A stretch of 64,000 bases of DNA from Roseovarius amoyensis (GTDB lineage Bacteria > Pseudomonadota > Alphaproteobacteria > Rhodobacterales > Rhodobacteraceae). The notes beneath the pieces were generated by a model that had not been told where the DNA came from, searched no databases, and saw only the letters and a list, made by a program, of their open reading frames with translations. A program made the translations under genes and the position numbers. The DNA lies in assembly GCF_003260265.1 (NCBI RefSeq), contig NZ_QITQ01000007.1:1-64000 (forward strand), read 5' to 3'. Shown here piece by piece: positions 1 to 64,000 of this stretch (positions are counted from its first letter, which is position 1; the number at the start of each line of letters is the position of its first letter).

Positions 1-362
1 CGGTCATGCCGTCCGAGGCCGAGCATGACGTACTGGCCTACATGGCCTTCGACGAGAGCCTGCGCTCGAAGCTGCACAGCACCAACCCGCTCGAGCGCGT
101 CAACAAGGAGGTCAAGCGGCGCACCAATGTGGTCGGGATCTTCCCCAATCGCGAGGCCGCCATCTGGCTGGTCGGCGCGCTCATGCTGGAGCAGAACGAC
201 GAATGGGCCGTCTCGCGCCGTTACACGCCAGTGGAAAAGCTGACCGCCATGTGCAACGATACCGATGCGGCGACGATGATCGCCGCGCAGTGAACGAGCA
301 ACACCAGCTATGAAGAAGCAGGTGGACCCCAGTTCCTACACCACTCATCGGGGCACTACCCC
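1..362 (+). mobile_element. Right end of an IS256-family insertion sequence
   Basis: The window opens inside a transposase of the IS256 (Mutator) type. After its stop codon about 70 bases of non-coding DNA follow, ending in the stretch 321-362, which contains ACCACTCATCGGGGCACTAC and resembles the terminal inverted repeat of such elements. The left end lies outside the window, so the repeat cannot be matched and the exact border is an estimate. The element sits at the outer edge of the catabolic island, 128 bases downstream of its last gene. Confidence 0.6.
3..293 (+). CDS. IS256-family transposase, C-terminal part (cut by window edge)
   Basis: Only about the last 96 residues are present; the reading frame is open to the window edge, so the gene starts outside. 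The fragment carries the C-terminal signature of Mutator-type transposases: SKLHSTNPLERVNKEVKRRT, which includes the region of the last catalytic acidic residue (the E of NPLERVNKE), followed by VVGIFPNREA. The enzyme would catalyse transposition of its own element through a DDE nuclease. Whether the rest of the gene is intact cannot be seen here. Confidence 0.85.
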   Translation, partial: VMPSEAEHDVLAYMAFDESLRSKLHSTNPLERVNKEVKRRTNVVGIFPNREAAIWLVGALMLEQNDEWAVSRRYTPVEKLTAMCNDTDAATMIAAQ

Positions 363-490
363 GAAGAACTGTGCCGACGAGAATTACCGGCAAACCTTCG
401 GGTCAGTCTTGCGATTGATCGCCGTTGCGTCGTTTCATGTTCACGTGGCCGCCCCGTTGTTCAGCCGATCGTTGGTTTTTGGCTGATGGT

Positions 491-1657
491 TCACATACGT
501 TTCGCGACCTCTTCCAGCATGACCTCGCTGGCGCCGCCGCCAATGGCCTGCACGCGGGCGTCGCGCGACATCCGTTCAACAGGTGTTTCGCGCATATAGC
601 CCATGCCACCGTGGAACTGCACACAGTCATAAAGCACCGAATTCACCAGCTCGCCGCAATATGCCTTGACCATCGAGACCTCTTTTACGCAATCGTGGCC
701 CGCAGCATCCAGCCTTGCGGCATGATAGACAAGCTGGCGACCTGCCTCGATCCGGGTCTGGCAATCGGCGAGGCGCTGGCGGATCGCCTGTTTGTCCCAC
801 AAAACACCGCCAAAGGCCTTGCGCTGCTTGACATAGTCCAGGGTCATGTCCAGTGCAGTTTGCGCCTCGGCGCAGGCCATCGCACCCAGAACAATGCGCT
901 CGTTCTGGAAGTTCTTCATGACCGAGTAGAAGCCCTTGTTGACCTCGCCCAGTATGTTTTCCGCCGGGACGCGGACATCCTCGAAAATCAGTTCAGCGGT
1001 ATCCGAGCACAGCCAGCCGGTCTTGTTCAGCGCCCGACCGACCGAGAAGCCCGGCGTGCCCTTTTCGACCGTGAACATGGTGATCCCGCGCGAGCCCTTG
1101 GCATCGGGATTGGTCTTGGCGCCGACGAAATAGATATCGCCATGCACGCCGTTGGTGATGAACATCTTGGTGCCGTTCAGCACCCAGTCGGACCCGTCCT
1201 GCACGGCACGGGTGCGCATGCCGGCAACGTCCGATCCGGCACCCGGTTCGGTCACTGCAACGGCGGCTATCTTTTCGCCCGAGGTGATCGAGGGCATCCA
1301 GCGCGCCTTCTGTTCCGGGCTGCCCGCGTTTTCAAGGTGCGGCGAGGCCATGTCGGTATGCACCAGCACCGTGGCCGAGAAACCGCCAAAGGTGGACCGC
1401 CCGACCTCTTCGGCCAGAACCACGCTGGACATCACATCCAGCCCCGCGCCGCCATATTCCTCGTCATAGCGCATGCCCAGCACGCCCAGATCGCCCATAC
1501 GGCGCAGCACGTCGCGGGGCACCATGCCCTCCTCTTCCCATGCGTCGGCCTTGGCCGTCACCTCGGTTTCGATGAACCGGCGCAACTGGTCACGGATCAT
1601 GTCGAGGTCTTCGTTGAACGGCCCAGTGGCCGCGGCAGTGGTGTCCTGTCTGGTCAT
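491..1657 (-). CDS. Acyl-CoA dehydrogenase, AtuD-like
   Basis: A 388-residue FAD flavoprotein that would oxidise an acyl-CoA to its 2,3-enoyl-CoA in the cytoplasm. The start at 1657 (MTRQDTT) follows a GGAGG site (1665-1669) that lies in the last codons of the upstream carboxylase gene. The FAD/substrate segment VTEPGAGSD and the C-terminal QFHGGMGYMRETP are present. The position equivalent to MCAD Glu376 is Gly (AIGGGASEVML), while Glu253 in FQNERIV occupies the alternative base position used by isovaleryl- and citronellyl-CoA dehydrogenases. From memory the GGGA-x-E-x-ML ending is also found in Pseudomonas AtuD. It is the last gene of the TetR-carboxylase operon. Its substrate is probably branched, but this is inferred. 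Confidence 0.85.
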   Translation of the reverse strand: MTRQDTTAAATGPFNEDLDMIRDQLRRFIETEVTAKADAWEEEGMVPRDVLRRMGDLGVLGMRYDEEYGGAGLDVMSSVVLAEEVGRSTFGGFSATVLVHTDMASPHLENAGSPEQKARWMPSITSGEKIAAVAVTEPGAGSDVAGMRTRAVQDGSDWVLNGTKMFITNGVHGDIYFVGAKTNPDAKGSRGITMFTVEKGTPGFSVGRALNKTGWLCSDTAELIFEDVRVPAENILGEVNKGFYSVMKNFQNERIVLGAMACAEAQTALDMTLDYVKQRKAFGGVLWDKQAIRQRLADCQTRIEAGRQLVYHAARLDAAGHDCVKEVSMVKAYCGELVNSVLYDCVQFHGGMGYMRETPVERMSRDARVQAIGGGASEVMLEEVAKRM

Positions 1658-1659
1658 GT

Positions 1660-3657
1660 CTATTCCTCCGGGTCGAGTTTGACGAGTGGGGCGTGTCCGG
1701 CGACCGTATCGCCCGGAGCACAATAGATTTCCGTTACCACGCCCGCGACCGGCGCGGGCAGGCTTTGCAGCAGTTTCATGGCTTCCAGCACCACCAGCGT
1801 GTCCCCGGCGGCGACGGTATCGCCGGGGGCGACGCGCACCTCGGCAACGGCGCCCGGCATGGGGGCCGACAACAGGTCAGCGCCGCCAGATCCGCCGGCG
1901 GCCCGGGTAAGGTGTTGATCTTCCAGAGTGCACAGGTCCGTCACGATCATCCCGGCAGAGGTCTGCAAATGCACCCTCCAATGATTGCCGGCGCGCTCGA
2001 CATGCGCGATGCGCGAGAACGGAATGCCGTCGATACGTCCGCTCAGATGACCGCCGGTCAGGGCGGTGGTCTCGGCTGTGATGGTCTGACCGTCCGGCAG
2101 AACGGCGGCAAGCACTGCCGGGGCGCCGGATATGCGGATCGGTTCATCCTCGGATGTGGTCCAGTACGATGCCGTGCCGGGCCGTCCCGCAGGGGCGGTA
2201 AGCCGCCATGACCCAAGGCTTTCCCAAGGCGATGCGCCCGCCGGGGCGAGATGCAGATGGAGCACCATGGCGGCAAGGGCCATGTCGCCGGCGTCGGGCG
2301 TCGGTTGCGTCCAGCCATCGGGGAACATTTCAGGCAATCCCGAGGTGTGGTGCCGGAACGCCTGAAAGTCCGCATGCGTCAGCAGCGCCCGCTGATAGGA
2401 CAGGTTCAGGCCGACGCCACCAACGGCGAAGCCATCAATCGCGGCAACCGCCTGACGGATCGCCCCGGCCCGGTCCGGCGCATGGACGATCAGCTTTGCC
2501 AACATGGAATCGTAATGGTGGCCGACGACCGACCCCGCCGCGACGCCGCTATCCAGCCGCACGCCTGCTGGCGGTGCCCAAAGGGTTATCTGGCCGGTTT
2601 CGGGGCGGAAATTTTCCGCCGGGTTCTCGGCGGCGATGCGGATCTCGATGGCGTGTCCGTCGAACTGCACATCGGTTTGCGCGAACGACAGCGCCTCGCC
2701 CCGGCCAATGCGCAACTGCCATTCGACCAGGTCGATCCCGGTGATGGCCTCGGTCACGGGGTGTTCAACCTGCAGGCGGGTGTTCATTTCGAGAAAGTAG
2801 TATTCGCCGCGCGCCGGGTCGTAGAGGTATTCCACCGTCCCCAACGAGCGATAGCCGATGGATTGGGCCAGCCGTACCGCCGCCGACAGCATGTCATCGC
2901 GCATGGCGTCGGGCAGATCGGCGGCGGGGGCCTCTTCGATCAGCTTCTGGTGGTTGCGCTGGAGCGAACAGTCGCGGTCGCCCAGATGCAGCACGGTGCC
3001 GTGGGTGTCGCCCAGCACCTGCACCTCTACGTGACGGGCACGGGGTGCGTAGCGTTCAAGGAACACAGCAGGATCGCCGAACGCGCCCTGCGCCTCGGCG
3101 CGGGCGGATGCAATCGCCTCGGGCGCGTCGGCCAGATCGGTGACAAGGCGCATCCCGCGCCCGCCGCCACCGGCGCTGGCCTTGACCAGGAAAGGCGTGC
3201 CAAGCGTCCGTGCCTCGTCCAGCAGTCGGGCATCGGACTGATCTTCGCCACGATAGCCGGGCAAGACGGGTACGCCCGCGGCCTCGGCTGCGGCCTTGGC
3301 CTCGATTTTTGACCCCATCATTGCGATGGCGTCGGCCTCGGGCCCGATGAACACAAGGCCCGCCGCCTCGACCGCAGCGGCGAAACCGGCGTTTTCGGAC
3401 AGGAAACCATAGCCGGGATGCACCGCGCCGGCGCCGGTCGCGCGGGCGGCGTCCAGAATGGCGTCGATGTTGAGATAGCTTTCCGAGGGCGCGGCACCGC
3501 CGATGCAGACGGCGTGATCGGCCTCGGCCACAAAGGGCGCGTCGCGGTCGGCCTCGGAAAAGACCGCCACACTTTCCAGCCCCAGCTTGCGGCAACCGCG
3601 CTGGATACGCCGGGCGATTTCGCCACGGTTGGCGATCAGGACACGGGTGAAGCTCAT
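1660..3657 (-). CDS. Acyl-CoA carboxylase alpha subunit (biotin carboxylase + biotin carrier), MCC/GCC-like
   Basis: A 665-residue protein carrying biotin carboxylase and the biotinylated carrier domain. It would use ATP and bicarbonate to carboxylate biotin for the partner carboxyltransferase at 4459-6057. It begins with the biotin-carboxylase signature RVLIANRGEIARRI, has the glycine-rich ATP loop KASAGGGGRGM, the EMNTRLQVEHPVTE motif, and near the C-terminus the biotinylation site EAMKL. The start at 3657 is chosen because its ATG overlaps the stop of the upstream hydratase (ATGA), indicating translational coupling. Length and order match 3-methylcrotonyl- and geranyl-CoA carboxylase alpha subunits. 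Which enoyl-CoA it serves cannot be told from sequence alone. Confidence 0.9.
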   Translation of the reverse strand: MSFTRVLIANRGEIARRIQRGCRKLGLESVAVFSEADRDAPFVAEADHAVCIGGAAPSESYLNIDAILDAARATGAGAVHPGYGFLSENAGFAAAVEAAGLVFIGPEADAIAMMGSKIEAKAAAEAAGVPVLPGYRGEDQSDARLLDEARTLGTPFLVKASAGGGGRGMRLVTDLADAPEAIASARAEAQGAFGDPAVFLERYAPRARHVEVQVLGDTHGTVLHLGDRDCSLQRNHQKLIEEAPAADLPDAMRDDMLSAAVRLAQSIGYRSLGTVEYLYDPARGEYYFLEMNTRLQVEHPVTEAITGIDLVEWQLRIGRGEALSFAQTDVQFDGHAIEIRIAAENPAENFRPETGQITLWAPPAGVRLDSGVAAGSVVGHHYDSMLAKLIVHAPDRAGAIRQAVAAIDGFAVGGVGLNLSYQRALLTHADFQAFRHHTSGLPEMFPDGWTQPTPDAGDMALAAMVLHLHLAPAGASPWESLGSWRLTAPAGRPGTASYWTTSEDEPIRISGAPAVLAAVLPDGQTITAETTALTGGHLSGRIDGIPFSRIAHVERAGNHWRVHLQTSAGMIVTDLCTLEDQHLTRAAGGSGGADLLSAPMPGAVAEVRVAPGDTVAAGDTLVVLEAMKLLQSLPAPVAGVVTEIYCAPGDTVAGHAPLVKLDPEE

Positions 3658-4448
3658 TTCACCCGCCATGACGGAATGCTCTTGTTGAGGAAGCTGTTGA
3701 TGCCTTCGATGCCTTCCCTGGTTTCCCATGCGTCGGCCAGTCGGTCGGCGGTGTAGATCATGTTGGTTTCCAGATCATGGGCCGCCACATAGGCAATCAG
3801 CGCCTTGGTGTCGGCCACCGCGCCGGGCGCGGCCTGAAGGTGAGCGTGGACGACACGCTCGACCGCTTGGTCCAGTTCGTCCGAAGCGACGACCTCGGTC
3901 AAGAGACCGATCCGTTCAGCCCGTGCGCTGTCGAACAGCGCCCCCGACAGCATGGTTTCGCGCGAATGCACCTTGCCAATGCGGGCCACGACGTAAGGCG
4001 AGATATTGGCCGGTAACAGGCCCAGCTTCACCTCGGTCAGGCCAAAGCGGGACCCTTCGGCGCCAATCGTGTAGTCGCAGACCGATATCATGCCGACCCC
4101 CCCGCCATAGGCCGGGCCGTTGATCCGCCCGATCAGCGGCTTGGGCAGAGAATCGAGGCGCCGCAGCAAGTGCGCCAGAGTAGCGCTTTGTTCGACCCGT
4201 TCGGCGCGGGACTTGTCGACGTTGGAGGAGAACCAGTTGAAATCACCCCCTGCGCAAAAACTCTTGCCGTTGCCGGTCAGGACCACGATGCGCACTTTGT
4301 CATCGGCGGCCAGTTTTTCGGCCGCATCCGAAAGCTCGGCGATCAGCGTGCCGTTCAGGGCATTGTGTTTGTCCGGCCGGTTCAGGGTTACGGTGGCAAC
4401 ACCGCGCGCGTCGGTCTCGACCAGGATGGTTTCGTAAGTCGTCGTCAT
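3654..4448 (-). CDS. Enoyl-CoA hydratase, 3-methylglutaconyl-/isohexenylglutaconyl-CoA hydratase type
   Basis: A 264-residue crotonase-fold protein. The N-terminal VTLNRPDKHNALN, the oxyanion segment SFCAGGDF and the loop GLLPANISPYVVARIG are visible. The last is typical of the LiuC/AtuE branch that hydrates 3-methylglutaconyl-CoA or its isohexenyl analogue after gamma-carboxylation. One of the two classical hydratase glutamates is replaced (GGGVGM where enoyl-CoA hydratase has GGGCEL), whereas the second is kept (FGLTEVKLG). I recall the same replacement in LiuC proteins. The start at 4448 (MTTTYET) follows a modest GTGAGG site, 10 bases after the carboxyltransferase stop. Sitting between the beta and alpha carboxylase genes, it very likely acts directly on their product. 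Confidence 0.82.
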   Translation of the reverse strand: MTTTYETILVETDARGVATVTLNRPDKHNALNGTLIAELSDAAEKLAADDKVRIVVLTGNGKSFCAGGDFNWFSSNVDKSRAERVEQSATLAHLLRRLDSLPKPLIGRINGPAYGGGVGMISVCDYTIGAEGSRFGLTEVKLGLLPANISPYVVARIGKVHSRETMLSGALFDSARAERIGLLTEVVASDELDQAVERVVHAHLQAAPGAVADTKALIAYVAAHDLETNMIYTADRLADAWETREGIEGINSFLNKSIPSWRVK

Positions 4449-4458
4449 ATCTAGGGCC

Positions 4459-6057
4459 TCACATTCTGAATACGGGCGTGTGGCGCTCTGCCTCGGGCAC
4501 CGAAGAGACAATAGCCAGGCACAGGCCGAGAATATCTCGGGTCTGGCCGGGGTCGATCAGCCCGTCATCCCAGAGCCGCGAAGTGGCGTAATAGGGATCG
4601 GACTGTTCGCCGTACTGGGCGCGCACCTGCGCCTCGATCTGCGCCAGGTCGGCGTCCAGCCTGGCAGGCTCGCCGCCCTTCTGGCGGCGCAGTTCCAGCA
4701 TCACATTGGTGGCGATGTCGGCGGACATGGTGGCCAATTCTGCGGTTGGCCAGGCAAAGAGAAAATTCGGAGCGAAACCGCGCCCGCACATGCCATAGTT
4801 GCCCGCCCCGTAAGAGCCCCCCAGCAAAACCGACAGGCGCGGCACCTTGGCCACCGACATCGCATAGACCAGCTTGGCGCTGTCCTTGGCGATGCCGCCG
4901 CGCTCGGCTTCGGTGCCGACCATGAAGCCCGATATGTTGTGCAGGAACAAAAGCGGGATGTTCCTCTGATCGCACATCGAGACGAACTGCGCCCCCTTCA
5001 ACGAGCTGTCGGAAAGAAGCGCGCCGTTATTGGCCAGGACACCCACGCGATAGCCATGGATGCGTGCCGTACCGCAGACCAGCGTTTCGCCCCAGCCGGG
5101 CTTGAATTCGCGGAATTCGCCGGCGTCGATCATGCGCAGCAAAACCTCGCGCATGTCATATGGTTCCTTGCGGTCGGCGCTGATGACGCCAAGCAACTCG
5201 GACGGATCATGCGCGGGCGGCGCGGGGGCTGCGTCGGGCTGCATCGGGCGCGATTGGCCAAGCTCGGCCACGATGTCGCGCATCAGAGCGAGCGCATGGT
5301 ATTCGTCCTCGGCCAGGTGGTCGCATACACCGGAGACGCGCGCGTGCATTTCGGCGCCACCCAGCGTTTCGCCATCGACCTCTTCGTTGATAGCAACCTT
5401 GACGATCGAGGGTCCGCCCAGATGGATACGTGCGTTACCGCGCACCATGATGACCTCGTCCGACAGCGCGGGAATATAGGCCCCGCCCGCTGTGCAGCCG
5501 CCGAACACGGCTGATATCTGAGGCAACCCGCTGGCCGACATGTTGGTCTGGCGATAGAAGGAATTGCCGAAATGGCGGGCGTCGGGAAAGACCCGGTCCT
5601 GTTCCGGCAGATAGGCCCCGCCGCAATCCACCAGATACAAGCAGGGCAGCCGGTTTTCGGCCGCGATTTCCTGGGCGCGGATGTGTTTTTGCACCGTCTC
5701 GTGGTAGAAGGATCCACCCTTTACCGTGGCATCATTGGCGATCACCACACAGGGCAGCCCATGGACGATGCCGATGCCGGTCACGATCCCGGATCCAGGA
5801 ACCTCGCCCCCATATTGGCCATAAGCCGCGAGCGACGACAGTTCAAGAAACGAGGTGCCCGGGTCCACCAGCAGGTCGATCCGTTCGCGGACCAATAGCT
5901 TGCCGCGCTTGCGGTGGCGTTCAACCATATCGGGGCGTCCGCCCGACGTCGCCTCGGCAATCCGCGCGCGCAGGGTCTCGACGCGTTCGCTTTGCGCCGC
6001 GTGGTTGCGGGCGTAGGTCTCGGATGCGGTCAGTACCGCTGATTTAAGACGAGCCAT
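4459..6057 (-). CDS. Acyl-CoA carboxylase beta subunit (carboxyltransferase), MCC-like
   Basis: A 532-residue carboxyltransferase of the 3-methylcrotonyl-/geranyl-CoA carboxylase family; it moves carboxyl from carboxybiotin to the gamma carbon of an unsaturated acyl-CoA. Both crotonase-like halves are present: CTAGGAYIPALSDE in the N-half and GGSYGAGNYGMCGRGFAP in the C-half. Residue 163 is Phe (RHFGNSF), the bulky residue associated with MCC rather than geranyl-CoA carboxylase. That differs from the paralogue at 9864-11471. The gene starts three bases after the stop of the TetR gene and heads the set beta-hydratase-alpha-ACAD, the same content as liu operons. MCC itself or a related branched enoyl-CoA carboxylase are both possible. 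Confidence 0.88.
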   Translation of the reverse strand: MARLKSAVLTASETYARNHAAQSERVETLRARIAEATSGGRPDMVERHRKRGKLLVRERIDLLVDPGTSFLELSSLAAYGQYGGEVPGSGIVTGIGIVHGLPCVVIANDATVKGGSFYHETVQKHIRAQEIAAENRLPCLYLVDCGGAYLPEQDRVFPDARHFGNSFYRQTNMSASGLPQISAVFGGCTAGGAYIPALSDEVIMVRGNARIHLGGPSIVKVAINEEVDGETLGGAEMHARVSGVCDHLAEDEYHALALMRDIVAELGQSRPMQPDAAPAPPAHDPSELLGVISADRKEPYDMREVLLRMIDAGEFREFKPGWGETLVCGTARIHGYRVGVLANNGALLSDSSLKGAQFVSMCDQRNIPLLFLHNISGFMVGTEAERGGIAKDSAKLVYAMSVAKVPRLSVLLGGSYGAGNYGMCGRGFAPNFLFAWPTAELATMSADIATNVMLELRRQKGGEPARLDADLAQIEAQVRAQYGEQSDPYYATSRLWDDGLIDPGQTRDILGLCLAIVSSVPEAERHTPVFRM

Positions 6058-6060
6058 GGA

Positions 6061-6690
6061 TCAGGTATCCTGTCTTTCAAGTATTCCGTCGAGAAACACA
6101 TCGGCATAGGTGCGCGACAGCGCCTCGACGCTGCCCCGGTCCGGATCGAACCAATCGAGCGTCGCGTTCAGCGCGCCGATCAACATCAGGCGCAGGCGGC
6201 GGATGTCCACGTCGCGCTTCAATGCGCCGTCGTCCTGAAGCCGGGACAACAGAGCGTCCCATTCGGCCTCATAAGCGCGGCGTGTGGGCAGGTTGGCATC
6301 TTTGACGGATTGCGGCACTTGCCCGAAAATACGCACATTGGCGGAGGTGTAATCGCTGACGTCAAGAAGCGCGCGCAGATGCGCCCCGATCGCGGCGCGC
6401 AAGGTCGCTTCGGGGCTGGTGCCTTCCGGCAACTCGGAAACCGCCTGGCGCATGCTCTCGTGAACGACTTGAATGCCGGCATCCAAGACGGCCGCAACGA
6501 TTTCGTCCTTGGAGCCGAAATGGTAATATATGCTGCCCGCCTTGATCCCTGCTGTCTCGGCGATTTTTCTCAGCGACACCGACCCATAGCCTTGTTCGCG
6601 AAAGAGCCGCGCCGCGACGTTCAGCACGCCGTCACGCCCGACCGCGTTGCGCCGCGCCTCGCTGACCTTTCCCGCCGTGTCATCCGCCAT
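6061..6690 (-). CDS. TetR-family transcriptional regulator
   Basis: A 209-residue repressor-type protein. The N-terminal helix-turn-helix is clear (SLRKIAETAGIKAGSIYYHF, about residues 39-58), followed by SKDEIVAAVLDAG. The ligand domain contains SDYTSANVRIFG, a motif repeated in both halves of the tandem TetR protein at 21208-22578, so they are close relatives. It is the first gene of the carboxylase operon; its own promoter carries the CTAAC-N4-GTTAG-type palindrome at 6718-6731, which suggests autoregulation. The ligand is probably an acyl-CoA intermediate, by analogy with other TetR regulators of fatty-acid and terpene catabolism. Start at 6690 has a weak AAGAGA site. Confidence 0.88.
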   Translation of the reverse strand: MADDTAGKVSEARRNAVGRDGVLNVAARLFREQGYGSVSLRKIAETAGIKAGSIYYHFGSKDEIVAAVLDAGIQVVHESMRQAVSELPEGTSPEATLRAAIGAHLRALLDVSDYTSANVRIFGQVPQSVKDANLPTRRAYEAEWDALLSRLQDDGALKRDVDIRRLRLMLIGALNATLDWFDPDRGSVEALSRTYADVFLDGILERQDT

Positions 6691-6717
6691 GGAATCTCTT
6701 TTCAGTATGCTGCCTAA

Positions 6718-6753
6718 CTAACACTTGGTAGGTGCATGGCGACAATGAGTCAA
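6718..6753 (-). promoter_or_regulatory. Promoter and palindromic operator of the TetR-carboxylase operon
   Basis: On the minus strand a -35 element TTGACT (6753-6748) and, 17 bases on, TACCAA (6730-6725) form a plausible sigma-70 promoter. The palindrome lies at 6718-6731 and reads CTAACACTTGGTAG on the plus strand, with one mismatch from CTAAC-N4-GTTAG. It covers the -10 element, where a bound TetR dimer would block transcription. Leader length to the ATG would be about 28 bases. Confidence 0.6.
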
Positions 6754-6832
6754 CCGTTCCAAACGTGTTCGATAGAATTTTTTGGCAAATGCCATCCGGG
6801 CAATCATCATACGGCCGCGCGGAAAGGCGCGT

Positions 6833-6867
6833 GCCTGCCAAGGCCCGACTACAGGACCCTGGCAGGC
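6833..6867 (-). terminator. Hairpin after the thiolase-SDR unit
   Basis: GCCTGCCA (6833-6840) and TGGCAGGC (6860-6867) form a perfect 8-base stem with a 19-base loop, five bases beyond the SDR stop codon on the minus strand. No T-run follows, so its strength as a terminator is uncertain. Confidence 0.4.
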
Positions 6868-6871
6868 GATC

Positions 6872-7702
6872 CTAGATCACGAAGCCGCCGCCGCAAATGA
6901 CGTGCTGGCCCGAGATGAAGTTCGACTCAGGCGCACAGAACAGATAGACCGCGCCCGCCGCCTCTTCCGGTGTGCCGACCCGGCCCAACGGAATCATGCG
7001 TTCCATCTGGGACAGAAGATCGGGGTTCACGCCGACCTTGATCTCTTTTTCCTCGACCTTGATCGTGCTGTCACCATCGGCGCTGCCCTCGGTCAGGCGG
7101 GTGCGGATCGGACCGAAGGCCACCGCATTGACGTTGACCTTGTAGCGGCCCCATTCCTTGGCCATTGTCCGGGTGACCCCCAGGATACCGGCCTTGGCGG
7201 CGGAATAGTTGATCTGGCCGGCATTGCCGCCGGTGCCCGCAATGGACGAAATGTTCACCACCTTGCGGAATATCTCTTGCCCGGCTGCGGCTTCTTCCTT
7301 GGCCTTGGCGCTGATCACCGGCTGGGCCGCGCGCAGTATCTTGAAGGGCGCGGTCATGTGGACGTCGATGATCGCCTGCCACTGCTCGTCCGTCATCTTC
7401 TGAACGACGCTGTCCCAGGTATAGCCGGCGTTGTTCACGATGATGTCCAGCCCGCCAAAGCTGTCGACGCCCGTTTTGATGAACCGCTCGGCAAAACCGT
7501 CTTCGGTCACACTGCCGGCGCAGACCACCGCTTCGCCGCCGGCGGCGCGGATTGCCTCGGCGGTTTCATTGGCCGGGTCGGCATCCAGATCGTTGATCAC
7601 CAGCCGGGCCCCTTCCGAGGCCAGCTTGAGCGCGATTTCACGTCCGATGCCCCGGCCGGAACCGGATACCAGCGCCACGCGCCCGTCGAGTTTGTCAGTC
7701 AT
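6872..7702 (-). CDS. SDR-family 3-hydroxyacyl-CoA dehydrogenase-like protein
   Basis: A 276-residue short-chain dehydrogenase with the NAD(P) loop SGSGRGIG (residues 13-20), the NNAG motif and the catalytic Ser (NISSIAG) and YSAAK tetrad members. The acidic residue after the second strand (NDLDAD) favours NAD(H). It lies 24 bases after the thiolase gene in a two-gene unit. Oxidation of a 3-hydroxyacyl-CoA to the 3-ketoacyl-CoA cleaved by that thiolase is the natural role. An insertion of charged residues (around KVEEKEIKVGV) before the C-terminal substrate loop is longer than in FabG. Substrate chain type is unknown. Confidence 0.85.
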   Translation of the reverse strand: MTDKLDGRVALVSGSGRGIGREIALKLASEGARLVINDLDADPANETAEAIRAAGGEAVVCAGSVTEDGFAERFIKTGVDSFGGLDIIVNNAGYTWDSVVQKMTDEQWQAIIDVHMTAPFKILRAAQPVISAKAKEEAAAGQEIFRKVVNISSIAGTGGNAGQINYSAAKAGILGVTRTMAKEWGRYKVNVNAVAFGPIRTRLTEGSADGDSTIKVEEKEIKVGVNPDLLSQMERMIPLGRVGTPEEAAGAVYLFCAPESNFISGQHVICGGGFVI

Positions 7703-7726
7703 GCTCTGTCCTTCCGAAGGGCGCTG

Positions 7727-8911
7727 TCAGGCTTTTTCATAAAGCGTGGTCACACAGGCCCCGCCGAGGCCCAGATTATGCTGGAGCGCCAGACGCGCAC
7801 CGTCGACCTGGCGCGCATCGGCCTGGCCGCGGAGTTGCTGAACAAGCTCGAAGCACTGCGCGAGGCCGGTCGCCCCAAGCGGATGACCCTTGGACAACAG
7901 ACCGCCCGACGGGTTGGTCACGTATTTGCCGCCATAGGTGTTGTCGCCATCGTCAACGAACTTTGCCGCATCGCCGCGTGCGCATAGACCCAGCGCCTCG
8001 TAAGTGATCAGCTCGTTATGGGCAAAACAATCGTGCAGTTCGACCACGTCGACGTCGTCCGGCCCGATGCCCGCAGCCTCGTAGACCTGATCGGCAGCGC
8101 GTTTGGCCATCGAAAAGCCGACAACCTCGCGCATGTCATGCGCATTAAAGGTTTCCGGCCCGTCCGTTGTCATGGCCTGCGCCGAAATCCGGACTGAACC
8201 GTCAAGGCCGTGCTTGTCGGCAAACGCTTTGGAACAGACGATCGCCGCCGCCGCGCCGCAGGTCGGCGGACAGGCCATCAGCTTGGTCATGACGCCGGGC
8301 CAGATGACTTGCGCCGCCATGACATCTTCGGGCGTTACTTCTTGCCGGAAAAGGGCCACCGGGTTTTTGGCCGCATGCCGGCTGGACTTGGCGCGGATCT
8401 TGGCAAAGGTTTCCAGCGGTGTGCCGAACTCCTCCATATGTGCCTTGCCGGCGCCGCCGAAATACCGAAGCGCCAGCGGGATTTCCGAATTGCCCACCAG
8501 ATCGTCGGTTTCATCGTCGAATGCCGCAAACGGGCTGACCCGATCCTTATACATCGCACCGATTGCGCCGGGCTGCATCTGTTCGAACCCAAGCGCCAGA
8601 GCGCAGTCCACCGCGCCGCTTTCGACGGCCTGGCGCGCCAGGAACAGGGCGGACGACCCGGTCGAGCAGTTGTTGTTCACGTTCACAACCGGGATACCGG
8701 TCATGCCGACATGGTACAGGGCCCGCTGGCCGCAGGTGCTGTCGCCGTAGACATACCCCACATAGGCTTGCTGGACCTTGTCATAATCCAGCCCCGCGTC
8801 CGCCAGGGCGGAACGGGTGGCCGTCGTGGCCATTACATCATAGCTTTCGGATTTTCCCGGCTTCTGGAACGGGATCATCCCGACGCCGACGACACAGGCT
8901 TTGTCTTTCAT
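7727..8911 (-). CDS. Thiolase, SCP2/lipid-transfer type
   Basis: A 394-residue degradative thiolase that would split a 3-ketoacyl-CoA with free CoA. The nucleophile is the Cys in [12 protein letters not shown]; the other active-site segments are [10 protein letters not shown] and GHPLGATG. The C-terminal [16 protein letters not shown] is characteristic of SCP2-type thiolases, which handle bulky or branched (2-methyl, sterol side-chain) substrates, rather than the FadA type with CxG near the C-terminus. Start at 8911 (MKDKACVVG) was preferred because homologues begin just there. It is first in a unit with the SDR at 6872 and is preceded by a CTAAC-type operator. It is the only thiolase of the island. 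Confidence 0.88.
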
Positions 8912-8966
8912 TTCTGTCTCTCTCAGGTTTGAGCCGGACGCCATGAGTCGAACGCCACTGGATTTT

Positions 8967-8980
8967 CTACCAATTGTTAG
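8967..8980 (-). promoter_or_regulatory. Palindromic operator upstream of the thiolase gene
   Basis: CTACCAATTGTTAG on the plus strand is CTAAC-N4-GTTAG with one mismatch; flanking bases extend the symmetry (TTCTACC...GTTAGAA). It lies 56 bases upstream of the thiolase ATG. A convincing -35/-10 pair for the minus strand could not be picked out. Confidence 0.55.
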
Positions 8981-9032
8981 AATTTACATCCCGCCACAAG
9001 GCACTGTCAACAACGACACGGCGCGGCGATGC

Positions 9033-9061
9033 TTGCCGATATTTCTAACATATGTTTGGAT
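9033..9061 (+). promoter_or_regulatory. Promoter with palindromic operator upstream of the PaaY-like gene
   Basis: TTGCCG (9033-9038), a 17-base spacer and TTGGAT (9056-9061) form a weak promoter. The spacer contains CTAACATATGTTTG (9045-9058), a one-mismatch copy of the island operator. The operator begins 12 bases after the start of the -35, exactly as in the promoters at 16.1 and 30.9 kb. Confidence 0.55.
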
Positions 9062-9197
9062 AAAGACGCCGCGCGACCTGAAATGGCAGCACATTTACGG
9101 CCTGCGGGACTGGCGTGAATTGACGTGGCGGCTGTTGAGCATCGGACGCCTGATTTCGGCATCGAGAGATGTCCAGCCTATGAAAGGAAGAAACAGA

Positions 9198-9809
9198 GTG
9201 GCCAATTGCTATGAATTCAAGGGATTTATTCCCGTTATTCCCGAGGGAACATTCGTTCACCCTCAGGCTGTGCTGATCGGAAATGTCATACTCGGTCAGG
9301 GGTGCTATATCGGACCCGGAGCAAGCCTGCGGGGCGATTTCGGCAGGATCGTGATTGGCGACGGGGCCAATGTTCAGGACAATTGCATCATCCATTCCTT
9401 TCCCGGCCGTGATGCGGTGGTCGAAACCGACGGTCATATCGGGCATGGCGCAATTCTGCATGGGTGCACTGTCGGCCGGAATGCGCTGGTCGGGATGAAT
9501 GCGGTCATCATGGACGGCGTTGAGTTGGGTGCGGAATCAATCGTCGGCGCGCAGGCCTTTGTGCGGGGCGAAACGGTAATTCCGCCGCGTTCGATGGTGG
9601 TCGGTGCGCCGGCAAAGGTAATCCGCGAGGTCACCGAAAAGGAAGTTGCGTGGAAGACCCGCGGAACGGCGGAATATCAACAACTGGCGCGCGACTGCCT
9701 GGCCGGACTGAGACCCGTCGAACCTCTGAAAGCGGTCGAGGCCGACCGGCCCGAGATGGCGACCTCTGATGTCGGGTCGATACAAGAGGCGCGACAGAAG
9801 ACGAGCTGA
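9198..9809 (+). CDS. paaY: PaaY-like hexapeptide-repeat thioesterase / gamma-carbonic-anhydrase-fold protein
   Basis: A 203-residue left-handed beta-helix protein. Repeated hexapeptides ([20 protein letters not shown]) and the zinc-histidine segments IIHSFPG and [10 protein letters not shown] place it with PaaY and CaiE. The end of the core, [20 protein letters not shown] followed by [10 protein letters not shown], matches PaaY closely. PaaY hydrolyses CoA thioesters of dead-end intermediates in phenylacetate degradation, but no paa genes are in this window, so a CoA-rescue role within this island is inferred. The GTG at 9198 is taken as start because GGAAG lies seven bases before it and PaaY proteins begin at this point. 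An upstream in-frame ATG at 9180 has no good ribosome site. It stands alone between convergent units. Confidence 0.8.
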
Positions 9810-9824
9810 TGCGCTGCTTACTCG

Positions 9825-9856
9825 GGCTCCGGACACCAGAGCGGCGCGCCGGAGCC
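9825..9856. terminator. Bidirectional hairpin between convergent genes
   Basis: GGCTCCGG (9825-9832) pairs perfectly with CCGGAGCC (9849-9856) across a 16-base loop, in the 54-base gap between the PaaY-like gene and the convergent carboxyltransferase gene. Position suggests termination for both; T-runs are weak. Confidence 0.5.
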
Positions 9857-9863
9857 TAAACCG

Positions 9864-11471
9864 TCACAGTCGGAAGATACCGTAGTGCGGATCTTCGATC
9901 GGGGCATTCAGAGACGCGGAAATCGACATGCCAAGTGCATTGCGCGTATCCACCGGATCAAGGATGCCGTCGTCCCACATTTCCGAGGTCGAGGTATAGG
10001 CTTCGACGTCGCGCCGGAATTTCTCCAGCACCGGTTCCCGGATCGCGGCGATTTCCTCTTCGCTCAGTTCCTTGCCCTCGCGTTCAAGCTGCCGGATCTT
10101 GACGTCGGCCATGGTGTTGGCGGCCTGATCCGCCCCCATAACGCCGATTTCGGCCTGTGGCCACATGAACAGCGTGCGCGCATCCCAGGCCCGTCCGCAC
10201 ATGCCGTAATTGCCCGCCCCGTACGAGGCATTGGCGATCACGGTGAACTTTGGCACGACTGATCCGCCCTGCGCCATCAGCATCTTTGCGCCGTCCTTGG
10301 CAATGCCGCGTTCTTCGTATTCGCGCCCCACCATGTAGCCGGTGATGTTCTGGAAAAAGACCAGCGGCGTGCGGTTCTGGTTGCACAGCTGCATGAAATG
10401 CGCGGCCTTGAGAGAACTGTCGTTGAACAGCACCCCGTTGTTGGCAAGGATGCCAACCTTGTAACCCCAGATATGGGCAAAACCGCAGATCATCGTGGTG
10501 CCGTAATCGGGTTGGTATTCGTGAAAGCGTGATCCGTCCACGATCCGCGCCAGAACCTCGCGCATGTCGAACTGGGTCTTCCGATCCTTGGGGATGATCC
10601 CATAAAGCTCTTTGGGGTCGTAGTAGGGTTCCTCAAAGGCGGCGGTTTCGATGATCGTTTTCGGCGTGCGCTTCCACTGGCTGACAATCTCGCGTGCCAG
10701 CGAAAAGGCGTGCTGTTCGGTAGCGGCGCGATAATCGCCGGTGCCCGAGACCGAGGTGTGCATGACCGCCCCGCCCAGTTCCTGAACGCCGACCTCTTCG
10801 CCGGTGGCCGCCTTGACCAGCGGCGGACCGCCAAGGAAAATGGCCCCGGTGCCTTCGATGATGATGTTGTAGTCGCTCAGCGTCGGTACATAGGCACCGC
10901 CCGCCGTGCAGTGCCCACCGACGATGGCGACCTGCGGGATGTTGGCCTGGCTCAGCTTGACCTGATTGCGAAAGACCCGCCCACCCAGATAGCGGTCGGG
11001 AAAGACGCCGTGCTGCAGCGGCAGAAAGCCGCCGGCGCTGTCACAGATGTGGATGACCGGCAGGCGGTTTTCCAGCGCGACATCCAGAAGCCGCACGATC
11101 TTTTTCACGGTATGCGGATACCAGGCGCCGCCCTTGACGCTGGCGTCATTGGCGTGAATGGCGACCTCGCGGCCCTGTACGATGCCGATACCGGTCACCA
11201 CGGCGGCGCCGGGCACCGCGCCGTCATATTCGCGGCAGGCGGCCAGGGTGGAAAACTCCAGGAACGGCGTGCCGGGGTCCAGCAGCAGTTCCAGCCGTTC
11301 GCGCACACCCAGTTTGTTCTGCCGGGCCAGGCGGTCGATGTCGCGTTGCGGGCGCTCGAAACGCGCCGCGTGCTGACGGGCGTGAAACTCTTTCAGCCGC
11401 TCGGTCATGGCCGCATGATTGGCCTTGAAGTCGGGGGCGTTGGTGTCGATCTGGCTTTCGATCCGGCGCAT
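9864..11471 (-). CDS. Acyl-CoA carboxylase beta subunit, geranyl-CoA carboxylase-like
   Basis: A 535-residue carboxyltransferase with CTAGGAYVPTLSDY and NASYGAGNYGMCGRAWD. Its key difference from the two paralogues here is at residue 163: Gly (RYLGGRVF) in place of Phe (HFG or QFG). Structural work on geranyl-CoA and 3-methylcrotonyl-CoA carboxylases attributes acceptance of the larger acyl chain to a Gly that replaces a Phe; I believe this is that position, but it needs an alignment. The catalytic segment GGHCTAGGAY also differs locally from MG(S/P)CTAGG. It follows the biotin carrier gene by three bases and closes the operon hydratase-AtuA-carboxylase-carrier-carboxyltransferase. A long or branched enoyl-CoA is the likely substrate. 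Confidence 0.87.
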   Translation of the reverse strand: MRRIESQIDTNAPDFKANHAAMTERLKEFHARQHAARFERPQRDIDRLARQNKLGVRERLELLLDPGTPFLEFSTLAACREYDGAVPGAAVVTGIGIVQGREVAIHANDASVKGGAWYPHTVKKIVRLLDVALENRLPVIHICDSAGGFLPLQHGVFPDRYLGGRVFRNQVKLSQANIPQVAIVGGHCTAGGAYVPTLSDYNIIIEGTGAIFLGGPPLVKAATGEEVGVQELGGAVMHTSVSGTGDYRAATEQHAFSLAREIVSQWKRTPKTIIETAAFEEPYYDPKELYGIIPKDRKTQFDMREVLARIVDGSRFHEYQPDYGTTMICGFAHIWGYKVGILANNGVLFNDSSLKAAHFMQLCNQNRTPLVFFQNITGYMVGREYEERGIAKDGAKMLMAQGGSVVPKFTVIANASYGAGNYGMCGRAWDARTLFMWPQAEIGVMGADQAANTMADVKIRQLEREGKELSEEEIAAIREPVLEKFRRDVEAYTSTSEMWDDGILDPVDTRNALGMSISASLNAPIEDPHYGIFRL

Positions 11472-11474
11472 TGC

Positions 11475-11978
11475 TCAGTCCTCCTCCGGAGCCAGCTGGG
11501 CGAGCGTGGCCTTCAGCCCGAAACTGTCACCTGCGGCAAATGGAATTTCGGCGACCACCCCGTCGCGCAGCGCGGTCAGGCTGGTTTCGAGTTTCATGCT
11601 TTCAATGACAAGCAACGGCTGGCCTTCCTTGACATGATCGCCGGGCCTGGCGTTCACGGACACGACCACCCCCGGCATCGGCGCGACGATGCGGTCATCG
11701 GCGGCGGCGCCATCGCTTCCGGCCAGACGCTCGGCGGGATCGACCCGCCCGATCGCATAAGTCCGGCCATTCATATGCACGAAGGTGGCATCGGGTCCGA
11801 CGGCCAGACGCACATCCTGCACACGCCCCCGCGCCCGCAGCACATGGCCACCCGGCACCCCGGTGGGGTCCAACCGGCAGGGCACCGCGCCATCATCTGT
11901 GTTCAGCATGAAATGGCTGCCGTCATGGGACAGCCAGCATTCGGTCTCTTCGCCGTCGATCTGAAATATCCGCCGCAT
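11475..11978 (-). CDS. Biotin carboxyl carrier subunit of acyl-CoA carboxylase (separate polypeptide)
   Basis: A 167-residue protein made of a middle (BT-like) region and a C-terminal biotinyl domain with the biotinylation motif ESMKLE (preceded by PMPGVVVSVNARPGDHV). In geranyl-, methylcrotonyl- and propionyl-CoA carboxylases this part is normally fused behind the biotin carboxylase; here it is a separate gene. The start at 11978 overlaps the carboxylase stop by one base (TGATG) and has GGTGGAG six bases before it. An in-frame GTG at 11990 is less likely. A single-base change could restore one frame, so an evolved split and a recent frameshift both remain possible. Confidence 0.82.
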   Translation of the reverse strand: MRRIFQIDGEETECWLSHDGSHFMLNTDDGAVPCRLDPTGVPGGHVLRARGRVQDVRLAVGPDATFVHMNGRTYAIGRVDPAERLAGSDGAAADDRIVAPMPGVVVSVNARPGDHVKEGQPLLVIESMKLETSLTALRDGVVAEIPFAAGDSFGLKATLAQLAPEED

Positions 11979-13447
11979 CAGTTTCTCCACCCGCCCATTT
12001 TGCGGTGCATCTGGGGTATTTGCATCACGTCGCGCACCAGCCGTTCGTCCGACAGGGCCGCGACCGCCATCAGCAGGTCGGTCACATCCTCGCCCGGTGC
12101 GGTCAGCGCATCGGCCTGCTCGGCCAGAAATCCGGTCGAGACATCGCCCGAAGCAAAATCGGGATGCGCAAGGATCGCGTCCAGATAGCCGGTGTTGGTC
12201 GTCACCCCGAGGACCACATAATTCTGCACCGCCTGACGCGCGCGGGCGATGGCCCCTGCCCTGTCCGGTCCGTGCACGATCAGCTTGGACAGCATCGGGT
12301 CGAAATCGGTCGTCACCTTGCCGCCGTCCAGAATGCCGCTGTCCACACGCACGCCCTCGCCCTGCGGCTCATCCAGCAGCAGGATATCCCCGATCGCGGG
12401 GCGGAAATCTTCGGTTGCGTCCTCGGCGCAGATACGCAGTTCGATCGAATGACCGATCTGCGGAATGTCTGCCTGGGCGGCGCTCAGTCCCTCGCCCGCC
12501 GCGACGCGCAGTTGCTCGGCGACAAGGTCGAAGCCGGTCACCATCTCGGTCACCGGGTGTTCAACCTGAATCCGGGTGTTCATTTCCAGGAAATAAAAGG
12601 CGCCGTCCTGAGCATAGATGAACTCGACCGTCCCGGCACCGCGATAGTTGACGGCGCGGGCAATCCCGGCGGCGGTTTCGCAGATGTCCAGACGTTGCTG
12701 GGGCGAGAGCGCCGGAGACGGCGTTTCTTCGATGATCTTCTGGAACCGGCGCTGGATCGAACATTCCCGTTCCCAGAAATGGACCACATTGCCCTGCCCG
12801 TCCCCCATCACCTGCACCTCGATATGGCGCGGACGCTCGATATAACGTTCAACAAAAAGCCGACCGTCACCGAAATAACGCTCGCCCTCGCGGCGTGCGG
12901 TCTCGATCTCGGTCTCCAGTGCGCTGTCTTCGCGCACAACGCGCATCCCCTTGCCGCCGCCGCCCGCCGATGGCTTGATCAGCAGCGGATAGCCAACAGC
13001 GTGGGACCGTTCGACAAAGGTCGCGGGGTCGTCATCCTCGATGGCCGAAGGCGCAACCGGAAAGCCGCGCTCCTCGACAAAGGCGCGGGCGCGGATCTTG
13101 TCGCCCATCAGGTCGATGACCTCGGATGTGGGGCCGACAAAGGTCACACCGGCCTTGTCCAGCGCGGCCACAAAGCCCGCGTTTTCCGACAGAAAGCCAT
13201 AACCCGGATGCACCGCATCCGCGCCGATCCGCTTTGCCGCCTCGACGATCTGCGGGATGTCGAGATAGGCGGCAACGGGCGTGGGCCCCTCGATGGTCAC
13301 AACCTCGTCGGCAATCAGATGGGCCGGCCCCTCCTGCTCGGACGTATGCCGCAAAACGGCGGTCGCGAGCCCGCGCGCCCTGGCGGTGCGCAAGACCCGC
13401 GCCGCAATCTCACCCCGGTTAGCGACCAGCAGTTTCGAAATGGTCAT
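11978..13447 (-). CDS. Biotin carboxylase subunit of acyl-CoA carboxylase
   Basis: A 489-residue ATP-grasp biotin carboxylase. It starts with SKLLVANRGEIAARVLRTA, has the ATP loop KPSAGGGGKGM, the metal/ATP motif EMNTRIQVEHPVTEM and the RxxSGxxxG-like VRVDSGILDGG. It ends shortly after the carboxylase fold (DVMQIPQMHRKMGGWRN) without the biotinyl domain, which is encoded by the next, translationally coupled gene. Together the two (489 + 167 residues) equal the length of a fused alpha subunit. It follows the AtuA-like gene by 12 bases. With the carboxyltransferase at 9864 it would form one holoenzyme. Confidence 0.9.
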   Translation of the reverse strand: MTISKLLVANRGEIAARVLRTARARGLATAVLRHTSEQEGPAHLIADEVVTIEGPTPVAAYLDIPQIVEAAKRIGADAVHPGYGFLSENAGFVAALDKAGVTFVGPTSEVIDLMGDKIRARAFVEERGFPVAPSAIEDDDPATFVERSHAVGYPLLIKPSAGGGGKGMRVVREDSALETEIETARREGERYFGDGRLFVERYIERPRHIEVQVMGDGQGNVVHFWERECSIQRRFQKIIEETPSPALSPQQRLDICETAAGIARAVNYRGAGTVEFIYAQDGAFYFLEMNTRIQVEHPVTEMVTGFDLVAEQLRVAAGEGLSAAQADIPQIGHSIELRICAEDATEDFRPAIGDILLLDEPQGEGVRVDSGILDGGKVTTDFDPMLSKLIVHGPDRAGAIARARQAVQNYVVLGVTTNTGYLDAILAHPDFASGDVSTGFLAEQADALTAPGEDVTDLLMAVAALSDERLVRDVMQIPQMHRKMGGWRN

Positions 13448-13459
13448 GAAATTGTCCTC

Positions 13460-15259
13460 TCAGCCCGGGTCCGAGGCGTTCAGCCCCTCGCGCGCCGCCA
13501 GATCGGCCGGCACCGGAATTTCAATGTCGAGCAGCATCTGCGCAAAGCCCTTGCCCTGCGGGTCGATGCGGACCGAGGCGATGCCGCCGCCGCCCAGCGA
13601 TTCATGCAGCAGGAAGTTCAGGGAATGGGTTCCGGGCAGGTCAAAGCGTTCGACCGCGCCTTCGCACAGATGGGCGAAATAGGCCTTCACCGTCTGCTCA
13701 GTCAGGGCCGACCGGATATAAGGCAGGTAGTCGGGCTTGCGCGCCAGAATGCCGATATTGGCGATGTCACCCTTGTCGCCAGAGCGCCCCCAGGCCAGGT
13801 CGACCAGCCGCACCTTGACCGCGTCGGCCCCGGCCTCGCGGCTTTCCACCGGTGGCGCGGCGGGCGGATCGAGCCGCACCGCCTCATTGGCGATGGTGAG
13901 GGGCACATCCTTGCCGTCGACCTCGACCGCGACAGGGGTCTTGGCCTTGTCCTGCAGAAAGGAAAAGAGGCGGACCACCGGCTGCACCTTGGGCCGCCCG
14001 GCAAAGAACCCGGTCAGGCCCTGCGCGGTGGAAATAGCCATGGGCGCGATCTCTCCGGCGAAGATGTTCAGCGCGCCCCGGTCGTCATGCACCGCACCGA
14101 TCTTGAGCACCACCTCGCGGGTCCGGGCGCGGGCGTTGGCGCCATAGGCGGCTTCGGCGCCCAGCACCTCGACGCTGACCTGTCGAAAGTCGGCAAGGTT
14201 GCGGTTGCGGAAAATCCGGCGGCAGCGGGTCAGGATCGCATCGGCGACGCGCTCGGCCTTGGCCGGCGCGTCGATGGCGGCCAGCGTCAGCGTGGTGATT
14301 GCGCGCCAGCCGTCGGCATGGGTCGCCGAAACCTTGTAGCTGTCGGTGCGCCCCAGGCCCTTGCCGCCCTTTACCAGCACCCGATCCGGGCCGACCTGTT
14401 CCAGCGTGACCCCGGACCAGTCGCAGATCACGTCCGGCAGCAGATAGGCGCGCGGATCGCCGATCTCGTAAAGCATCTGTTCACCGACCGAGCCGGGCAC
14501 AACCAGCCCGCCGGTGTCGGGCGTCTTGGTGATGACAAAGCTGCCATCCTCGGAGACTTCGACGATGGGCATACCCATGTTGTCCCAGCCCGGGACGTCC
14601 TGCCAGTCGGTAAAGTTGCCACCCGTTCCCTGCGGGCCGCATTCGATCAGGTGGCCCGCCAGAGACCCCTGGCTGAGCTTGTCCCAATCGTCATCGCCCC
14701 ATCCGAATTCGTGCATCAGGGGGCCAAGCGCCACAGCGCTGTCGGCGCAGCGCCCGGTGATCACGATCTCGGCCCCGGCATCCAGCGCCGTGGCGATGGG
14801 GCGGGCGCCCAGATAGGCGTTCATGCTCCAGATATCGTCCGGAAAACCGACGCCGGAGAACATTTCCGCCTGGCCGCTGGCGCGAATAGCGTCGGCCTGC
14901 GCCGACAGATCGTCGCCCAGCACGACACCGATGGACAGGTCGATCCCGGCCAAGGCGGCCGCCTTGGCAAGAGCATCGCGGCAGCCGCGCGGGTTTACGC
15001 CGCCGGCATTGGCCACAACCTTGATCCCCTTGGCCTTGATGTCCTCCAACCAGGGCACCAGCGCCTTGACGAAATCCGGCGCAAAGCCCGCGTCAGGCGT
15101 CTTGGCGCGCGCGCGCGCCATCAGTGACATCGTCACCTCGGCCAGATAATCGAACACCAGATAGTCGATCTCGCCCCTGGACACCAATTGACCGACGGCT
15201 TCGGGCGTATCGCCCCAGAAACCGGAGGCGCATCCAATGCGCAGTTTTCGATCTGTCAT
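13460..15259 (-). CDS. AtuA-family protein (DUF1446), acyclic-terpene-utilisation type
   Basis: A 599-residue cytoplasmic protein with the AtuA N-terminal signature RIGCASGFWGDTP, the block DYLAEVTMSLMARAR and VITGRCADSAVALGPLMHEF, plus a C-terminal region of about 110 residues beginning around LVDLAWGRSGDKGDIANIG. The length equals that of full AtuA proteins. AtuA is needed for citronellol/geraniol catabolism in Pseudomonas, but its chemical step is not established; members occur next to geranyl-CoA-type carboxylases in many bacteria. Here it is directly upstream of the biotin carboxylase and downstream of a crotonase gene, 20 bases away. Family membership is secure; the biochemical role is not. 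Confidence 0.88.
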   Translation of the reverse strand: MTDRKLRIGCASGFWGDTPEAVGQLVSRGEIDYLVFDYLAEVTMSLMARARAKTPDAGFAPDFVKALVPWLEDIKAKGIKVVANAGGVNPRGCRDALAKAAALAGIDLSIGVVLGDDLSAQADAIRASGQAEMFSGVGFPDDIWSMNAYLGARPIATALDAGAEIVITGRCADSAVALGPLMHEFGWGDDDWDKLSQGSLAGHLIECGPQGTGGNFTDWQDVPGWDNMGMPIVEVSEDGSFVITKTPDTGGLVVPGSVGEQMLYEIGDPRAYLLPDVICDWSGVTLEQVGPDRVLVKGGKGLGRTDSYKVSATHADGWRAITTLTLAAIDAPAKAERVADAILTRCRRIFRNRNLADFRQVSVEVLGAEAAYGANARARTREVVLKIGAVHDDRGALNIFAGEIAPMAISTAQGLTGFFAGRPKVQPVVRLFSFLQDKAKTPVAVEVDGKDVPLTIANEAVRLDPPAAPPVESREAGADAVKVRLVDLAWGRSGDKGDIANIGILARKPDYLPYIRSALTEQTVKAYFAHLCEGAVERFDLPGTHSLNFLLHESLGGGGIASVRIDPQGKGFAQMLLDIEIPVPADLAAREGLNASDPG

Positions 15260-15280
15260 AGTCTTCTCCTCCCCGGTTTA

Positions 15281-16069
15281 TCAGCGGCCCGTCCATTCAG
15301 GTTTGCGTTTTGCCATGAAGGCGGCAAAGCCCTCTCGTGCGTCTTCTGTCTGCGCAACCCGGGGCAAAAGTATTTCTGCAAACCGCATTTGCTGCGGATA
15401 GGTCATGTCCTCCATCGCGTGGCAGGCGTATTTTCCCAGCCGGATGGCACTTGGCGACTGCGCGGCAATTTGCGCGACCAGTTCCGCGACCTTGTCGTCA
15501 AGCCGCGCAATATCATCTGTCACATAGTTGACCAGATCATAGCGCAAGGCTTCGTCAGCCGTCAGCGGAACGCCGGTGATGAACATCTCCATCAGCCTCC
15601 GCCGGGGCAGCACGCGCATCATTGGCGGAATAATGGTCATGGGAAACAGACCCACCTTTACCTCCGGCGTGCCGATTTTGGCGTGATCCGCCATCACCGC
15701 CAGATCGCAGGCACAGATGATGCCCGCGCCCGCCCCCACGGCCACACCGTTGACGCGGGCGATGGTCGGCTTTCGGCAGGCCTGTATCGTATCGAACAGC
15801 TTTCCGGCAAAATGTTCCGGATCAGCCGGGTCCTGAACAAACGGGCCACCGTCTGCCCCCGCCTTGAGATCGCCGCCGGCGCAGAAAGCTTGCTCGCCTG
15901 CGCCTGTAAACACGATCACCCGGCACTCGGGGTCGGCCTCGGCCACCTGGATTGCGGCCATGACACCCTGTGCCACGTCGCGGTTCAGGGCATTGAGCCT
16001 GTCGGGACGGCATATCGTAATGCGCGTTTCATGCCCCCGCGCCTGCGACTGTACGACGTTCTCGACCAT
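15281..16069 (-). CDS. Enoyl-CoA hydratase/isomerase-family protein
   Basis: A 262-residue crotonase-fold enzyme: ICRPDRLNALNRD, oxyanion segment AFCAGGDLKAG, and VNGVAVGAGAGIICACDL. The first catalytic Glu of enoyl-CoA hydratase is Gly here (GAGAGI), the second is kept (IGTPEVKVGLFP), the same pattern as the hydratase at 3654 and as in 3-methylglutaconyl-CoA hydratase relatives. The start at 16069 was chosen over upstream codons because GGGGAGG lies eight bases before it and no homology precedes it. First gene of the AtuA/carboxylase operon, divergent from the ACAD at 16204 across a shared operator. It probably hydrates the carboxylated enoyl-CoA made by the enzyme of its own operon. Confidence 0.82.
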   Translation of the reverse strand: MVENVVQSQARGHETRITICRPDRLNALNRDVAQGVMAAIQVAEADPECRVIVFTGAGEQAFCAGGDLKAGADGGPFVQDPADPEHFAGKLFDTIQACRKPTIARVNGVAVGAGAGIICACDLAVMADHAKIGTPEVKVGLFPMTIIPPMMRVLPRRRLMEMFITGVPLTADEALRYDLVNYVTDDIARLDDKVAELVAQIAAQSPSAIRLGKYACHAMEDMTYPQQMRFAEILLPRVAQTEDAREGFAAFMAKRKPEWTGR

Positions 16070-16131
16070 CTCCAAGACCTCCCCGCATCGGCTTTGCCTT
16101 GCTTGCAACGCCAGGTCGCGAAAAGCTTGCC

Positions 16132-16160
16132 TTGATCTATTTTCTAACATGTGTTTGATT
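16132..16160 (+). promoter_or_regulatory. Promoter with island operator, divergent region 16070-16203
   Basis: TTGATC (16132-16137), 17-base spacer, TTGATT (16155-16160). The spacer holds CTAACATGTGTTTG (16144-16157), a one-mismatch copy of CTAAC-N4-GTTAG. The sequence is nearly identical to the promoter at 30926-30954. The operator would control the plus operon (two ACADs, SDR, hydratase, thioesterases), and from its midway position probably also the minus AtuA operon. Confidence 0.65.
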
Positions 16161-16203
16161 TTGGTCAACACTACAGATCACATTCTGTTCGGGAGGATTA
16201 GTG

Positions 16204-17418
16204 ATGACCAGCCAGAACGAACCTGACACGGCCGCCTTGGAGGCCATCAGGGCCAATTACTCGTTGACCGATGAGCAGCGTCAGATCGTCGATCATGTGG
16301 ATCGGGTGTCGCGCGAGGTGCTGCACCCGCTGCAGGCGCGCATGGATGCAGAAGACTGGTGGCCCGACGATTTATTCAAACAAATGGGCGAGCTGGGCCT
16401 TTTGGGCATCACCGCGCCCGAGGAGCTGGGCGGCTCGGGGCAGAACGAATTCACCCAGGCGCTGGTGTCCGAAGTGATCTCGAAATGGAACCCGGCGGTG
16501 GGCCTGTCGCACGGGGCGCATGACAATTTGTGTCTGAACAACCTGCTGCGCAACGGCTCGGAAGAACAGGTTAAGAAATACGTGCCGGGCCTGTGTTCCG
16601 GTGACCTGGTCGGGGCACTGGGGCTGACCGAACCCGGCGCGGGGTCGGATGCGCTTGGGTCGATGGCCACCACCGCGCGCCGCGATGGCGACGACTACGT
16701 CATCAACGGTTCAAAAATCTACATCACCAATGGCCCGATCGCCGATGTGATCCTGCTCTACGCAAAGACAGACAAATCCAAAGGCGCCAAGGGCATTTCA
16801 GCCTTTATCATCGAAACCGACAATCCCGGTTTCAAGGTGGCGCAGAAGCTGGACAAGATGGGCTTTCGCGGCTCGCCCACTGGCGAACTGGTGTTCGAAG
16901 ATTGCCGGGTGCCGGCCTCGGCCATGTTGGGCGCCGAAAACAGCGGCGTTTCGGTGGTGATGAGCGGCCTGGATCTGGAACGCGCGATGGTCGCCTCGGT
17001 CTGCGTCGGCATGGCCGACCGCGCGCTGGAGCTGGGTCTGGAATACGCCAAGATCCGCGAACAGTTCGGCAAACCGATCGCAAGTTTTCAGATGGTACAG
17101 TCAAAACTGGCCGAGATCTACACCGAGGTCGAAACCGCACGCGCCTTTAGTTATCGCGCGCTGGCCGCCTGTGTCGGCCTGCCCAAGGGCGCCGGGGGCC
17201 GCGGTGAGATCCACAAGCTGACGGCGGCGGCCTGCCTTTATGCGGGCGAGGCGTTCAACAAGGCCGTGACCGAGGCCTGCCACATTCACGGCGGATCCGG
17301 CTACATGCAGGACACCGAGATCAACCGGTTGTTCCGCGCCAACAAGCTGTTGGAGATCGGCGCGGGCACCAGCGAAGTCCGCAAGATCATCATCGCCGAA
17401 GAACTGCTGCGCGCCTGA
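16204..17418 (+). CDS. Acyl-CoA dehydrogenase, isovaleryl-CoA dehydrogenase type (copy 1)
   Basis: A 404-residue FAD enzyme. LTEPGAGSDALGSM and the C-terminal HIHGGSGYMQDTEINRLFR are standard. The isovaleryl-CoA dehydrogenase pattern is clear: Ala replaces the MCAD base (EIGAGTSEVRK) and Glu259 in LDLERAM takes over. The ATG at 16204 has GGAGG seven bases before it; a GTG immediately upstream is disfavoured by spacing. It is followed by a strikingly similar second copy, so the pair arose by tandem duplication. First gene of a six-gene plus-strand operon behind the operator at 16144. Substrate probably a 3-methyl-branched acyl-CoA; inferred. Confidence 0.88.
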   Translation: MTSQNEPDTAALEAIRANYSLTDEQRQIVDHVDRVSREVLHPLQARMDAEDWWPDDLFKQMGELGLLGITAPEELGGSGQNEFTQALVSEVISKWNPAVGLSHGAHDNLCLNNLLRNGSEEQVKKYVPGLCSGDLVGALGLTEPGAGSDALGSMATTARRDGDDYVINGSKIYITNGPIADVILLYAKTDKSKGAKGISAFIIETDNPGFKVAQKLDKMGFRGSPTGELVFEDCRVPASAMLGAENSGVSVVMSGLDLERAMVASVCVGMADRALELGLEYAKIREQFGKPIASFQMVQSKLAEIYTEVETARAFSYRALAACVGLPKGAGGRGEIHKLTAAACLYAGEAFNKAVTEACHIHGGSGYMQDTEINRLFRANKLLEIGAGTSEVRKIIIAEELLRA

Positions 17419-17432
17419 GGGAGGACGTGACC

Positions 17433-18632
17433 ATGAACAAGCAACTGCGTAACGACATCGACCTTCCGACACATTTCATGACGGATGAACAACAGGCGCT
17501 GGCCGATCAGGCCGGCAAGTTCTTCATGTCCGAGTTTCACCATCTGAACGCGGAAATGGACGACACCGATGACCTGCCGTCTTCGGTCTTTCCCAAGCTG
17601 GGCGAGATGGGCTATCTGGGCCTGAACGTGCCGCCGGAATTCGGCGGTGCCGGGCTGGATTTCACCTCGGCCTGCATCATCACCGAAGAGCTGTCGCGCG
17701 CCTCTGCCGCGATTGGCCTGACCCACGTGGCGCATGACAACCTGTGCGTCAACAACATCTACCGCAACGCCAATGACGATCTGCGCCGGAAGTATCTGCC
17801 GGGGCTTTGCGATGGCACGTTGATCGGCGCATTGGGTCTGACCGAACCCGGCGCGGGGTCCGATGCGCTCGGCTCGATGCGGACCACGGCGAAAAAGGAC
17901 GGCGACGACTACATCCTGAACGGCGCCAAGATCTATATCACCAACGGTCCGATTGCCGACCTGGTGCTGGTCTACGCCAAGACCTCGCCCGAAAAGGGGG
18001 CCAAGGGCATTTCCGCCTTTATCGTGGAAACCGACACGCCCGGTTTCAAGGTGGCGCAGAAGCTCAACAAGATGGGCTTTCGCGGCTCGCCGACGGGCGA
18101 GCTGGTGTTCGAGGATTGCCGGGTGCCGGCCAGGAACATGGTCGGCAAGCTGGATGGCGGCGTTGCGGTGACGATGTCGGGGCTGGACCTTGAGCGCGCC
18201 ATCGTCTGTTTCAATGCCCTGGGCATCGCGCAGCGGGCGCTGGATATTTCAGTCGACTACGCCAAGACCCGCCAGCAATTCGGCAAACCGATCGCCAGTT
18301 TTCAGATGGTGCAGGCGATGCTGGCCGACATGTACACGCGGATCGAGGCGGCGCGCAGCCTGTCCCTGAAAACCGTCGCCATGTGCGAGGGTCTGGAAGA
18401 GGGCGAAGGCGGACGCGGCGAAATTCACAAATTGACGGCGGCGGCGATATTCAAGGCTGCCGAGGTAACGTCATTCGTGCTGGACAAGGCCGTGCAGATC
18501 CACGGTGGTTCAGGCTACATGCGCGATACGGAGGTGAACCGGCTTTACCGGACTGGTCGCGTTCTCGAGGTTGGCGCAGGCACTCAGGAAGTGCGCAAGC
18601 TGATCATCTCGGGAGAACTTCTGAAAGACTGA
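17433..18632 (+). CDS. Acyl-CoA dehydrogenase, isovaleryl-CoA dehydrogenase type (copy 2)
   Basis: A 399-residue paralogue of the preceding gene, sharing long identical blocks such as KVAQKL, KMGFRGSPTGELVFEDCRVP and REQF/RQQFGKPIASFQMVQ. It also keeps the Glu254 base (LDLERAI) and has Ala at the MCAD base position (GAGTQEVRKL), so both copies look catalytically competent. This is unlike the alpha/beta ACAD pairs of steroid degraders, in which one partner lacks the base. The ATG at 17433 lies eight bases after GGAGG, which itself follows the upstream stop at once. The two may differ in chain length or stereochemistry. Confidence 0.88.
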   Translation: MNKQLRNDIDLPTHFMTDEQQALADQAGKFFMSEFHHLNAEMDDTDDLPSSVFPKLGEMGYLGLNVPPEFGGAGLDFTSACIITEELSRASAAIGLTHVAHDNLCVNNIYRNANDDLRRKYLPGLCDGTLIGALGLTEPGAGSDALGSMRTTAKKDGDDYILNGAKIYITNGPIADLVLVYAKTSPEKGAKGISAFIVETDTPGFKVAQKLNKMGFRGSPTGELVFEDCRVPARNMVGKLDGGVAVTMSGLDLERAIVCFNALGIAQRALDISVDYAKTRQQFGKPIASFQMVQAMLADMYTRIEAARSLSLKTVAMCEGLEEGEGGRGEIHKLTAAAIFKAAEVTSFVLDKAVQIHGGSGYMRDTEVNRLYRTGRVLEVGAGTQEVRKLIISGELLKD

Positions 18633-18642
18633 AAGGAAAGAC

Positions 18643-19497
18643 ATGAGCAATCAAAATACTCGGCGTTACGCCTCTGATCTCATGGCGGGCCAAGTGGCTC
18701 TGGTCACCGGTTCCGGGTCGGGAATGGGCCGGGCCACCGCGCTTGAGATGGCCTCTTGCGGGGCCAAACTGGCGCTGTTTGCGCGCCGCGAAGAGCCGCT
18801 GGAAGAAACTGCCGAAATGATCCGCGCGGCGGGCGGCGAGGCATTCGTCGTGCCCGGCGATACCCGCGACGAAGACAGTATCGAAACCGCGATGGGGCGC
18901 ATCAAGGACCATTATGGGCAGCTTGACGTTCTGGTGAACAATGCAGGCGGTCAGTATATTGCCGCTGCCCGCGACATTACCAACAAGGGCTTCGAGGCGG
19001 TCATTCGCAACAACCTGATCGGGTCCTGGCAAATGACCCGCGCGGCGGCAGATCATTTCATGTACGACAACGGCGGTTCCATCGTCTTTGTCACCGCAAT
19101 TTCGGCGCGTACCGCGTTGACCGGCTTTACCCATACCGTGGCCGCCCGTGCAGGGGTGACCGGCATGATGAAGACGCTGGCCGCCGAATGGGGTGAATAT
19201 GGCATCCGTTTGAACTGTGTCGCACCGGGAACGATCAAGACCGAGGCGCTCGGTCGTTATCCCATTCCACCGGAACGGTGGAAGCAGCTGAACCGCTCGG
19301 TCCTGAACCGCATGGGCGCGGCAGAGGACATCGCCGGCACGATTATTTTCCTCGCGTCCAAGCTGGGAGGCTTTATCACCGGCGAAGACATTTATATAGA
19401 TGGAGGCGAAACTCTACACATGGGCCATGATGCCCGTGACATGATCAATCCCGAATTGTTCGAAAAGCGAGAACGAGGAGATGGAAAAAATGAGTGA
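18643..19497 (+). CDS. SDR protein of the enoyl-/dienoyl-CoA reductase type
   Basis: A 284-residue short-chain dehydrogenase with the cofactor loop TGSGSGMG and VNNAGG. The classical YxxxK is missing: where it should be the sequence reads TVAARAG, with Thr for Tyr and Arg for Lys. The context HTVAARAGVTGMMKTLAAEW resembles peroxisomal trans-2-enoyl-CoA and 2,4-dienoyl-CoA reductases, which use other residues. An arginine-bearing loop (FARREEP) after the second strand suggests NADPH. The start at 18643 follows AAAGGAAAG. It lies in the ACAD-SDR-hydratase-thioesterase operon and overlaps the next gene by 8 bases. Reduction of an unsaturated CoA intermediate is the best guess. Confidence 0.78.
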   Translation: MSNQNTRRYASDLMAGQVALVTGSGSGMGRATALEMASCGAKLALFARREEPLEETAEMIRAAGGEAFVVPGDTRDEDSIETAMGRIKDHYGQLDVLVNNAGGQYIAAARDITNKGFEAVIRNNLIGSWQMTRAAADHFMYDNGGSIVFVTAISARTALTGFTHTVAARAGVTGMMKTLAAEWGEYGIRLNCVAPGTIKTEALGRYPIPPERWKQLNRSVLNRMGAAEDIAGTIIFLASKLGGFITGEDIYIDGGETLHMGHDARDMINPELFEKRERGDGKNE

Positions 19498-20293
19498 TCC
19501 GCTCGTCCGTCTGGATATCAAGGACCGCATCGCCACAGTTACGCTGAACGATCCGGAACGCCGCAATCCAATCACCGGCAATGCTATGATCAACTCCCTG
19601 CTTGACACATTCACGCAGGTGCAGGCTGATCCGGAGATCAGCGTCATGATCCTGACAGGCGCCGACCCGGCGTTTTGCGCCGGCGGCGACATAAAGGAGA
19701 TGCACGACCCCGAAAGCATCTTCCGCAAAGAGCCGCTTGCGGCGGCGCAAAGCTATGTCGACGGGGTACAGCGCCTGCCGCTGGCGCTTTACAACATGGA
19801 CATACCGACAATCGCGGCGGTCAATGGTGCGGCGGTCGGCGCAGGATGCGATCTGACAATGATGTGCGACATGCGCATCGCCTCGGAAAAGGCGAAGTTC
19901 GGCGAGGTGTTCCTGAACCTCGGCATCATTCCCGGCGATGCGGGCAGCTGGTTCATGTTGCGTCGCCTGGGTCATCAGAAGGCCGCCGACCTGACCTTCT
20001 CGGGACGCATGGTCGAGGCCGACGAGGCGCTGGAACTTGGGATGGTGCTTGAAGTCGTGTCTCACGACAAGCTGATGGAACGGGCGCGCGAACGCGCCGC
20101 AGTCATTGCCTCGAAACCACCGCGCGCGGTGCGCGTCGCCAAGCGTCTGATGCGTAATGCCGAGCGAATGGACCTGCCGGATTTCCTGAATTCCGCGGCG
20201 GCCTATCAGGCTCTGATGCATCAGACCGAAGACCACCACGAGGCGGTCTCTGCGTTCATCGAGAAACGAAAGCCCAACTTTACGGGGCGCTGA
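19490..20293 (+). CDS. Crotonase-family protein with altered active site
   Basis: A 267-residue enoyl-CoA hydratase/isomerase-fold protein with VTLNDPERRNPIT, AFCAGGDIKEM and C-terminal FIEKRKPNFTGR. The first hydratase Glu is Asp (VGAGCDLTM); the second is replaced by Phe (FGEVFLNLG), and an Asp appears in the loop IIPGDAGSWFM. The GD(A/G)G(S/A)W variant occurs in isomerases and other crotonase reactions, so plain hydratase activity should not be assumed. ATG at 19490 is favoured by AGGAG nine bases upstream; an ATG at 19481 would sit directly on that site. It overlaps the end of the SDR gene, indicating coupling. Confidence 0.78.
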   Translation: MSDPLVRLDIKDRIATVTLNDPERRNPITGNAMINSLLDTFTQVQADPEISVMILTGADPAFCAGGDIKEMHDPESIFRKEPLAAAQSYVDGVQRLPLALYNMDIPTIAAVNGAAVGAGCDLTMMCDMRIASEKAKFGEVFLNLGIIPGDAGSWFMLRRLGHQKAADLTFSGRMVEADEALELGMVLEVVSHDKLMERARERAAVIASKPPRAVRVAKRLMRNAERMDLPDFLNSAAAYQALMHQTEDHHEAVSAFIEKRKPNFTGR

Positions 20294-20305
20294 AGGAAAG
20301 AACGC

Positions 20306-20788
20306 ATGGCAGAAATCACCAAACAGAAGATGGAGCAGATCGCGCAGATATGGAATGCGCGCGGCGACGGTCTGATTACCCACATGGCGCTCGATATCGA
20401 AGATGTATCGAACGAAGGCGTTCAGGTCCGGATGCCGTTCAATCCGGACTTCTGCGTCGACAGCGATCAAACCCTGCTTCATGGTGGCATCCTCACCGCC
20501 CTTCTGGACAGTGTTTTTGGCCTTGCAAACTTTGTATCCATCGAAGGCGTCAGCGCCATGGTGACCCTTGACCTCAGAGTTGACTATCTGCGCGCGGCGC
20601 GCTCCCGCTCGGATGTGATTGTTCGGGCGCATTGCTTTCGGAAAACCCGCCATATTGCCTTTAATGCAGGCAGCATCTGGTTCGATGGCCATGAGGACGC
20701 GGAAATCGCCCGTGGAACCGCCTCGTTTGCATTGACGCGCGGCGACGCCGACCTGTTTGAAGTGATGACAGAAGGAAAAGCCTCGTGA
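20306..20788 (+). CDS. Hotdog-fold acyl-CoA thioesterase, PaaI type (1)
   Basis: A 160-residue single-hotdog protein. The signature HGGILTALLDSVFGLA contains the conserved His-Gly-Gly and the acidic residue (Asp) used for hydrolysis; later strands (VTLDLRVDYLRAAR, ARGTASFALTRG) follow the PaaI pattern. It should release free acids and CoA from accumulating acyl-CoA. ATG at 20306 has GGAAAG in good spacing. It is one base-overlap coupled (TGATG) to a second, different hotdog protein, so they may form a hetero-oligomer. Confidence 0.82.
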   Translation: MAEITKQKMEQIAQIWNARGDGLITHMALDIEDVSNEGVQVRMPFNPDFCVDSDQTLLHGGILTALLDSVFGLANFVSIEGVSAMVTLDLRVDYLRAARSRSDVIVRAHCFRKTRHIAFNAGSIWFDGHEDAEIARGTASFALTRGDADLFEVMTEGKAS

Positions 20789-21189
20789 TGGACTTGCAAA
20801 CCGTCAATGCCAACGTATCACGGGTGCCGTTTTTCCGATTTCTCAACTTTGAGGTCCAGAGCCTGGACAGCCTCCATGCCGAGGCAGAGATGACCTTTGA
20901 AACACGCCTTATCGGAAACCCGGTCATGGTGCTTTACCATGGCGGCATAATCGCAAGCTTCATGGAAGCCACGGCCGCCATCGCGGTCCACCCTGAATTT
21001 GCGGAAGTCCCGGCCAAGCCGATCAATCTTACCGTGGATTATCTCAGACCTGCCACGAAAGGCCCCCTGTTTGCCCGCGCAAATGTTACCCGCAAGGGAA
21101 AGCGGATCGCGAGCGTCAGTGTGATTTCCTGGCAAACAACCCGGGAAAAACCTGTAGCGGAAGGGCTGTATCACTTCCTTTTGGTTTGA
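20788..21189 (+). CDS. Hotdog-fold acyl-CoA thioesterase, PaaI type (2)
   Basis: A 133-residue single-hotdog protein, divergent from its upstream neighbour: YHGGIIASFMEATAAIA holds the HGG motif with a Glu at the catalytic position, and INLTVDYLRPA the following strand. The start at 20788 shares one base with the preceding stop (TGATG). Last gene of the 16204-21189 operon; its stop codon is part of a terminator hairpin. Substrate unknown. The closest broad family is PaaI/YigI-like thioesterases. Confidence 0.8.
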   Translation: MDLQTVNANVSRVPFFRFLNFEVQSLDSLHAEAEMTFETRLIGNPVMVLYHGGIIASFMEATAAIAVHPEFAEVPAKPINLTVDYLRPATKGPLFARANVTRKGKRIASVSVISWQTTREKPVAEGLYHFLLV

Positions 21190-21210
21190 TCGCGGCGGTG
21201 GCTGCGATCA
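21187..21210. terminator. Bidirectional terminator containing both stop codons
   Basis: A 10-base stem (one G-T pair) TGATCGCGGC / GCTGCGATCA with a GGTG loop. Its first three bases are the stop codon of the plus-strand thioesterase and its last three (TCA) are the stop codon of the convergent tandem TetR gene. On the plus strand it is followed by CCCCTTTT. Confidence 0.65.
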
Positions 21211-22578
21211 GCGAGCCCCTTTTCGTTCGCCGCAAGTGGCATTCTCTCTGTCGCAAATCCCTTCAAGAAGCAGTTTGACAAGCATTTCGGAGAACTCAGG
21301 CAGGGAAAGGTTCCCATCTATTCCTGCCCTGCTGGGATCAAACCATTCCACCGTCCAGTTCAAGGCTCCCAACATCACCTGACGCAGGGGGACGATCTTG
21401 ATATCCGACCTGATGGCACCGTCTTTCTGCGCTTCTTTGAGGACTCTGTCCCAGAGTTTTCCATAGTCATGCCGGATCTTGCCGTGTCTTTGCCTGAAGT
21501 GGTTGGGCAGCATCCCATAGCTTCTGATGTTTGCAGACGTAAAATCGCTTGCCTCGAAAAGATATTGCAGATGCGTCCAGATCACAGTCGCTATCCTGGT
21601 CTGATGATCATATGGCGCTTGAAATTCCTGCACGGCAGCGCGGACACCCGATAACAGGTCGCTCAACCCGGCGTTCAGAACCTCGTCCACGATCTCTTCT
21701 TTGGACTTGAAATGGTAATAGACGCTGCCGGCCTTCATATCCGCTTCTTCCGCGATCTGCCTGAGCGTGGTCGCCTTGTAGCCATTGTCCCTAAGCGTGC
21801 GCGCCGCGGCCCGCAGGATTTCGGCGCGGGTTTTTTCAGCCTTGCCGGTGGATTCAGGGACTTTGACGGAAACGGCGATGCTTGTCTTCAGGCCTTCCAT
21901 ATCAACCCTGCGATACGAACACATGCCGTTGAGAATCAGGTTGCTCATGCGTTCTGCGAGCACATGCACCGGATACCGATCCACATCATACCATTCTACC
22001 GTCCAGTTCATGGCACTCAATACGAACTGGCGGATCGCAGTCACGGAAATGTCGCTTCTCAGGTGGCCGGCACGTTTCGCGTCTGTCAGAAAACTGTTCC
22101 AGACCTCTGCATAGGACGCACGCAACTCACGGTGCGGGGCGCGTGCTTCATCCGTCAACATCGGATAGTTCCGGATATTGGCCGAGGTGAAATCGCTTGC
22201 GGTCAACAGAAAGGTCAGGTGCGTTTCGATGAGCACGGCGAAGGTATCGCGGAACTTTTTTGAACTGCCCTTCGTCGACCGGACAATCTCACTGACCTTT
22301 TCGTAGAGTTGCCGCACACCAAGATCGAGAACCTCGCTCAGAATCTGGTCCTTGGACTGGAAATGGTAATAGATGGATCCGGCTTCTATTCCGGCTTCCT
22401 GCGCGATGTCACGCATCGTTGTAGCGTAATAGCCTTCATATCGGAAAAGATGAGCAGCCGCAGAAAGAATACCCTCTCGGGTCCTCTCTGATTTGCTCAG
22501 ATCGTCTTCCGTTCTCTTGGCTGCATCAATCCGTCGCACCATCACTCGTCGATACTTGTCAGTCACGAGACTGTCCAT
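21208..22578 (-). CDS. Tandem TetR protein: two complete TetR regulators in one reading frame
   Basis: A 456-residue open frame with two full TetR units and no stop between. Unit 1 (residues about 1-226) has the helix-turn-helix TTMRDIAQEAGIEAGSIYYHF in its first 70 residues; unit 2 (227-456) has TTLRQIAEEADMKAGSVYYHF. Both ligand domains carry SDFTSANIR and MNWTVEW/LNWTVEW, so this is a duplication. Known TetR proteins are usually about 200 residues and act as dimers; here one chain could be an intramolecular dimer. At the junction an internal ATG (21900) has AGGG five bases upstream, and a TGA in another frame lies just before it (TGATATG). The frame may therefore be a fusion of two once-overlapping genes. 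Start at 22578 lacks a ribosome site, and the predicted transcript would begin at the ATG (leaderless). Confidence 0.8.
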   Translation of the reverse strand: MDSLVTDKYRRVMVRRIDAAKRTEDDLSKSERTREGILSAAAHLFRYEGYYATTMRDIAQEAGIEAGSIYYHFQSKDQILSEVLDLGVRQLYEKVSEIVRSTKGSSKKFRDTFAVLIETHLTFLLTASDFTSANIRNYPMLTDEARAPHRELRASYAEVWNSFLTDAKRAGHLRSDISVTAIRQFVLSAMNWTVEWYDVDRYPVHVLAERMSNLILNGMCSYRRVDMEGLKTSIAVSVKVPESTGKAEKTRAEILRAAARTLRDNGYKATTLRQIAEEADMKAGSVYYHFKSKEEIVDEVLNAGLSDLLSGVRAAVQEFQAPYDHQTRIATVIWTHLQYLFEASDFTSANIRSYGMLPNHFRQRHGKIRHDYGKLWDRVLKEAQKDGAIRSDIKIVPLRQVMLGALNWTVEWFDPSRAGIDGNLSLPEFSEMLVKLLLEGICDRENATCGERKGAR

Positions 22579-22605
22579 TGCATTAAATCTAACGAGTGTT
22601 AGAAT
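22578..22605 (+). promoter_or_regulatory. Promoter with perfect island operator, divergent tandem-TetR / BadH-like region
   Basis: Plus strand: TTGCAT (22578-22583), 16-base spacer, TAGAAT (22600-22605, five of six consensus bases). The perfect palindrome CTAACGAGTGTTAG occupies 22589-22602, inside the spacer and the first -10 bases. On the minus strand TAGATT (22591-22586) could be the -10 for the TetR gene, placing the transcript start at or next to its ATG. Bound repressor would shut both directions. Confidence 0.65.
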
Positions 22606-22669
22606 ACACCAAAGCCCACTACGAATCAAGTTTTTTGCCAAAGAGTTAGCGGAAGAGGAGGACCTACAC

Positions 22670-23431
22670 ATGCGAGGACTGAGCGGAAAACGCGTAATCA
22701 TAACCGGCGGTGGCAGTGGCATCGGGCGCGCGGTATGCGAACGGTTCGGCGAAGAGGGCGCCGAGGTTGCCGTTTTCGATCTGAACGAAGACGGGGCGAA
22801 GGAAACGGTTCGCCTGATCACAGAGGCCGGCGGCAAGGCGCACGCCTTCAAGGTGGACATCACCGACCGCGCCCAGGTCGATAAGGCTGTCGCCGGGTTC
22901 GAGGCCGGGGGTCCGATTGACGTGCTGGTGAACAACGCTGGCTGGGACGTGATCAAACCGTTCCTCGATACCGATGCCGCTCTCTGGAAAAAGGTCATCG
23001 ACATCAATCTTTATGGCCCGCTGAACATGCATCACGCCGTGCTTCCGGGCATGGTCAAGAACGGCGGGGGCCGTGTGGTCAACATTGCCTCTGACGCTGG
23101 GCGTGTCGGGTCATCGGGCGAAGCGGTCTATTCGGCCTGCAAGGGTGGCATCATCTCGTTCACCAAGACCGTGGCGCGGGAACTGGCGCGTAAAGGCGTT
23201 CAGTTGAACGCTGTCGCCCCCGGGCCGACCGATACGCCGCTGTTCGCCCAGGTTGCCGAGGGCGAGGCCGGTCAAAAGATCGCCGAGGGCCTCAAGCGGG
23301 CCATCCCGATGAAACGCCTGGCACAACCGACGGACTACCCCGGGATCATTTGCTTCCTTTCGTCCGAAGACGCCGGCTTTATCACCGGCCAGGTGATTTC
23401 GGTTTCCGGCGGCTTGTCGATGCACGGTTGA
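22670..23431 (+). CDS. SDR dehydrogenase, BadH-like (2-hydroxycyclohexanecarboxyl-CoA dehydrogenase type)
   Basis: A 253-residue NAD-type short-chain dehydrogenase: TGGGSGIG, an acidic residue after strand two (VFDLNED), VNNAGWD, catalytic Ser in NIASDAGRV and YSACK. The blocks NNAGWDVIKPF, MHHAVLPGMV, VNIASDAGRVGSSGEAVY and ITGQVISVSGGLSM match what I recall of BadH from Rhodopseudomonas palustris, which oxidises 2-hydroxycyclohexanecarboxyl-CoA to the 2-keto ester. The ring-opening hydrolase BadI was not found in the window. GGAGG lies eight bases before the ATG. First gene of the unit with the CoA ligase, behind the perfect operator. A role on a hydroxyacyl-CoA with an alpha-substituted or cyclic chain is inferred. 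Confidence 0.8.
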   Translation: MRGLSGKRVIITGGGSGIGRAVCERFGEEGAEVAVFDLNEDGAKETVRLITEAGGKAHAFKVDITDRAQVDKAVAGFEAGGPIDVLVNNAGWDVIKPFLDTDAALWKKVIDINLYGPLNMHHAVLPGMVKNGGGRVVNIASDAGRVGSSGEAVYSACKGGIISFTKTVARELARKGVQLNAVAPGPTDTPLFAQVAEGEAGQKIAEGLKRAIPMKRLAQPTDYPGIICFLSSEDAGFITGQVISVSGGLSMHG

Positions 23432-23544
23432 TCGCTGGCGGCGGTGCCTGTCACAAGGCGCTGCCGCCAAGCCATGCCCAGAGTTACCTCCCTAACTGGC
23501 CGCGTCAATGATGCGACCTTTTTTGCGGTAAAGAAAGGTGACAG

Positions 23545-25482
23545 ATGTTTCAGCCCGACTCTGATATTCAGCGTTCAAGTACTCTGGCCGCTTTCCTGGA
23601 TGACTGTGGCACTGACAGCTACGAGGAACTCGCCCGCCGGGCCAACGACGAACCAGACTGGTTCTGGAGCCGGATAATCGACCATGCCGGCATACAGTTC
23701 GCTCGCCCCTACACAGTACTGCGGGATATGTCCGAAGGGCCGGAATCGATCCGATGGGCAGTTGGCGGTGCCCTGAATTTGACAGAGACCTGTCTTGATG
23801 CCCGCATCAGGGACGGTCTGGGTGACAAAGTTGCAATCGACTGGGTTGGCGAGGACGGAAGCCGCTGTCGCTGGACCTATGCCGAGTTTGCCGCCGAGGC
23901 CGCGCGTATAGCCTCTGCCCTGGCCCGGCGCGGGGTAAAACCCGGCCAGTCCGTTGGCATTTACATGCCGATGATTCCCGAAATCGAAGCCGCGCTGCTG
24001 GGGATCGCCCGGCTGGGCGCCGTGGCAGTGCCGCTGTTTTCGGGCTTCGCACCGCATGCCATCGTCAGCCGGCTTAACGATGCCGGCGCCGTGGCGGTGC
24101 TGACGGCGGATGCCACGCCACGGCGGGGCAATCCCGTCTGGATGGAGGCCACGCTGGCCGAAGCGTTGGAAAAGGTGCCTTCGGTTCATACCGTGTTCAG
24201 CCTGCGGCGGTTCGGCGGCGCAGTGGCCGATCCCGCCCGTGATCTCGACTGGCAAGAGACTGTCGGAAAGGCGGACCCGACGTTTCCCGCACATCCGGTA
24301 GAAGCGGACGCGCCGCTGCTCATCGCCTATACTTCCGGCACCACCGGACGACCCAAGGGCGTGATTCACACCCATCTCGGCGTGCAGGCCAAGGCCACGG
24401 CGGATTTCCTGCTGGGCCTCGACATGAAGCGCGACGACCGGCACATGTGGATGACCGACATGGGCTGGGTGATGGGGCCGCTTACCCTATTGTCGGTACT
24501 GCTTTCCGGCGCAACGCTGGTGCTGGCCGAGGGCGCACCTTCGATGCCTGACGATCCCTTCAGGCTGTTGCGTCTTGCCTCAGAGATGGAGGTGACCCAC
24601 ATGGGCATCGCCCCTACCCTCGTGCGGCAGTTCATGACACAGGATCCTGCGCCTCTTTCCGGCTACGATCTTTCGCATCTGCGCATCGTCGCCTCGACCG
24701 GCGAGCCCTGGACCGACGACGCCTGGCTCTGGCAACTTAACCATATCTGCCGCCGACGCGCCGTGCCACTGAACATTTCCGGCGGAACCGAGCTTTTCGG
24801 CGCAATCCTGACCTCGACCGTGCTTCACGAAATCAAACCCGGCGGGTTTTCCGCACAGGCGCTGGGTGTCGGTGCGAAAGTGCTGCGTGAGGACGGCAGC
24901 GAAGCCGCGCCGGGCGAGGTGGGCGAACTGGTCGTGACCCAGCCGCCCATGGGTCTGACCCCGGCCATCCGGGGCGACCGCGAGCGGTATATTGATACCT
25001 ACTGGTCCACTTTCCCCGGCTTCTGGCGGCATGGCGACTGGGTGCGGCGCGATCCGGACGGCACATGGTATATCCTCGGCCGGTCGGACGACACGCTGAA
25101 CATCGCCGGCAAACGCATCGGCCCGCCGGAGATAGAGGCGGCCCTGACCGAAACCGGAAAGGTGGTGGATGCCGCTGCCATCGCGGCGCCCGACGATATC
25201 AAGGGCGTGGCTGTGGTCTGCATCTGCGTGGCGGCACCGGGGGTGTCGCCCGATGACGCCCTAGTGGAACAGCTCAGGAACCGGGTGGGCGAAGTCGTGT
25301 CGAAACCCTTCCGCCCGCGCGAGATCCATTTTGTAAAGGCGCTGCCCAAGACCCGCACCATGAAGACGATGCGCCGGATCGTGCGCGCGGCCTTCCTCGG
25401 TCTGGATCCCGGAGACCTGTCATCGGTTAGCAACCCCGAAACCATGCAACCCATTGCAGAGCTGAACAAGGACACACCATGA
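23545..25482 (+). CDS. Acyl-CoA synthetase (AMP-forming, acetyl-CoA-synthetase-like)
   Basis: A 645-residue adenylating enzyme that would activate a free acid to its CoA thioester with ATP. The AMP-binding P-loop YTSGTTGRPKGVIHTH, the ISGGTELFG motif, the hinge GRSDDTLNIAGKRIGPPEIE and the C-terminal lysine region PKTRTMKTMRR are all present. An N-terminal ACAS-like extension (WFWSRIIDHAGIQF) places it near acetyl/propionyl-CoA synthetases and AtuH-like ligases rather than FadD. ATG at 23545 follows AAAGGTG. Its stop overlaps the next gene (ATGA). It lies 113 bases after the BadH-like gene, apparently in the same unit. Candidate entry enzyme of the pathway. Confidence 0.87.
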   Translation: MFQPDSDIQRSSTLAAFLDDCGTDSYEELARRANDEPDWFWSRIIDHAGIQFARPYTVLRDMSEGPESIRWAVGGALNLTETCLDARIRDGLGDKVAIDWVGEDGSRCRWTYAEFAAEAARIASALARRGVKPGQSVGIYMPMIPEIEAALLGIARLGAVAVPLFSGFAPHAIVSRLNDAGAVAVLTADATPRRGNPVWMEATLAEALEKVPSVHTVFSLRRFGGAVADPARDLDWQETVGKADPTFPAHPVEADAPLLIAYTSGTTGRPKGVIHTHLGVQAKATADFLLGLDMKRDDRHMWMTDMGWVMGPLTLLSVLLSGATLVLAEGAPSMPDDPFRLLRLASEMEVTHMGIAPTLVRQFMTQDPAPLSGYDLSHLRIVASTGEPWTDDAWLWQLNHICRRRAVPLNISGGTELFGAILTSTVLHEIKPGGFSAQALGVGAKVLREDGSEAAPGEVGELVVTQPPMGLTPAIRGDRERYIDTYWSTFPGFWRHGDWVRRDPDGTWYILGRSDDTLNIAGKRIGPPEIEAALTETGKVVDAAAIAAPDDIKGVAVVCICVAAPGVSPDDALVEQLRNRVGEVVSKPFRPREIHFVKALPKTRTMKTMRRIVRAAFLGLDPGDLSSVSNPETMQPIAELNKDTP

Positions 25483-26333
25483 TTACCGTTTTCGGAGCCA
25501 CCGGCACCACCGGCGCACCGCTTGTCGATGCACTTCTGGCCAAGGGCGCGCAGGTCCGCGCCGTTACCAGCGATCCGGCCAAGGCCACAGACCTTACTAC
25601 GCGGGGCTGCGAGGCTGTCACCGCGAACTTCAATGACGCGGCCTCGCTGGGCCAGGCCTGTGCGGGGGCCGAAAGGATCTATCTGGTCACACCAGCGCAC
25701 CTGAACATGCGCCGCTGGAAAGCCGATGCGATCAAGGCGGCCAAGACCGCGGGCGTGCGCCATGTCGTTCTGGCCACCGGGCTGGGCGCATCACCCAAGG
25801 CGGGACTGACCTTTGGCAAGTGGCACTCGGAAACCCAGGAATTGCTGAAGGAAAGCGGCCTTGACTGGACCTTCGTTCAGCCAACCTATTTCATGCAGAA
25901 CCTTTTGTGGCAGGCCGACAGCATCGTAAAGAACGGGGTCTATTACGACGATCTGGGTGGGCCTGTGTCCTGGATCGATGCCCGTGACATTGCCGACGTC
26001 GCCGCCGAGGCGCTGACCGGCGCGGACCACGCGGGCAAGGCCTATGGCTTGACCGGCCCCGAAGCCCTTACCGGCGAGGATATCGCTGCACTTCTATCCG
26101 AAGTGACAGGCCGATCCATCACCTCTGCGCCTCTCGCGCCTGAGGACGCCAAAGCAGCGATGGTCGCGAACGGAATGCAGGACGAGGTCGCCGCGGCCAT
26201 GGTCGAGCTGGCCTCCATCGCGCCCAAGGGCTATCTCGGAGGTATCGAGACCACGGTCAGCGACGTGCTCGGACGCCCGGCCCGCCGATTCCGCGATTTC
26301 GTTGCCGAGAACCGGGATGCCTTCGTCAAGTGA
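25479..26333 (+). CDS. NmrA-like atypical SDR (NAD(P)-binding)
   Basis: A 284-residue Rossmann protein beginning ITVFGATGTTGAPLVDALL, the GxxGxxG dinucleotide loop of atypical SDRs (NmrA / quinone-reductase QorB-like). VLATGLGASPKAG and WTFVQPTYFMQNLL are typical later blocks; no YxxxK is apparent. Such proteins act as NAD(P)H reductases or as redox sensors. Start ATG overlaps the ligase stop (ATGA), with AAGGA six bases upstream, so it is co-translated with the acyl-CoA synthetase. What it contributes to the pathway is not evident. Confidence 0.75.
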   Translation: MITVFGATGTTGAPLVDALLAKGAQVRAVTSDPAKATDLTTRGCEAVTANFNDAASLGQACAGAERIYLVTPAHLNMRRWKADAIKAAKTAGVRHVVLATGLGASPKAGLTFGKWHSETQELLKESGLDWTFVQPTYFMQNLLWQADSIVKNGVYYDDLGGPVSWIDARDIADVAAEALTGADHAGKAYGLTGPEALTGEDIAALLSEVTGRSITSAPLAPEDAKAAMVANGMQDEVAAAMVELASIAPKGYLGGIETTVSDVLGRPARRFRDFVAENRDAFVK

Positions 26334-27051
26334 CCTGACGGCTGCGCCGCTCTATTTCGAACTGACGCCGACAGCAGATGCTGCGGCGGAGGTTGACCAT
26401 ATTTTCGTGTTCCGCGACACCGGCGCATTGAGCCATCGCGGCAGCGGGCGTTTCGCGACCGATCTGTTCTCCCTTTCAGTGGCGGGCGGTTGTGGCGGGC
26501 CGCGAATATCGCTTGCGCCACCCCGGCCGGATTTCGTGCCCCGCCCGTCATCCTTTTGCGGAATCGTGGCCGGGCTGCGGCTGTCGGTGCGACCGGAGCG
26601 TTTGCCCGGGACCGGGGCGCTGGAGCCGCTGGCCACCGCGCTTGAAAGGGTCCGGCAGAGCGATGAGGGCCTGCCGTCGCTGGTTGCCGAGCTGGACGCT
26701 CTTGCAAGGGCGCTGACTTTCGCTGCGCCCCCGCTGGCGTTCAGCGACCGGACCGAACGCCGCAGGGCACGGGAAGAAACCGGCGTATCAAGGCGGCGGC
26801 TTGCGGCAGTCCGGCGGTTTCGCCTGCTGCTTGGGCGTTTCGCCGACCCTGCCCTGCCGTTAAGCGATCTGGCGCTGGACGCGGGCTACTACGATCAATC
26901 GCATATGTCGGCGGCCTGCCGGGCCTTCGCCGACAGACCGCCCGGCGCGCTACGCCTTCAGGTCACAGCGCGCGCTTTTGGCCCTTCGTTACAAGATGGG
27001 AAGATCAAGGACCGGATAAGATTGGTCATCATGGATGACGGCAAGGAGTGA
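26317..27051 (+). CDS. AraC-family transcriptional regulator
   Basis: A 244-residue protein whose last third is an AraC DNA-binding domain: RRLAAVRRFRLLLGRF and the second helix-turn-helix ALDAGYYDQSHMSAACRAFA followed by DRPPGALR. The N-terminal portion is Ala/Gly/Pro-rich with no recognised ligand domain. Start ATG at 26317 lies inside the end of the NmrA-like gene (17-base overlap); an upstream TTG is less likely. Its place within a catabolic operon suggests it responds to a pathway compound, but its target sites are unknown. Codon use is very GC-rich like its neighbours. Confidence 0.75.
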   Translation: MPSSSDLTAAPLYFELTPTADAAAEVDHIFVFRDTGALSHRGSGRFATDLFSLSVAGGCGGPRISLAPPRPDFVPRPSSFCGIVAGLRLSVRPERLPGTGALEPLATALERVRQSDEGLPSLVAELDALARALTFAAPPLAFSDRTERRRAREETGVSRRRLAAVRRFRLLLGRFADPALPLSDLALDAGYYDQSHMSAACRAFADRPPGALRLQVTARAFGPSLQDGKIKDRIRLVIMDDGKE

Positions 27052-27060
27052 AATCACGCA

Positions 27061-27516
27061 ATGGCGAATTTTGAACCAAAGAACCCTGACTTTGAAGCGC
27101 GCGTGCGCGACAGTTTCAACCTTCAGAAGGTGATGCACACCCTGGGGATCGGCATTGCCGACCTGTCGCCCGGCCATATCGTTCTGGAGATGGCGCATAG
27201 TGACGCGCTGACCCAGCAGCACGGGTTCCTGCATGCCGGAATCGTATCGACCGCGCTGGACAGCGCCTGCGGATACGCGGCCTTTTCGCTGATGCCCGCA
27301 GACGCGGCGGTGCTGACGGCGGAGTTCAAGATCAACCTGCTCAATCCCGCCGATGGCGAACGGTTTCGGTTCGTCGCTGACGTGGTGAAACCGGGCAGGA
27401 CGCTGACGATCTGCGAGGCGCGCGCCTATGCCTTGAAAGGACAGGATGAAAAGCTTGTCGCCACGATGACCGGCACGCTGATGGCGCTGGTGGGGCGGAC
27501 GGGCGTTGCCGGATGA
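27061..27516 (+). CDS. Hotdog-fold thioesterase, PaaI type (3)
   Basis: A 151-residue single-hotdog protein: QQHGFLHAGIVSTALDSACGYAA carries the HAG(I) motif and the Asp of the PaaI/YdiI type, followed by TAEFKINLLNPADGE. It presumably hydrolyses acyl-CoA intermediates. Third hotdog protein of the island and last gene of the plus unit before a bidirectional hairpin. The ribosome site (AAGGAG) is rather far, about 13 bases, from the ATG. Confidence 0.82.
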   Translation: MANFEPKNPDFEARVRDSFNLQKVMHTLGIGIADLSPGHIVLEMAHSDALTQQHGFLHAGIVSTALDSACGYAAFSLMPADAAVLTAEFKINLLNPADGERFRFVADVVKPGRTLTICEARAYALKGQDEKLVATMTGTLMALVGRTGVAG

Positions 27517-27573
27517 CCGGACGCCGGGCAAAGACCGGGGCGCATCCCCCGACCTGACGCCAGAAAGGGTGAA

Positions 27574-27600
27574 CCGGCCGCCGCAAATCCAGGCGGCCGG
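27574..27600. terminator. Bidirectional hairpin between thioesterase and flavodoxin-like gene
   Basis: Perfect 9-base stem CCGGCCGCC / GGCGGCCGG with a 9-base loop in the 106-base gap between convergent genes. T-runs are absent. Confidence 0.55.
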
Positions 27601-27622
27601 GACGTGGTATCGGACAGCGAGA

Positions 27623-28198
27623 TCAGCTGTTCCAGCGTTTCGCGACTTCCACCAGCCGTTGGCCGTAGGCGCGCGCCGTGTCCAGATCGCCGCCTGCCGG
27701 GTATTCCTCGGGTGCGCTGTCAGACGGGGCAATCGCCAAAAGGCCGGAATATCCGCCCGTCCAGTTCAGCTTTTCGGGGCCGTCTGCCTTGGCGTTTGAC
27801 GGCTTGAGACCAACACCGCACCAGAGCTGGCCGTGCTGCTGCGACAGCGTGATGAAGTACTGGATGGTCGAGAACTTGTCGCCGTTGACCGTGGCCGAGG
27901 TGGTAAAACCGCCGGCGATCTTGTCCTTCCAGTTCTGCGTGAACCACGGCTTGGAACTGGCGTCGGCGAATTTCTTGAACTGCCAGGCGGGGGCCCCCAT
28001 GTAGGTCGGGCTGCCGTAAACGATGACATCGGCAGCATCGAGCGCCGCCCAGGCCGCGTCGTCCAGGTCTCCGCCGTCAGACAGTTTCAGCAGGTCAACC
28101 TGGGTGCCGTCGACACCTTTGGCCCCTTCGGCAACGGCCTTGGCCTGGACCTCCGTGTGGCCGTATCCGCTGTAATAGACAATCGCTACTTTCGTCAT
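27623..28198 (-). CDS. Flavodoxin-fold NAD(P)H:quinone oxidoreductase, WrbA-like
   Basis: A 191-residue flavodoxin-fold protein. VAIVYYSGYGHTEVQAKAVA is the FMN-phosphate loop, YGSPTYMGAPAWQFKKFAD the second flavin-contact segment as in WrbA. It would reduce quinones by two electrons and protect against redox stress. Start at 28198 (MTKVAIV) is preferred to an ATG four codons upstream because flavodoxins begin right at the first strand. It stands alone, convergent to the thioesterase; a link to the catabolic island is only positional. Confidence 0.82.
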   Translation of the reverse strand: MTKVAIVYYSGYGHTEVQAKAVAEGAKGVDGTQVDLLKLSDGGDLDDAAWAALDAADVIVYGSPTYMGAPAWQFKKFADASSKPWFTQNWKDKIAGGFTTSATVNGDKFSTIQYFITLSQQHGQLWCGVGLKPSNAKADGPEKLNWTGGYSGLLAIAPSDSAPEEYPAGGDLDTARAYGQRLVEVAKRWNS

Positions 28199-28865
28199 GG
28201 CTCGAAACACCTTTTGTTGGATCGCAATAGCTCCGCACTAGAAAGGATGGCCGCAAAAAGGAAGCTGATTATGCTTCCATACATCGGCCGCTGCACGAAT
28301 GACCGGCAACGGGCGGCTTTTGATTTCCGCACGCAAGCCTTTGTTTTAAAAACTATTCCGTCACGTCCTGAACATGTCGGGCGGGCTGTTATGAGCGCAG
28401 CCGCACAGGTATTGTGCGCCGGACAGGGCATCGGCTGCGCGGTTTTTGATCCGCAATCCGGATTTCGGCACGCGGCGCTGGACCTTGCCGATGGCCGATT
28501 GCGGGGATTATCCAAACGGAACAAGACGCAGTTCGCGCGGTCGCCTTTATCCGGCCAGGTGGTTCTGGCAAGGTTGGCTCAGTTCTTGCGCATCGACCGC
28601 ACGCGGATACCCCAGACGCAGGCGCACGGCTTTCACCGGTTCAACTTTCTCTCGGCCTGTCCCGATCGGGTAGTTCGCCAGCACCGTCCCACCACGCAAG
28701 AGCGTCGCCAGCGCATAATCGGCGGCGGCCATGGCAGACATCGACACCACAGGCTATGAACCCGTCACCGGGATCATCGCCCGTTGCGCGACAATAGTCA
28801 GCCACCGCCTGATATGTGCGCGGTGGCTGATCCGGGCGGCATCGTGCCTCTGTCGCTCTGGAGCG
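28199..28865. other. 667-base region without a convincing gene
   Basis: Several short open frames exist on both strands (for instance 28547-28750 minus, 67 codons) but none has a recognisable family, a good ribosome site or a typical codon pattern. The left part (28240-28350) is more AT-rich than its surroundings and should hold the promoter of the flavodoxin-like gene. The right end has a strong inverted repeat (separate entry). Decayed coding sequence is possible. Confidence 0.45.
28798..28830 (-). terminator. 11-base perfect hairpin downstream of the FadH-like gene
   Basis: TCAGCCACCGC (28798-28808) and GCGGTGGCTGA (28820-28830) are perfect inverted repeats around an 11-base loop, 36 bases past the stop of the minus-strand FadH-like gene. 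No T-run follows on either strand, so termination or transcript 3'-end protection is inferred from position. Confidence 0.5.
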
Positions 28866-30899
28866 TCAGAGGCTTTGCGCCAGACGCACCCCTTCATCGA
28901 TGGCGCGCAGCGCGTCGAGTTCGGCAGCCTCTTTCGCCCCGCCAATCAAGGTGACGGTGACGCCGCGGGCGGTGAGGTCCTGGGCCAGGGTCCGTTCCGA
29001 TTCCTGACCGGTGCAGAGCACGATTGTGTCGGCGGCGATGACCTTTGGCTTTCCGTCCATGAGGATATGCAGCCCCGCGTCGTCGATGCGCTCATAGACC
29101 ACACCGCCCAGGGCCTCGACTCCGTGCTTTCGCAGTGCGTTGCGCAGGATCCAGCCCGTCGAAACGCCGAGCCCTGCGCCCGGTTTCGAGGTTTTTCGCT
29201 GAAGCATGACAACCTTGCGGCGCGATGATTTCGGCGCAAGCGGATCGCCAGCCAACGCGCCCGACGACGCAAAGTCGGGGTCCACGCCCCATGTCTCGCA
29301 GAACGCGTCGGCGTTATGGGCCTCGGCCGGTTCGGTCACCAGGAACTCGGCCACGTCATGGCCGATGCCCCCTGCCCCCATCACCGCGACGGTGTCGCCC
29401 GCCACGCGGTCACCGGACAGGATTTCGGCGTAAGTCGCGACACTGGGATGATCGACGCCCGGCAGGTCGGGAATGCGCGGCGTGACCCCGGTAGAGATGA
29501 CCACGTGGTCGAACCCGTCCAGATCGTCCGGACCGGCCCGCTGCCCCAGACGCAGTTTGACCCCATGCTTTTGCAGCTGGCCGCTATAATACCGCAGGGT
29601 TTCGTCGAATTCATCCTTGCCCGGTGCGGCGCGCGCCAGATTCAACTGACCGCCCAGCTTGTCCTGGGCTTCGAAAAGGGTGACGTCATGGCCCAGACGA
29701 GATGCCTCGGCTGCCGTGGCCATGCCTGCGGCGCCGCCGCCGACAACAGCCACCTTCCGTGGCGAGTCTGTCGGCGTATCCCGGAATTCGGTTTCGCGCC
29801 CGGCCCGTGGATTGACCAGACATCCGACAGTCCGATTCGAAAAGATGAAATCGAGGCAGGCCTGGTTGCAGGCAATACAGGTGTTGATCTCGTCGGCGCG
29901 GCCCTCATGCGCCTTCTTGACGAAATGCGGGTCGGCCAGAAAGGGCCGGGCCATCGAGATCATGTCGGCATCGCCAGAGGCAAGGATGCCCTCAGCAAGT
30001 GCGGGCGTGTTGATTCGGTTGGAGGCGACGACCGGGATCGATACCGCAGCCTTGACGTTGGCCGCCGCCTGGCGCCAGGCGCCGCGCGGAACCGGATAGG
30101 CGATCGTCGGCACGCGCGCCTCGTGCCAGCCGATGCCGGTGTTCAGAATATCGGCACCCGCTGTCTCGATCTTGCGCGCCAGTGCTGCGATTTCATCGGC
30201 AGGCGCACCGCCTTCGACCAGATCGGCTGCCGAAATCCGATAGATGACAAGGAAATCGGGCCCACAGCGGTCACGCACCGCGCGCACGATCTCGACCGGA
30301 AAACGGTGGCGATTCTCGACGCTGCCGCCCCATTCGTCTTCGCGCTGATTGGTATGGGTGACGGTGAATTCGTTGATAAGGTATCCTTCGGACCCCATGA
30401 TTTCGACGCCATCGAACCCTGCTGCCTGCGCATTTTCGGCGGCTTTGGCAAAATCCTCGATGGTCCGGCGGATGTCGGCGTCGGTCATTTCACGCGGAAC
30501 GAAACGGTTGATCGGTGCCCGGATCGGACTGGGGGCAACGCACCCTTCGATCTTTGCGTAGCGCCCGGCATGAAGAATCTGCGCGCAGATCAGGCTGCCT
30601 TCGGCCTGAACCGCCTCGCAGATCGGGCGCAGGCTGCGCGCCTCCTTCGGGTCATCGATACGCGGACCTTCGGGATCGAATACCCCCTCGGCATTGGGGG
30701 AAAACCCGCCCGTGACCAGAATCGCCGCCTCCCCCCGCGCCCTTTCGGCGTAAAAGGCGATCTGTTTGGCGATGCTGTCCGGCTCGGATTCCAGCCGGGT
30801 GTGCATCGACCCCATGATGACACGGTTTCGCAACATGCGCTGACCTGCCTGGATCGGCGAGAGCATGGTTTCGAAGCTTCCTTTTTGCATACTTGTCAT
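28866..30899 (-). CDS. fadH: 2,4-dienoyl-CoA reductase-like NADH:flavin oxidoreductase
   Basis: A 677-residue three-domain flavoenzyme (E. coli FadH has about 670). The N-terminal Old-Yellow-Enzyme barrel holds FMN; MGSEGYLINEF supplies the Tyr and GIGWHEAR the His expected in the active site. The 4Fe-4S cysteines are in CIACNQACLDFIF and GCLVNPRAG; the second part has FAD/NAD motifs (VAVVGGGAAGMATA, VAVMGAGGIGHDVA). The reaction would reduce 2,4-dienoyl-CoA to an enoyl-CoA. The ATG at 30899 lies nine bases after GAGGAGG; ATGs at 30908 and 30890 fit less well. It is divergent from the ten-gene plus operon across the perfect operator at 30938. Close relatives act on other enals and amines, so the substrate is not certain. 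Confidence 0.82.
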   Translation of the reverse strand: MTSMQKGSFETMLSPIQAGQRMLRNRVIMGSMHTRLESEPDSIAKQIAFYAERARGEAAILVTGGFSPNAEGVFDPEGPRIDDPKEARSLRPICEAVQAEGSLICAQILHAGRYAKIEGCVAPSPIRAPINRFVPREMTDADIRRTIEDFAKAAENAQAAGFDGVEIMGSEGYLINEFTVTHTNQREDEWGGSVENRHRFPVEIVRAVRDRCGPDFLVIYRISAADLVEGGAPADEIAALARKIETAGADILNTGIGWHEARVPTIAYPVPRGAWRQAAANVKAAVSIPVVASNRINTPALAEGILASGDADMISMARPFLADPHFVKKAHEGRADEINTCIACNQACLDFIFSNRTVGCLVNPRAGRETEFRDTPTDSPRKVAVVGGGAAGMATAAEASRLGHDVTLFEAQDKLGGQLNLARAAPGKDEFDETLRYYSGQLQKHGVKLRLGQRAGPDDLDGFDHVVISTGVTPRIPDLPGVDHPSVATYAEILSGDRVAGDTVAVMGAGGIGHDVAEFLVTEPAEAHNADAFCETWGVDPDFASSGALAGDPLAPKSSRRKVVMLQRKTSKPGAGLGVSTGWILRNALRKHGVEALGGVVYERIDDAGLHILMDGKPKVIAADTIVLCTGQESERTLAQDLTARGVTVTLIGGAKEAAELDALRAIDEGVRLAQSL

Positions 30900-30925
30900 T
30901 GTGAACATCCTCCTCAAAACTACCC

Positions 30926-30954
30926 TTGATCTGTATTCTAACATTCGTTAGATT
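30926..30954 (+). promoter_or_regulatory. Promoter with perfect island operator for the ten-gene operon
   Basis: TTGATC (30926-30931), 17-base spacer, TAGATT (30949-30954). The perfect palindrome CTAACATTCGTTAG spans 30938-30951. The -35 and the first half-site with its upstream flank read TTGATCTGTATTCTAAC, almost the same as at 16132. On the minus strand TAGAAT (30940-30935) may be the -10 of the FadH-like gene, so one operator serves both directions. Confidence 0.68.
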
Positions 30955-30994
30955 TTTGGGAAGGATATATTTTCGGTCATGGGGAGTAGCACCG

Positions 30995-32176
30995 ATGCAT
31001 TTCCAGCCAACAGAAGATCAAAAGGCGTTTCGCGAAACCGCAAAGCGATTCGCCACGGAAAAGCTGGCACCCAGCTATCAGGAGCGCGCCAGCGGCCATA
31101 CCTTTGATCGCGCGCTGATCAAGGAAATGGGCGCACTGGGTCTGATCGGTGCCGATCTGCCCGAGGAATTCGGTGGACTTGGCGAAAGCTCGGTCACGTC
31201 GGGACTTATCGTCGAAGAGATCGCCTATGCCGATTTCAACGCAAGCTATGTCCAGCTTTTGGGCTCGCTCATGGGGGGGATGGTTGCCAAGCACGCCTCC
31301 AGGGATATCGCTTCGGAATGGGTGCCCAAGGTTGTTTCGGGTGATGCCGTCATTGGCCTGGGCCTGACCGAGCCACGCGGCGGGTCAGATGCGGCGAACC
31401 TGATCCTGAAGGCTGAAAAATCCGGTAACGAATGGCGGTTGAACGGCGAAAAGACGTCAATGAGCTTTGCCAGCCAAGCCGATGCGGCGGTGGTCTTTGC
31501 CCGCACCGGCGATCCGGACGGGGGCTCGCGCGGGGTCAGCGCGTTTTTTGTCGATCTCAATCAGGACGGCATCAAGCGCACCCATTTCGACGACATCGGC
31601 ACCAAGCCTGTCGGACGTGGGTCGGTGTTCTTTGACGATGTTTTCGTGCCGGCTGAAAACATGATGGCCGAACAGGACCGCGCCTTCGGCACGATCATGG
31701 CGGGGTTTGACTATTCCCGCGCGCTGATCGGGCTGGAATGCCTGGGTGCGGCCCAGGCGTCGGTGGATGAGACCTGGGCCTATGTTCAGGAACGTGAGGC
31801 CTTCGGGGCCCCCATCGTACAGTATCAGGGCGTCAGCTTTCCGCTGGCCGAGGCCGAAACCCAACTGACCATGATGCGCCAGCTTTGTTATTATACGCTG
31901 GACCTGCGCGACCGTGGCCTGCCCCACACCTCGCAGGCGGCGATGTGCAAATGGTACCTGCCCAAGACCGCCTGCGAGATCCTGCATCAGTGCCTGATCC
32001 TGCACGGGCATTATGGCTATACCACCGACCTGCCGCACCATCAGCGTTACAATGACGTTCTCGGCCTGCAGATCGGCGATGGCACCGCGCAGATCCAGAA
32101 GCTGGTGATCGCCCGCGAAAAGGCCGGGCGGCTGGCGCTTCAATATGACAAGAAAGCAAAGGGGACCCCGAAATGA
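30995..32176 (+). CDS. Acyl-CoA dehydrogenase with aspartate at the catalytic-base position
   Basis: A 393-residue FAD enzyme; LTEPRGGSDAAN and HGHYGYTTDLPHHQRYND mark the family. The residue equivalent to the MCAD base Glu376 is Asp362 (QIGDGTAQIQKL), and the alternative base position is Ser (FDYSRAL), so Asp362 is the only candidate base. That is unusual and suggests a bulkier or differently positioned alpha-carbon, such as a ring or alpha-branch. Start at 30995 has GGGGAG eight bases before. First gene of the 12-kb operon to 43014; its stop overlaps the hydratase start (ATGA). Confidence 0.85.
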   Translation: MHFQPTEDQKAFRETAKRFATEKLAPSYQERASGHTFDRALIKEMGALGLIGADLPEEFGGLGESSVTSGLIVEEIAYADFNASYVQLLGSLMGGMVAKHASRDIASEWVPKVVSGDAVIGLGLTEPRGGSDAANLILKAEKSGNEWRLNGEKTSMSFASQADAAVVFARTGDPDGGSRGVSAFFVDLNQDGIKRTHFDDIGTKPVGRGSVFFDDVFVPAENMMAEQDRAFGTIMAGFDYSRALIGLECLGAAQASVDETWAYVQEREAFGAPIVQYQGVSFPLAEAETQLTMMRQLCYYTLDLRDRGLPHTSQAAMCKWYLPKTACEILHQCLILHGHYGYTTDLPHHQRYNDVLGLQIGDGTAQIQKLVIAREKAGRLALQYDKKAKGTPK

Positions 32177-32952
32177 GCGACCCGATTGTCGTGAGCACCG
32201 AGGGAGGTGTCGGCATCATCGAGCTGGCCCGTCCCGAGAAATTTAATTGCCTTTCATTGCAAGTGCATGAGTGCATTTTTGCCGCGCGCGCGGAGTTCGA
32301 GGCCAACCGGAACATCCGGTCGATCCTCATTCGGGCGCAGGGCAAGCACTTTTGCACCGGTGCCGATCTGACCGAAGTGAAAGGTAAATTGAACGATCCC
32401 GCCGCGCTGGACCATTTCATCGCTTTTGGCATGAATAACCTGCGTGCGCTCGAAACCTCCTCCCTCCCTGTCGTCGTGGCCGTGCAGGGGTTGTGTCTGG
32501 CCGGCGGGATCGAACTGATGTTGGCATGCGACGTGTGCTTTGGGGCCGAGACCGCGCAATTCGGCGATCAGCACGCGCAATTCGGTCTGATCCCCGGCTG
32601 GGGCGGCTCGCAGCGGCTGACCCGGTTGATGGGTCAGCGCCGCGCGCTTGATCTGATGTTCTCGGCCCGCTGGCTCTCGGCGGACGAGGCCAGAGAGGCC
32701 GGCCTTGTCAACTACATCGTGCCGGATGCGGATCTGCACAAGGCAGCGCTGGAATATTGCCAGACGATCGCCACCCGCTCGCGCCCCGGTATCGCCGAGA
32801 TGAAGCGTCTGGCGCGGGAAGGCGCCGACCTTGGCATCGACCAGCAGATGCGGCTTGAGCGCGACGCCGCCGTTCGCGCGCTCCCAAGCGAAGACGTAGC
32901 CGAAGGGCTGGATGCTTTCGAAAACCGTCGCAAACCCGCTTTCAAGGGCTGA
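32173..32952 (+). CDS. Enoyl-CoA hydratase/isomerase-family protein (FGDQHA variant)
   Basis: A 259-residue crotonase: ELARPEKFNCLS, HFCTGADLTEV, GLCLAGGIELMLACDV. The first hydratase Glu is kept (GGIEL) but the second is His in FGDQHAQFGLIPGWGGSQR, a variant I associate with a distinct crotonase subgroup. Hydratase or isomerase action on the enoyl-CoA from the preceding dehydrogenase is likely, as the two genes are translationally coupled. The C-terminal ENRRKPAFKG is standard. Confidence 0.82.
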   Translation: MSDPIVVSTEGGVGIIELARPEKFNCLSLQVHECIFAARAEFEANRNIRSILIRAQGKHFCTGADLTEVKGKLNDPAALDHFIAFGMNNLRALETSSLPVVVAVQGLCLAGGIELMLACDVCFGAETAQFGDQHAQFGLIPGWGGSQRLTRLMGQRRALDLMFSARWLSADEAREAGLVNYIVPDADLHKAALEYCQTIATRSRPGIAEMKRLAREGADLGIDQQMRLERDAAVRALPSEDVAEGLDAFENRRKPAFKG

Positions 32953-32961
32953 GAAGACACC

Positions 32962-34122
32962 ATGGATTTCACTTTGAACGACGAACAGCGCCAGATCTAC
33001 GAATACGGCGGACAGTTGGCGCAAAAGTACGATAATGCCTATTGGCGGGAGCATGCCCGCAAGCATGAATTCCCGCACGAGATGTTCAAACAGATCGCCG
33101 ATGACGGCTTTCTGGGCGTCATGGTGCCCGAGGAATACGGCGGGGCCGGTCTTGGCATGACCGAAATGGCCCTGTTCATGGAAGGCACCGCCAATCACGG
33201 CATACCGCTTTTGATGATGGTGGTCGGCCCGACCATGTCGCTGGCCCACATCGCCAGCCACGGGTCCGAATTCCACAAGAAAGAGCTTCTGCCGGCCGCC
33301 TGCCGGGGTGATATTCAGTTCTGCTTCGCGATCACCGAACCGGGGGCCGGATCCAACACGATGAAGGCCAACACGCTGGCCAAGCGCAGGGGAAACCGGT
33401 TCAGCCTGTCAGGCGAAAAGACCTTTATCACCGGCGCCGAGGTGTCGGATTATTGCCTGGTGGTGGCACGGACCAAGCCGCATACCGAGGTCAGCCGCAA
33501 GACCGACGGCTTTACCCTCTTTGCGGTCGATCTGAAGAAAAAGGGCGTGGACAAACAGCGGGTGAAGATCTCGATCCCCCTGCCCGAGGAACAGTGGACC
33601 CTGTTCTTCGACGACGTCGACCTTGGCCCAGAGGATGTCGTCGGCGAAGTGGACAAAGGTTTTTCGATCCTGTTCGACAGCCTCAACCCCGAGCGCATCA
33701 TTCTGGGGGCCCTGTGCTGCGGCATCGGCCGGTTCGCCCTGAACAAGGGCGTCGCCTATGCGTCTGAGCGCAGTGTCTTTGATCAACCCATCGGTGCGCA
33801 TCAGGGCGTGCAGCACCCGATGGCCAAGGCGCATACAGCGGTCGAGATGGCCAGCCTGATGACGCGTCGCGCGGCATGGGAGTTCGACAACAAGCTGCCT
33901 GCCGGCGCCTCGTCGAACATGGCCAAATACGCGGCCGCAGAGGCCGGGATCGAAGCAGTGGACGCCGCGCTTCAGGCACATGGCGGATCGGGCTTTACCG
34001 AAGATACGGGGCTTTATGAAATGTACCCGCTGGTGCGCCTGCTGCGCACGGCCCCCGTGAACCGCGAACTGTGCCTCAGCTTTATCGGAGAAAAGGTCAT
34101 GGGCCTGCCGCGATCCTATTGA
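32962..34122 (+). CDS. Acyl-CoA dehydrogenase (APVN type)
   Basis: A 386-residue FAD enzyme with ITEPGAGSNTMKA and QAHGGSGFTEDTGLYEMYP. The MCAD-base loop is replaced by RTAPVNREL, whereas the Glu in LNPERIIL occupies the isovaleryl-CoA-dehydrogenase position. The C-terminus GEKVMGLPRSY closely resembles that of the ACAD at 41851-43014 (GEHILGMPRSF), showing the two are paralogues within one operon. It follows the hydratase by nine bases. Substrate unknown; by context a branched or carboxylated acyl-CoA. Confidence 0.85.
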   Translation: MDFTLNDEQRQIYEYGGQLAQKYDNAYWREHARKHEFPHEMFKQIADDGFLGVMVPEEYGGAGLGMTEMALFMEGTANHGIPLLMMVVGPTMSLAHIASHGSEFHKKELLPAACRGDIQFCFAITEPGAGSNTMKANTLAKRRGNRFSLSGEKTFITGAEVSDYCLVVARTKPHTEVSRKTDGFTLFAVDLKKKGVDKQRVKISIPLPEEQWTLFFDDVDLGPEDVVGEVDKGFSILFDSLNPERIILGALCCGIGRFALNKGVAYASERSVFDQPIGAHQGVQHPMAKAHTAVEMASLMTRRAAWEFDNKLPAGASSNMAKYAAAEAGIEAVDAALQAHGGSGFTEDTGLYEMYPLVRLLRTAPVNRELCLSFIGEKVMGLPRSY

Positions 34123-34140
34123 TCGCTCGGCCCGGAACGG

Positions 34141-35541
34141 ATGGACGACATGCAATTTGGAATGCGCTTCCGGCGGCAGGATGCCGCCAGCAAGGTAAAT
34201 AATCGCTTCTGGCACGAGATCGAGGGCACGCCTCTCGACGAGGTGCGCCGTATCCAGGAACAGCGGCTGCGCGATCAGATGGCCTATCTCAAGGCGAACT
34301 CGACCTTCTATCAGGAGAAGTTCGCCGAGGCCGGTGTGGATTTCGACGAGATCCGCACCATTGAAGACCTGCAGAAACTGCCCTTCACCTACAAGACCGA
34401 GATCCGTGAAAGCCTTGCGGCAGAGCCGCCCTTCGGCAAGCACCGGACCGCGCCGATGGCGGACATCATCCAGATGCAGGCCTCATCGGGCACCACCGGC
34501 AGCCCGTCCTACGTGGCGCTGACCGAAGCCGATACCGAGATGTGGCACGAGATGACGGCGCGCTGTTTCTTCGCCAACGGTGTGCGGCCCGGCGACCTGG
34601 TGTTGCATGCGTTTTCGCTGGCAAAGGGCTTTGTCGGTGGCATCCCGGTGATGCAGGGTCTGCAGTACATGGGCGCAATCGACGTGCCGGTGGGGGCGGA
34701 TGGCGGCGCGGAACGGCTGCTCAGGGCCTGCGCCGATACGCGTCCGCGCTGCATCGTGGGCGCACCGAACTTCGTTCTGCACCTGGCCGATAAGGCACCA
34801 GAGGTGCTTGGCTGCGAGGCCAGAGAACTGGGTGTCGAACAGATAGTCGTCGGAGGAGAGCCCGGCGGCGGCATCCCGGCAATCCGGGCCAAGATCGAGG
34901 CGGCCTGGGGTGCGAAATGCACCGAGATGATGGGCGGCACCGATCTGGGCGTGACCTACTGGGCCGAATGCGATGCCCAGTCGGGCATGCACATGGTCAA
35001 CATGGACTATATCATCACCGAACTGCTCGAGCCCGAAAGCGGCAGGATCATTCCCTGGGAAAAGGGTGCCGAGGGCGAGATGGTCTATACCGCGATCGGC
35101 CGGCAGGCGAGCCCGGTCGTGCGGTTCCGGTCGGGCGACTATATCGAGGTCATCGACACCGAATGCACTTGCGGGCGCACCGGCCCCAAGATCCGCTGCA
35201 CCGGGCGCACCGATGACATGCTGATCGTGCGCGGGGCAAATGTCTTTCCCTCTGCGATCAACAGCGTGATCACCGAAATGGTGCCGGATACCAACGGCGT
35301 GATGCGCATCGTTGCCGATTTCGAAGGCCATACCACGCAGGGCGCGCTGAAGGTGATCGTCGAACGCGGTCCCGACCGCGACGCCGCGGATGACGCGGCC
35401 CTCAAAAAGAAGATCGAACAGCGCCTGCGCGACACCCTTGTCTTCAAGGCCGACATTCGCCTTGTGGCGCCCGACACATTTGAAAAACCCGGCGCCGCCA
35501 AGGTTGCCTTTGTCCTGAGAGAACACCCCGACCTGCCATGA
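34141..35541 (+). CDS. PaaK-like AMP-forming CoA ligase
   Basis: A 466-residue adenylating enzyme of the phenylacetate-CoA ligase type, shorter than the FadD/Acs type. P-loop MQASSGTTGSPS, MMGGTDLGVTYWAECD and the C-terminal GRTDDMLIVRGANVFPS are characteristic, and the cysteine pair TECTCGRTGPKIRCTG is seen in many PaaK-like proteins. It would make an aryl-, cyclic or short acyl-CoA. It lies inside the carboxylase/lyase operon and overlaps the carboxyltransferase start (ATGA). This is the second ligase of the island. Start 34141 taken; an ATG three codons on is possible. Confidence 0.85.
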   Translation: MDDMQFGMRFRRQDAASKVNNRFWHEIEGTPLDEVRRIQEQRLRDQMAYLKANSTFYQEKFAEAGVDFDEIRTIEDLQKLPFTYKTEIRESLAAEPPFGKHRTAPMADIIQMQASSGTTGSPSYVALTEADTEMWHEMTARCFFANGVRPGDLVLHAFSLAKGFVGGIPVMQGLQYMGAIDVPVGADGGAERLLRACADTRPRCIVGAPNFVLHLADKAPEVLGCEARELGVEQIVVGGEPGGGIPAIRAKIEAAWGAKCTEMMGGTDLGVTYWAECDAQSGMHMVNMDYIITELLEPESGRIIPWEKGAEGEMVYTAIGRQASPVVRFRSGDYIEVIDTECTCGRTGPKIRCTGRTDDMLIVRGANVFPSAINSVITEMVPDTNGVMRIVADFEGHTTQGALKVIVERGPDRDAADDAALKKKIEQRLRDTLVFKADIRLVAPDTFEKPGAAKVAFVLREHPDLP

Positions 35542-37145
35542 CAAAACTCAAATCCTTGCTCGACACCGGGTCCGACGACTTCCGGGAAAACGAGACGTAT
35601 TACCGCAAGAAAATTGACGAACTGCACGCCCTTCGCCTGCAGCAACGTGTCGGCGGGCCAGAAAAGGCACGGGATCGGCACGTATCGAAATGCAAGATCC
35701 TGCCGCGCGAACGGGTCGAACGGCTGATTGACCCGGGCACGCCCTTTCTGGAACTCGGCGAACTGGCGGGGCTGAACAAATATGACGGTGTTCCCCCCGG
35801 CGCGGGCATCATCACCGGCATCGGCGTGATCGAGGGCCGTCAGTGCATGATCATTGCCAATGATGCCACTGTGAAGGGCGGCACCTATTTCGGCATGACC
35901 TCGCGCAAGCACGTGCGCGCCCAGAAAGTCGCCTGGAAGAACCGCCTTCCGGTGATCACGCTGGTCGATTCCGGCGGCGCGTTTCTGCCGGATCAGGAGA
36001 ACATCTTTCCCGACGAAGGCCAGTTCGGTTCGATCTTTCACCAGCAGGTCGGCATGTCGGGTGACGGCGTGCCGCAGATCGCTGTGGTCATGGGCCCCTG
36101 CACCGCAGGCGGCGCCTATATTCCCGCGCTTTGCGACGAGGTGGTGATCGTGCGCGGTCAGGGCTTTATGTATCTGGGTGGACCGGAACTGACCTTTGCG
36201 GCCACAGGTGAAAAGGTCGATGCCGAGTCGCTGGGCGGCGGCAAGATGCATTCGTCCGTGTCCGGCGTGACCGACCATCTGGCCGAGGATGACGCGCACG
36301 CCCTGGCCATCACCCGCGATATCGTCAGCCATCTGGGCGAAAAGCCCCTGCCCCGCAAGACACCCACCACGCCACGCGCGCCTGCCTACCCGATCGAGGA
36401 AATCTACGGCATCGTCAGCCGCGACCCCAAGGTGCCGACCGACAACCGCGAGATCATAGCGCGTCTGGTGGACGACAGTGATTTTCACGAATTCAAACCG
36501 CTTTATGGCGACACCATCATGACTGGTTGGGGCCGCATTCACGGCCACGAAGTCGGCATTCTCGCCAATACCGGTGTGCTTTTCGTCGAGGCCGCGTTGA
36601 AGGCCACCCATTTCATCAATCTCTGCGTCCAGCGCGATATACCGTTGCTGTTCCTCGCGGATGTAAATGGCTTCATGGTCGGCCGCGAGGTCGAGCAGAT
36701 GGGCATCGCCAAGGCGGGCGCCAAGATGATCACCGCCATGTCCTCGGCCCGGGTGCCAAAGTTCACGATCATCACCGGCGGGTCCTACGGGGCGGGTTAT
36801 CTGGCGATGCTGGGCCGCCCGTTCCAGCCGGACGCGACGTTCGCCTGGCCCACGGGCCGGGCCGCCATCATGGGGCCCGAGCAGGCCGCCAGCGTTCTGG
36901 CCCAGGTCCGCGCCCAGATCAACGAGCGCGATGGCAATAGCTGGACGCCCGAAGAGGAAGAGGCCTTCAAGGCCCCGATCCGCAAGGAATACGAGGATTT
37001 CCAGGGCGCTTACAATTTCGCTGCGAACCTCTGGATCGACAGCGTGATCGAGCCTTGTGAAACCCGCGAGGTCATGGCGCTGATGCTGGATGTGGCTTCG
37101 CGCAGACCCAAGGTCGAAACCAATTTCGGCGTGTTCAGGATGTGA
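35538..37145 (+). CDS. Acyl-CoA carboxylase beta subunit (third copy)
   Basis: A 535-residue carboxyltransferase with CTAGGAYIPALCDE and GGSYGAGYLAMLGRPFQPD. Residue 163 is Phe (GQFGSIF) as in methylcrotonyl-type enzymes. The second-half block GAGYLAMLGRPFQP differs from the GAGNYGMCGRA/G of the other two copies here and of MCC/GCC, so the acyl pocket is distinct. This is the most divergent of the three and may carboxylate another kind of acyl-CoA. It is coupled to the CoA ligase upstream and followed after 10 bases by its alpha subunit. Confidence 0.87.
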   Translation: MTKLKSLLDTGSDDFRENETYYRKKIDELHALRLQQRVGGPEKARDRHVSKCKILPRERVERLIDPGTPFLELGELAGLNKYDGVPPGAGIITGIGVIEGRQCMIIANDATVKGGTYFGMTSRKHVRAQKVAWKNRLPVITLVDSGGAFLPDQENIFPDEGQFGSIFHQQVGMSGDGVPQIAVVMGPCTAGGAYIPALCDEVVIVRGQGFMYLGGPELTFAATGEKVDAESLGGGKMHSSVSGVTDHLAEDDAHALAITRDIVSHLGEKPLPRKTPTTPRAPAYPIEEIYGIVSRDPKVPTDNREIIARLVDDSDFHEFKPLYGDTIMTGWGRIHGHEVGILANTGVLFVEAALKATHFINLCVQRDIPLLFLADVNGFMVGREVEQMGIAKAGAKMITAMSSARVPKFTIITGGSYGAGYLAMLGRPFQPDATFAWPTGRAAIMGPEQAASVLAQVRAQINERDGNSWTPEEEEAFKAPIRKEYEDFQGAYNFAANLWIDSVIEPCETREVMALMLDVASRRPKVETNFGVFRM

Positions 37146-37155
37146 GGAGCGAATC

Positions 37156-39162
37156 ATGAAAATCAAAACGCTTCTTATCGCCAATCGCGGCGAAATTGCC
37201 TGTCGGATCGCGCGTACCGCGCGGGCCAGCGGCATCACCCCTGTCGGTGTGCATTCCGAAGCCGACGCCAATGCCCTTCATGTCCGCGAGATCGGAAAAT
37301 CCGTCTGTATCGGTGCCGGGCCGGCATCCGAAAGCTATCTAAAGATCGACGCGGTGATCGACGCTGCGCAGTCGGTCGGCGCGGATGCAATCCATCCCGG
37401 CTATGGCTTTCTGGCCGAAAACTCCGAATTCGCCCGTGCGGTCGAGGCCGCCGGCATGGTCTTTATGGGGCCGACGGCGGAAACGCTTGAACGTTTCGGC
37501 GACAAGGCCAGCGCCAAAGAGGCCGCCGTGGCCGCCGGCGTGCCGGTTATCTCGGGCGCGGAAGGCGCGCGATCCGACCCGAAAGAGATTGCCGCCGAAG
37601 TGCGCGAGATGGGCCTGCCCGTCCTGCTCAAGGCGGTCGGCGGTGGCGGCGGTCGCGGCCAGCGGCTCGTGACCGACGAGACCACGCTTGAGGAAGACAT
37701 CGAAGGCGCGCTGCGCGAGGCAAAATCCACGTTCGGCTCCGAAGGGTTGCTGCTGGAGCGTTTCCTGCCCGAGGCGCGCCATGTCGAAGTGCAGATCGCC
37801 GGCGACGGCAAGGGGCATGTGGTGCACCTGTTCGAACGCGACTGCACGCTTCAGCGCCGCCACCAGAAGGTCATCGAAGAGGCCCCGGCCTGGGGCCTGC
37901 CCCGCACGCTGCTGGACAAGGTCGCGCAGGACGCGGTGCGCCTGGGCGAAACGCTCGACTATCGCGGCCTGGGCACGGTGGAGTTCCTGGTCGCGGGCGA
38001 CGAGTACTTCTTTCTTGAGGTGAACCCCCGCATTCAGGTGGAGCACCCCGTCACCGAGGCGATCACCGGGCTGGATCTGGTTGCACTTCACCTGCGCATT
38101 GCCGAAGGCGCGGGCCTTGGCCTGGTGCAGGATGATTTGGCGATCAACGGCCACGCGGTCGAGGCGCGGCTTTACGCCGAAGACCCGGCGATGCAGTTCG
38201 CCCCCTCGACGGGCACTCTGACCACACTCAGCCTGCCCGAGGGTCTGCGCATCGACAGCGGTGTCGAAGAGGGCGACGCGGTCACACCCTTCTATGACCC
38301 CATGATCGCCAAGCTGGTCGTTCACGCAGCCGACCGGGAAACCGCGTTGGCGCGGCTGGCGACGGCCCTGGACCATGTCGCGGTGGAGGGCGTGCAAACC
38401 AACCGCGCCTTTCTGACGGCGCTGGCCCGCAACCCCGAATTCGAGCGGATGCAGGTTCATACGCGCTGGATCGACGGCAGGCTCGACGAGCTGACGCAGG
38501 CCTGCGTCCTGTCCCGCCCCGAGTTGTGGAAGGCCGCGGCCGCCATTCTTTTTGTGGCAACGTCACGCCGCGATGCAGATGCCGATCCCTGGACCAACCG
38601 TGACACCTTTACCGGCTGGCGGCTTGGCCTGGGCGGCGATGCGATCGAGGCGGGGCAGCGTGTGACGCTCACGGATGCCGCCGGCGCATCCGAAGAACTG
38701 CGCGTCGGACCGATCAAAGCCGGGGCCAGATACACTGTCCTGTCGGAAAACGGCGATGCGGCGACACTGGCAATGCGTGAAATCACGCCGGGCCGCTGGC
38801 GTGTGAGCGAGGGCGATACAGTCCATCTGATCGACGCACGGTTGCACGCCGGCGTGATCGAGCTGGACACGCCCGAAGGGCGCCTTGTCTTCCGCCCGGC
38901 CGCGCCTCTGGACTTTGCAGGCGGCGATGTTGCGGGGGATCGCGCCGTGGCCTCACCGCTGACCGGAATGATCGTCGAGATCAAGGTGACCGACGGTCAG
39001 CCCGTGGCCGAAGGAGACGTGGTGGCGGTCATGGAATCCATGAAACTCGAAATCTCGATCCGCGCTACCGCAGCCGGAACCGCCAGCAACATATCCGTCT
39101 CGAATGGGGACATGGTCGATCGGGGCCAGGTCATCGCCGAGATACTGCCATCCGAGGAGTGA
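37156..39162 (+). CDS. Acyl-CoA carboxylase alpha subunit (third copy), biotin carboxylase + carrier
   Basis: A 668-residue fused subunit: KTLLIANRGEIACRIARTA, ATP loop KAVGGGGGRGQ, EVNPRIQVEHPVTEAI (Val-Asn-Pro instead of Met-Asn-Thr), and the C-terminal biotinylation site MESMKLEIS. GAGG stands before the ATG at 37156. Partner is the carboxyltransferase at 35538. With two other sets in the window, the island has three complete biotin-dependent carboxylases. Confidence 0.9.
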   Translation: MKIKTLLIANRGEIACRIARTARASGITPVGVHSEADANALHVREIGKSVCIGAGPASESYLKIDAVIDAAQSVGADAIHPGYGFLAENSEFARAVEAAGMVFMGPTAETLERFGDKASAKEAAVAAGVPVISGAEGARSDPKEIAAEVREMGLPVLLKAVGGGGGRGQRLVTDETTLEEDIEGALREAKSTFGSEGLLLERFLPEARHVEVQIAGDGKGHVVHLFERDCTLQRRHQKVIEEAPAWGLPRTLLDKVAQDAVRLGETLDYRGLGTVEFLVAGDEYFFLEVNPRIQVEHPVTEAITGLDLVALHLRIAEGAGLGLVQDDLAINGHAVEARLYAEDPAMQFAPSTGTLTTLSLPEGLRIDSGVEEGDAVTPFYDPMIAKLVVHAADRETALARLATALDHVAVEGVQTNRAFLTALARNPEFERMQVHTRWIDGRLDELTQACVLSRPELWKAAAAILFVATSRRDADADPWTNRDTFTGWRLGLGGDAIEAGQRVTLTDAAGASEELRVGPIKAGARYTVLSENGDAATLAMREITPGRWRVSEGDTVHLIDARLHAGVIELDTPEGRLVFRPAAPLDFAGGDVAGDRAVASPLTGMIVEIKVTDGQPVAEGDVVAVMESMKLEISIRATAAGTASNISVSNGDMVDRGQVIAEILPSEE

Positions 39163-39166
39163 TGAG

Positions 39167-40126
39167 ATGAGCGACTTTCCAAAATTCGTCGAGTTTCGTG
39201 AAGAAGGTCCGCGCGAGGGTTTTCAGATCGAAAAGAAGATCTATCCGATCGAACAGCGGATCGAGCTGATCGACATGCTCAGTGAAACCGGCTTGAAACG
39301 CATTCAGGTGGGCAGTTTTGTCAGCCAGCAATACGTGCCGCAAATGGCCGACACCGGCGAGCTGTTTCAGCGCATCAAGCGCAAGCCCGGCGTGAACTAC
39401 ACGTCGCTCTGGTTGAACGACAAGGGTTTTCGCAAGGCCCTGACCGCGCACGAGGTCGATATCGACCCGCGTCTGCTGTTCTACCCGTCCGAGGCGTTCG
39501 CGCAATCGAACAACAATTGCTCCTCTGCCGAAATGCGCGAGAGGCAACGCGACTGGGTTCGGCTTTACAAGGAAGAAGGCTATACGGTCGACGCCGCCTA
39601 TGTGATGACGGCCTTTGGCTGCAACTTCGAAGGCGCGATCCCGCAAGAACGCATCCTGGACGATTTCCGCTTTATCCTGCAGCTTTGCGAGGAAGAGCAG
39701 ATCCCCGTTCCGATCCTCGTGATCGCCGATACAATGGGTTGGGGTAACCCGGAAACGGTCAAGCGGATGATCGGCGCGCTGCGCGAGATGGCGCCGGATG
39801 CGCGCATCGGCATGCACATCCATGACACGCGCGGGCTTGGCATCGCCAATGTCCATGCCGCCCTGTCGATGGGGGTAGACATGTTCGAAAGCTCTGTCGC
39901 GGGTCTTGGCGGGTGTCCTTTCGCGGGTCACGGCCATGCGCGCGCCGCCGGCAATGTCTGTACCGAGGACGCGGTTTTCCTGTGCCATGAACTTGGTATT
40001 GAAACCGGAATTGATCTGGACAAGCTGGTCGCTGCTGCGGTTAAAGCGGAAGAGATCATTGGTGCACAGCTGATGGGTCGGGTCATGCACACGGGCGGAC
40101 TGGACAAATATCGCAAAACAATCTGA
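39167..40126 (+). CDS. HMG-CoA lyase-like enzyme with altered catalytic motif
   Basis: A 319-residue TIM-barrel metal-dependent lyase. The HMG-CoA lyase features SSVAGLGGCPFA (catalytic Cys) and HIHDTRGLG (metal His pair) are present, but the N-terminal motif that should read GPRDGLQ is GPREGFQ: the metal/catalytic Asp is Glu17. The loop after the Cys motif is GHGHARAAGN rather than the usual short PGASGN type. The expected reaction is retro-aldol release of acetyl-CoA (or acetate) from a 3-hydroxy-3-alkylglutaryl-CoA, matching the neighbouring carboxylase and hydratase. The changes suggest a substrate other than HMG-CoA. ATG at 39167 follows GAGGAG just after the carboxylase stop. Confidence 0.82.
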   Translation: MSDFPKFVEFREEGPREGFQIEKKIYPIEQRIELIDMLSETGLKRIQVGSFVSQQYVPQMADTGELFQRIKRKPGVNYTSLWLNDKGFRKALTAHEVDIDPRLLFYPSEAFAQSNNNCSSAEMRERQRDWVRLYKEEGYTVDAAYVMTAFGCNFEGAIPQERILDDFRFILQLCEEEQIPVPILVIADTMGWGNPETVKRMIGALREMAPDARIGMHIHDTRGLGIANVHAALSMGVDMFESSVAGLGGCPFAGHGHARAAGNVCTEDAVFLCHELGIETGIDLDKLVAAAVKAEEIIGAQLMGRVMHTGGLDKYRKTI

Positions 40127-40138
40127 GGAGGAATGAAC

Positions 40139-41053
40139 ATGTCAAAAGCACTTGATGGAAAAGTAATTCTGGTCACCGGAGCGGGTGGCGGGATCGGGCG
40201 CGATATCGCTCTGATGGCCGCGTCCGAAGGCGCCGCCGTGGTGGTCAACGATCTGGGCGCGTCGCTGAAAGGCACCGGCCAGACCGAAACCGCGGCGCAA
40301 AAGGTGGTTGAGGAAATCAAGGCCGCTGGCGGCGATGCGATTGCCGATGGTGGCAACGTCACCGATCCCGACGCCGCGCGCGCGATGATCGAGGCCGGTG
40401 TCAAGGAATTCGGCCGCATCGACGCGGTGGTGAACAACGCCGGTATCCTGCGCGACGGTTTCTTTCACAAGATGAGTTATGAGGATTTCGACGCGGTGGT
40501 GAAGGTCCACCTTTATGGCGCCTTCAACACCAGCCGCGCCGCCGCCGACTATTTCCGCGAACAAGAAAGCGGCGCGCTGGTGCACATGACCTCGACCTCG
40601 GGGCTGATCGGCAACTTTGCCCAGGCGAACTATTCCGCCGCAAAGCTGGGCATCGCCGCCTTTTCGAAATCGGTCGCGCTCGACCTTAAACGCTGGAACG
40701 TCCGTTCCAACTGCATCGCGCCTTTCGCCTGGAGCCGGATGATCTCGTCGATCAAGACCGACACGCCAGAACAGAAGGCACGGGTCGAGAAACTCAAGCA
40801 GATGACACCCGCCAAGGTGGCACCAATGGCCTGTTTTCTGATGTCTGACCGGGCTGAGGGCGTCAGCGGGCAGATCTTTGGCGTGCGCAACAATGAGATC
40901 TTTCTGTTCAACCAGCCCCGCCCGGTGCGCTCCGTTCATTCCGGCGAGGGCTGGACCGCAGATGAAATCGCCGAGCGCGCCATTCCCGCGCTCAAGTCGC
41001 AATTCACTCCACTCGAAGTTTCGGCGGACGTCTTTTCGTGGGATCCGGTCTAA
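40139..41053 (+). CDS. (3R)-hydroxyacyl-CoA dehydrogenase-like SDR (MFE-2 type)
   Basis: A 304-residue SDR resembling the dehydrogenase domain of peroxisomal multifunctional enzyme 2: TGAGGGIGRDIAL, VVVNDLGA, NNAGILRDGFFHKM, and ANYSAAKLGIAAFS with the catalytic Tyr and Lys; the serine is in TSTSGLIG. A C-terminal extension (SVHSGEGWTADEIAERAIP) is also typical. It should oxidise a 3-hydroxyacyl-CoA with NAD. The second ATG (40139) is favoured because GGAGG is seven bases before it. Its stop is joined to the next start (TAATG). Confidence 0.85.
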   Translation: MSKALDGKVILVTGAGGGIGRDIALMAASEGAAVVVNDLGASLKGTGQTETAAQKVVEEIKAAGGDAIADGGNVTDPDAARAMIEAGVKEFGRIDAVVNNAGILRDGFFHKMSYEDFDAVVKVHLYGAFNTSRAAADYFREQESGALVHMTSTSGLIGNFAQANYSAAKLGIAAFSKSVALDLKRWNVRSNCIAPFAWSRMISSIKTDTPEQKARVEKLKQMTPAKVAPMACFLMSDRAEGVSGQIFGVRNNEIFLFNQPRPVRSVHSGEGWTADEIAERAIPALKSQFTPLEVSADVFSWDPV

Positions 41054-41847
41054 TGGGCAAACGCAAGGAAAAAATCAGCTCGAACATCGGTTGGAGCACC
41101 CCCGACAAAATCTGTGTGCGCGGGCTGGACCTGCCGAACGAGGTGCTCGGCAAGATGAACCTTGGCGACTTCGCCTTTCTGCAGCTGACCGGACGCCCGG
41201 CCACGCCAGAGGAAAGCCGCGTCTTCAACGCCATCATCATCACCCTGGTCGAACATGGCATCACGCCTTCGGCCCTGGCCGCGCGGATGACCTATATGGG
41301 CGCGCCGGAATCGCTTCAGGCGGCCGTCGCGGCCGGGCTGTGCGGGCTGGGCACGGTGTTTGTCGGCTCGATGGAAGGCGCATCGAAGATGCTTTACGAG
41401 GCGCTGCCACAGGACAAGCTGGGCAGCGGCGCCGACCTGGACGCCATCGCATTGGAAACGGTCGAGAAATTCCGCGCCAAAAAGGCCATCGTGCCCGGCC
41501 TGGGCCATCCGGTGCACAAGCCGGTTGACCCGCGCGCCCCGCGCCTGTTCGCGATCGCGGCCGAAAATGGCAAGTCAGGGGAATACATCGAGCTGATCCA
41601 GAAGATTCAGGCCGTCGCCGAAGAGAAGTCGGGCAAGATGCTGCCGATCAACGCCACCGGCGCCATTGGCGCGATCTGCTGCGAATTCGGCTTTCCGTGG
41701 AAGATCGTCCGTGGTTTCGGCGTGATGGCACGCGCCATCGGGCTGGTCGGTCATATCCTTGAGGAAAGCGAAAACCCGATCTCTTATGAACTGTGGCAGC
41801 GCGCCGAAGAGGAGATCCTCGAAACTTCGGGCCCCGGAGCGAACTGA
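41053..41847 (+). CDS. Citryl-CoA lyase-like protein (citrate-synthase superfamily, stand-alone)
   Basis: A 264-residue protein homologous to the citryl-CoA lyase module of ATP-citrate lyase and to the citrate synthase C-domain. FVGSMEGASKML corresponds to the GALDAAAKMF region of ATP-citrate lyase, GLGHPVHKPVDPRAPRL to its GIGHRV block, and FPWKIVRGFGVMARAIGLVGHI to the C-terminal CoA region. The first catalytic His of citrate synthase is absent, as in citryl-CoA lyases. Citryl-CoA is a 3-hydroxy-3-carboxyglutaryl-CoA, so an enzyme of this fold could cleave a related branched 3-hydroxy diacid thioester of this pathway; that is inference. Coupled to the SDR by TAATG. No citrate-activating subunit is nearby. 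Confidence 0.8.
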   Translation: MGKRKEKISSNIGWSTPDKICVRGLDLPNEVLGKMNLGDFAFLQLTGRPATPEESRVFNAIIITLVEHGITPSALAARMTYMGAPESLQAAVAAGLCGLGTVFVGSMEGASKMLYEALPQDKLGSGADLDAIALETVEKFRAKKAIVPGLGHPVHKPVDPRAPRLFAIAAENGKSGEYIELIQKIQAVAEEKSGKMLPINATGAIGAICCEFGFPWKIVRGFGVMARAIGLVGHILEESENPISYELWQRAEEEILETSGPGAN

Positions 41848-41850
41848 GCG

Positions 41851-43014
41851 ATGCAAACCTCGGCACCTGACACCCATAACGATCTGCGCGACGCGCTGCG
41901 CGCGCTCTGCGCGCAGTTCCCGCCGGAATACCATCGCAAGTACGGCGAGGACGGAGCCTATCCCGAGGAATTCGTCGATGCGCTGACCCGCGAAGGCTGG
42001 CTGGCAGCAATGATCCCCGAGGAATACGGCGGCTCGGGCCTTGGCCTGACCGAAGCCTCGATCATCATGGAAGAGGCGAACCGTTGTGGTGCCAATGCCG
42101 GTCACTTTCACGGACAAATGTACAACATGGGCACGCTTCTGCGGCACGGCTCGGACGAGCAAAAGCAGAAATACCTGCCCGGCATCGCCAGCGGCGAGTT
42201 GCGCCTGCAATCCATGGCCGTGACCGAACCGACGACCGGGACGGACACCACCAAGCTCAAGACCACGGCGGTCAGAAAAGGCGACCGCTATGTGATCAAC
42301 GGTCAGAAGGTCTGGATCAGCCGTATCCAGCATTCTGACCTTATGATCCTGCTGGCGCGCACCACGCCGCTGAAAGAGGTCAAGAAGAAATCTCAGGGCC
42401 TGTCGGTCTTCATGGTCGATCTGAAAGAGGCAATCGGCAATGGGATGGAGGTCCGCCCCATCGCCAACATGCCCGGCCACGAGACCAACGAAGTGTTCTT
42501 TGACAGCCTCGAAATCCCTGCCGAAAACCTGATCGGCACCGAGGGGCGCGGCTTTTATCATATCCTTGACGGCCTGAACGCAGAGCGGACCCTGATTGCG
42601 GCGGAATGTATCGGCGACGGCTATTGGTTCGTGGACAAGGCCCGCGCCTATGCCGGCGAGCGCATTGTCTTCGACCGTCCCATCGGGCAGAACCAGGGCG
42701 TGCAGTTTCCCATCGCAAAGGCATTCGTGAATGTGGAGGCCGCTAACCTGATGCGCTTTGAGGCCTGCAAACGCTATGATGCGGGGCAGGATTGCGGGGC
42801 GCAGGCGAATATGGCCAAGCTTCTCGCCTCCGAGGCCAGTTGGGAAGCGGCGAATGCCTGTATCCAGACCCATGGCGGCTTTGGCTTCGCGCGCGAATAC
42901 GATGTCGAGCGCAAGTTCCGCGAGTCCCGCCTGTATCAGGTGGCACCGATCTCGACCAACCTGATCCTGTCCTATGTCGGCGAACACATCCTGGGTATGC
43001 CGCGTTCGTTCTGA
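41851..43014 (+). CDS. Acyl-CoA dehydrogenase (APIS type)
   Basis: A 387-residue FAD enzyme, paralogue of the one at 32962: VTEPTTGTDTTKLK, IQTHGGFGFAREYDVERKFRE, base loop replaced by QVAPISTNL, alternative Glu in LNAERTLI, and C-terminus GEHILGMPRSF. GGAG precedes the ATG at a longish 11 bases. Last gene of the plus operon. Having two APxx-type dehydrogenases plus one Asp-type in one operon implies at least three different desaturation steps or a broad substrate range. Confidence 0.85.
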   Translation: MQTSAPDTHNDLRDALRALCAQFPPEYHRKYGEDGAYPEEFVDALTREGWLAAMIPEEYGGSGLGLTEASIIMEEANRCGANAGHFHGQMYNMGTLLRHGSDEQKQKYLPGIASGELRLQSMAVTEPTTGTDTTKLKTTAVRKGDRYVINGQKVWISRIQHSDLMILLARTTPLKEVKKKSQGLSVFMVDLKEAIGNGMEVRPIANMPGHETNEVFFDSLEIPAENLIGTEGRGFYHILDGLNAERTLIAAECIGDGYWFVDKARAYAGERIVFDRPIGQNQGVQFPIAKAFVNVEAANLMRFEACKRYDAGQDCGAQANMAKLLASEASWEAANACIQTHGGFGFAREYDVERKFRESRLYQVAPISTNLILSYVGEHILGMPRSF

Positions 43015-43090
43015 GGCACGAACATATCTCGACGCGCTTGAGCCCTGGCTGGGACGGACCGAAACCTGACGCAGGCCGCGACGCCTGAAA

Positions 43091-43109
43091 CCGCCCAGTT
43101 GCCGGGCGG
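43091..43109 (+). terminator. Hairpin after the ten-gene operon
   Basis: CCGCCC / GGGCGG stem with a 7-base loop, 76 bases after the last stop codon. Short, and without a T-run, so support is moderate. Confidence 0.4.
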
Positions 43110-43459
43110 GGGCGTATCAGCCCCCTTCCGTGCGGCCCGTGGTTCAAGACGGTCTGCTCATGATGCGTTGGTACGGCCTGCTCGGCCCTCAGACACCTGG
43201 CTTTTCTGAGCGATTCCGCAACCGTCGTGTCAGCGTCGCCCCGCAGATCGGCCCGGATCATGCGGGGGGTTTTCACCTCGTCGCCCACCTTCTTTTCGCT
43301 CCGCGGCGCTGCGCCGCTGGCTGCCATCGCTGATCTGTTCGGAGTGGATGTCGCAACCCTGCTAATGCTTGGGCTGGGCTTGCGGCCCCGGCCTGGCCGG
43401 CAAGCAGCGACCGAACAGGCGTGAAAAGAATAGCGTCGGTGCTGGTCCGGCTTGCTGTC

Positions 43460-43482
43460 GCGCGCCGCACAGGGCGGCGCGC
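43460..43482 (-). terminator. Hairpin after rpoD
   Basis: Perfect 9-base GC stem GCGCGCCGC / GCGGCGCGC with loop ACAGG, 15 bases beyond the rpoD stop on the minus strand. No U-run follows. Confidence 0.5.
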
Positions 43483-43497
43483 CGTTCGGCCCCGCCG

Positions 43498-45510
<2,013 letters not shown>

Positions 45511-45655
45511 GCACGTCTCCTGAACGGTGGCGGTGATTCGGTTTGGAGCGAATCATTAGCGCGATCTTCTGATTCGCACACCCTTGCCACGGATTTCTTT
45601 AGCGAATCGTACTCTATTGTCACTTTTTAGGGCTGTCTGATTCCAACAGCGAATC
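45511..45655. promoter_or_regulatory. Cluster of six GANTC (CcrM-type) sites between dnaG and rpoD
   Basis: GANTC occurs at 45535, 45550, 45571, 45604, 45639 and 45651, four in the 109-base intergenic gap and two in the 3' end of dnaG. A 7-base inverted repeat TGATTCG / CGAATCA (45534-45555) includes the first two. GANTC is the target of the cell-cycle methylase CcrM in alphaproteobacteria, so rpoD transcription may be linked to methylation state. The rpoD promoter is expected here; no clear -35/-10 was chosen. Confidence 0.5.
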
Positions 45656-47593
45656 GAAAAGCGCGCGGGCATCGCGTCTCTCGTCGGCATCCAGCCGCAC
45701 CCCGTTGTCGGCAACCTCGTATTCGGCCTGATCCTCGCTGAAAACCTGCGAGGCGTTGCGCCGCAGGCGCGCGGCCTCGCTCAGCCGGTAGGTGACGCTC
45801 TCGTCCGAGAGGCCGACAATATCCTGTTCGGCCTCTGCCACTTCGGCCCTCAACCCGTTTTCGGCGTCGATCCAGTTCAGCGCGGCGGTGATCGTCTGGC
45901 GCGCTACAGCCTCATCTCCCGGGCGGCGCACGCCGGGGCTCTGGCTGACATGGGGTCGCGCGCACAGCCTGTCAACGGCATCCGCGCCCAGTTCCTGCCC
46001 AATCCGCGCGCGCAGCGCCTCCGCCCCCTCGGCACCATGATGCAGGATCAGGCTGCGCAGCCGGGCGTGATCGGGCGCGGTGCAGGGCAGCCGTTCAAGC
46101 CGGGCCTCGAATTCATCGGCCAGCGACGGCGTCAGGATCAGCGTGGCGAGCACCACCGCCTCGCGCAGCTCGATCTGAACCTCGTCACCGGCGGCCGCCA
46201 GCAGGGATGCCTTGGATTCATTCCGCGTCGGTGCCCCGGACGCCCATGCAGGCTGTTGCCCGCGCGCGCCACCGCCGCGTTTTTCCTTGCCGCCCGAACG
46301 GGCGCGCCGCGGATTGAAGAACTTCCAGCGCAGGTCCTTGACCGCCTGCTCGTAATGGTAGCGGATCGATTGGTCGCGGATGCGCGCGACCGCCTCGTTC
46401 AGCGCCTTGTCCAGCGCGGCGCGCCGTTCGGGACTATCGAAACTACGCCCCTCGGTTTCGCGCCGCCACAGCAGCTCGACCATCGGCAGCGCCGCGTCCA
46501 GCACCGCCTGCAACGCCTTCGGCCCCTGCCGGCGCAACAGGTCGTCAGGGTCCAGCCCCTGTGGCATCAGCGCGAAACGCAGCGATTTGCCGGCCTCCAG
46601 CAGCGGCAGCGACAGGTCGATCACCCGCCACGCGGCGCGCAGCCCGGCTTTATCGCCATCCAGCGCGATCACCGGCTCGTCGGCCATGCGCCATAGCATC
46701 TGAAGCTGCTCTTCCGTCACCGCCGTGCCCAGCGGCGCCACCGCTGCACCAAATCCCGCCTGCGCAAGGGCGATCACGTCCATGTACCCCTCGGCCACAA
46801 TCAGCGGCGCGCCCTTGCCTGCGGCCTCGCGCGCAGGCGCGATGTTGTAAAGCGTGCGTGACTTGTCGAAAAGCTCGGTATCGGGCGAGTTCAGGTACTT
46901 GGCGCTGTCATCCGGGTCCATCGCGCGACCGCCAAAGGCGATGCAGCGCCCGCGCGCGTCGCGGATGGGAAAGATGATGCGATTGCGGAAGGTGTCATAG
47001 GGGTTGCCGCCCTTGCGCGATGGCCGCGCCAGCCCGCAATCAAGGATCTTCTGCGCATCCACCCCGCGGCCTGTCAGGTAATCCCACAGCCCTTGCCAAC
47101 TGTCGGGGGCAAAGCCCAACTCGAACCGGTCGCGGGTCTCGTCGTCGATGCCCCGCCCCGCCAGATATTCGCGCGCCCCTGCCCCAGCGCCGGTCTGCAG
47201 CCCCATGCGGAAATGACGCACCGCCATTTCCATCACCTCGAACAGCTCGGACCGGCGATCAGACTTTTCCTGCGCCTGCGGGTCGCGTTCGGGCATGGTC
47301 ATCCCGGCCTCGCCGGCAAGGATGCGCACCGCCTCGATGAAATCGACGTTCTCGGTCTCGCGCACAAAGCTGATGGCGTCGCCCTTGGCATGGCAGCCGA
47401 AGCAATAGTAATAGCCCTTGCGGTCATCGACGTGAAAGCTGGCGGTCTTTTCCTGGTGGAACGGGCACGGCGCCCACATGTCGCCCCGACCCTGGTTCGA
47501 CTTGCGCATGTCCCACATGACCTTGCGCCCGACGACCTGCGCCAGCGAAGTGCGTGTTCTCAGTTCGTCAAGGAAACCCGGGGGCAGACTCAT
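45620..47593 (-). CDS. dnaG: DNA primase DnaG
   Basis: A 657-residue primase that makes RNA primers for replication. The N-terminal zinc ribbon uses Cys43, His46, Cys64 and Cys67 (APCPFHQEKT, YYYCFGCH). The TOPRIM core has VAEGYMDVIALAQAGF with the catalytic Glu and EPVIALDGDKAGLRAA with the Asp-x-Asp. The C-terminal helicase-binding region is present. Start at 47593 (MSLPPGFLDE) fits other primases; an ATG six codons upstream was rejected. It precedes rpoD on the minus strand. Confidence 0.96.
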   Translation of the reverse strand: MSLPPGFLDELRTRTSLAQVVGRKVMWDMRKSNQGRGDMWAPCPFHQEKTASFHVDDRKGYYYCFGCHAKGDAISFVRETENVDFIEAVRILAGEAGMTMPERDPQAQEKSDRRSELFEVMEMAVRHFRMGLQTGAGAGAREYLAGRGIDDETRDRFELGFAPDSWQGLWDYLTGRGVDAQKILDCGLARPSRKGGNPYDTFRNRIIFPIRDARGRCIAFGGRAMDPDDSAKYLNSPDTELFDKSRTLYNIAPAREAAGKGAPLIVAEGYMDVIALAQAGFGAAVAPLGTAVTEEQLQMLWRMADEPVIALDGDKAGLRAAWRVIDLSLPLLEAGKSLRFALMPQGLDPDDLLRRQGPKALQAVLDAALPMVELLWRRETEGRSFDSPERRAALDKALNEAVARIRDQSIRYHYEQAVKDLRWKFFNPRRARSGGKEKRGGGARGQQPAWASGAPTRNESKASLLAAAGDEVQIELREAVVLATLILTPSLADEFEARLERLPCTAPDHARLRSLILHHGAEGAEALRARIGQELGADAVDRLCARPHVSQSPGVRRPGDEAVARQTITAALNWIDAENGLRAEVAEAEQDIVGLSDESVTYRLSEAARLRRNASQVFSEDQAEYEVADNGVRLDADERRDARALFDSLLESDSPKK

Positions 47594-47632
47594 GCCCTGA
47601 ATATGGGGCAAAGCCCGCCCCGCGCCAAGGGC

Positions 47633-47953
47633 TCACTCCCCCTGGCGGGACAGGCAGATGGATTCAAATTGATCCGCCGTCGCCTCGGACAACAGGGACG
47701 GATCCAGCTTGTAGACCAGATCGACCAGCGGCGGCACCGTCGGGCGATAGCGCGCATCGACGCCCCCCTCGTCCGACCCCAGCCGCGCACCGATGGCCTG
47801 GGGCGTCGCACCCGCCTTGCGCCCCTTGATGGCGGCCGAAACGATTGCCCGCGTGGCGCGACAGCTTTCGGCATCCAGTCCCTGCGCCGCCGCCGGCGGG
47901 GCCATGCCCCCGGCGCCAAGCCCGATGCACAGCGCGAAACAAAGCTGCCTCAT
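47633..47953 (-). CDS. Small exported protein of unknown function
   Basis: A 106-residue protein with a Sec signal peptide (MRQLCFALCIGLGAGGMAPPAAAQ, written here only as a hydrophobic segment ending in AAA-Q) and two cysteines in the mature part (DAESCRATRA near its start and FESICLS near its end) that could form a disulphide. I do not recognise the family. The second ATG (47953) is preferred since it begins the signal peptide directly. It lies 39 bases upstream of dnaG and downstream of soxG on the same strand. Confidence 0.6.
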   Translation of the reverse strand: MRQLCFALCIGLGAGGMAPPAAAQGLDAESCRATRAIVSAAIKGRKAGATPQAIGARLGSDEGGVDARYRPTVPPLVDLVYKLDPSLLSEATADQFESICLSRQGE

Positions 47954-47989
47954 CCCGATTTCGAACCTTCTTGCCATGCCGCCAGCCTG

Positions 47990-48565
47990 TCAGCCGCCGC
48001 CGCGTGCCGCAACCCCCTGCATGGCCTGACGCACGTCCTGCACCAGCGTTCCGGCGAGCGCGCGAAAGACCAGGATCAGGTAATCATCCTCGCCCAGCCG
48101 GGTGATGGATGCCGCCATATGCTGCAGCTCGGTGCGCGCGGTATGCCCGCGACGAAAAGCGGCGGGGCGCAGGTCGATGGGCGTCAGCCGCGCCAGCACC
48201 TGTGTCGCGCCCCGCCCCTGGATGCGCGCGCAGGCCCAGCCATCGCTCTGATCGCTCAGCGCGGCATATTGCGCCAGCGCCGGGTCGGGATCGGCCCCGG
48301 CCAGCAGGAACATCCGCTGGCCGAACCAGATCGCGCAAGCCTCGTCACGCCCACTGGCGCGCGCGGCCACGCGCCCCGTCACCCGGCCCGGCTCCGGCGC
48401 GGCGATGCCATGCGCGGCCTTCAGCGCCTCTGACAACCCCTCGTCCCGCCCCCGATAGGGCGCGACCGAGGTCAGCCGGCCAAGGTCGACCTCGGTCAGC
48501 GTCATCCGGCCCACGGTGACCGGCACCAGCCCCGCCAGCGGGGATTTCGGGGCAAGCTCAACCAC
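47990..48565 (-). CDS. soxG: Sarcosine oxidase gamma subunit
   Basis: A 191-residue subunit of heterotetrameric sarcosine oxidase, which oxidatively demethylates sarcosine to glycine, passing the methyl group to tetrahydrofolate. LAPKSPLAGLVPVTVG, LGEDDYLILVFRALAGTLVQDV and the overall length fit SoxG. The GTG at 48565 is chosen because GGAGGG lies seven bases before it and it overlaps the soxA end by eight bases. An ATG at 48589 lies in a poorer position. Last gene of soxBDAG. Confidence 0.85.
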   Translation of the reverse strand: MVELAPKSPLAGLVPVTVGRMTLTEVDLGRLTSVAPYRGRDEGLSEALKAAHGIAAPEPGRVTGRVAARASGRDEACAIWFGQRMFLLAGADPDPALAQYAALSDQSDGWACARIQGRGATQVLARLTPIDLRPAAFRRGHTARTELQHMAASITRLGEDDYLILVFRALAGTLVQDVRQAMQGVAARGGG

Positions 48566-51488
48566 GCATCCGCCCTCCGTCCCTGTCATACTGCACCGGG
48601 TCCTGCACCTCGCAGATCGCCACCACCCCCTTCAGGTGATCGACCATCCTGACCCGCTGCCCGTGCCGGGCCCGCCCGTTTCTGAGGAACCCCAGCCCCA
48701 GAAAATGCCCCAGCGTGGGCGAGAACGCCGCCGAGGTGATATAGCCCTGACTGTTGTCGCTGACGGCCTCTGCCCCCTCTTCGAACAGATGCGCGCCGGG
48801 GACCAGCATCTTGACCGTGCCCACGGGTTTGAGCCCGACCAGTTGCTCGCGCTCTTCGCCCGAAAGGCCCGGGCGGGCGGCGGCGGCCTTGCCGATACAA
48901 TCCTTGGCCTTGCTCACCATGCCGCCCATGCCGATGTCGAACGCGGTTGTGCGACCGTGAATTTCGGCGTGGGTGATAAAGCCCTTCTCGATGCGCAGCA
49001 CGTTGAGCGCCTCCATCCCGTAGGGCCCGCCGCCCAGCGGCTCGGCCCGCGCCACCAGTTCCCTGAACAGCGCCTCGCCATAGCGCGCGGGCACCGCCAG
49101 TTCGTACCCCCGCTCGCCCGAGAACGAGATGCGGAACAGCCGCGCCCCGACCCCGCCGACGCTGACCGGCCCGCATGACATGAAGGGCCAGTCCGCATCC
49201 GCCACCGGCGCATCCAGCAGCCCGTTCAGCAGCTCTGCCGATTTCGGCCCGGCGATGGCGAACTGCGCCCAGTTTTCCGTGACCGACACCATCCGCACGT
49301 CCCAGTCGGGGCGCAGGCACTGGTGCACGAATTCCAGATGCCGCATCACCAGCCCGGCGGCGGCGGTGGTGGTGGTCATCAGGTACTGGTTTTCGCCCAA
49401 TCGCGCGGTGGTGCCGTCATCCATGACATGGCCATCCTCGCGCAGCATCAGCCCATAGCGCACCCGCCCCGGCTTGAGCGTCGAAAAGGTGTTGGCATAG
49501 ACAAGGTCGAGCAGCGCCGCCGCGTCAGGCCCCTGTATGTCGATCTTGCCCAAGGTCGAGACATCCGTCACCCCGACCGCGTTGCGCACCATCAGCACCT
49601 CGCGGTCGCAGGACTGCCGCCAGTGGCTTTCGCCCGGCGCCGGGAAATAGCTGGGCCGGTACCAGAGCCCCGCTTCGATCATCGGCGCACCGCGCGCGAC
49701 GCTCAGCTCGTGCGAGGTGGTCAGCCGCTGCGGCGCAAACCCCTTGCCACGCCCGCCCACGCCCATCGCGGCGATGCTGACCGGCACATAGGGCGGGCGA
49801 AAGGTGGTAGTGCCGGTCTCGGCAATGGCGCGTCCGGTGGCATCCGCCAGCACCGCCAGCGCGTTGACGTTGGAATTCTTGCCCTGGTCGGGCGCCATCC
49901 CCTGCGTGGTATAGCGCTTCATGTGCTCGACCGAGCGGAAGTTTTCCTGCGCCGCCAGACGGACATCCTTGACGGTGACGTCGTTCTGGAAATCCAGCCA
50001 AGCGCGCCCCCGTCCCGGCACCGACCATATCGGCGTTATGTCATAGCGGCTGTCCTCGGCGCCGGGAATGTCGATCTCGGGCGCGGTGCGGCCCAGCGCC
50101 GTCAGCGCCTCGCGCGCTGCCGCCACGCCGCCCTGCAGGCAGGCACGGGTCGAGAAATCGCCACGCGCGACCCCCGCCGCCACTAGCCCCGGCACCGCGC
50201 CCGGGCGCGGCACGAAGGCGGCAATGTCTTCGCGCCAGTCAGGACGGCCGTTCATGTGGCAGGTCAGGTGGACGCTGGGGTTCCAGCCTCCCGACATGGC
50301 CAGGCATTCGGCCTCGATCTTTTCCTCGCCGGACGGGGTGAGGATGCTCACCGCCTCCAGCCCACACCGCCCATGCGCGTTGCTGACCTGCGCGCCGGGA
50401 TAGAACGGCACGTCCAGCGAACAGGTGGCGTCATGGCGCGCGTCGATCAGCGCGCTGACATGCACCCCGGCGGCCAGCAGGTCGGCCACCGTGCGGTGCG
50501 CGTCAGAGTTGTTGCCGAAGACCGCCACGCTGCGCCCCGGGCTGACGCACCAGCGGTTGACATAGGCCCGCACCGCACCGGCCATCATCACGCCCGGCCG
50601 GTCGTTGTTGGCAAAAGCGATGGGGCGTTCCAGTGCGCCGGCGGCCAGCACCGCGCGCCGCGCCACGATCCGCCAGAAACATTCGCGCGGGGCGCCGGGG
50701 CGCGCAGCCACCTCGGGCGCCAGCCGTTCCAGCGCGCCATAGGTGCCGCCGTCATAGGCCCCGGTGACGGTGGTGCGGGTCATCACGCGCACGTTGTCCA
50801 TCCCCGACAGTTCCGCCGTGATCTCTGCCGCCCAGTCGCGGCCCGGCACACCGTCGACCTCGATCGTCTCGGCGTTCAGCCGCCCGCCCGGGCGGGTGTC
50901 CTCGTCGGCAATGATCACATCGGCGCCCGCGCGCGCCGCCGTCAGCGCCGCCATCAGCCCCGCCGGCCCGGCCCCGATCACCAACAGGTCGCAATGCGCC
51001 CATGCCTTTTCGACGCGCAGATCACTGGGCGCGCCCGACAGCGCCCCCAACCCCGCCGCGCGCCGGATCATGGGTTCATAAACCCGTTCCCAGAACGCAC
51101 GCGGCCACATGAAGGTCTTGTAATAGAACCCCGCGCCAAAGAACGGCGACGCCAGGTCATTAAGCGCCAGGATATCGAAAGTCAGGCTGGGCCAGCGGTT
51201 CTGGCTGCGCGCGGCCAGCCCCTCGTGCAGCTCCAGCTGGGTGGCGCGCAGGTTTGGCTCCTGCAGGCCGCCCCGCCCTACTGTCACCAGGGCGTTGGGT
51301 TCCTCGCTGCCCGCCGTCATCACACCGCGCGGGCGGTGATACTTGAACGACCGCCCCATCACCCGCACGCCGTTGGCCAGCAGCGCCGAGGCCAGCGTAT
51401 CGCCCGCCAGCCCCTGATAGGCGCGCCCGTCGAAGGTAAAGCCGATGCGCCGGCCGCGACCGATCGGCCCCTCGCCCCCAATCCTCAT
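48558..51488 (-). CDS. soxA: Sarcosine oxidase alpha subunit
   Basis: A 976-residue subunit with an N-terminal ferredoxin-like segment (FTFDGRAYQGLAGDTLASAL), a dinucleotide-binding domain (LLVIGAGPAGLMAALTAARA, about residues 168-187) that holds NAD, and a C-terminal half homologous to glycine-cleavage T protein (aminomethyltransferase) for the folate-dependent methyl transfer (SFSGERGYELAVPARYG, THAEIHGRTTAFDIGMG). Start ATG overlaps the soxD stop (ATGA). Full length for the family. Close paralogues serve dimethylglycine or other N-methyl substrates, so specificity rests on operon context. Confidence 0.93.
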   Translation of the reverse strand: MRIGGEGPIGRGRRIGFTFDGRAYQGLAGDTLASALLANGVRVMGRSFKYHRPRGVMTAGSEEPNALVTVGRGGLQEPNLRATQLELHEGLAARSQNRWPSLTFDILALNDLASPFFGAGFYYKTFMWPRAFWERVYEPMIRRAAGLGALSGAPSDLRVEKAWAHCDLLVIGAGPAGLMAALTAARAGADVIIADEDTRPGGRLNAETIEVDGVPGRDWAAEITAELSGMDNVRVMTRTTVTGAYDGGTYGALERLAPEVAARPGAPRECFWRIVARRAVLAAGALERPIAFANNDRPGVMMAGAVRAYVNRWCVSPGRSVAVFGNNSDAHRTVADLLAAGVHVSALIDARHDATCSLDVPFYPGAQVSNAHGRCGLEAVSILTPSGEEKIEAECLAMSGGWNPSVHLTCHMNGRPDWREDIAAFVPRPGAVPGLVAAGVARGDFSTRACLQGGVAAAREALTALGRTAPEIDIPGAEDSRYDITPIWSVPGRGRAWLDFQNDVTVKDVRLAAQENFRSVEHMKRYTTQGMAPDQGKNSNVNALAVLADATGRAIAETGTTTFRPPYVPVSIAAMGVGGRGKGFAPQRLTTSHELSVARGAPMIEAGLWYRPSYFPAPGESHWRQSCDREVLMVRNAVGVTDVSTLGKIDIQGPDAAALLDLVYANTFSTLKPGRVRYGLMLREDGHVMDDGTTARLGENQYLMTTTTAAAGLVMRHLEFVHQCLRPDWDVRMVSVTENWAQFAIAGPKSAELLNGLLDAPVADADWPFMSCGPVSVGGVGARLFRISFSGERGYELAVPARYGEALFRELVARAEPLGGGPYGMEALNVLRIEKGFITHAEIHGRTTAFDIGMGGMVSKAKDCIGKAAAARPGLSGEEREQLVGLKPVGTVKMLVPGAHLFEEGAEAVSDNSQGYITSAAFSPTLGHFLGLGFLRNGRARHGQRVRMVDHLKGVVAICEVQDPVQYDRDGGRMRG

Positions 51489-51757
51489 CGCGCCTCCCCC
51501 TTTTCGTCAGAGGCCAGCGCCACGCCCAGCACCTCGTGGGTGGCGGTGTTGCGGGTGACCACCAGCCAGGCCGCGCAACCCTGTTCGTGATACCACAGGT
51601 CGCGCGTCACCCCGCAGGGGTTGTCGCGCAGGTGGATGTAGCCGTGCCATGCCTCGGGCGGCGCGTCGGCATCAGGCCGCTCCAGCGCCACCGCGTCGCC
51701 AACATAATAGAATTCGCGCCGGTCGCGCTCCCCGCAGATCGGACAGGTGATCCTCAT
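51485..51757 (-). CDS. soxD: Sarcosine oxidase delta subunit
   Basis: A 90-residue small subunit with zinc-binding residues CPICGERDRREF near the N-terminus and WYHEQGCAAWLVVTRN further on, the standard SoxD pattern (three Cys and one His). It stabilises the heterotetramer. It overlaps soxA by four bases and follows soxB after 72 bases, a gap with no separate gene. Confidence 0.93.
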   Translation of the reverse strand: MRITCPICGERDRREFYYVGDAVALERPDADAPPEAWHGYIHLRDNPCGVTRDLWYHEQGCAAWLVVTRNTATHEVLGVALASDEKGEAR

Positions 51758-51829
51758 CTTGCGCGCCCTGCCTTTCCAGCTTCTTTCTGGTCGAAAATAC
51801 CCAATGTTCCGCCCTCTGCCGCCGGCGCC

Positions 51830-53083
51830 TCAGTGCAGGTTGTGCTGCGCGCCGGTGCCTTCCTCGTCCATCAGCCCGCGCCCGGTCTCGAACCGGTCGA
51901 GCCGGTACCGCGCCGCCGCCTTGTGCGGCTCGCCGGTCGCCACCAGGTGCGCCATCGACCATCCCGACCCCGGCACCGCCTTGAAGCCGCCATAGCACCA
52001 GCCGCAATTGAGATAGAGCCCCTCGATATGGGTGCGGTCGATGACGGGCGACCCGTCCGGCGACATGTCCATGATCCCGCCCCAGCTGCGCAGCACCCGC
52101 GCATTGCCGATCATCGGCATCAGCGCCATGCCCGCCTCCATCACGTGTTCGACCATGGGCAGGTTGCCGCGCGCGGCATAGGAGGCATGGAAATCCAGGT
52201 CGCCGCCAAAGACCAGCCCGCCCTTGTCGGACTGGCTGATATAGAAATGCCCCATGCCAAAGCTGACGACATGGTTGATGCAGGGTTTCAGCCCCTCGGT
52301 GACGAAGGCCTGCAGCACGTGGCTTTCGATCGGCAGGCGCATCCCCGCCATCGCCGCCACCTGGCTGGAGCGGCCCGCGACCACGATTGCCACCTTTCCG
52401 GCCTTGATCGCGCCGCGTGTCGTCTGCACGCCGGTGACCTTGCCCCGGTCGATATCGATGCCGGTGACCTCGCAATTCTGGATGATGTCGACGCCGCGTT
52501 CGCTGGCGCCGCGGGCATAGCCCCAGGCGACGGCATCGTGCCGGGCGGTGCCGGCCCGCGGCTGCAAAAGCCCGCCATAGATCGGAAAGCGCGCATTGTC
52601 GAAATCGAGATAGGGCAGATGCCGGCGCACGCCCTCGCGGTCCAGCAAGATGGCGTCGTCACCCTGGTTGCGCATGGCGTTGCCGCGCCGAACGGCGGCG
52701 TCGCGCTGGGCATCGGAATGAAAGAGGCTGATCTGCCCACGCTGCGAGTGCATCACGTTGTAGTTCAGATCGGCCTCAAGCCCTTCCCACAGCTTCAGGG
52801 AATGGCTGTAGAATTCGGAATTGCCGGGCAGGAAATAGTTGGCGCGCACGATGGTGGTGTTGCGCCCGACATTGCCGCCACCGATCCAGCCCTTTTCCAG
52901 CACCGCGACGTTGGTCAGGCCATGGTTCTTTGCCAAGTAATACGCGGTTGAAAGGCCGTGCCCGCCTCCACCGATGATGATGACGTCATATTCCGGCCTT
53001 GGCGTGGCGTCGCGCCAATGCGCCTGCCAGCCGCGGTTGCCGGTCAACCCCTCGCGCAGGACGCGCAGGCCCGAAAAGCGCAT
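51830..53083 (-). CDS. soxB: Sarcosine oxidase beta subunit
   Basis: A 417-residue FAD amine oxidase subunit. The FAD loop is DVIIIGGGGHGLSTAYYLA (residues 33-51), followed by GWIGGGNVGRNTTIVRANY, the region around the covalent FMN site. The substrate-oxidising centre (LNCGWCYGGFKAVPGSG) is near the C-terminus. First gene of soxBDAG on the minus strand. The terminator of the upstream glutamate dehydrogenase separates the two, so the sox promoter should lie in 53084-53176. Sarcosine from glycine betaine or creatinine breakdown is the likely substrate. Confidence 0.94.
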   Translation of the reverse strand: MRFSGLRVLREGLTGNRGWQAHWRDATPRPEYDVIIIGGGGHGLSTAYYLAKNHGLTNVAVLEKGWIGGGNVGRNTTIVRANYFLPGNSEFYSHSLKLWEGLEADLNYNVMHSQRGQISLFHSDAQRDAAVRRGNAMRNQGDDAILLDREGVRRHLPYLDFDNARFPIYGGLLQPRAGTARHDAVAWGYARGASERGVDIIQNCEVTGIDIDRGKVTGVQTTRGAIKAGKVAIVVAGRSSQVAAMAGMRLPIESHVLQAFVTEGLKPCINHVVSFGMGHFYISQSDKGGLVFGGDLDFHASYAARGNLPMVEHVMEAGMALMPMIGNARVLRSWGGIMDMSPDGSPVIDRTHIEGLYLNCGWCYGGFKAVPGSGWSMAHLVATGEPHKAAARYRLDRFETGRGLMDEEGTGAQHNLH

Positions 53084-53176
53084 CTTTATTCCCCCGGCTC
53101 CAATCTCTGTTCATGTCTGTCCAGATCGCTTAACAAACACCCGCCAACGCGGCCAAGACGTTTTCGACAAATATCT

Positions 53177-53205
53177 GCCTGCCGGCGACCCGGTCGCCGG
53201 CAGGC
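53177..53205 (-). terminator. Terminator of the glutamate dehydrogenase gene
   Basis: A perfect 13-base stem GCCTGCCGGCGAC / GTCGCCGGCAGGC with a three-base loop, 13 bases after the stop codon on the minus strand, followed by AGATATTTGTC. The strongest hairpin in the window. Confidence 0.8.
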
Positions 53206-53218
53206 GCGCACACGGCGC

Positions 53219-54652
53219 TCAAAGCCCCAACGCACGATAGCTTGCCGCGACCTTGCCGATCGACACCAGGTAGGCGGCGGTGCGCAGGTCCTCGACGTCC
53301 TGACGCGCATGCCAGACTTCGCGGATCTGCTGGTAAGAGCCGCACATGGTGTCGTCGAGACCAGAGCGCACCAGCTCCAGCTCGCCCGCGCCGCGCAGAT
53401 ACTTGCGCTTGAAATCGGGCGATATCACCCAGGCATCGCCCAGGTGACGGTCAAGGCGCTCCAGCTCATTCACGATCAGCTGGTGGCGCATTTCCTCCTG
53501 CCGCCGGCCCATTCGGCCAAAGCGGATATGGCTGAGGTTCTTGACCCATTCGAAATACGACACCGTAACGCCGCCGGCGTTGGCAAACATGTCAGGGATG
53601 ATCACGGTGCCCTTGGCGCGCAGGATCTCATCAGCGCCGGCGGTGACGGGGCCGTTGGCGGCCTCGATGATCAGCGAGGCCTTGATGCGTTCGGCATTGC
53701 CCAGATTGATGACCCCCTCCATCGCGGCGGGGATCAGGATGTCGCACGCCTCTTCCAGGTATTTGGAGCCTTCACGCACGTATTTCCCCGATGGGTAGCC
53801 ATCGACACCGCCATGCTTGGCGATCCAGGCGCGGACCTCTTCGACATTGAGACCCTTTTCGTCATAGAGCCCGCCATCGTGTTCGATGATGGCGGTGATG
53901 ATACAGCCATCCTCTTCGGCCAGGAACTTGGCGGCGTGATAGCCAACATTGCCCAGGCCCTGCACGATCACCCGCTTGCCTTCCAGCCCGCCGGACAGCC
54001 CGGCTTTCTTTACATCCTCGGGGTGGCGAAAGAACTCCTGCAGCGCGTACTGCACGCCGCGGCCCGTGGCCTCTGTCCGGCCCTGGATGCCGCCAGCATT
54101 GACCGGCTTGCCGGTGACGCAGGCGCGGGCGTTGATGTCGGTGGTGTTCATCCGCCGGTACTGGTCGGCGATCCAGGCCATCTCGCGCTCGCCGGTGCCC
54201 ATGTCGGGGGCCGGCACGTTCTGCGAAGGATGGATCAGGTCGCGCTTGGCCAGCTCATAGGCAAAACGGCGGGTGATCATTTCCAGCTCGTATTCGTCCC
54301 ACTCGCGCGGGTCGATCCGCAGCCCGCCCTTGGACCCGCCAAAGGGCGCATCGACCAGCGCGCATTTATAGGTCATCAGCGCCGCCAGCGCCTCGACCTC
54401 GTCCTGGTTCACGCCCATCCCGTAGCGGATGCCGCCCTTGACCGGCTCCATATGTTCGGAATGCACGCTGCGATAGCCGGTAAAGGTATGTATCTGCCCG
54501 CGCAGACGCACGCCAAAGCGCACCGTGTAGGTGGCGTTGCAGACACGGATCTTTTCCTCCAGCCCCGGCGGAAGGTCCATCAGCGCCACGGCGCGGTTGA
54601 ACATCAGGTCCACGCTTTCGCGGAACGTAGGCTCTTTCCGGGGCGTCGCCAT
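53219..54652 (-). CDS. gdhA: Glutamate dehydrogenase (Glu/Leu/Phe/Val dehydrogenase family)
   Basis: A 477-residue enzyme interconverting glutamate and 2-oxoglutarate plus ammonia. The catalytic Lys block is APFGGSKGGLRIDP, the substrate region MEPVKGGIRYG, and the NAD(P) loop VQGLGNVGYHAAKFL. ATG at 54652 has GGGAGGG seven bases before it; upstream codons in frame are rejected. The gene stands alone between its own terminator and the divergent TadG-like gene. The 288-base gap upstream holds both promoters. Coenzyme choice is not clear from sequence. Confidence 0.92.
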   Translation of the reverse strand: MATPRKEPTFRESVDLMFNRAVALMDLPPGLEEKIRVCNATYTVRFGVRLRGQIHTFTGYRSVHSEHMEPVKGGIRYGMGVNQDEVEALAALMTYKCALVDAPFGGSKGGLRIDPREWDEYELEMITRRFAYELAKRDLIHPSQNVPAPDMGTGEREMAWIADQYRRMNTTDINARACVTGKPVNAGGIQGRTEATGRGVQYALQEFFRHPEDVKKAGLSGGLEGKRVIVQGLGNVGYHAAKFLAEEDGCIITAIIEHDGGLYDEKGLNVEEVRAWIAKHGGVDGYPSGKYVREGSKYLEEACDILIPAAMEGVINLGNAERIKASLIIEAANGPVTAGADEILRAKGTVIIPDMFANAGGVTVSYFEWVKNLSHIRFGRMGRRQEEMRHQLIVNELERLDRHLGDAWVISPDFKRKYLRGAGELELVRSGLDDTMCGSYQQIREVWHARQDVEDLRTAAYLVSIGKVAASYRALGL

Positions 54653-54940
54653 ATCAAATCCCTCCCTTGCACAAGTGCGCCCGACACGGCAGGCAAAGGT
54701 CACGTTACCCCCTTGGGCGGCTTTGTCCAGCCGGGCGCGTCCCAAGGACCGAATTTCCCCCACTGGCGCAGCACAGGAAACAATCGGCTGGATGTCCAAA
54801 AACCGTTTCCCATAGGCCATTGAATAGCTGCGACAATTCGACAAAATGCCACAATTTTGCCTATCTTTTCGGGCATTGGCAGCCCGTTAAGCCAGCGACA
54901 GCAGATGCGTGTCGCGGCATTGTCAGCGAGGTCAGTTGAG

Positions 54941-56734
54941 ATGAAAGTGCTAGTTGAGGGGCTGATGCAAGCAAATCCAGTTTCGGCCGGGGCGATACAG
55001 CCTGCGGCCGAAATTCACGCGCCCCCACATGCGGCGCCCTTCATGGCCCGGCTCGGCCGATTTGCCCGTGACGAAGAAGGTTCGGGTATCATCCTGACGC
55101 TCTTCATCTTCATGTTCATGCTGGTGATGGCCGGTCTGGGCATCGACACCATGCGACAAGAGATGGAACGTACCCGCCTGCAGGCGACGCTGGATGCGGC
55201 CGTGCTGGCGGGCGCCGGCGCGCCGGTCGGCACCGAGGTGACCGAGATCAAGGCGATCGTCGAAGACTATTTCGAAAAGAGCGACATGGCGAGTTACCTG
55301 CACGAGATCAACACCGACGGCGAAGGCGAAGACGAAGGCGATATCGTGACCTCGCTCAACCACACCCGCGTCTATGCCGAGGCCAGCATGAACATCGACA
55401 CCTACCTGATGAAGCTGTCGGGCGTCGATACGCTGGGCGCCGCGGGCGCCGCGGCGGCAGAGGTGCGCACGCCCAAGCTGGAGGTATCGCTGGTGCTTGA
55501 CGTCTCGGGCTCGATGGCCGGCACCAAGCTGACCAAGTTGCAGAGCGCGGCCAGGAGTTTTGTCACCACCATCCTCAACGGCTCTGACCCCGGCGACACG
55601 GTGATTTCGGTCGTTCCCTTCGCCTGGACGGTCACGCCCGGCGAAGACATCTACAACGCGCTGACGGTGAACGAGACCCACGACTATTCCACCTGCCTGC
55701 GGTTCAGCGGATCCGACTACAACGATGCCGGCATCGACCCTGATAGCCCCGTCGATCAGCAGATTTTCACCGCGCTTTACGGCGATTTCGACGATCTCGA
55801 CGAAGACTGGCGGTCCTGCTATCCCGAGTCGCGCGCAGAGATTCTGCCGTTCTCGATGAACGAGGCCGACCTGCACGCGCACATCAACGCACTGGACGCC
55901 GATGGCAACACCTCCGCCCATATTGGGATGAAATGGGGCGCGGCGATGCTCGACCCCGATTTCGAGGACGTGTTCGAAGACCTCAAGACCGCCGGCGTGG
56001 TCGATGCCTCGCTGAGCAATCTGCCGACGGGATATACTGAACCTGAATCGCTGAAGATCATCGTGCTGATGGCCGATGGCCAGAACACGACGTCGTACTA
56101 TTTCGACGCAAACAGCGAATACCGCGGCCCCAATTCCGACCTCTACCTGATGAAGTACCAGGAGATGGAGTTCCAGTACGCCTACAAGAAGCACCGCAAA
56201 GGCGGGCTGCAGTATTCGTATAACGAAAGCAAATGTAACACCAACGACTGGACCTGCGTCTATGAGGCCACCGGCGAAGAGGTGTCCGCCTATTATCTGC
56301 GGGACGGGAACGACTATTACGATATCGAGGAACGCGACTGGATCGACGACGACGACTATGACGACATCAAGGAATCGGATGGTTTCATCAGCGAAACCCG
56401 CCTGAGCTGGGAACAGGCCTGGGGCCTGATGTCGCCGCGCTACTATAGCGAAATCACCGGTAACTGGAACGCCTGGAACGACTACGTCGGGTCGGAATAT
56501 GAAAACGGTTCGACCAAGGACGCGCGCATGCAGGCGATCTGTTCGGCCACCAAGGCCCGGAACGTGATCGTCTATACCATCGGCTATTCCATCTCTTCGG
56601 GTGGCAACGCCGAGACCCAGCTGCGCAACTGCGCATCATCGACCAACCACTATTATCCGACCAATGGTGAAAACATCGCCGCGGCGTTCAACTCGATCGC
56701 CTCGAACGTGCAGAACCTGAGGCTGACGCAATGA
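54941..56734 (+). CDS. TadG-like protein with von Willebrand A domain
   Basis: A 597-residue membrane-anchored protein. A short N-terminal part ends in FARDEEGSGIILTLFIFMFM, the TadE/TadG-type transmembrane start (about residues 43-68), after which a long exported part contains a vWA domain with the MIDAS metal motif DVSGSMAG (Asp187). The later half is rich in Asp, Tyr and Trp (EERDWIDDDDYDDIKESD), probably calcium binding. Such proteins are linked to Flp/Tad pilus assembly and adhesion. First of three coupled genes; no other tad genes are in the window. The ATG at 54941 has a loosely placed GAGG. Confidence 0.82.
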   Translation: MKVLVEGLMQANPVSAGAIQPAAEIHAPPHAAPFMARLGRFARDEEGSGIILTLFIFMFMLVMAGLGIDTMRQEMERTRLQATLDAAVLAGAGAPVGTEVTEIKAIVEDYFEKSDMASYLHEINTDGEGEDEGDIVTSLNHTRVYAEASMNIDTYLMKLSGVDTLGAAGAAAAEVRTPKLEVSLVLDVSGSMAGTKLTKLQSAARSFVTTILNGSDPGDTVISVVPFAWTVTPGEDIYNALTVNETHDYSTCLRFSGSDYNDAGIDPDSPVDQQIFTALYGDFDDLDEDWRSCYPESRAEILPFSMNEADLHAHINALDADGNTSAHIGMKWGAAMLDPDFEDVFEDLKTAGVVDASLSNLPTGYTEPESLKIIVLMADGQNTTSYYFDANSEYRGPNSDLYLMKYQEMEFQYAYKKHRKGGLQYSYNESKCNTNDWTCVYEATGEEVSAYYLRDGNDYYDIEERDWIDDDDYDDIKESDGFISETRLSWEQAWGLMSPRYYSEITGNWNAWNDYVGSEYENGSTKDARMQAICSATKARNVIVYTIGYSISSGGNAETQLRNCASSTNHYYPTNGENIAAAFNSIASNVQNLRLTQ

Positions 56735-57267
56735 CCCGGCTGGCCATGCCCCGGCTGCGCCGCTTCCTGAGTGACGAAGACGGCAACGCCTCGGTCGAGT
56801 TCGTGATCGTCTTTCCGCTCTACCTGGCGCTGATGATCATGTCGATCGAGCTGGGTTTCGTGACCCTGCGGCACACCCTGCTGGAACGCGGGCTGGATAT
56901 CGCCGTGCGCGAAGTCCGGCTGGGCACCGGCACCGTGCCCGAGCATGACGATATCAAGCAGATCATCTGCGACAACGCGCTGATGGTGGTCGACTGCGAA
57001 CAGAACCTGCGGCTTGAAATGCAGCCGGCCGACCTGCGGGCGTTCAACTCGCTCGACGATTCGGTCGACTGCACCGACGCCTCGGAGCCCAGCAAGCCGG
57101 TGCGCGGCTTTACTCCTGGCCAGCAGAACCAGTTGATGCTGCTCAGGGCCTGTCTGCGCTTTGACCCGCTTTTCCCCGACGCAGCCCTTGGCAGTGCACT
57201 TGAAACCGACACCAGCGGCCAGTCGGCCATCGTTTCGATGACCGCCTTCGTGCAGGAGCCGATCTGA
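56731..57267 (+). CDS. TadE-like pseudopilin-type protein (1)
   Basis: A 178-residue protein with the TadE pattern: short basic N-terminus, then FLSDEDGNASVEFVIVFPLY with the conserved Glu at position about 27 before a single hydrophobic helix, as in prepilin-like TadE/F proteins cleaved by a dedicated peptidase. It has cysteines in the exported part. The ATG overlaps the TadG stop (ATGA). Confidence 0.8.
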   Translation: MTRLAMPRLRRFLSDEDGNASVEFVIVFPLYLALMIMSIELGFVTLRHTLLERGLDIAVREVRLGTGTVPEHDDIKQIICDNALMVVDCEQNLRLEMQPADLRAFNSLDDSVDCTDASEPSKPVRGFTPGQQNQLMLLRACLRFDPLFPDAALGSALETDTSGQSAIVSMTAFVQEPI

Positions 57268-57268
57268 T

Positions 57269-57838
57269 ATGTTCTGGCATGACCTCAAACTCCGCCTGCG
57301 GGACTTTCGCAACGACGAGCGTGGCTCGTTCATGGTCGAATCGGTGATCGCCCTGCCGCTGCTGTTCTGGACCGTCGCGGCGACCTTCGAATTCTTCGAG
57401 GTACACCGCTACAAGAGTGTGCGTGAAAAGGCGACCTATACCATCGCCGACATGATCTCGCGCGAGCAGGCCGCCGTGACCAATACCTACATGGACAACG
57501 CTAAGGCGCTATACGACATCATCACCAACGATGACGGCACCAACCAGTTGCGCGTCAGCATCATCCGCTACGACGCCGGCGACGACGAATACGAGGTCTT
57601 CTGGTCCAAGGTTCGCGGCACCGGGCCGATGGGCGAACTGGACGACAACGACGTCGCCGACGATCACGACCGCCTGCCGATCATGGCGGACGGAGAAGAC
57701 GTGATCGTGGTCGAAGCGGTATCGACCTATGATTCGCTCTTTGATCTGGTGTTCAGCGACGCGTTCGAAATCGAAACCCGCGTCTTTACCAGCATCCGGT
57801 TTGCGCCGCAGATTTGCTTTGAAGCCTGCGGATCATAG
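57269..57838 (+). CDS. TadE-like pseudopilin-type protein (2)
   Basis: A 189-residue protein with the same architecture as its neighbour: DFRNDERGSFMVESVIALPL then a hydrophobic helix and an exported acidic domain ending in two cysteines (ICFEACGS). The start follows the preceding stop by one base (TGATATG). Together with the two upstream genes it forms a TadG-TadE-TadE set. Its last six bases overlap the convergent gene. Confidence 0.8.
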   Translation: MFWHDLKLRLRDFRNDERGSFMVESVIALPLLFWTVAATFEFFEVHRYKSVREKATYTIADMISREQAAVTNTYMDNAKALYDIITNDDGTNQLRVSIIRYDAGDDEYEVFWSKVRGTGPMGELDDNDVADDHDRLPIMADGEDVIVVEAVSTYDSLFDLVFSDAFEIETRVFTSIRFAPQICFEACGS

Positions 57839-58333
57839 GCTGTCCTGACGCGCTGCCCGGTCGCTTTGCAGCCGCAGCCCGATGATGTCGGCCATTGCCT
57901 TGGTCTGGGTGCTCGGTGTCACCCCGCCGACGCCCACGCGCCGGCCCCATCGCCACCACAGCCCCGGCCGCCAGCGCAGCGGCGCCCTTGATACGAGCCG
58001 CAGGATGAAACCGTTCGACGGCTTGAAGGCAAAAGCGCCGCGGTCGACGCTGGCGATCTGGTCCCACGGCACGATCACCTCGCCGTCGCTCGTGCGCAGT
58101 CCCTCTTGCGTCAGCTCGATGGCCTGCGTCGTGGCCCGGCGCAGCATCTCACCCACCCAGAGCGCCCCCAGGCCGATGGCGATCAACATCACCTGAAAAC
58201 CGGCATTGGCGGGCGAACGGGTCAGCGCCAGCCACAGCAGCAGCGCCCCCAGGCACCAAATAACCAACAGCCCCACCCCGCGGCGCATCGGTGATGCCCG
58301 CACCTCTGCCAGTATGTCATCATGCTCGGCCAT
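57833..58333 (-). CDS. Predicted inner-membrane protein of unknown function
   Basis: A 166-residue protein with two adjacent transmembrane helices (about residues 18-37 and 46-62, LLVIWCLGALLLWLAL and FQVMLIAIGLGALWVG) followed by a cytoplasmic PH-like part (IELTQEGLRTSDGEVIVPWD). This is the layout of small bacterial proteins with a YcxB/PH-like domain. The function is unknown. It is convergent with, and overlaps by six bases, the TadE-like gene. Confidence 0.7.
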   Translation of the reverse strand: MAEHDDILAEVRASPMRRGVGLLVIWCLGALLLWLALTRSPANAGFQVMLIAIGLGALWVGEMLRRATTQAIELTQEGLRTSDGEVIVPWDQIASVDRGAFAFKPSNGFILRLVSRAPLRWRPGLWWRWGRRVGVGGVTPSTQTKAMADIIGLRLQSDRAARQDSL

Positions 58334-58428
58334 GTCTGCCCTCCCGTTCGCACCAGCGGCTTAGCCCGGACGCGCGCCCGGCGCGAGAGGGTATCGGCAA
58401 AACCGTGTGGATCGGGAATGGCGGGCGC

Positions 58429-59016
58429 TCACACCGCCACGGACTTGCGGACCATTTCCCAATACAGGTCCTGCACCTCGGGCAGCGACAGCCGCCCGCC
58501 GGCACGATACCAGGTGTTGACCCCGTTCAGCATGGCAATCAGCGCCATCGCCGCGATGCGCGGGTCCGCGACGGCAAGGATGCCGCGCTCGACCCCTTTG
58601 CGCAGAATGTCCTCGAGCCGCTGTTCATATGCACGGCGCAGCGTTTCTATGCGGGTGAAATTTTCGGGCTCCAGGCTGCGCAGCTCCATGTAGGCGATGA
58701 ACACCTCTTCGGGGCGTTCGGCGTGAAAGCGTATATGGAATCGGGTGAACGCCTTGAGCGCGGGATAGGGCATCTCGCGGTCGGGCAGCGCGTCATAGGC
58801 GGCCAGCAGCTCATCCATGTGGGTTTTCATCAGATCGAACAGCAGCGTCTGCTTGTCGGGTGTGTAATTGTAAAGCGCCCCCGCCTGCACCCCGACCTCG
58901 GCCGCGATTTGACGCATGGAAACAGCGGCATAGCCGTGCCGGGCGAAAAGCTGTAGCGCCGCTTGCCGCACCCGCGGGCCGGTGATACCTGAATGGGAAC
59001 CTTGTGTTCTGGCCAT
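58429..59016 (-). CDS. TetR-family transcriptional regulator (different subtype)
   Basis: A 195-residue TetR protein: RVRQAALQLFARHGYAAVSM, then RQIAAEVGVQAGALYNYTPD as recognition helix. This is AGALYNYTPDK, not the AGS[IV]YYHF of the island regulators, so it should read another site. A perfect palindrome TTGAAC-AGTT-GTTCAA lies 14 bases upstream of the ATG. Autoregulation, and control of the divergent lipoprotein gene, are likely. The ligand is unknown. Confidence 0.85.
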   Translation of the reverse strand: MARTQGSHSGITGPRVRQAALQLFARHGYAAVSMRQIAAEVGVQAGALYNYTPDKQTLLFDLMKTHMDELLAAYDALPDREMPYPALKAFTRFHIRFHAERPEEVFIAYMELRSLEPENFTRIETLRRAYEQRLEDILRKGVERGILAVADPRIAAMALIAMLNGVNTWYRAGGRLSLPEVQDLYWEMVRKSVAV

Positions 59017-59029
59017 ACCGGCAGAATAA

Positions 59030-59045
59030 TTGAACAGTTGTTCAA
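59030..59045 (-). promoter_or_regulatory. Palindromic operator TTGAAC-N4-GTTCAA
   Basis: A perfect 16-base palindrome between the divergent TetR gene (58429-59016) and the lipoprotein gene (59118). It is distinct from the CTAAC-N4-GTTAG operator but has the same half-site spacing, as expected for a TetR dimer. Confidence 0.6.
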
Positions 59046-59117
59046 ATCAATGCCCGACTTGCCCCGCCCCACCCGAAAGTGGCAAGAGAGAGACAGTGGC
59101 ACACGGAGAAAGCGCCG

Positions 59118-59453
59118 ATGACCATCCGCCCCCTTGCCGCACTGGCCACCGCTGCCGTGGTGGCGGGATGCAGTTCCTTTCCGCAGCTTGACACGGCGGT
59201 CACCCCCGGCGCGCTGGATCCGGGCTTTCCCGCGCTGATGCCGGTCGATGACCTGCGGGTGGCGGCGGATGCGCGCGCGCCCTCGCCGGGGGCGACGACG
59301 CTGGTGGCCGATGCCGGCCCCGCGCCCGAGATCGACGCCCGAGCCACCCGGCTGCAGGCTCGCGCGGATCGCCTGCGCCGAGAGGCGGTGATCGACGCCG
59401 CCGCCCGCGAGCGGCTGAACCAGGACGTCGAGATCGAAGAACAGGACATCTGA
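59118..59453 (+). CDS. Small lipoprotein of unknown function
   Basis: A 111-residue protein with a lipoprotein signal: MTIRPLAALATAAVVAGC, lipobox VAGC with Cys18 as the acylated residue. The mature part is short, with an Asp/Ala-rich C-terminus (RLQARADRLRREAVIDAAAR) likely to form a coiled helix. GGAGAAAG precedes the ATG at 59118. It may form a unit with hom, 127 bases on. Confidence 0.7.
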   Translation: MTIRPLAALATAAVVAGCSSFPQLDTAVTPGALDPGFPALMPVDDLRVAADARAPSPGATTLVADAGPAPEIDARATRLQARADRLRREAVIDAAARERLNQDVEIEEQDI

Positions 59454-59580
59454 CCGCCCCACCGCCGGCCAACCCGGTGGGCGCGTCACGTCCAGCCGCC
59501 GCGAAACCCGCGTTGCACAGCCCGGCCTGAGGGGGTACATGGCGGCAGAACCCCGTCCGCCATCCTATCGGAGCGTGCCC

Positions 59581-60867
59581 ATGACCACCCCCCTGCGCCT
59601 TGGCATCGCCGGGCTTGGCACCGTCGGTGCCGGAGTCGTCAAGATCGTCCGCCAAAAGGCCAACCTGCTGGCCGACCGCGCCGGCCGCCCGGTGACGATC
59701 ACGGCCGTGTCGGCCCGCAGCCGCGACAAGGATCGCGGCGTCAACATCTCTGCCTACGCGTGGGAGGACGACCCCGTCGCCCTGGCCACCCGCGACGATG
59801 TGGACGTGCTGGTCGAACTGATGGGCGGCAGCGACGGCCCCGCCAAGGCCGCGACCGAGGCCGCGCTGGCAGCCGGCAAACACGTCGTCACCGCCAACAA
59901 GGCGATGTTGGCCTATCACGGCCAGGCGCTGGCCGAGGCGGCAGAGGCCGCCGGCGCCGCCCTGCGCTTCGAGGCGGCCGTTGCCGGCGGCATCCCGGTG
60001 ATCAAGGCGCTGGCCGAGGGGTTGGCGGGCAACGACATCACCCGCGTCATGGGGGTGATGAACGGCACCTGCAACTATATCCTCACCCGGATGCAATCGG
60101 CCGGCCTGCCCTATGAAGACGTGTTCGAAGAGGCCCGCAAGCTGGGCTATCTCGAGGCCGACCCCAGCCTCGACGTGGGTGGCATCGACGCCGGGCACAA
60201 GCTGGCGCTGCTGGCCGCGATCGCCTTCGGCACCCGCGTCAATTTTGGCGCCGTCGCGCTGGAAGGGATCGAGCGCATCACCATCGACGACATCCGCCAC
60301 GCCGACCACCTGGGCTATCGCATCAAGCTGCTGGGCGTGGCGCAGATGACCGGGCGCGGGCTGGAACAGCGCATGTCGCCCTGCCTGGTGCCCAAGCACA
60401 GCCCGCTGGGCCAGCTTGAGGGCGGCACCAACATGGTGGTGCTCGAAGGCGACCAGGTGGAACAGATCGTGCTGCGTGGCCCCGGCGCCGGCGAAGGCCC
60501 GACCGCCAGCGCGGTGATGGGCGACATCATCGACATCGCCCGCGGCGCGCGCATGCCCGTCTTTGGCGTACCGGCGGCGGATCTGACACAGGCCACATCG
60601 GCGCGCACGACGGCGCCGGCGCCCTATTACCTGCGCATGGCGCTCGAGGACAAGCCGGGCGCCCTGGCCAAGGTGGCCACCGTTCTGGGCGATGCCGGCA
60701 TCTCGATCGACCGGATGCGCCAGACCCGTCACGAGGCCCGCACCGCGCCGGTGCTGATCGTCACCCACTCCACCACCCGCGCCGCCCTGGACGAGGCGCT
60801 GGCGGCGATGACGGGGCTGGACGTGATCGCACAGCCCCCCGTCGCACTGAGGATCGAAACCGCCTGA
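59581..60867 (+). CDS. hom: Homoserine dehydrogenase
   Basis: A 428-residue enzyme reducing aspartate semialdehyde to homoserine, the branch point to threonine and methionine. The NAD(P) loop is RLGIAGLGTVGAGVVKIV; the catalytic region has GVMNGTCNYIL and EADPSLDVGGIDAGHKLALL (Lys). A C-terminal ACT domain (YYLRMALEDKPGALAKVATV) suggests feedback control by threonine. ATG at 59581 with GGAG seven to ten bases before; the in-frame codons upstream are not needed. Followed by glpX and recJ, an order I have seen in Rhodobacterales. Confidence 0.95.
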   Translation: MTTPLRLGIAGLGTVGAGVVKIVRQKANLLADRAGRPVTITAVSARSRDKDRGVNISAYAWEDDPVALATRDDVDVLVELMGGSDGPAKAATEAALAAGKHVVTANKAMLAYHGQALAEAAEAAGAALRFEAAVAGGIPVIKALAEGLAGNDITRVMGVMNGTCNYILTRMQSAGLPYEDVFEEARKLGYLEADPSLDVGGIDAGHKLALLAAIAFGTRVNFGAVALEGIERITIDDIRHADHLGYRIKLLGVAQMTGRGLEQRMSPCLVPKHSPLGQLEGGTNMVVLEGDQVEQIVLRGPGAGEGPTASAVMGDIIDIARGARMPVFGVPAADLTQATSARTTAPAPYYLRMALEDKPGALAKVATVLGDAGISIDRMRQTRHEARTAPVLIVTHSTTRAALDEALAAMTGLDVIAQPPVALRIETA

Positions 60868-60969
60868 CCGAATTCGCCCGGCGACCGGGGGCGGTGCTTG
60901 TGCCGCGTCCCGCCCGCCGCTAATGGTGTTGCCCGACCGCCCGGGCCATTCTCGCGCAAGGAGTTCCGC

Positions 60970-61935
60970 ATGACCGCCGCCACGGATTTCAACGACGACA
61001 TGCTTTCGCTGGCGCTTGCCCGCGTCACAGAGGCCGCCGCGCTGGCCTGCCGCCCGCTGATCGGGCGAGGCAACGAAAAGGCCGCCGACCAGGCGGCGGT
61101 GAACGCCATGCGCCTTGAGCTGGGCAAGCTCGACATTGCCGGCACCGTGGTGATCGGCGAGGGCGAACGCGACGAGGCGCCGATGCTGTATATCGGCGAG
61201 GAAGTGGGCACGGGAAACGGCCCCGCGGTCGATATCGCGCTTGATCCGCTCGAAGGCACCACCATCACCGCCAAGGCGATGCCGAATTCGCTGACGGTGA
61301 TCTCGGTCGCGCCGCGCGGCACCATGCTGCACGCGCCGGATGTCTACATGGACAAGCTCGCCATCGGGCCGGGCTATCCCGAGAACGTGGTCAACCTGGA
61401 CATGACGCCCACGCAACGGGTCGAGGCACTGGCCAAAGCCAAGGGCTGTCAGCCCTCGGACATCACGGTTTGCGTGCTCGAACGTCCCCGCCATCAGGAA
61501 ATGATCACCGAGCTGCGCGCCACCGGCGCCGCGATCTATCTGATCGGGGATGGCGATGTGGCCGGGGTGATGCACTGCTCTGACCCCGACACCACCGGCA
61601 TCGACATGTACATGGGCACCGGTGGTGCCCCCGAGGGGGTGCTTGCGGCCGGTGCGCTCAAGGCGCTTGGCGGCCAGATCTGGGGCCGCCTGCTGTTTCG
61701 CAACGACGATGAAAGGGGCCGCGCCGAAAAGGCCGGCATCACCGATTTCGACCGCGTCTATTCGCTGAACGAGATGGTGCGCGCCGACGTCGTCTTTGCC
61801 GCCACCGGGGTGACCCAGGGCTCACTGGTGGCGGGGCTGCGCCCGCGCGGCGACTTCATCGAGACCGAAACCCTGCTCCTGCGGTCGAAGACCGGCGAGC
61901 GCCGCCGGATGAGCTGCCGCCACCCCCTGACGTGA
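60970..61935 (+). CDS. glpX: Class II fructose-1,6-bisphosphatase (GlpX)
   Basis: A 321-residue gluconeogenic phosphatase. Motifs VVIGEGERDEAPML and DIALDPLEGTT bind the metals and phosphate; GDGDVAGVM and GTGGAPEGVLAAGALKALGG complete the active site. AAGGAG lies seven bases before the ATG at 60970. The stop overlaps the recJ GTG start (GTGA), so the two are translationally coupled. Some members also hydrolyse sedoheptulose bisphosphate. Confidence 0.94.
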   Translation: MTAATDFNDDMLSLALARVTEAAALACRPLIGRGNEKAADQAAVNAMRLELGKLDIAGTVVIGEGERDEAPMLYIGEEVGTGNGPAVDIALDPLEGTTITAKAMPNSLTVISVAPRGTMLHAPDVYMDKLAIGPGYPENVVNLDMTPTQRVEALAKAKGCQPSDITVCVLERPRHQEMITELRATGAAIYLIGDGDVAGVMHCSDPDTTGIDMYMGTGGAPEGVLAAGALKALGGQIWGRLLFRNDDERGRAEKAGITDFDRVYSLNEMVRADVVFAATGVTQGSLVAGLRPRGDFIETETLLLRSKTGERRRMSCRHPLT

Positions 61936-63677
61936 GCGCCTTTCTCGGCGTCGAATGCTCGCTGACCGGGCGGCGCTGGCAAGGCCCCGGAGCAGAGGCA
62001 GAGCGCCTGGCCGAGACCATCGCCCAGACCGCCGCCCTACCCCGCCCTATCTGCCAGACCCTGGCGCGGCTGGGCATTCCGGCATCCGAGGCTGCCGCAT
62101 ACCTGGAACCGCGCCTGCGCGACCTGATGCCAGACCCGCACCGGCTGAAGGACATGCAGGCGGCGGCGGAACGGTTCCTGTCCGAGGTCGCGCGCAGCGG
62201 GCGCATCGCGATCTTTGCCGATTACGATGTCGATGGCGGCGCCTCGGCCGCGCTGCTGATCGACTGGCTGCGCCAGATGGGGCGCAAGGCGACGCTCTAT
62301 ATCCCCGACCGCATCGACGAGGGCTATGGCCCCAACCCGCCGGCGATGGCGCAGCTTGCCGCTGATCATGACCTGATTGTCTGCGTCGATTGCGGCACGC
62401 TCAGCCACGAGGCGGTGGCGGCGGCGCAGGGTGCCGATGTCGTCATCCTCGACCACCACCTGGGCGGCGACACCCTGCCCGACGCGGTGGCGGTGGTGAA
62501 CCCCAACCGACAGGACGAAACCGGCGATCTGAGCCACCTGTGCGCCGCCGCGGTGGTGTTCCTGATGCTGGTCGAGGCCGGGCGTCAACTGCGCGCCAAG
62601 GGCCAGAAAGGCCCCGACCTGATGGAGCTGCTCGACCTGGTGGCGTTGGCGACGGTGGCGGACGTGGCGCCGCTGGTGGGCGTCAACCGCGCCTTCGTGC
62701 GCGCGGGGCTGCAGGTCATGGCCCGGCGCGGCCGGCCCGGCCTGGCGGCGCTGGCCGATATCGCCAGGCTGGACGCGCCGCCCGACGCGCATCACCTGGG
62801 CTTTGTCCTGGGGCCACGGATCAACGCCGGCGGTCGGGTCGGCCGGGCCGACCTGGGCGCGCGCCTGCTGGCCTGCCCCGACCGGGCCGAGGCCGAGGCG
62901 CTGGCCGAGCGGCTGCACCAGCTCAACGCCGAACGTCAGGAGATCGAGCGCGCAGTGCGCGACGCCGCCCTTGCCCAGGCCGAGGAGCGCGGCCTCGACG
63001 CACCGCTGGTCTGGGCGGCGGGCGAAGGCTGGCATCCCGGCGTCGTCGGCATCGTCGCCTCGCGCCTCAAGGAGGTCACGAACCGCCCCGCCGTGGTGAT
63101 CGGGCTGGACGGGGACGAGGGCAAGGGCTCTGGCCGGTCGGTGGCGGGCGTCGACCTTGGCCACGCGATACAGCGGCTGGCGGCCGAGGGGCTGCTGATC
63201 AAGGGCGGCGGGCACAAGATGGCCGCCGGGCTGACCGTGGCGCGAGAGCGGCTGGAGGCCGCCATGGAGCGGCTGTCGGAGTTGCTGGCGCGTCAGGGCG
63301 CGGGCGCGGCCGGGCCGCGTGTGCTGGCGCTGGACGGGCTGCTGATGCCGGGTGCGGCCACGCCCGAGCTGATCGAACAGATCGCCACCGCCGGCCCCTT
63401 TGGCGCCGGGGCGCCCGCGCCGCGCTATGCCTTTGCCGACATGGGGCTGCGGTTCGCCAAGCGCGTCGGGGAAAGCCACCTGAAACTGCGGGTCGGAGAC
63501 GGGTCAGGCGGACAGATCGACGTCATCGCCTTCGGCGCGTTCGAGGGCCCGCTCGGCCCGGCGCTGGAACGTCATGACGGCGCGCGTTTTCATCTGGCCG
63601 GGCGGCTGGAGATCAACCGCTGGGGCGGGCGCAGCACCGTGCAGATGCGCCTCGAAGACGCCGCACCCGCCGGCTGA
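61932..63677 (+). CDS. recJ: Single-stranded-DNA exonuclease RecJ
   Basis: A 581-residue 5'-3' exonuclease acting in recombination and mismatch repair. DHH-family motifs are FADYDVDGGASAALL (motif I), CVDCGT, and ILDHHLGG (motif III); the DHHA1 domain has IKGGGHKMAAGLT. It starts with GTG, overlapping the glpX stop. Full length for the family, without the C-terminal extension of some RecJ. No terminator was recognised before the tRNA gene. Confidence 0.94.
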   Translation: MSAFLGVECSLTGRRWQGPGAEAERLAETIAQTAALPRPICQTLARLGIPASEAAAYLEPRLRDLMPDPHRLKDMQAAAERFLSEVARSGRIAIFADYDVDGGASAALLIDWLRQMGRKATLYIPDRIDEGYGPNPPAMAQLAADHDLIVCVDCGTLSHEAVAAAQGADVVILDHHLGGDTLPDAVAVVNPNRQDETGDLSHLCAAAVVFLMLVEAGRQLRAKGQKGPDLMELLDLVALATVADVAPLVGVNRAFVRAGLQVMARRGRPGLAALADIARLDAPPDAHHLGFVLGPRINAGGRVGRADLGARLLACPDRAEAEALAERLHQLNAERQEIERAVRDAALAQAEERGLDAPLVWAAGEGWHPGVVGIVASRLKEVTNRPAVVIGLDGDEGKGSGRSVAGVDLGHAIQRLAAEGLLIKGGGHKMAAGLTVARERLEAAMERLSELLARQGAGAAGPRVLALDGLLMPGAATPELIEQIATAGPFGAGAPAPRYAFADMGLRFAKRVGESHLKLRVGDGSGGQIDVIAFGAFEGPLGPALERHDGARFHLAGRLEINRWGGRSTVQMRLEDAAPAG

Positions 63678-63813
63678 TCGGGCACCCCTGCCCCCTGATA
63701 CCCCCTGCCCCGCCGTTGCCCTGCAAAGACACGTGCCGCAGGCGCAAGATTCTGCATTTTGCCTCTTGCGCGGAGCCCCCCGTTTTAATAGGAACCGCCT
63801 CACGTCACGGCAT

Positions 63814-63888
63814 GGCCCGTTCGTCTATCGGTTAGGACGCCAGGTTTTCAACCTGGAAAGAGGGGTTCGACTCCCCTACGGGCTGCCA
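63814..63888 (+). tRNA. trnE: tRNA-Glu (anticodon UUC), CCA encoded
   Basis: 75 bases folding as a cloverleaf: acceptor GGCCCGT / ACGGGCT (one G-U), anticodon stem CCAGG / CCTGG with loop TTTTCAA giving TTC at 63847-63849, T-arm AGGGG-TTCGACT-CCCCT, and encoded 3' CCA (63886-63888). It decodes GAA/GAG glutamate codons. The remaining 112 bases to the window end show no feature. Confidence 0.95.
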
Positions 63889-64000
63889 CTTCATCTAAAT
63901 TGCTATTACTTTACATGGCCTTATAGCTGAAGGCACCCTCCTGTCAGCCAAGCTGTTGGCCCATAAGAGGCCAAGACCGCCCGTGCCTGTGTGCAACCCC

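Follow-up and report, generated by a model that had tools for sequence, protein, structure and literature searches.

Three gamma-carboxylases in a horizontally spread catabolic block of Roseovarius amoyensis, the proposed core of a regulon for methyl-branched carboxylic acids

The window, i.e. the whole stretch of 64,000 nucleotides of Roseovarius amoyensis DNA analysed here, opens at a contig end (contig C77, base 1), and the left border of the island it contains is therefore given as assembled. Pfam and NCBIfam scans of positions 491–43014 confirmed the observed gene set and bore out the enzyme inventory claimed in the initial annotation: two CoA ligases (ACS/acetoacetate-ligase-like, 23545–25482, and PaaK-like, 34141–35541), six acyl-CoA dehydrogenases, four crotonases, one SCP2-type thiolase, three carboxylases, AtuA, one HMG-CoA-lyase-like (HMGL-like) and one citryl-CoA-lyase-like protein, three SDRs plus one NmrA-like protein, and a thioesterase-like set of three 4HBT proteins and one PaaY-like hexapeptide protein. 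A fourth SDR (22670–23431) comes from its translation and from annotation in relatives, outside the profile scan. Absent from the earlier inventory were an OYE-like flavoenzyme (28866), a TetR_C_24 regulator (6061), a double TetR (21208–22578), an AraC-like protein and a flavodoxin-like protein. GC3-based gene picking gave antisense ORFs at several places, and family matches took precedence. ORF 9045–9461 on the minus strand was rejected as antisense to the PaaY-like gene, as was the N-terminal extension of a longer double-TetR ORF (to 23007), which is antisense into SDR4. The features are as follows.

6–293, plus: IS256-type transposase, C-terminal part, at the contig end, forming the island's left border in this assembly (ORF; family recognised by eye)
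491–1723, minus: ACAD1, AtuD-like acyl-CoA dehydrogenase (a start at ATG 1657 matches the gene length in R. indicus)
1660–3729, minus: BCa1, carboxylase 1 alpha subunit (biotin carboxylase and biotinyl domain)
3654–4511, minus: ECH1, crotonase (PRK07468 above cut-off)
4459–6057, minus: CTb1, carboxylase 1 beta subunit, gamma-carboxylase lineage, MCC-type insertion and Phe
6061–6690, minus: TetR1 regulator (TetR_C_24)
6872–7702, minus: SDR1
7727–8944, minus: SCP2-type thiolase (a start at ATG 8911 matches the gene length in R. indicus)
9198–9809, plus: PaaY-like hexapeptide protein (ORF 8901–9809; GTG at 9198)
9864–11471, minus: CTb2, carboxylase 2 beta subunit, MCC-type insertion, GCC-type Gly
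11475–11990, minus: BCCP2, separate biotin carrier, starting after the BT-hook motif
11978–13447, minus: BC2, separate biotin carboxylase, ending just past GGWRN
13460–15259, minus: AtuA, proposed acetate lyase with the predicted citramalate-lyase fold
15281–16171, minus: ECH2, crotonase (ORF coordinates; ECH domain from residue 50)
16201–17418, plus: ACAD2, IVD-like
17427–18632, plus: ACAD3, IVD-like
18643–19497, plus: SDR2
19481–20293, plus: ECH3, crotonase
20306–20788, plus: 4HBT thioesterase
20785–21189, plus: 4HBT thioesterase
21208–22578, minus: double TetR regulator, 456 aa
22670–23431, plus: SDR4
23545–25482, plus: ACS, acetate/acetoacetate-CoA-ligase-like enzyme
25479–26333, plus: NmrA-like NAD(P)-binding protein
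26302–27051, plus: AraC-like regulator (HTH_18)
27061–27516, plus: 4HBT thioesterase
27623–28210, minus: flavodoxin/FMN-reductase-like protein
28866–30944, minus: OYE-like flavoenzyme (ATG at 30899); orthologues annotated 2,4-dienoyl-CoA reductase
30926–32176, plus: ACAD4, cyclohexanecarboxyl-CoA-dehydrogenase-like, below that cut-off (ATG at 30995)
32173–32952, plus: ECH4, crotonase
32962–34122, plus: ACAD5
34141–35541, plus: PaaK-like CoA ligase
35538–37145, plus: CTb3, carboxylase 3 beta subunit, MCC-type insertion and Phe
37090–39162, plus: BCa3, carboxylase 3 alpha subunit
39104–40126, plus: HMGL-like protein, PREG replacing PRDG (ATG at 39167)
40133–41053, plus: SDR3 (PRK07791-like, below cut-off)
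41038–41847, plus: citryl-CoA-lyase-like protein, without the Asp of NVDGAI (ATG at 41053)
41851–43014, plus: ACAD6, last island gene in the window

The second-best match of ECH1 is gamma-carboxygeranoyl-CoA hydratase, below cut-off. ACAD4 and the OYE-like enzyme could equally indicate an alicyclic acid, a point to the contrary of the reading we develop below. Five of the six dehydrogenases have the IVD-type catalytic Glu and are without the usual one, which fits several beta-branched steps. The thiolase scores 457 bits against SCP2-thiolase type 1 over residues 12–403, and a co-regulated cluster outside the window encodes an MFE-2 hydratase domain and the CoA-transferase III family. Together with the IVD/AtuD-type dehydrogenases, these predicted families point to acids with alpha and beta branches.

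With the three beta subunits as queries, chains named MCC scored 479–606 bits, chains named GCC 419–431 and chains named PCC at most 289, save 9tps (573–595 bits). According to excerpts of Jurado 2015 (PMC4673880), a GCC beta subunit has an active-site Gly and is without a 3-residue insertion, an MCC beta subunit has a Phe plus that insertion, and the pocket Phe of MCC excludes geranyl-CoA. The pocket motifs found here are HFG in CTb1, QFG in CTb3 and LGG in CTb2. None of the three has the AtuCF combination, since CTb2 has the Gly but keeps the insertion, and CTb1 and CTb3 have Phe and insertion, i.e. the LiuBD combination that CTb2 lacks. Against the reading developed below, the Phe of CTb1 and CTb3 suits small substrates, not long chains of the isoprenoid kind. 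In the beta-subunit tree, which has no characterised MCC among its rows, the CTb2 clade (9 rows, 100/100) is sister to an 18-row clade that contains Pseudomonas AtuC (94/91) and is not nested in it; the pair formed by the genome's own sequence from contig C33 and L066 (99/98) includes neither CTb1 nor CTb3, and the deep forks among the lines are not resolved. The alpha subunit of carboxylase 2 is split inside its BT domain into BC2 and BCCP2. A separate liuB-type gene is present in this genome (contig C33), as it is in each of the 10 island genomes tested. Simple copies of liu and atu were rejected, since tree, pocket residues and separate liuB-type gene argue against them; all three carboxylases belong to the gamma-carboxylase (MCC/GCC) lineage while grouping with neither Liu MCC nor AtuCF.

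The predicted AtuA model (pLDDT 90.6) matched citramalate lyase in Foldseek (chain A, E 2.4e-21; chain B, E 0.0046). Aligned to CmlAB (PDB 9evf/9erq), it covers 490 alignment columns with chain A and 105 residues with chain B (TM-score 0.72 by target) at 17–18% identity; by sequence alone the match is weak (E 0.031). CmlAB has two chains, A and B, whereas the island AtuA is one chain; the solved CmlAB complex contains ADP and pyruvate. Both enzymes are expected to free acetate from a tertiary hydroxy acid. Because of this predicted fold, we propose that AtuA may be an acetate-releasing lyase. In the literature (PMC4097962, PMC4847356), the acetate-lyase step is assigned to LiuE in one paper and to AtuA in another.

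Two further lyase homologues carry conserved catalytic-site substitutions. The HMGL-like protein passes the NCBIfam PRK05692 cut-off (265.1 against 246 bits) and has PREG in 9 of 9 island copies compared, whereas the genome's own LiuE on contig C33 keeps PRDG. The Asp of PRDG has a metal-site role in HMG-CoA lyase. The citryl-CoA-lyase-like protein passes the PRK06224.1-5 cut-off (350.4 against 193 bits) and reads NATGAI in 9 of 9 island copies compared; the reference motifs are NVDGAI (6hxp) and, in ATP-citrate lyase, NVDGTI, the Asp of which is catalytic in citryl-CoA lyase. Each protein has lost a catalytic acid, which counts against the reading developed below.

A dyad, TCTAAC-N4-GTTAGA, lies at the unit promoters of the block and recurs at most of the matching promoters in relatives. 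The sites are given without strand.

6717–6732: degenerate operator upstream of the TetR1/carboxylase 1 operon (weaker site, looser scan only)
8966–8981: operator, one mismatch, SCP2-thiolase/SDR1 promoter
9044–9059: operator, two mismatches, between thiolase and PaaY-like gene
16143–16158: operator, one mismatch, between the AtuA/carboxylase 2 unit and the ACAD2 unit
22588–22603: operator, perfect, divergent double TetR/SDR4
30937–30952: operator, perfect, divergent OYE/ACAD4 unit

Searched as TCTAACNNNNGTTAGA, the dyad has seven matches in the window at two or fewer mismatches against 0.24 expected, and none of 100 shuffles reached seven, so that the single operator proposed in the initial annotation is right in substance. 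Four of the seven are intergenic and two intragenic (13408 in BC2, 41080 in the citryl-CoA-lyase-like gene). The match at 16143 falls within the 5' end of the listed ECH2 ORF and, because it precedes the ECH domain, is probably upstream of the true ECH2 start. The TetR1-operon site is conserved as ACTAACnnnnGTTAGG in G016, G220, G263 and G305, and was not found in G015, a genome without TetR1. Some copies of the block are without weaker dyads: L036 and L040 lack one of the two thiolase/PaaY sites, and L041 lacks both. The TetR proteins are candidate regulators of the dyad, the link being one of position.

Across the whole genome, 22 dyads at two or fewer mismatches were counted, below a reversed-pattern control (117); outside the window, therefore, only sites at 0–1 mismatch were interpreted. 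Perfect copies number six, against about 0.05 expected from base composition (0.03–0.08 for GC 0.66–0.60), and all six stand at catabolic units, in the block and in two more clusters (transport; alpha-branched beta-oxidation). Thus, the window holds only part of the pathway: the initial annotation was right to take 491–43014 as one regulatory unit, but the unit extends past those positions into the two further clusters.

Among 294 other sampled genomes of the family, seven have all three carboxylases together, at 92–98% identity, and CTb1, CTb2 and CTb3 at 90% or more pick out these same seven. In this respect the initial annotation is supported: the carboxylases are co-inherited, appear all to be gamma-carboxylases, and come in addition to the separate liuB-type gene. 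The island is accessory within Roseovarius and occurs on plasmids, several of them conjugative, of other Roseobacteraceae and Roseibium; Roseovarius indicus DSM 26383 has a plasmid-borne copy, and in Phaeobacter sp. G2 an annotated IS256 transposase adjoins the island. The block is horizontally spread and, judging from these comparisons, inherited as a whole. In G248 a third module seemed to be placed independently, about 93 kb apart. This was rejected as a contig-end effect, because the contig starts at ACAD3 and ends at AtuA; its ends share no exact overlap of 16 bases or more, and circularity is not proven.

On balance, and with some reserve, we read the block as the central part of a single regulon that has spread horizontally and serves methyl-branched carboxylic acids of the isoprenoid type. 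The acid would enter through Liv-type ABC transporters and be activated by the operon-borne CoA ligases. Alpha-methyl positions would be handled by the CoA-transferase III proteins (one possibly a racemase), the MFE-2-type hydratase, an SDR and the SCP2-type thiolase, and beta-alkyl positions by the cassettes of the window. There, an IVD/AtuD-type dehydrogenase would yield a 3-alkyl-2-enoyl-CoA, a biotin carboxylase would add CO2 to its gamma carbon, a crotonase would then add water, and a lyase would cleave the resulting 3-hydroxy-3-alkylglutaryl-CoA. In the CTb2 unit, AtuA would free acetate, with a 3-oxoacyl-CoA remaining, on the pattern of the Atu pathway. CTb2 may serve bulky beta-substituents and CTb1 and CTb3 small ones; in the third cassette, the altered HMGL-like and citryl-CoA-lyase-like proteins would take part. 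Against this reading, no terpene alcohol or aldehyde oxidation genes were recognised in the block. The initial annotation had suggested three branches removed in turn. This is not established, and three successive long-chain isoprenoid carboxylations are too simple a scheme, because CTb1 and CTb3 have a small, MCC-type pocket and only that of CTb2 is open. More tentatively, and we would not yet count on it, the regulon (marine, often plasmid-borne, about 75–85 kb where most complete) might mineralise an isoprenoid acid with alpha- and beta-methyl branches, e.g. a terpenoid of phytoplankton or oil origin, either cyclised or tail-to-tail, using three non-orthologous gamma-carboxylases including a new split-alpha subtype, an AtuA acetate lyase and a third cassette with new C–C cleaving chemistry by the HMGL-like and citryl-CoA-lyase-like proteins.

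We wondered whether the substrate might instead be a ring-derived acid with alkyl branches, of the p-menthane or cyclohexanecarboxylate type, activated, dehydrogenated by an AliB-like ACAD4, opened by hydration, oxidation and hydrolysis, and relieved of its beta branch by carboxylation. ACAD4 is far closer to the AliB family TIGR03207 (525.1 bits) than to any other (240 bits) but stays under its curated cut-off (575.35). The OYE-like enzyme and PaaK-like ligase would suit such a route. The limonene pathway proposed for Castellaniella, in the excerpted text of PMC4109377, has ring cleavage of the cyclohexene-carboxyl-CoA type and a 2,4-dienoyl reductase, but the word carboxylase is absent from its main text. 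For none of the four crotonases do the 25 top NCBIfam matches include a ring-cleaving family above its cut-off, the alternative type of oxepin-CoA hydrolase reaching 141–167 bits against 300. We regard a ring acid as unlikely, though deserving of attention.

The block could also hold independent pathways on one mobile element, i.e. a Liu-like, an Atu-like and a third acid unit with different substrates under a general branched-acyl-CoA sensor. At the thresholds applied, single units do have relatives that lack the other units: the CTb1 type in G120 and G090 (from gene context) and in G271 (match only), and the CTb2 type in records of Solimonas, Variovorax, Nevskia, Xanthobacteraceae and Pseudooceanicola, with matches in G274, G293 and G340. 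The dyad stands beside the CTb1 unit in G120 and G090, is absent from the 4.4 kb examined of G271, and is absent from the scanned CTb2 relatives save for one two-mismatch match in L043. Against this, the same dyad is found at each unit of the block and at the majority of the corresponding promoters in relatives, and all seven other genomes that have CTb2 at 90% or more keep the three carboxylases together; linkage alone could explain part of this joint retention. Separate pathways seem improbable to us. Sterol or bile-acid side-chain and ring degradation, suggested by a regulon with SCP2-type thiolases, an OB-fold/thiolase pair, neighbouring dehydrogenases, MFE-2 hydratase and CoA-transferase III, a set which resembles steroid side-chain gene sets, is very hard to credit, and its KshA-type form was rejected: KshA_C (PF19298) was found in 0 of 8 island genomes, in a search without a strong positive control (14 named controls gave one weak match, none over cut-off), and we know of no place for gamma-carboxylases in the known 9,10-seco route.

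The methyl-branched-acid regulon we favour shares parts with known systems. With the Atu pathway of Pseudomonas (atuABCDEFGH) it has in common AtuA, an AtuD-like dehydrogenase, a gamma-carboxylase, a crotonase and an adjacent TetR-type regulator; however, the island beta subunits lie outside the AtuC clade, CTb2 has the MCC insertion and a split alpha subunit, two further carboxylases and an SCP2-type thiolase stand under the one dyad, and the gene order differs from atuA-B-C-D-E-F with its two-subunit carboxylase. With the Liu pathway it shares IVD-like dehydrogenases, the MCC-type insertion and Phe of CTb1 and CTb3, and an HMGL-like protein, but the liuB-type gene is separate, the island enzymes fall in other clades, and the HMGL-like protein has PREG, not PRDG. 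The animal SCP2-thiolase (SCPx)/peroxisomal branched-chain beta-oxidation system also has an SCP2-type thiolase, an MFE-2 hydratase domain and the CoA-transferase III family, whereas the island is bacterial, operon-borne and combined with gamma-carboxylases. A search of the open-access literature found no described pathway with the whole gene set, in keeping with what the initial annotation had stated.

The island is a large catabolic package exchanged among marine Roseobacteraceae and Roseibium, with conjugative plasmids among its carriers, and its substrate, once identified, could reveal an overlooked marine carbon source. Testable questions for enzymology arise as well, on the split-alpha gamma-carboxylase, on AtuA in its putative role of a citramalate-lyase-like acetate lyase, and on lyase homologues with changed catalytic acids. 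Listed sources of island carriers include Emiliania huxleyi, Alexandrium, Symbiodiniaceae and diatom material. The flanks of four plasmids were examined in part; on one of them an alkane-hydroxylase cluster, itself without the dyad, lies close to the block, which counts against the favoured reading. In its favour, a BioY biotin transporter adjoins the block on three annotated plasmids.

The block spans 491-43014, and family scans bore out the gene inventory given in the initial annotation. The right border is abrupt: from 43500, where the 3' end of rpoD lies, the sequence resembles the 5.4-Mb main contig (C1) of the congener G016, with no similarity to that contig found in 42501-43499; similarity to genome G006 begins at 43491. 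In the window genome, the block adjoins rpoD. On the left, the border is the contig end, next to a partial IS256-type transposase.

The single operator proposed initially was recovered as an operator-like dyad, TCTAAC-N4-GTTAGA, that marks units across the block. With up to two mismatches, seven matches lie in the window against 0.24 expected, and none of 100 shuffles got to seven. Two of them, at 13408 and 41080, are intragenic and probably due to chance. The other five, together with a weaker site at 6718 seen only in a looser scan, cover all of the following positions:

Dyad site at the TetR1/carboxylase 1 unit
Dyad site at the thiolase unit
Dyad site at the PaaY-like gene
Dyad site between the AtuA/carboxylase 2 unit and the ACAD2 (acyl-CoA dehydrogenase) unit, overlapping the provisional ORF of the crotonase ECH2 at its 5' end
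Dyad site at the double TetR/SDR4 pair
Dyad site between the units of the OYE-like flavoenzyme and carboxylase 3

Six perfect dyads were found genome-wide (two in the window, two on contig C33 and one each on C1 and C39), about 0.05 per genome being expected from base composition alone. Because the genome-wide count at up to two mismatches (22) falls below that of a reversed-pattern control (117), sites outside the window were used only at 0-1 mismatch. No match was seen in the examined stretches of the genome's Liu locus and C66 cluster, and no perfect dyad in 1.385 Mb of comparison loci L042-L115. Dyads were found again at most corresponding promoters in G006, G015, G016, G220, G248, G263, G305, G103 and the named records. 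In the stretches scanned, G015, a genome without TetR1, lacks the TetR1 site; of the two thiolase/PaaY sites, L036 and L040 each lack one and L041 lacks both. The dyad is also present in L159 (G120:C80) and L160 (G090:C2), partial relatives having the carboxylase 1 unit only; a third relative, L146 (G271), has none in the short stretch examined. Since L159 and L160 carry it, the dyad and the carboxylase 1 unit may have come first, the other units having been recruited later. The double TetR (21208-22578) has tandem TetR_C_24 domains in a single chain and may recognise two operators, or two ligands.

The four perfect dyads outside the window mark more CoA-thioester genes. Families among the 10 proteins scanned in the C33 cluster include two adjacent acyl-CoA dehydrogenases, a MaoC-like protein, an MFE-2-type hydratase, CoA-transferases III, a thiolase, a crotonase and a transglutaminase-core protein (G000:C33:237919-238695, L191), the last kept among the regulon's CoA-thioester genes. 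Also present are an OB-fold-like protein, so annotated in Phaeobacter, and a 400-residue protein without a Pfam match, whose Phaeobacter counterpart by position is annotated as a phenylacetate--CoA ligase family protein. The C1/C39 cluster, identified by eye and by orthology to G305, comprises an SDR, Liv-type ABC transporter genes, an in-operon CoA ligase, a CoA-transferase and a dehydrogenase split over two contigs. This one regulon dehydrogenase (C1:178-1419 and C39:9741-10022) appears to be broken; the end of C1 bears a transposase-like ORF. In G305, both outside clusters and a third, D3, share a contig with the block. On the plasmid of Phaeobacter sp. G2, too, C, D3, D2 and part of D1 are joined. 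The examined stretches of the window genome hold no D3 orthologue above 50%.

The three carboxylase beta subunits (CTb1-3) scored 479-606 bits against chains named 3-methylcrotonyl-CoA carboxylase (MCC), 419-431 against geranyl-CoA carboxylase (GCC) and at most 289 against propionyl-CoA carboxylase (PCC), except for the 9tps set, which is named propionyl-CoA carboxylase beta and stands apart from the other PCC-named chains at 573-595 bits. AccD1 of 4q0g scored 532-628 bits. Jurado et al. (PMC4673880) give a pocket rule (insertion, Phe/Gly), under which CTb1 and CTb3 combine the MCC insertion with Phe, and CTb2 has the insertion but Gly; the genome's separate liuB-type protein on C33 is MCC-type and its C66 carboxylase GCC-type. 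In a 36-row tree, which does not resolve the deepest forks, all three are separate from the C33 protein: CTb1 in a clade with L036, L041, G120 and G090 (100/100), CTb2 in a nine-row clade (100/100) sister to one containing AtuC (94/91), and CTb3 alone. The alpha subunit of carboxylase 2 consists of two proteins: BC2 stops right after GGWRN, a match to the BT-domain hook motif, and the start of BCCP2 aligns to the remainder of that domain. BC ends at the same motif in L059 (Nevskiaceae, GGWRN) and L046 (Variovorax, GAWRN). We know of no such split in a described gamma-carboxylase, and carboxylase 2 is a new-looking carboxylase subtype. BioY adjoins carboxylase 1 in R. indicus, Phaeobacter sp. 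G2, Roseibium and, by eye, G220.

Among the dehydrogenases, ACAD2 (43%) and ACAD3 (41%) resemble the genome's own IVD-like protein, and ACAD1 resembles AtuD-position proteins (38-40%). ACAD1, 2, 3, 5 and 6 have a Glu at what we take to be the IVD-type position and none at what we take to be the usual one. The block thiolase has its best match in SCP2-thiolase type 1. The HMGL-like and citryl-CoA-lyase-like proteins score above their family cut-offs, yet in nine of nine copies compared PREG replaces PRDG in the former and NATGAI replaces NVDGAI in the latter, so that their reactions are not to be taken from the family.

The predicted AtuA model (29 sequences, pLDDT 90.6) matched citramalate lyase chain A in Foldseek (E 2.4e-21, the sole match below 0.001) and chain B at E 0.0046 with probability 1.00, the latter presumably through the C-terminal AtuA_ferredoxin domain. 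Citramalate lyase splits a tertiary hydroxy acid with release of acetate. The Atu step likewise gives off acetate, as described in passages of PMC4097962, which assign it to LiuE, and of PMC4847356, which assign it to AtuA. Because the predicted fold is that of citramalate lyase, the model favours AtuA over LiuE, without proving it. A different Atu-like cluster of the same genome (G000:C66:7223-34237; L032, L033) has a second AtuA (58%), a GCC-type carboxylase, an SCP2-like thiolase and an OYE-like enzyme (52%), with no dyad in the 80 kb examined.

Under the one dyad lie tools for alpha branches (SCP2-thiolase, MFE-2 hydratase, CoA-transferase III) and for beta branches (IVD/AtuD-type dehydrogenases, gamma-carboxylases, AtuA), and these two sets together suggest, from sequence, acids methyl-branched at alpha and beta positions, as in many isoprenoids. 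A ring-derived acid is also conceivable in view of ACAD4, the OYE-like enzyme and the small CTb1 and CTb3 pockets. The novelty is of known enzyme kinds in a new combination; in agreement with the initial annotation, no described pathway with this exact gene set was found in the open-licence PMC literature.

The island is real, mobile and catabolic, and apparently co-regulated. Across 295 genomes of the family, which represent 294 genera and include that of the window, orthologues of CTb1, CTb2 and CTb3 at 90% or more all occur in the same seven other genomes; this co-occurrence is due in part to physical linkage. Additional matches under the search threshold are a partial CTb3 in G190 (93% over 420 residues, 3.3-kb contig), three CTb2-like proteins (63-66%) and three CTb1-like proteins (66-82%). 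AtuA was found at 90% in 3 of 35 congeners. The island carboxyltransferases of the seven other genera are 92-98% identical to the window's, against 75-87% for the separate liuB-type gene, present in all 10 island genomes tested, and 62-72% for dnaG in the same 10 (59-72% in all 13 searched); horizontal movement of the block follows. The block lies on a 450,820-base contig in G016, and matches in a plasmid collection number 101 records for the left 25 kb (14 with coverage of 80% or more; some perhaps to the insertion sequence only) and 69 for the right-hand 14 kb (35 with such coverage). It is on the conjugative plasmid pRIdsm_01 of Roseovarius indicus (NZ_CP031599.1), on a 3.1-Mb contig in G263 and beside rpoD here, and is therefore not confined to plasmids.

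On the Phaeobacter sp. G2 plasmid (CP104101.1; L209 826-14386), a cluster without the dyad encodes an alkane 1-monooxygenase, rubredoxin, aldehyde dehydrogenase and fatty-acid oxidation proteins, with insertion sequences between it and the island. An AMP-binding CoA ligase absent from the window copy stands beside the OYE-like gene at G220:C5:83504-84985, L210 2412-3950 and L211 1178-2713.
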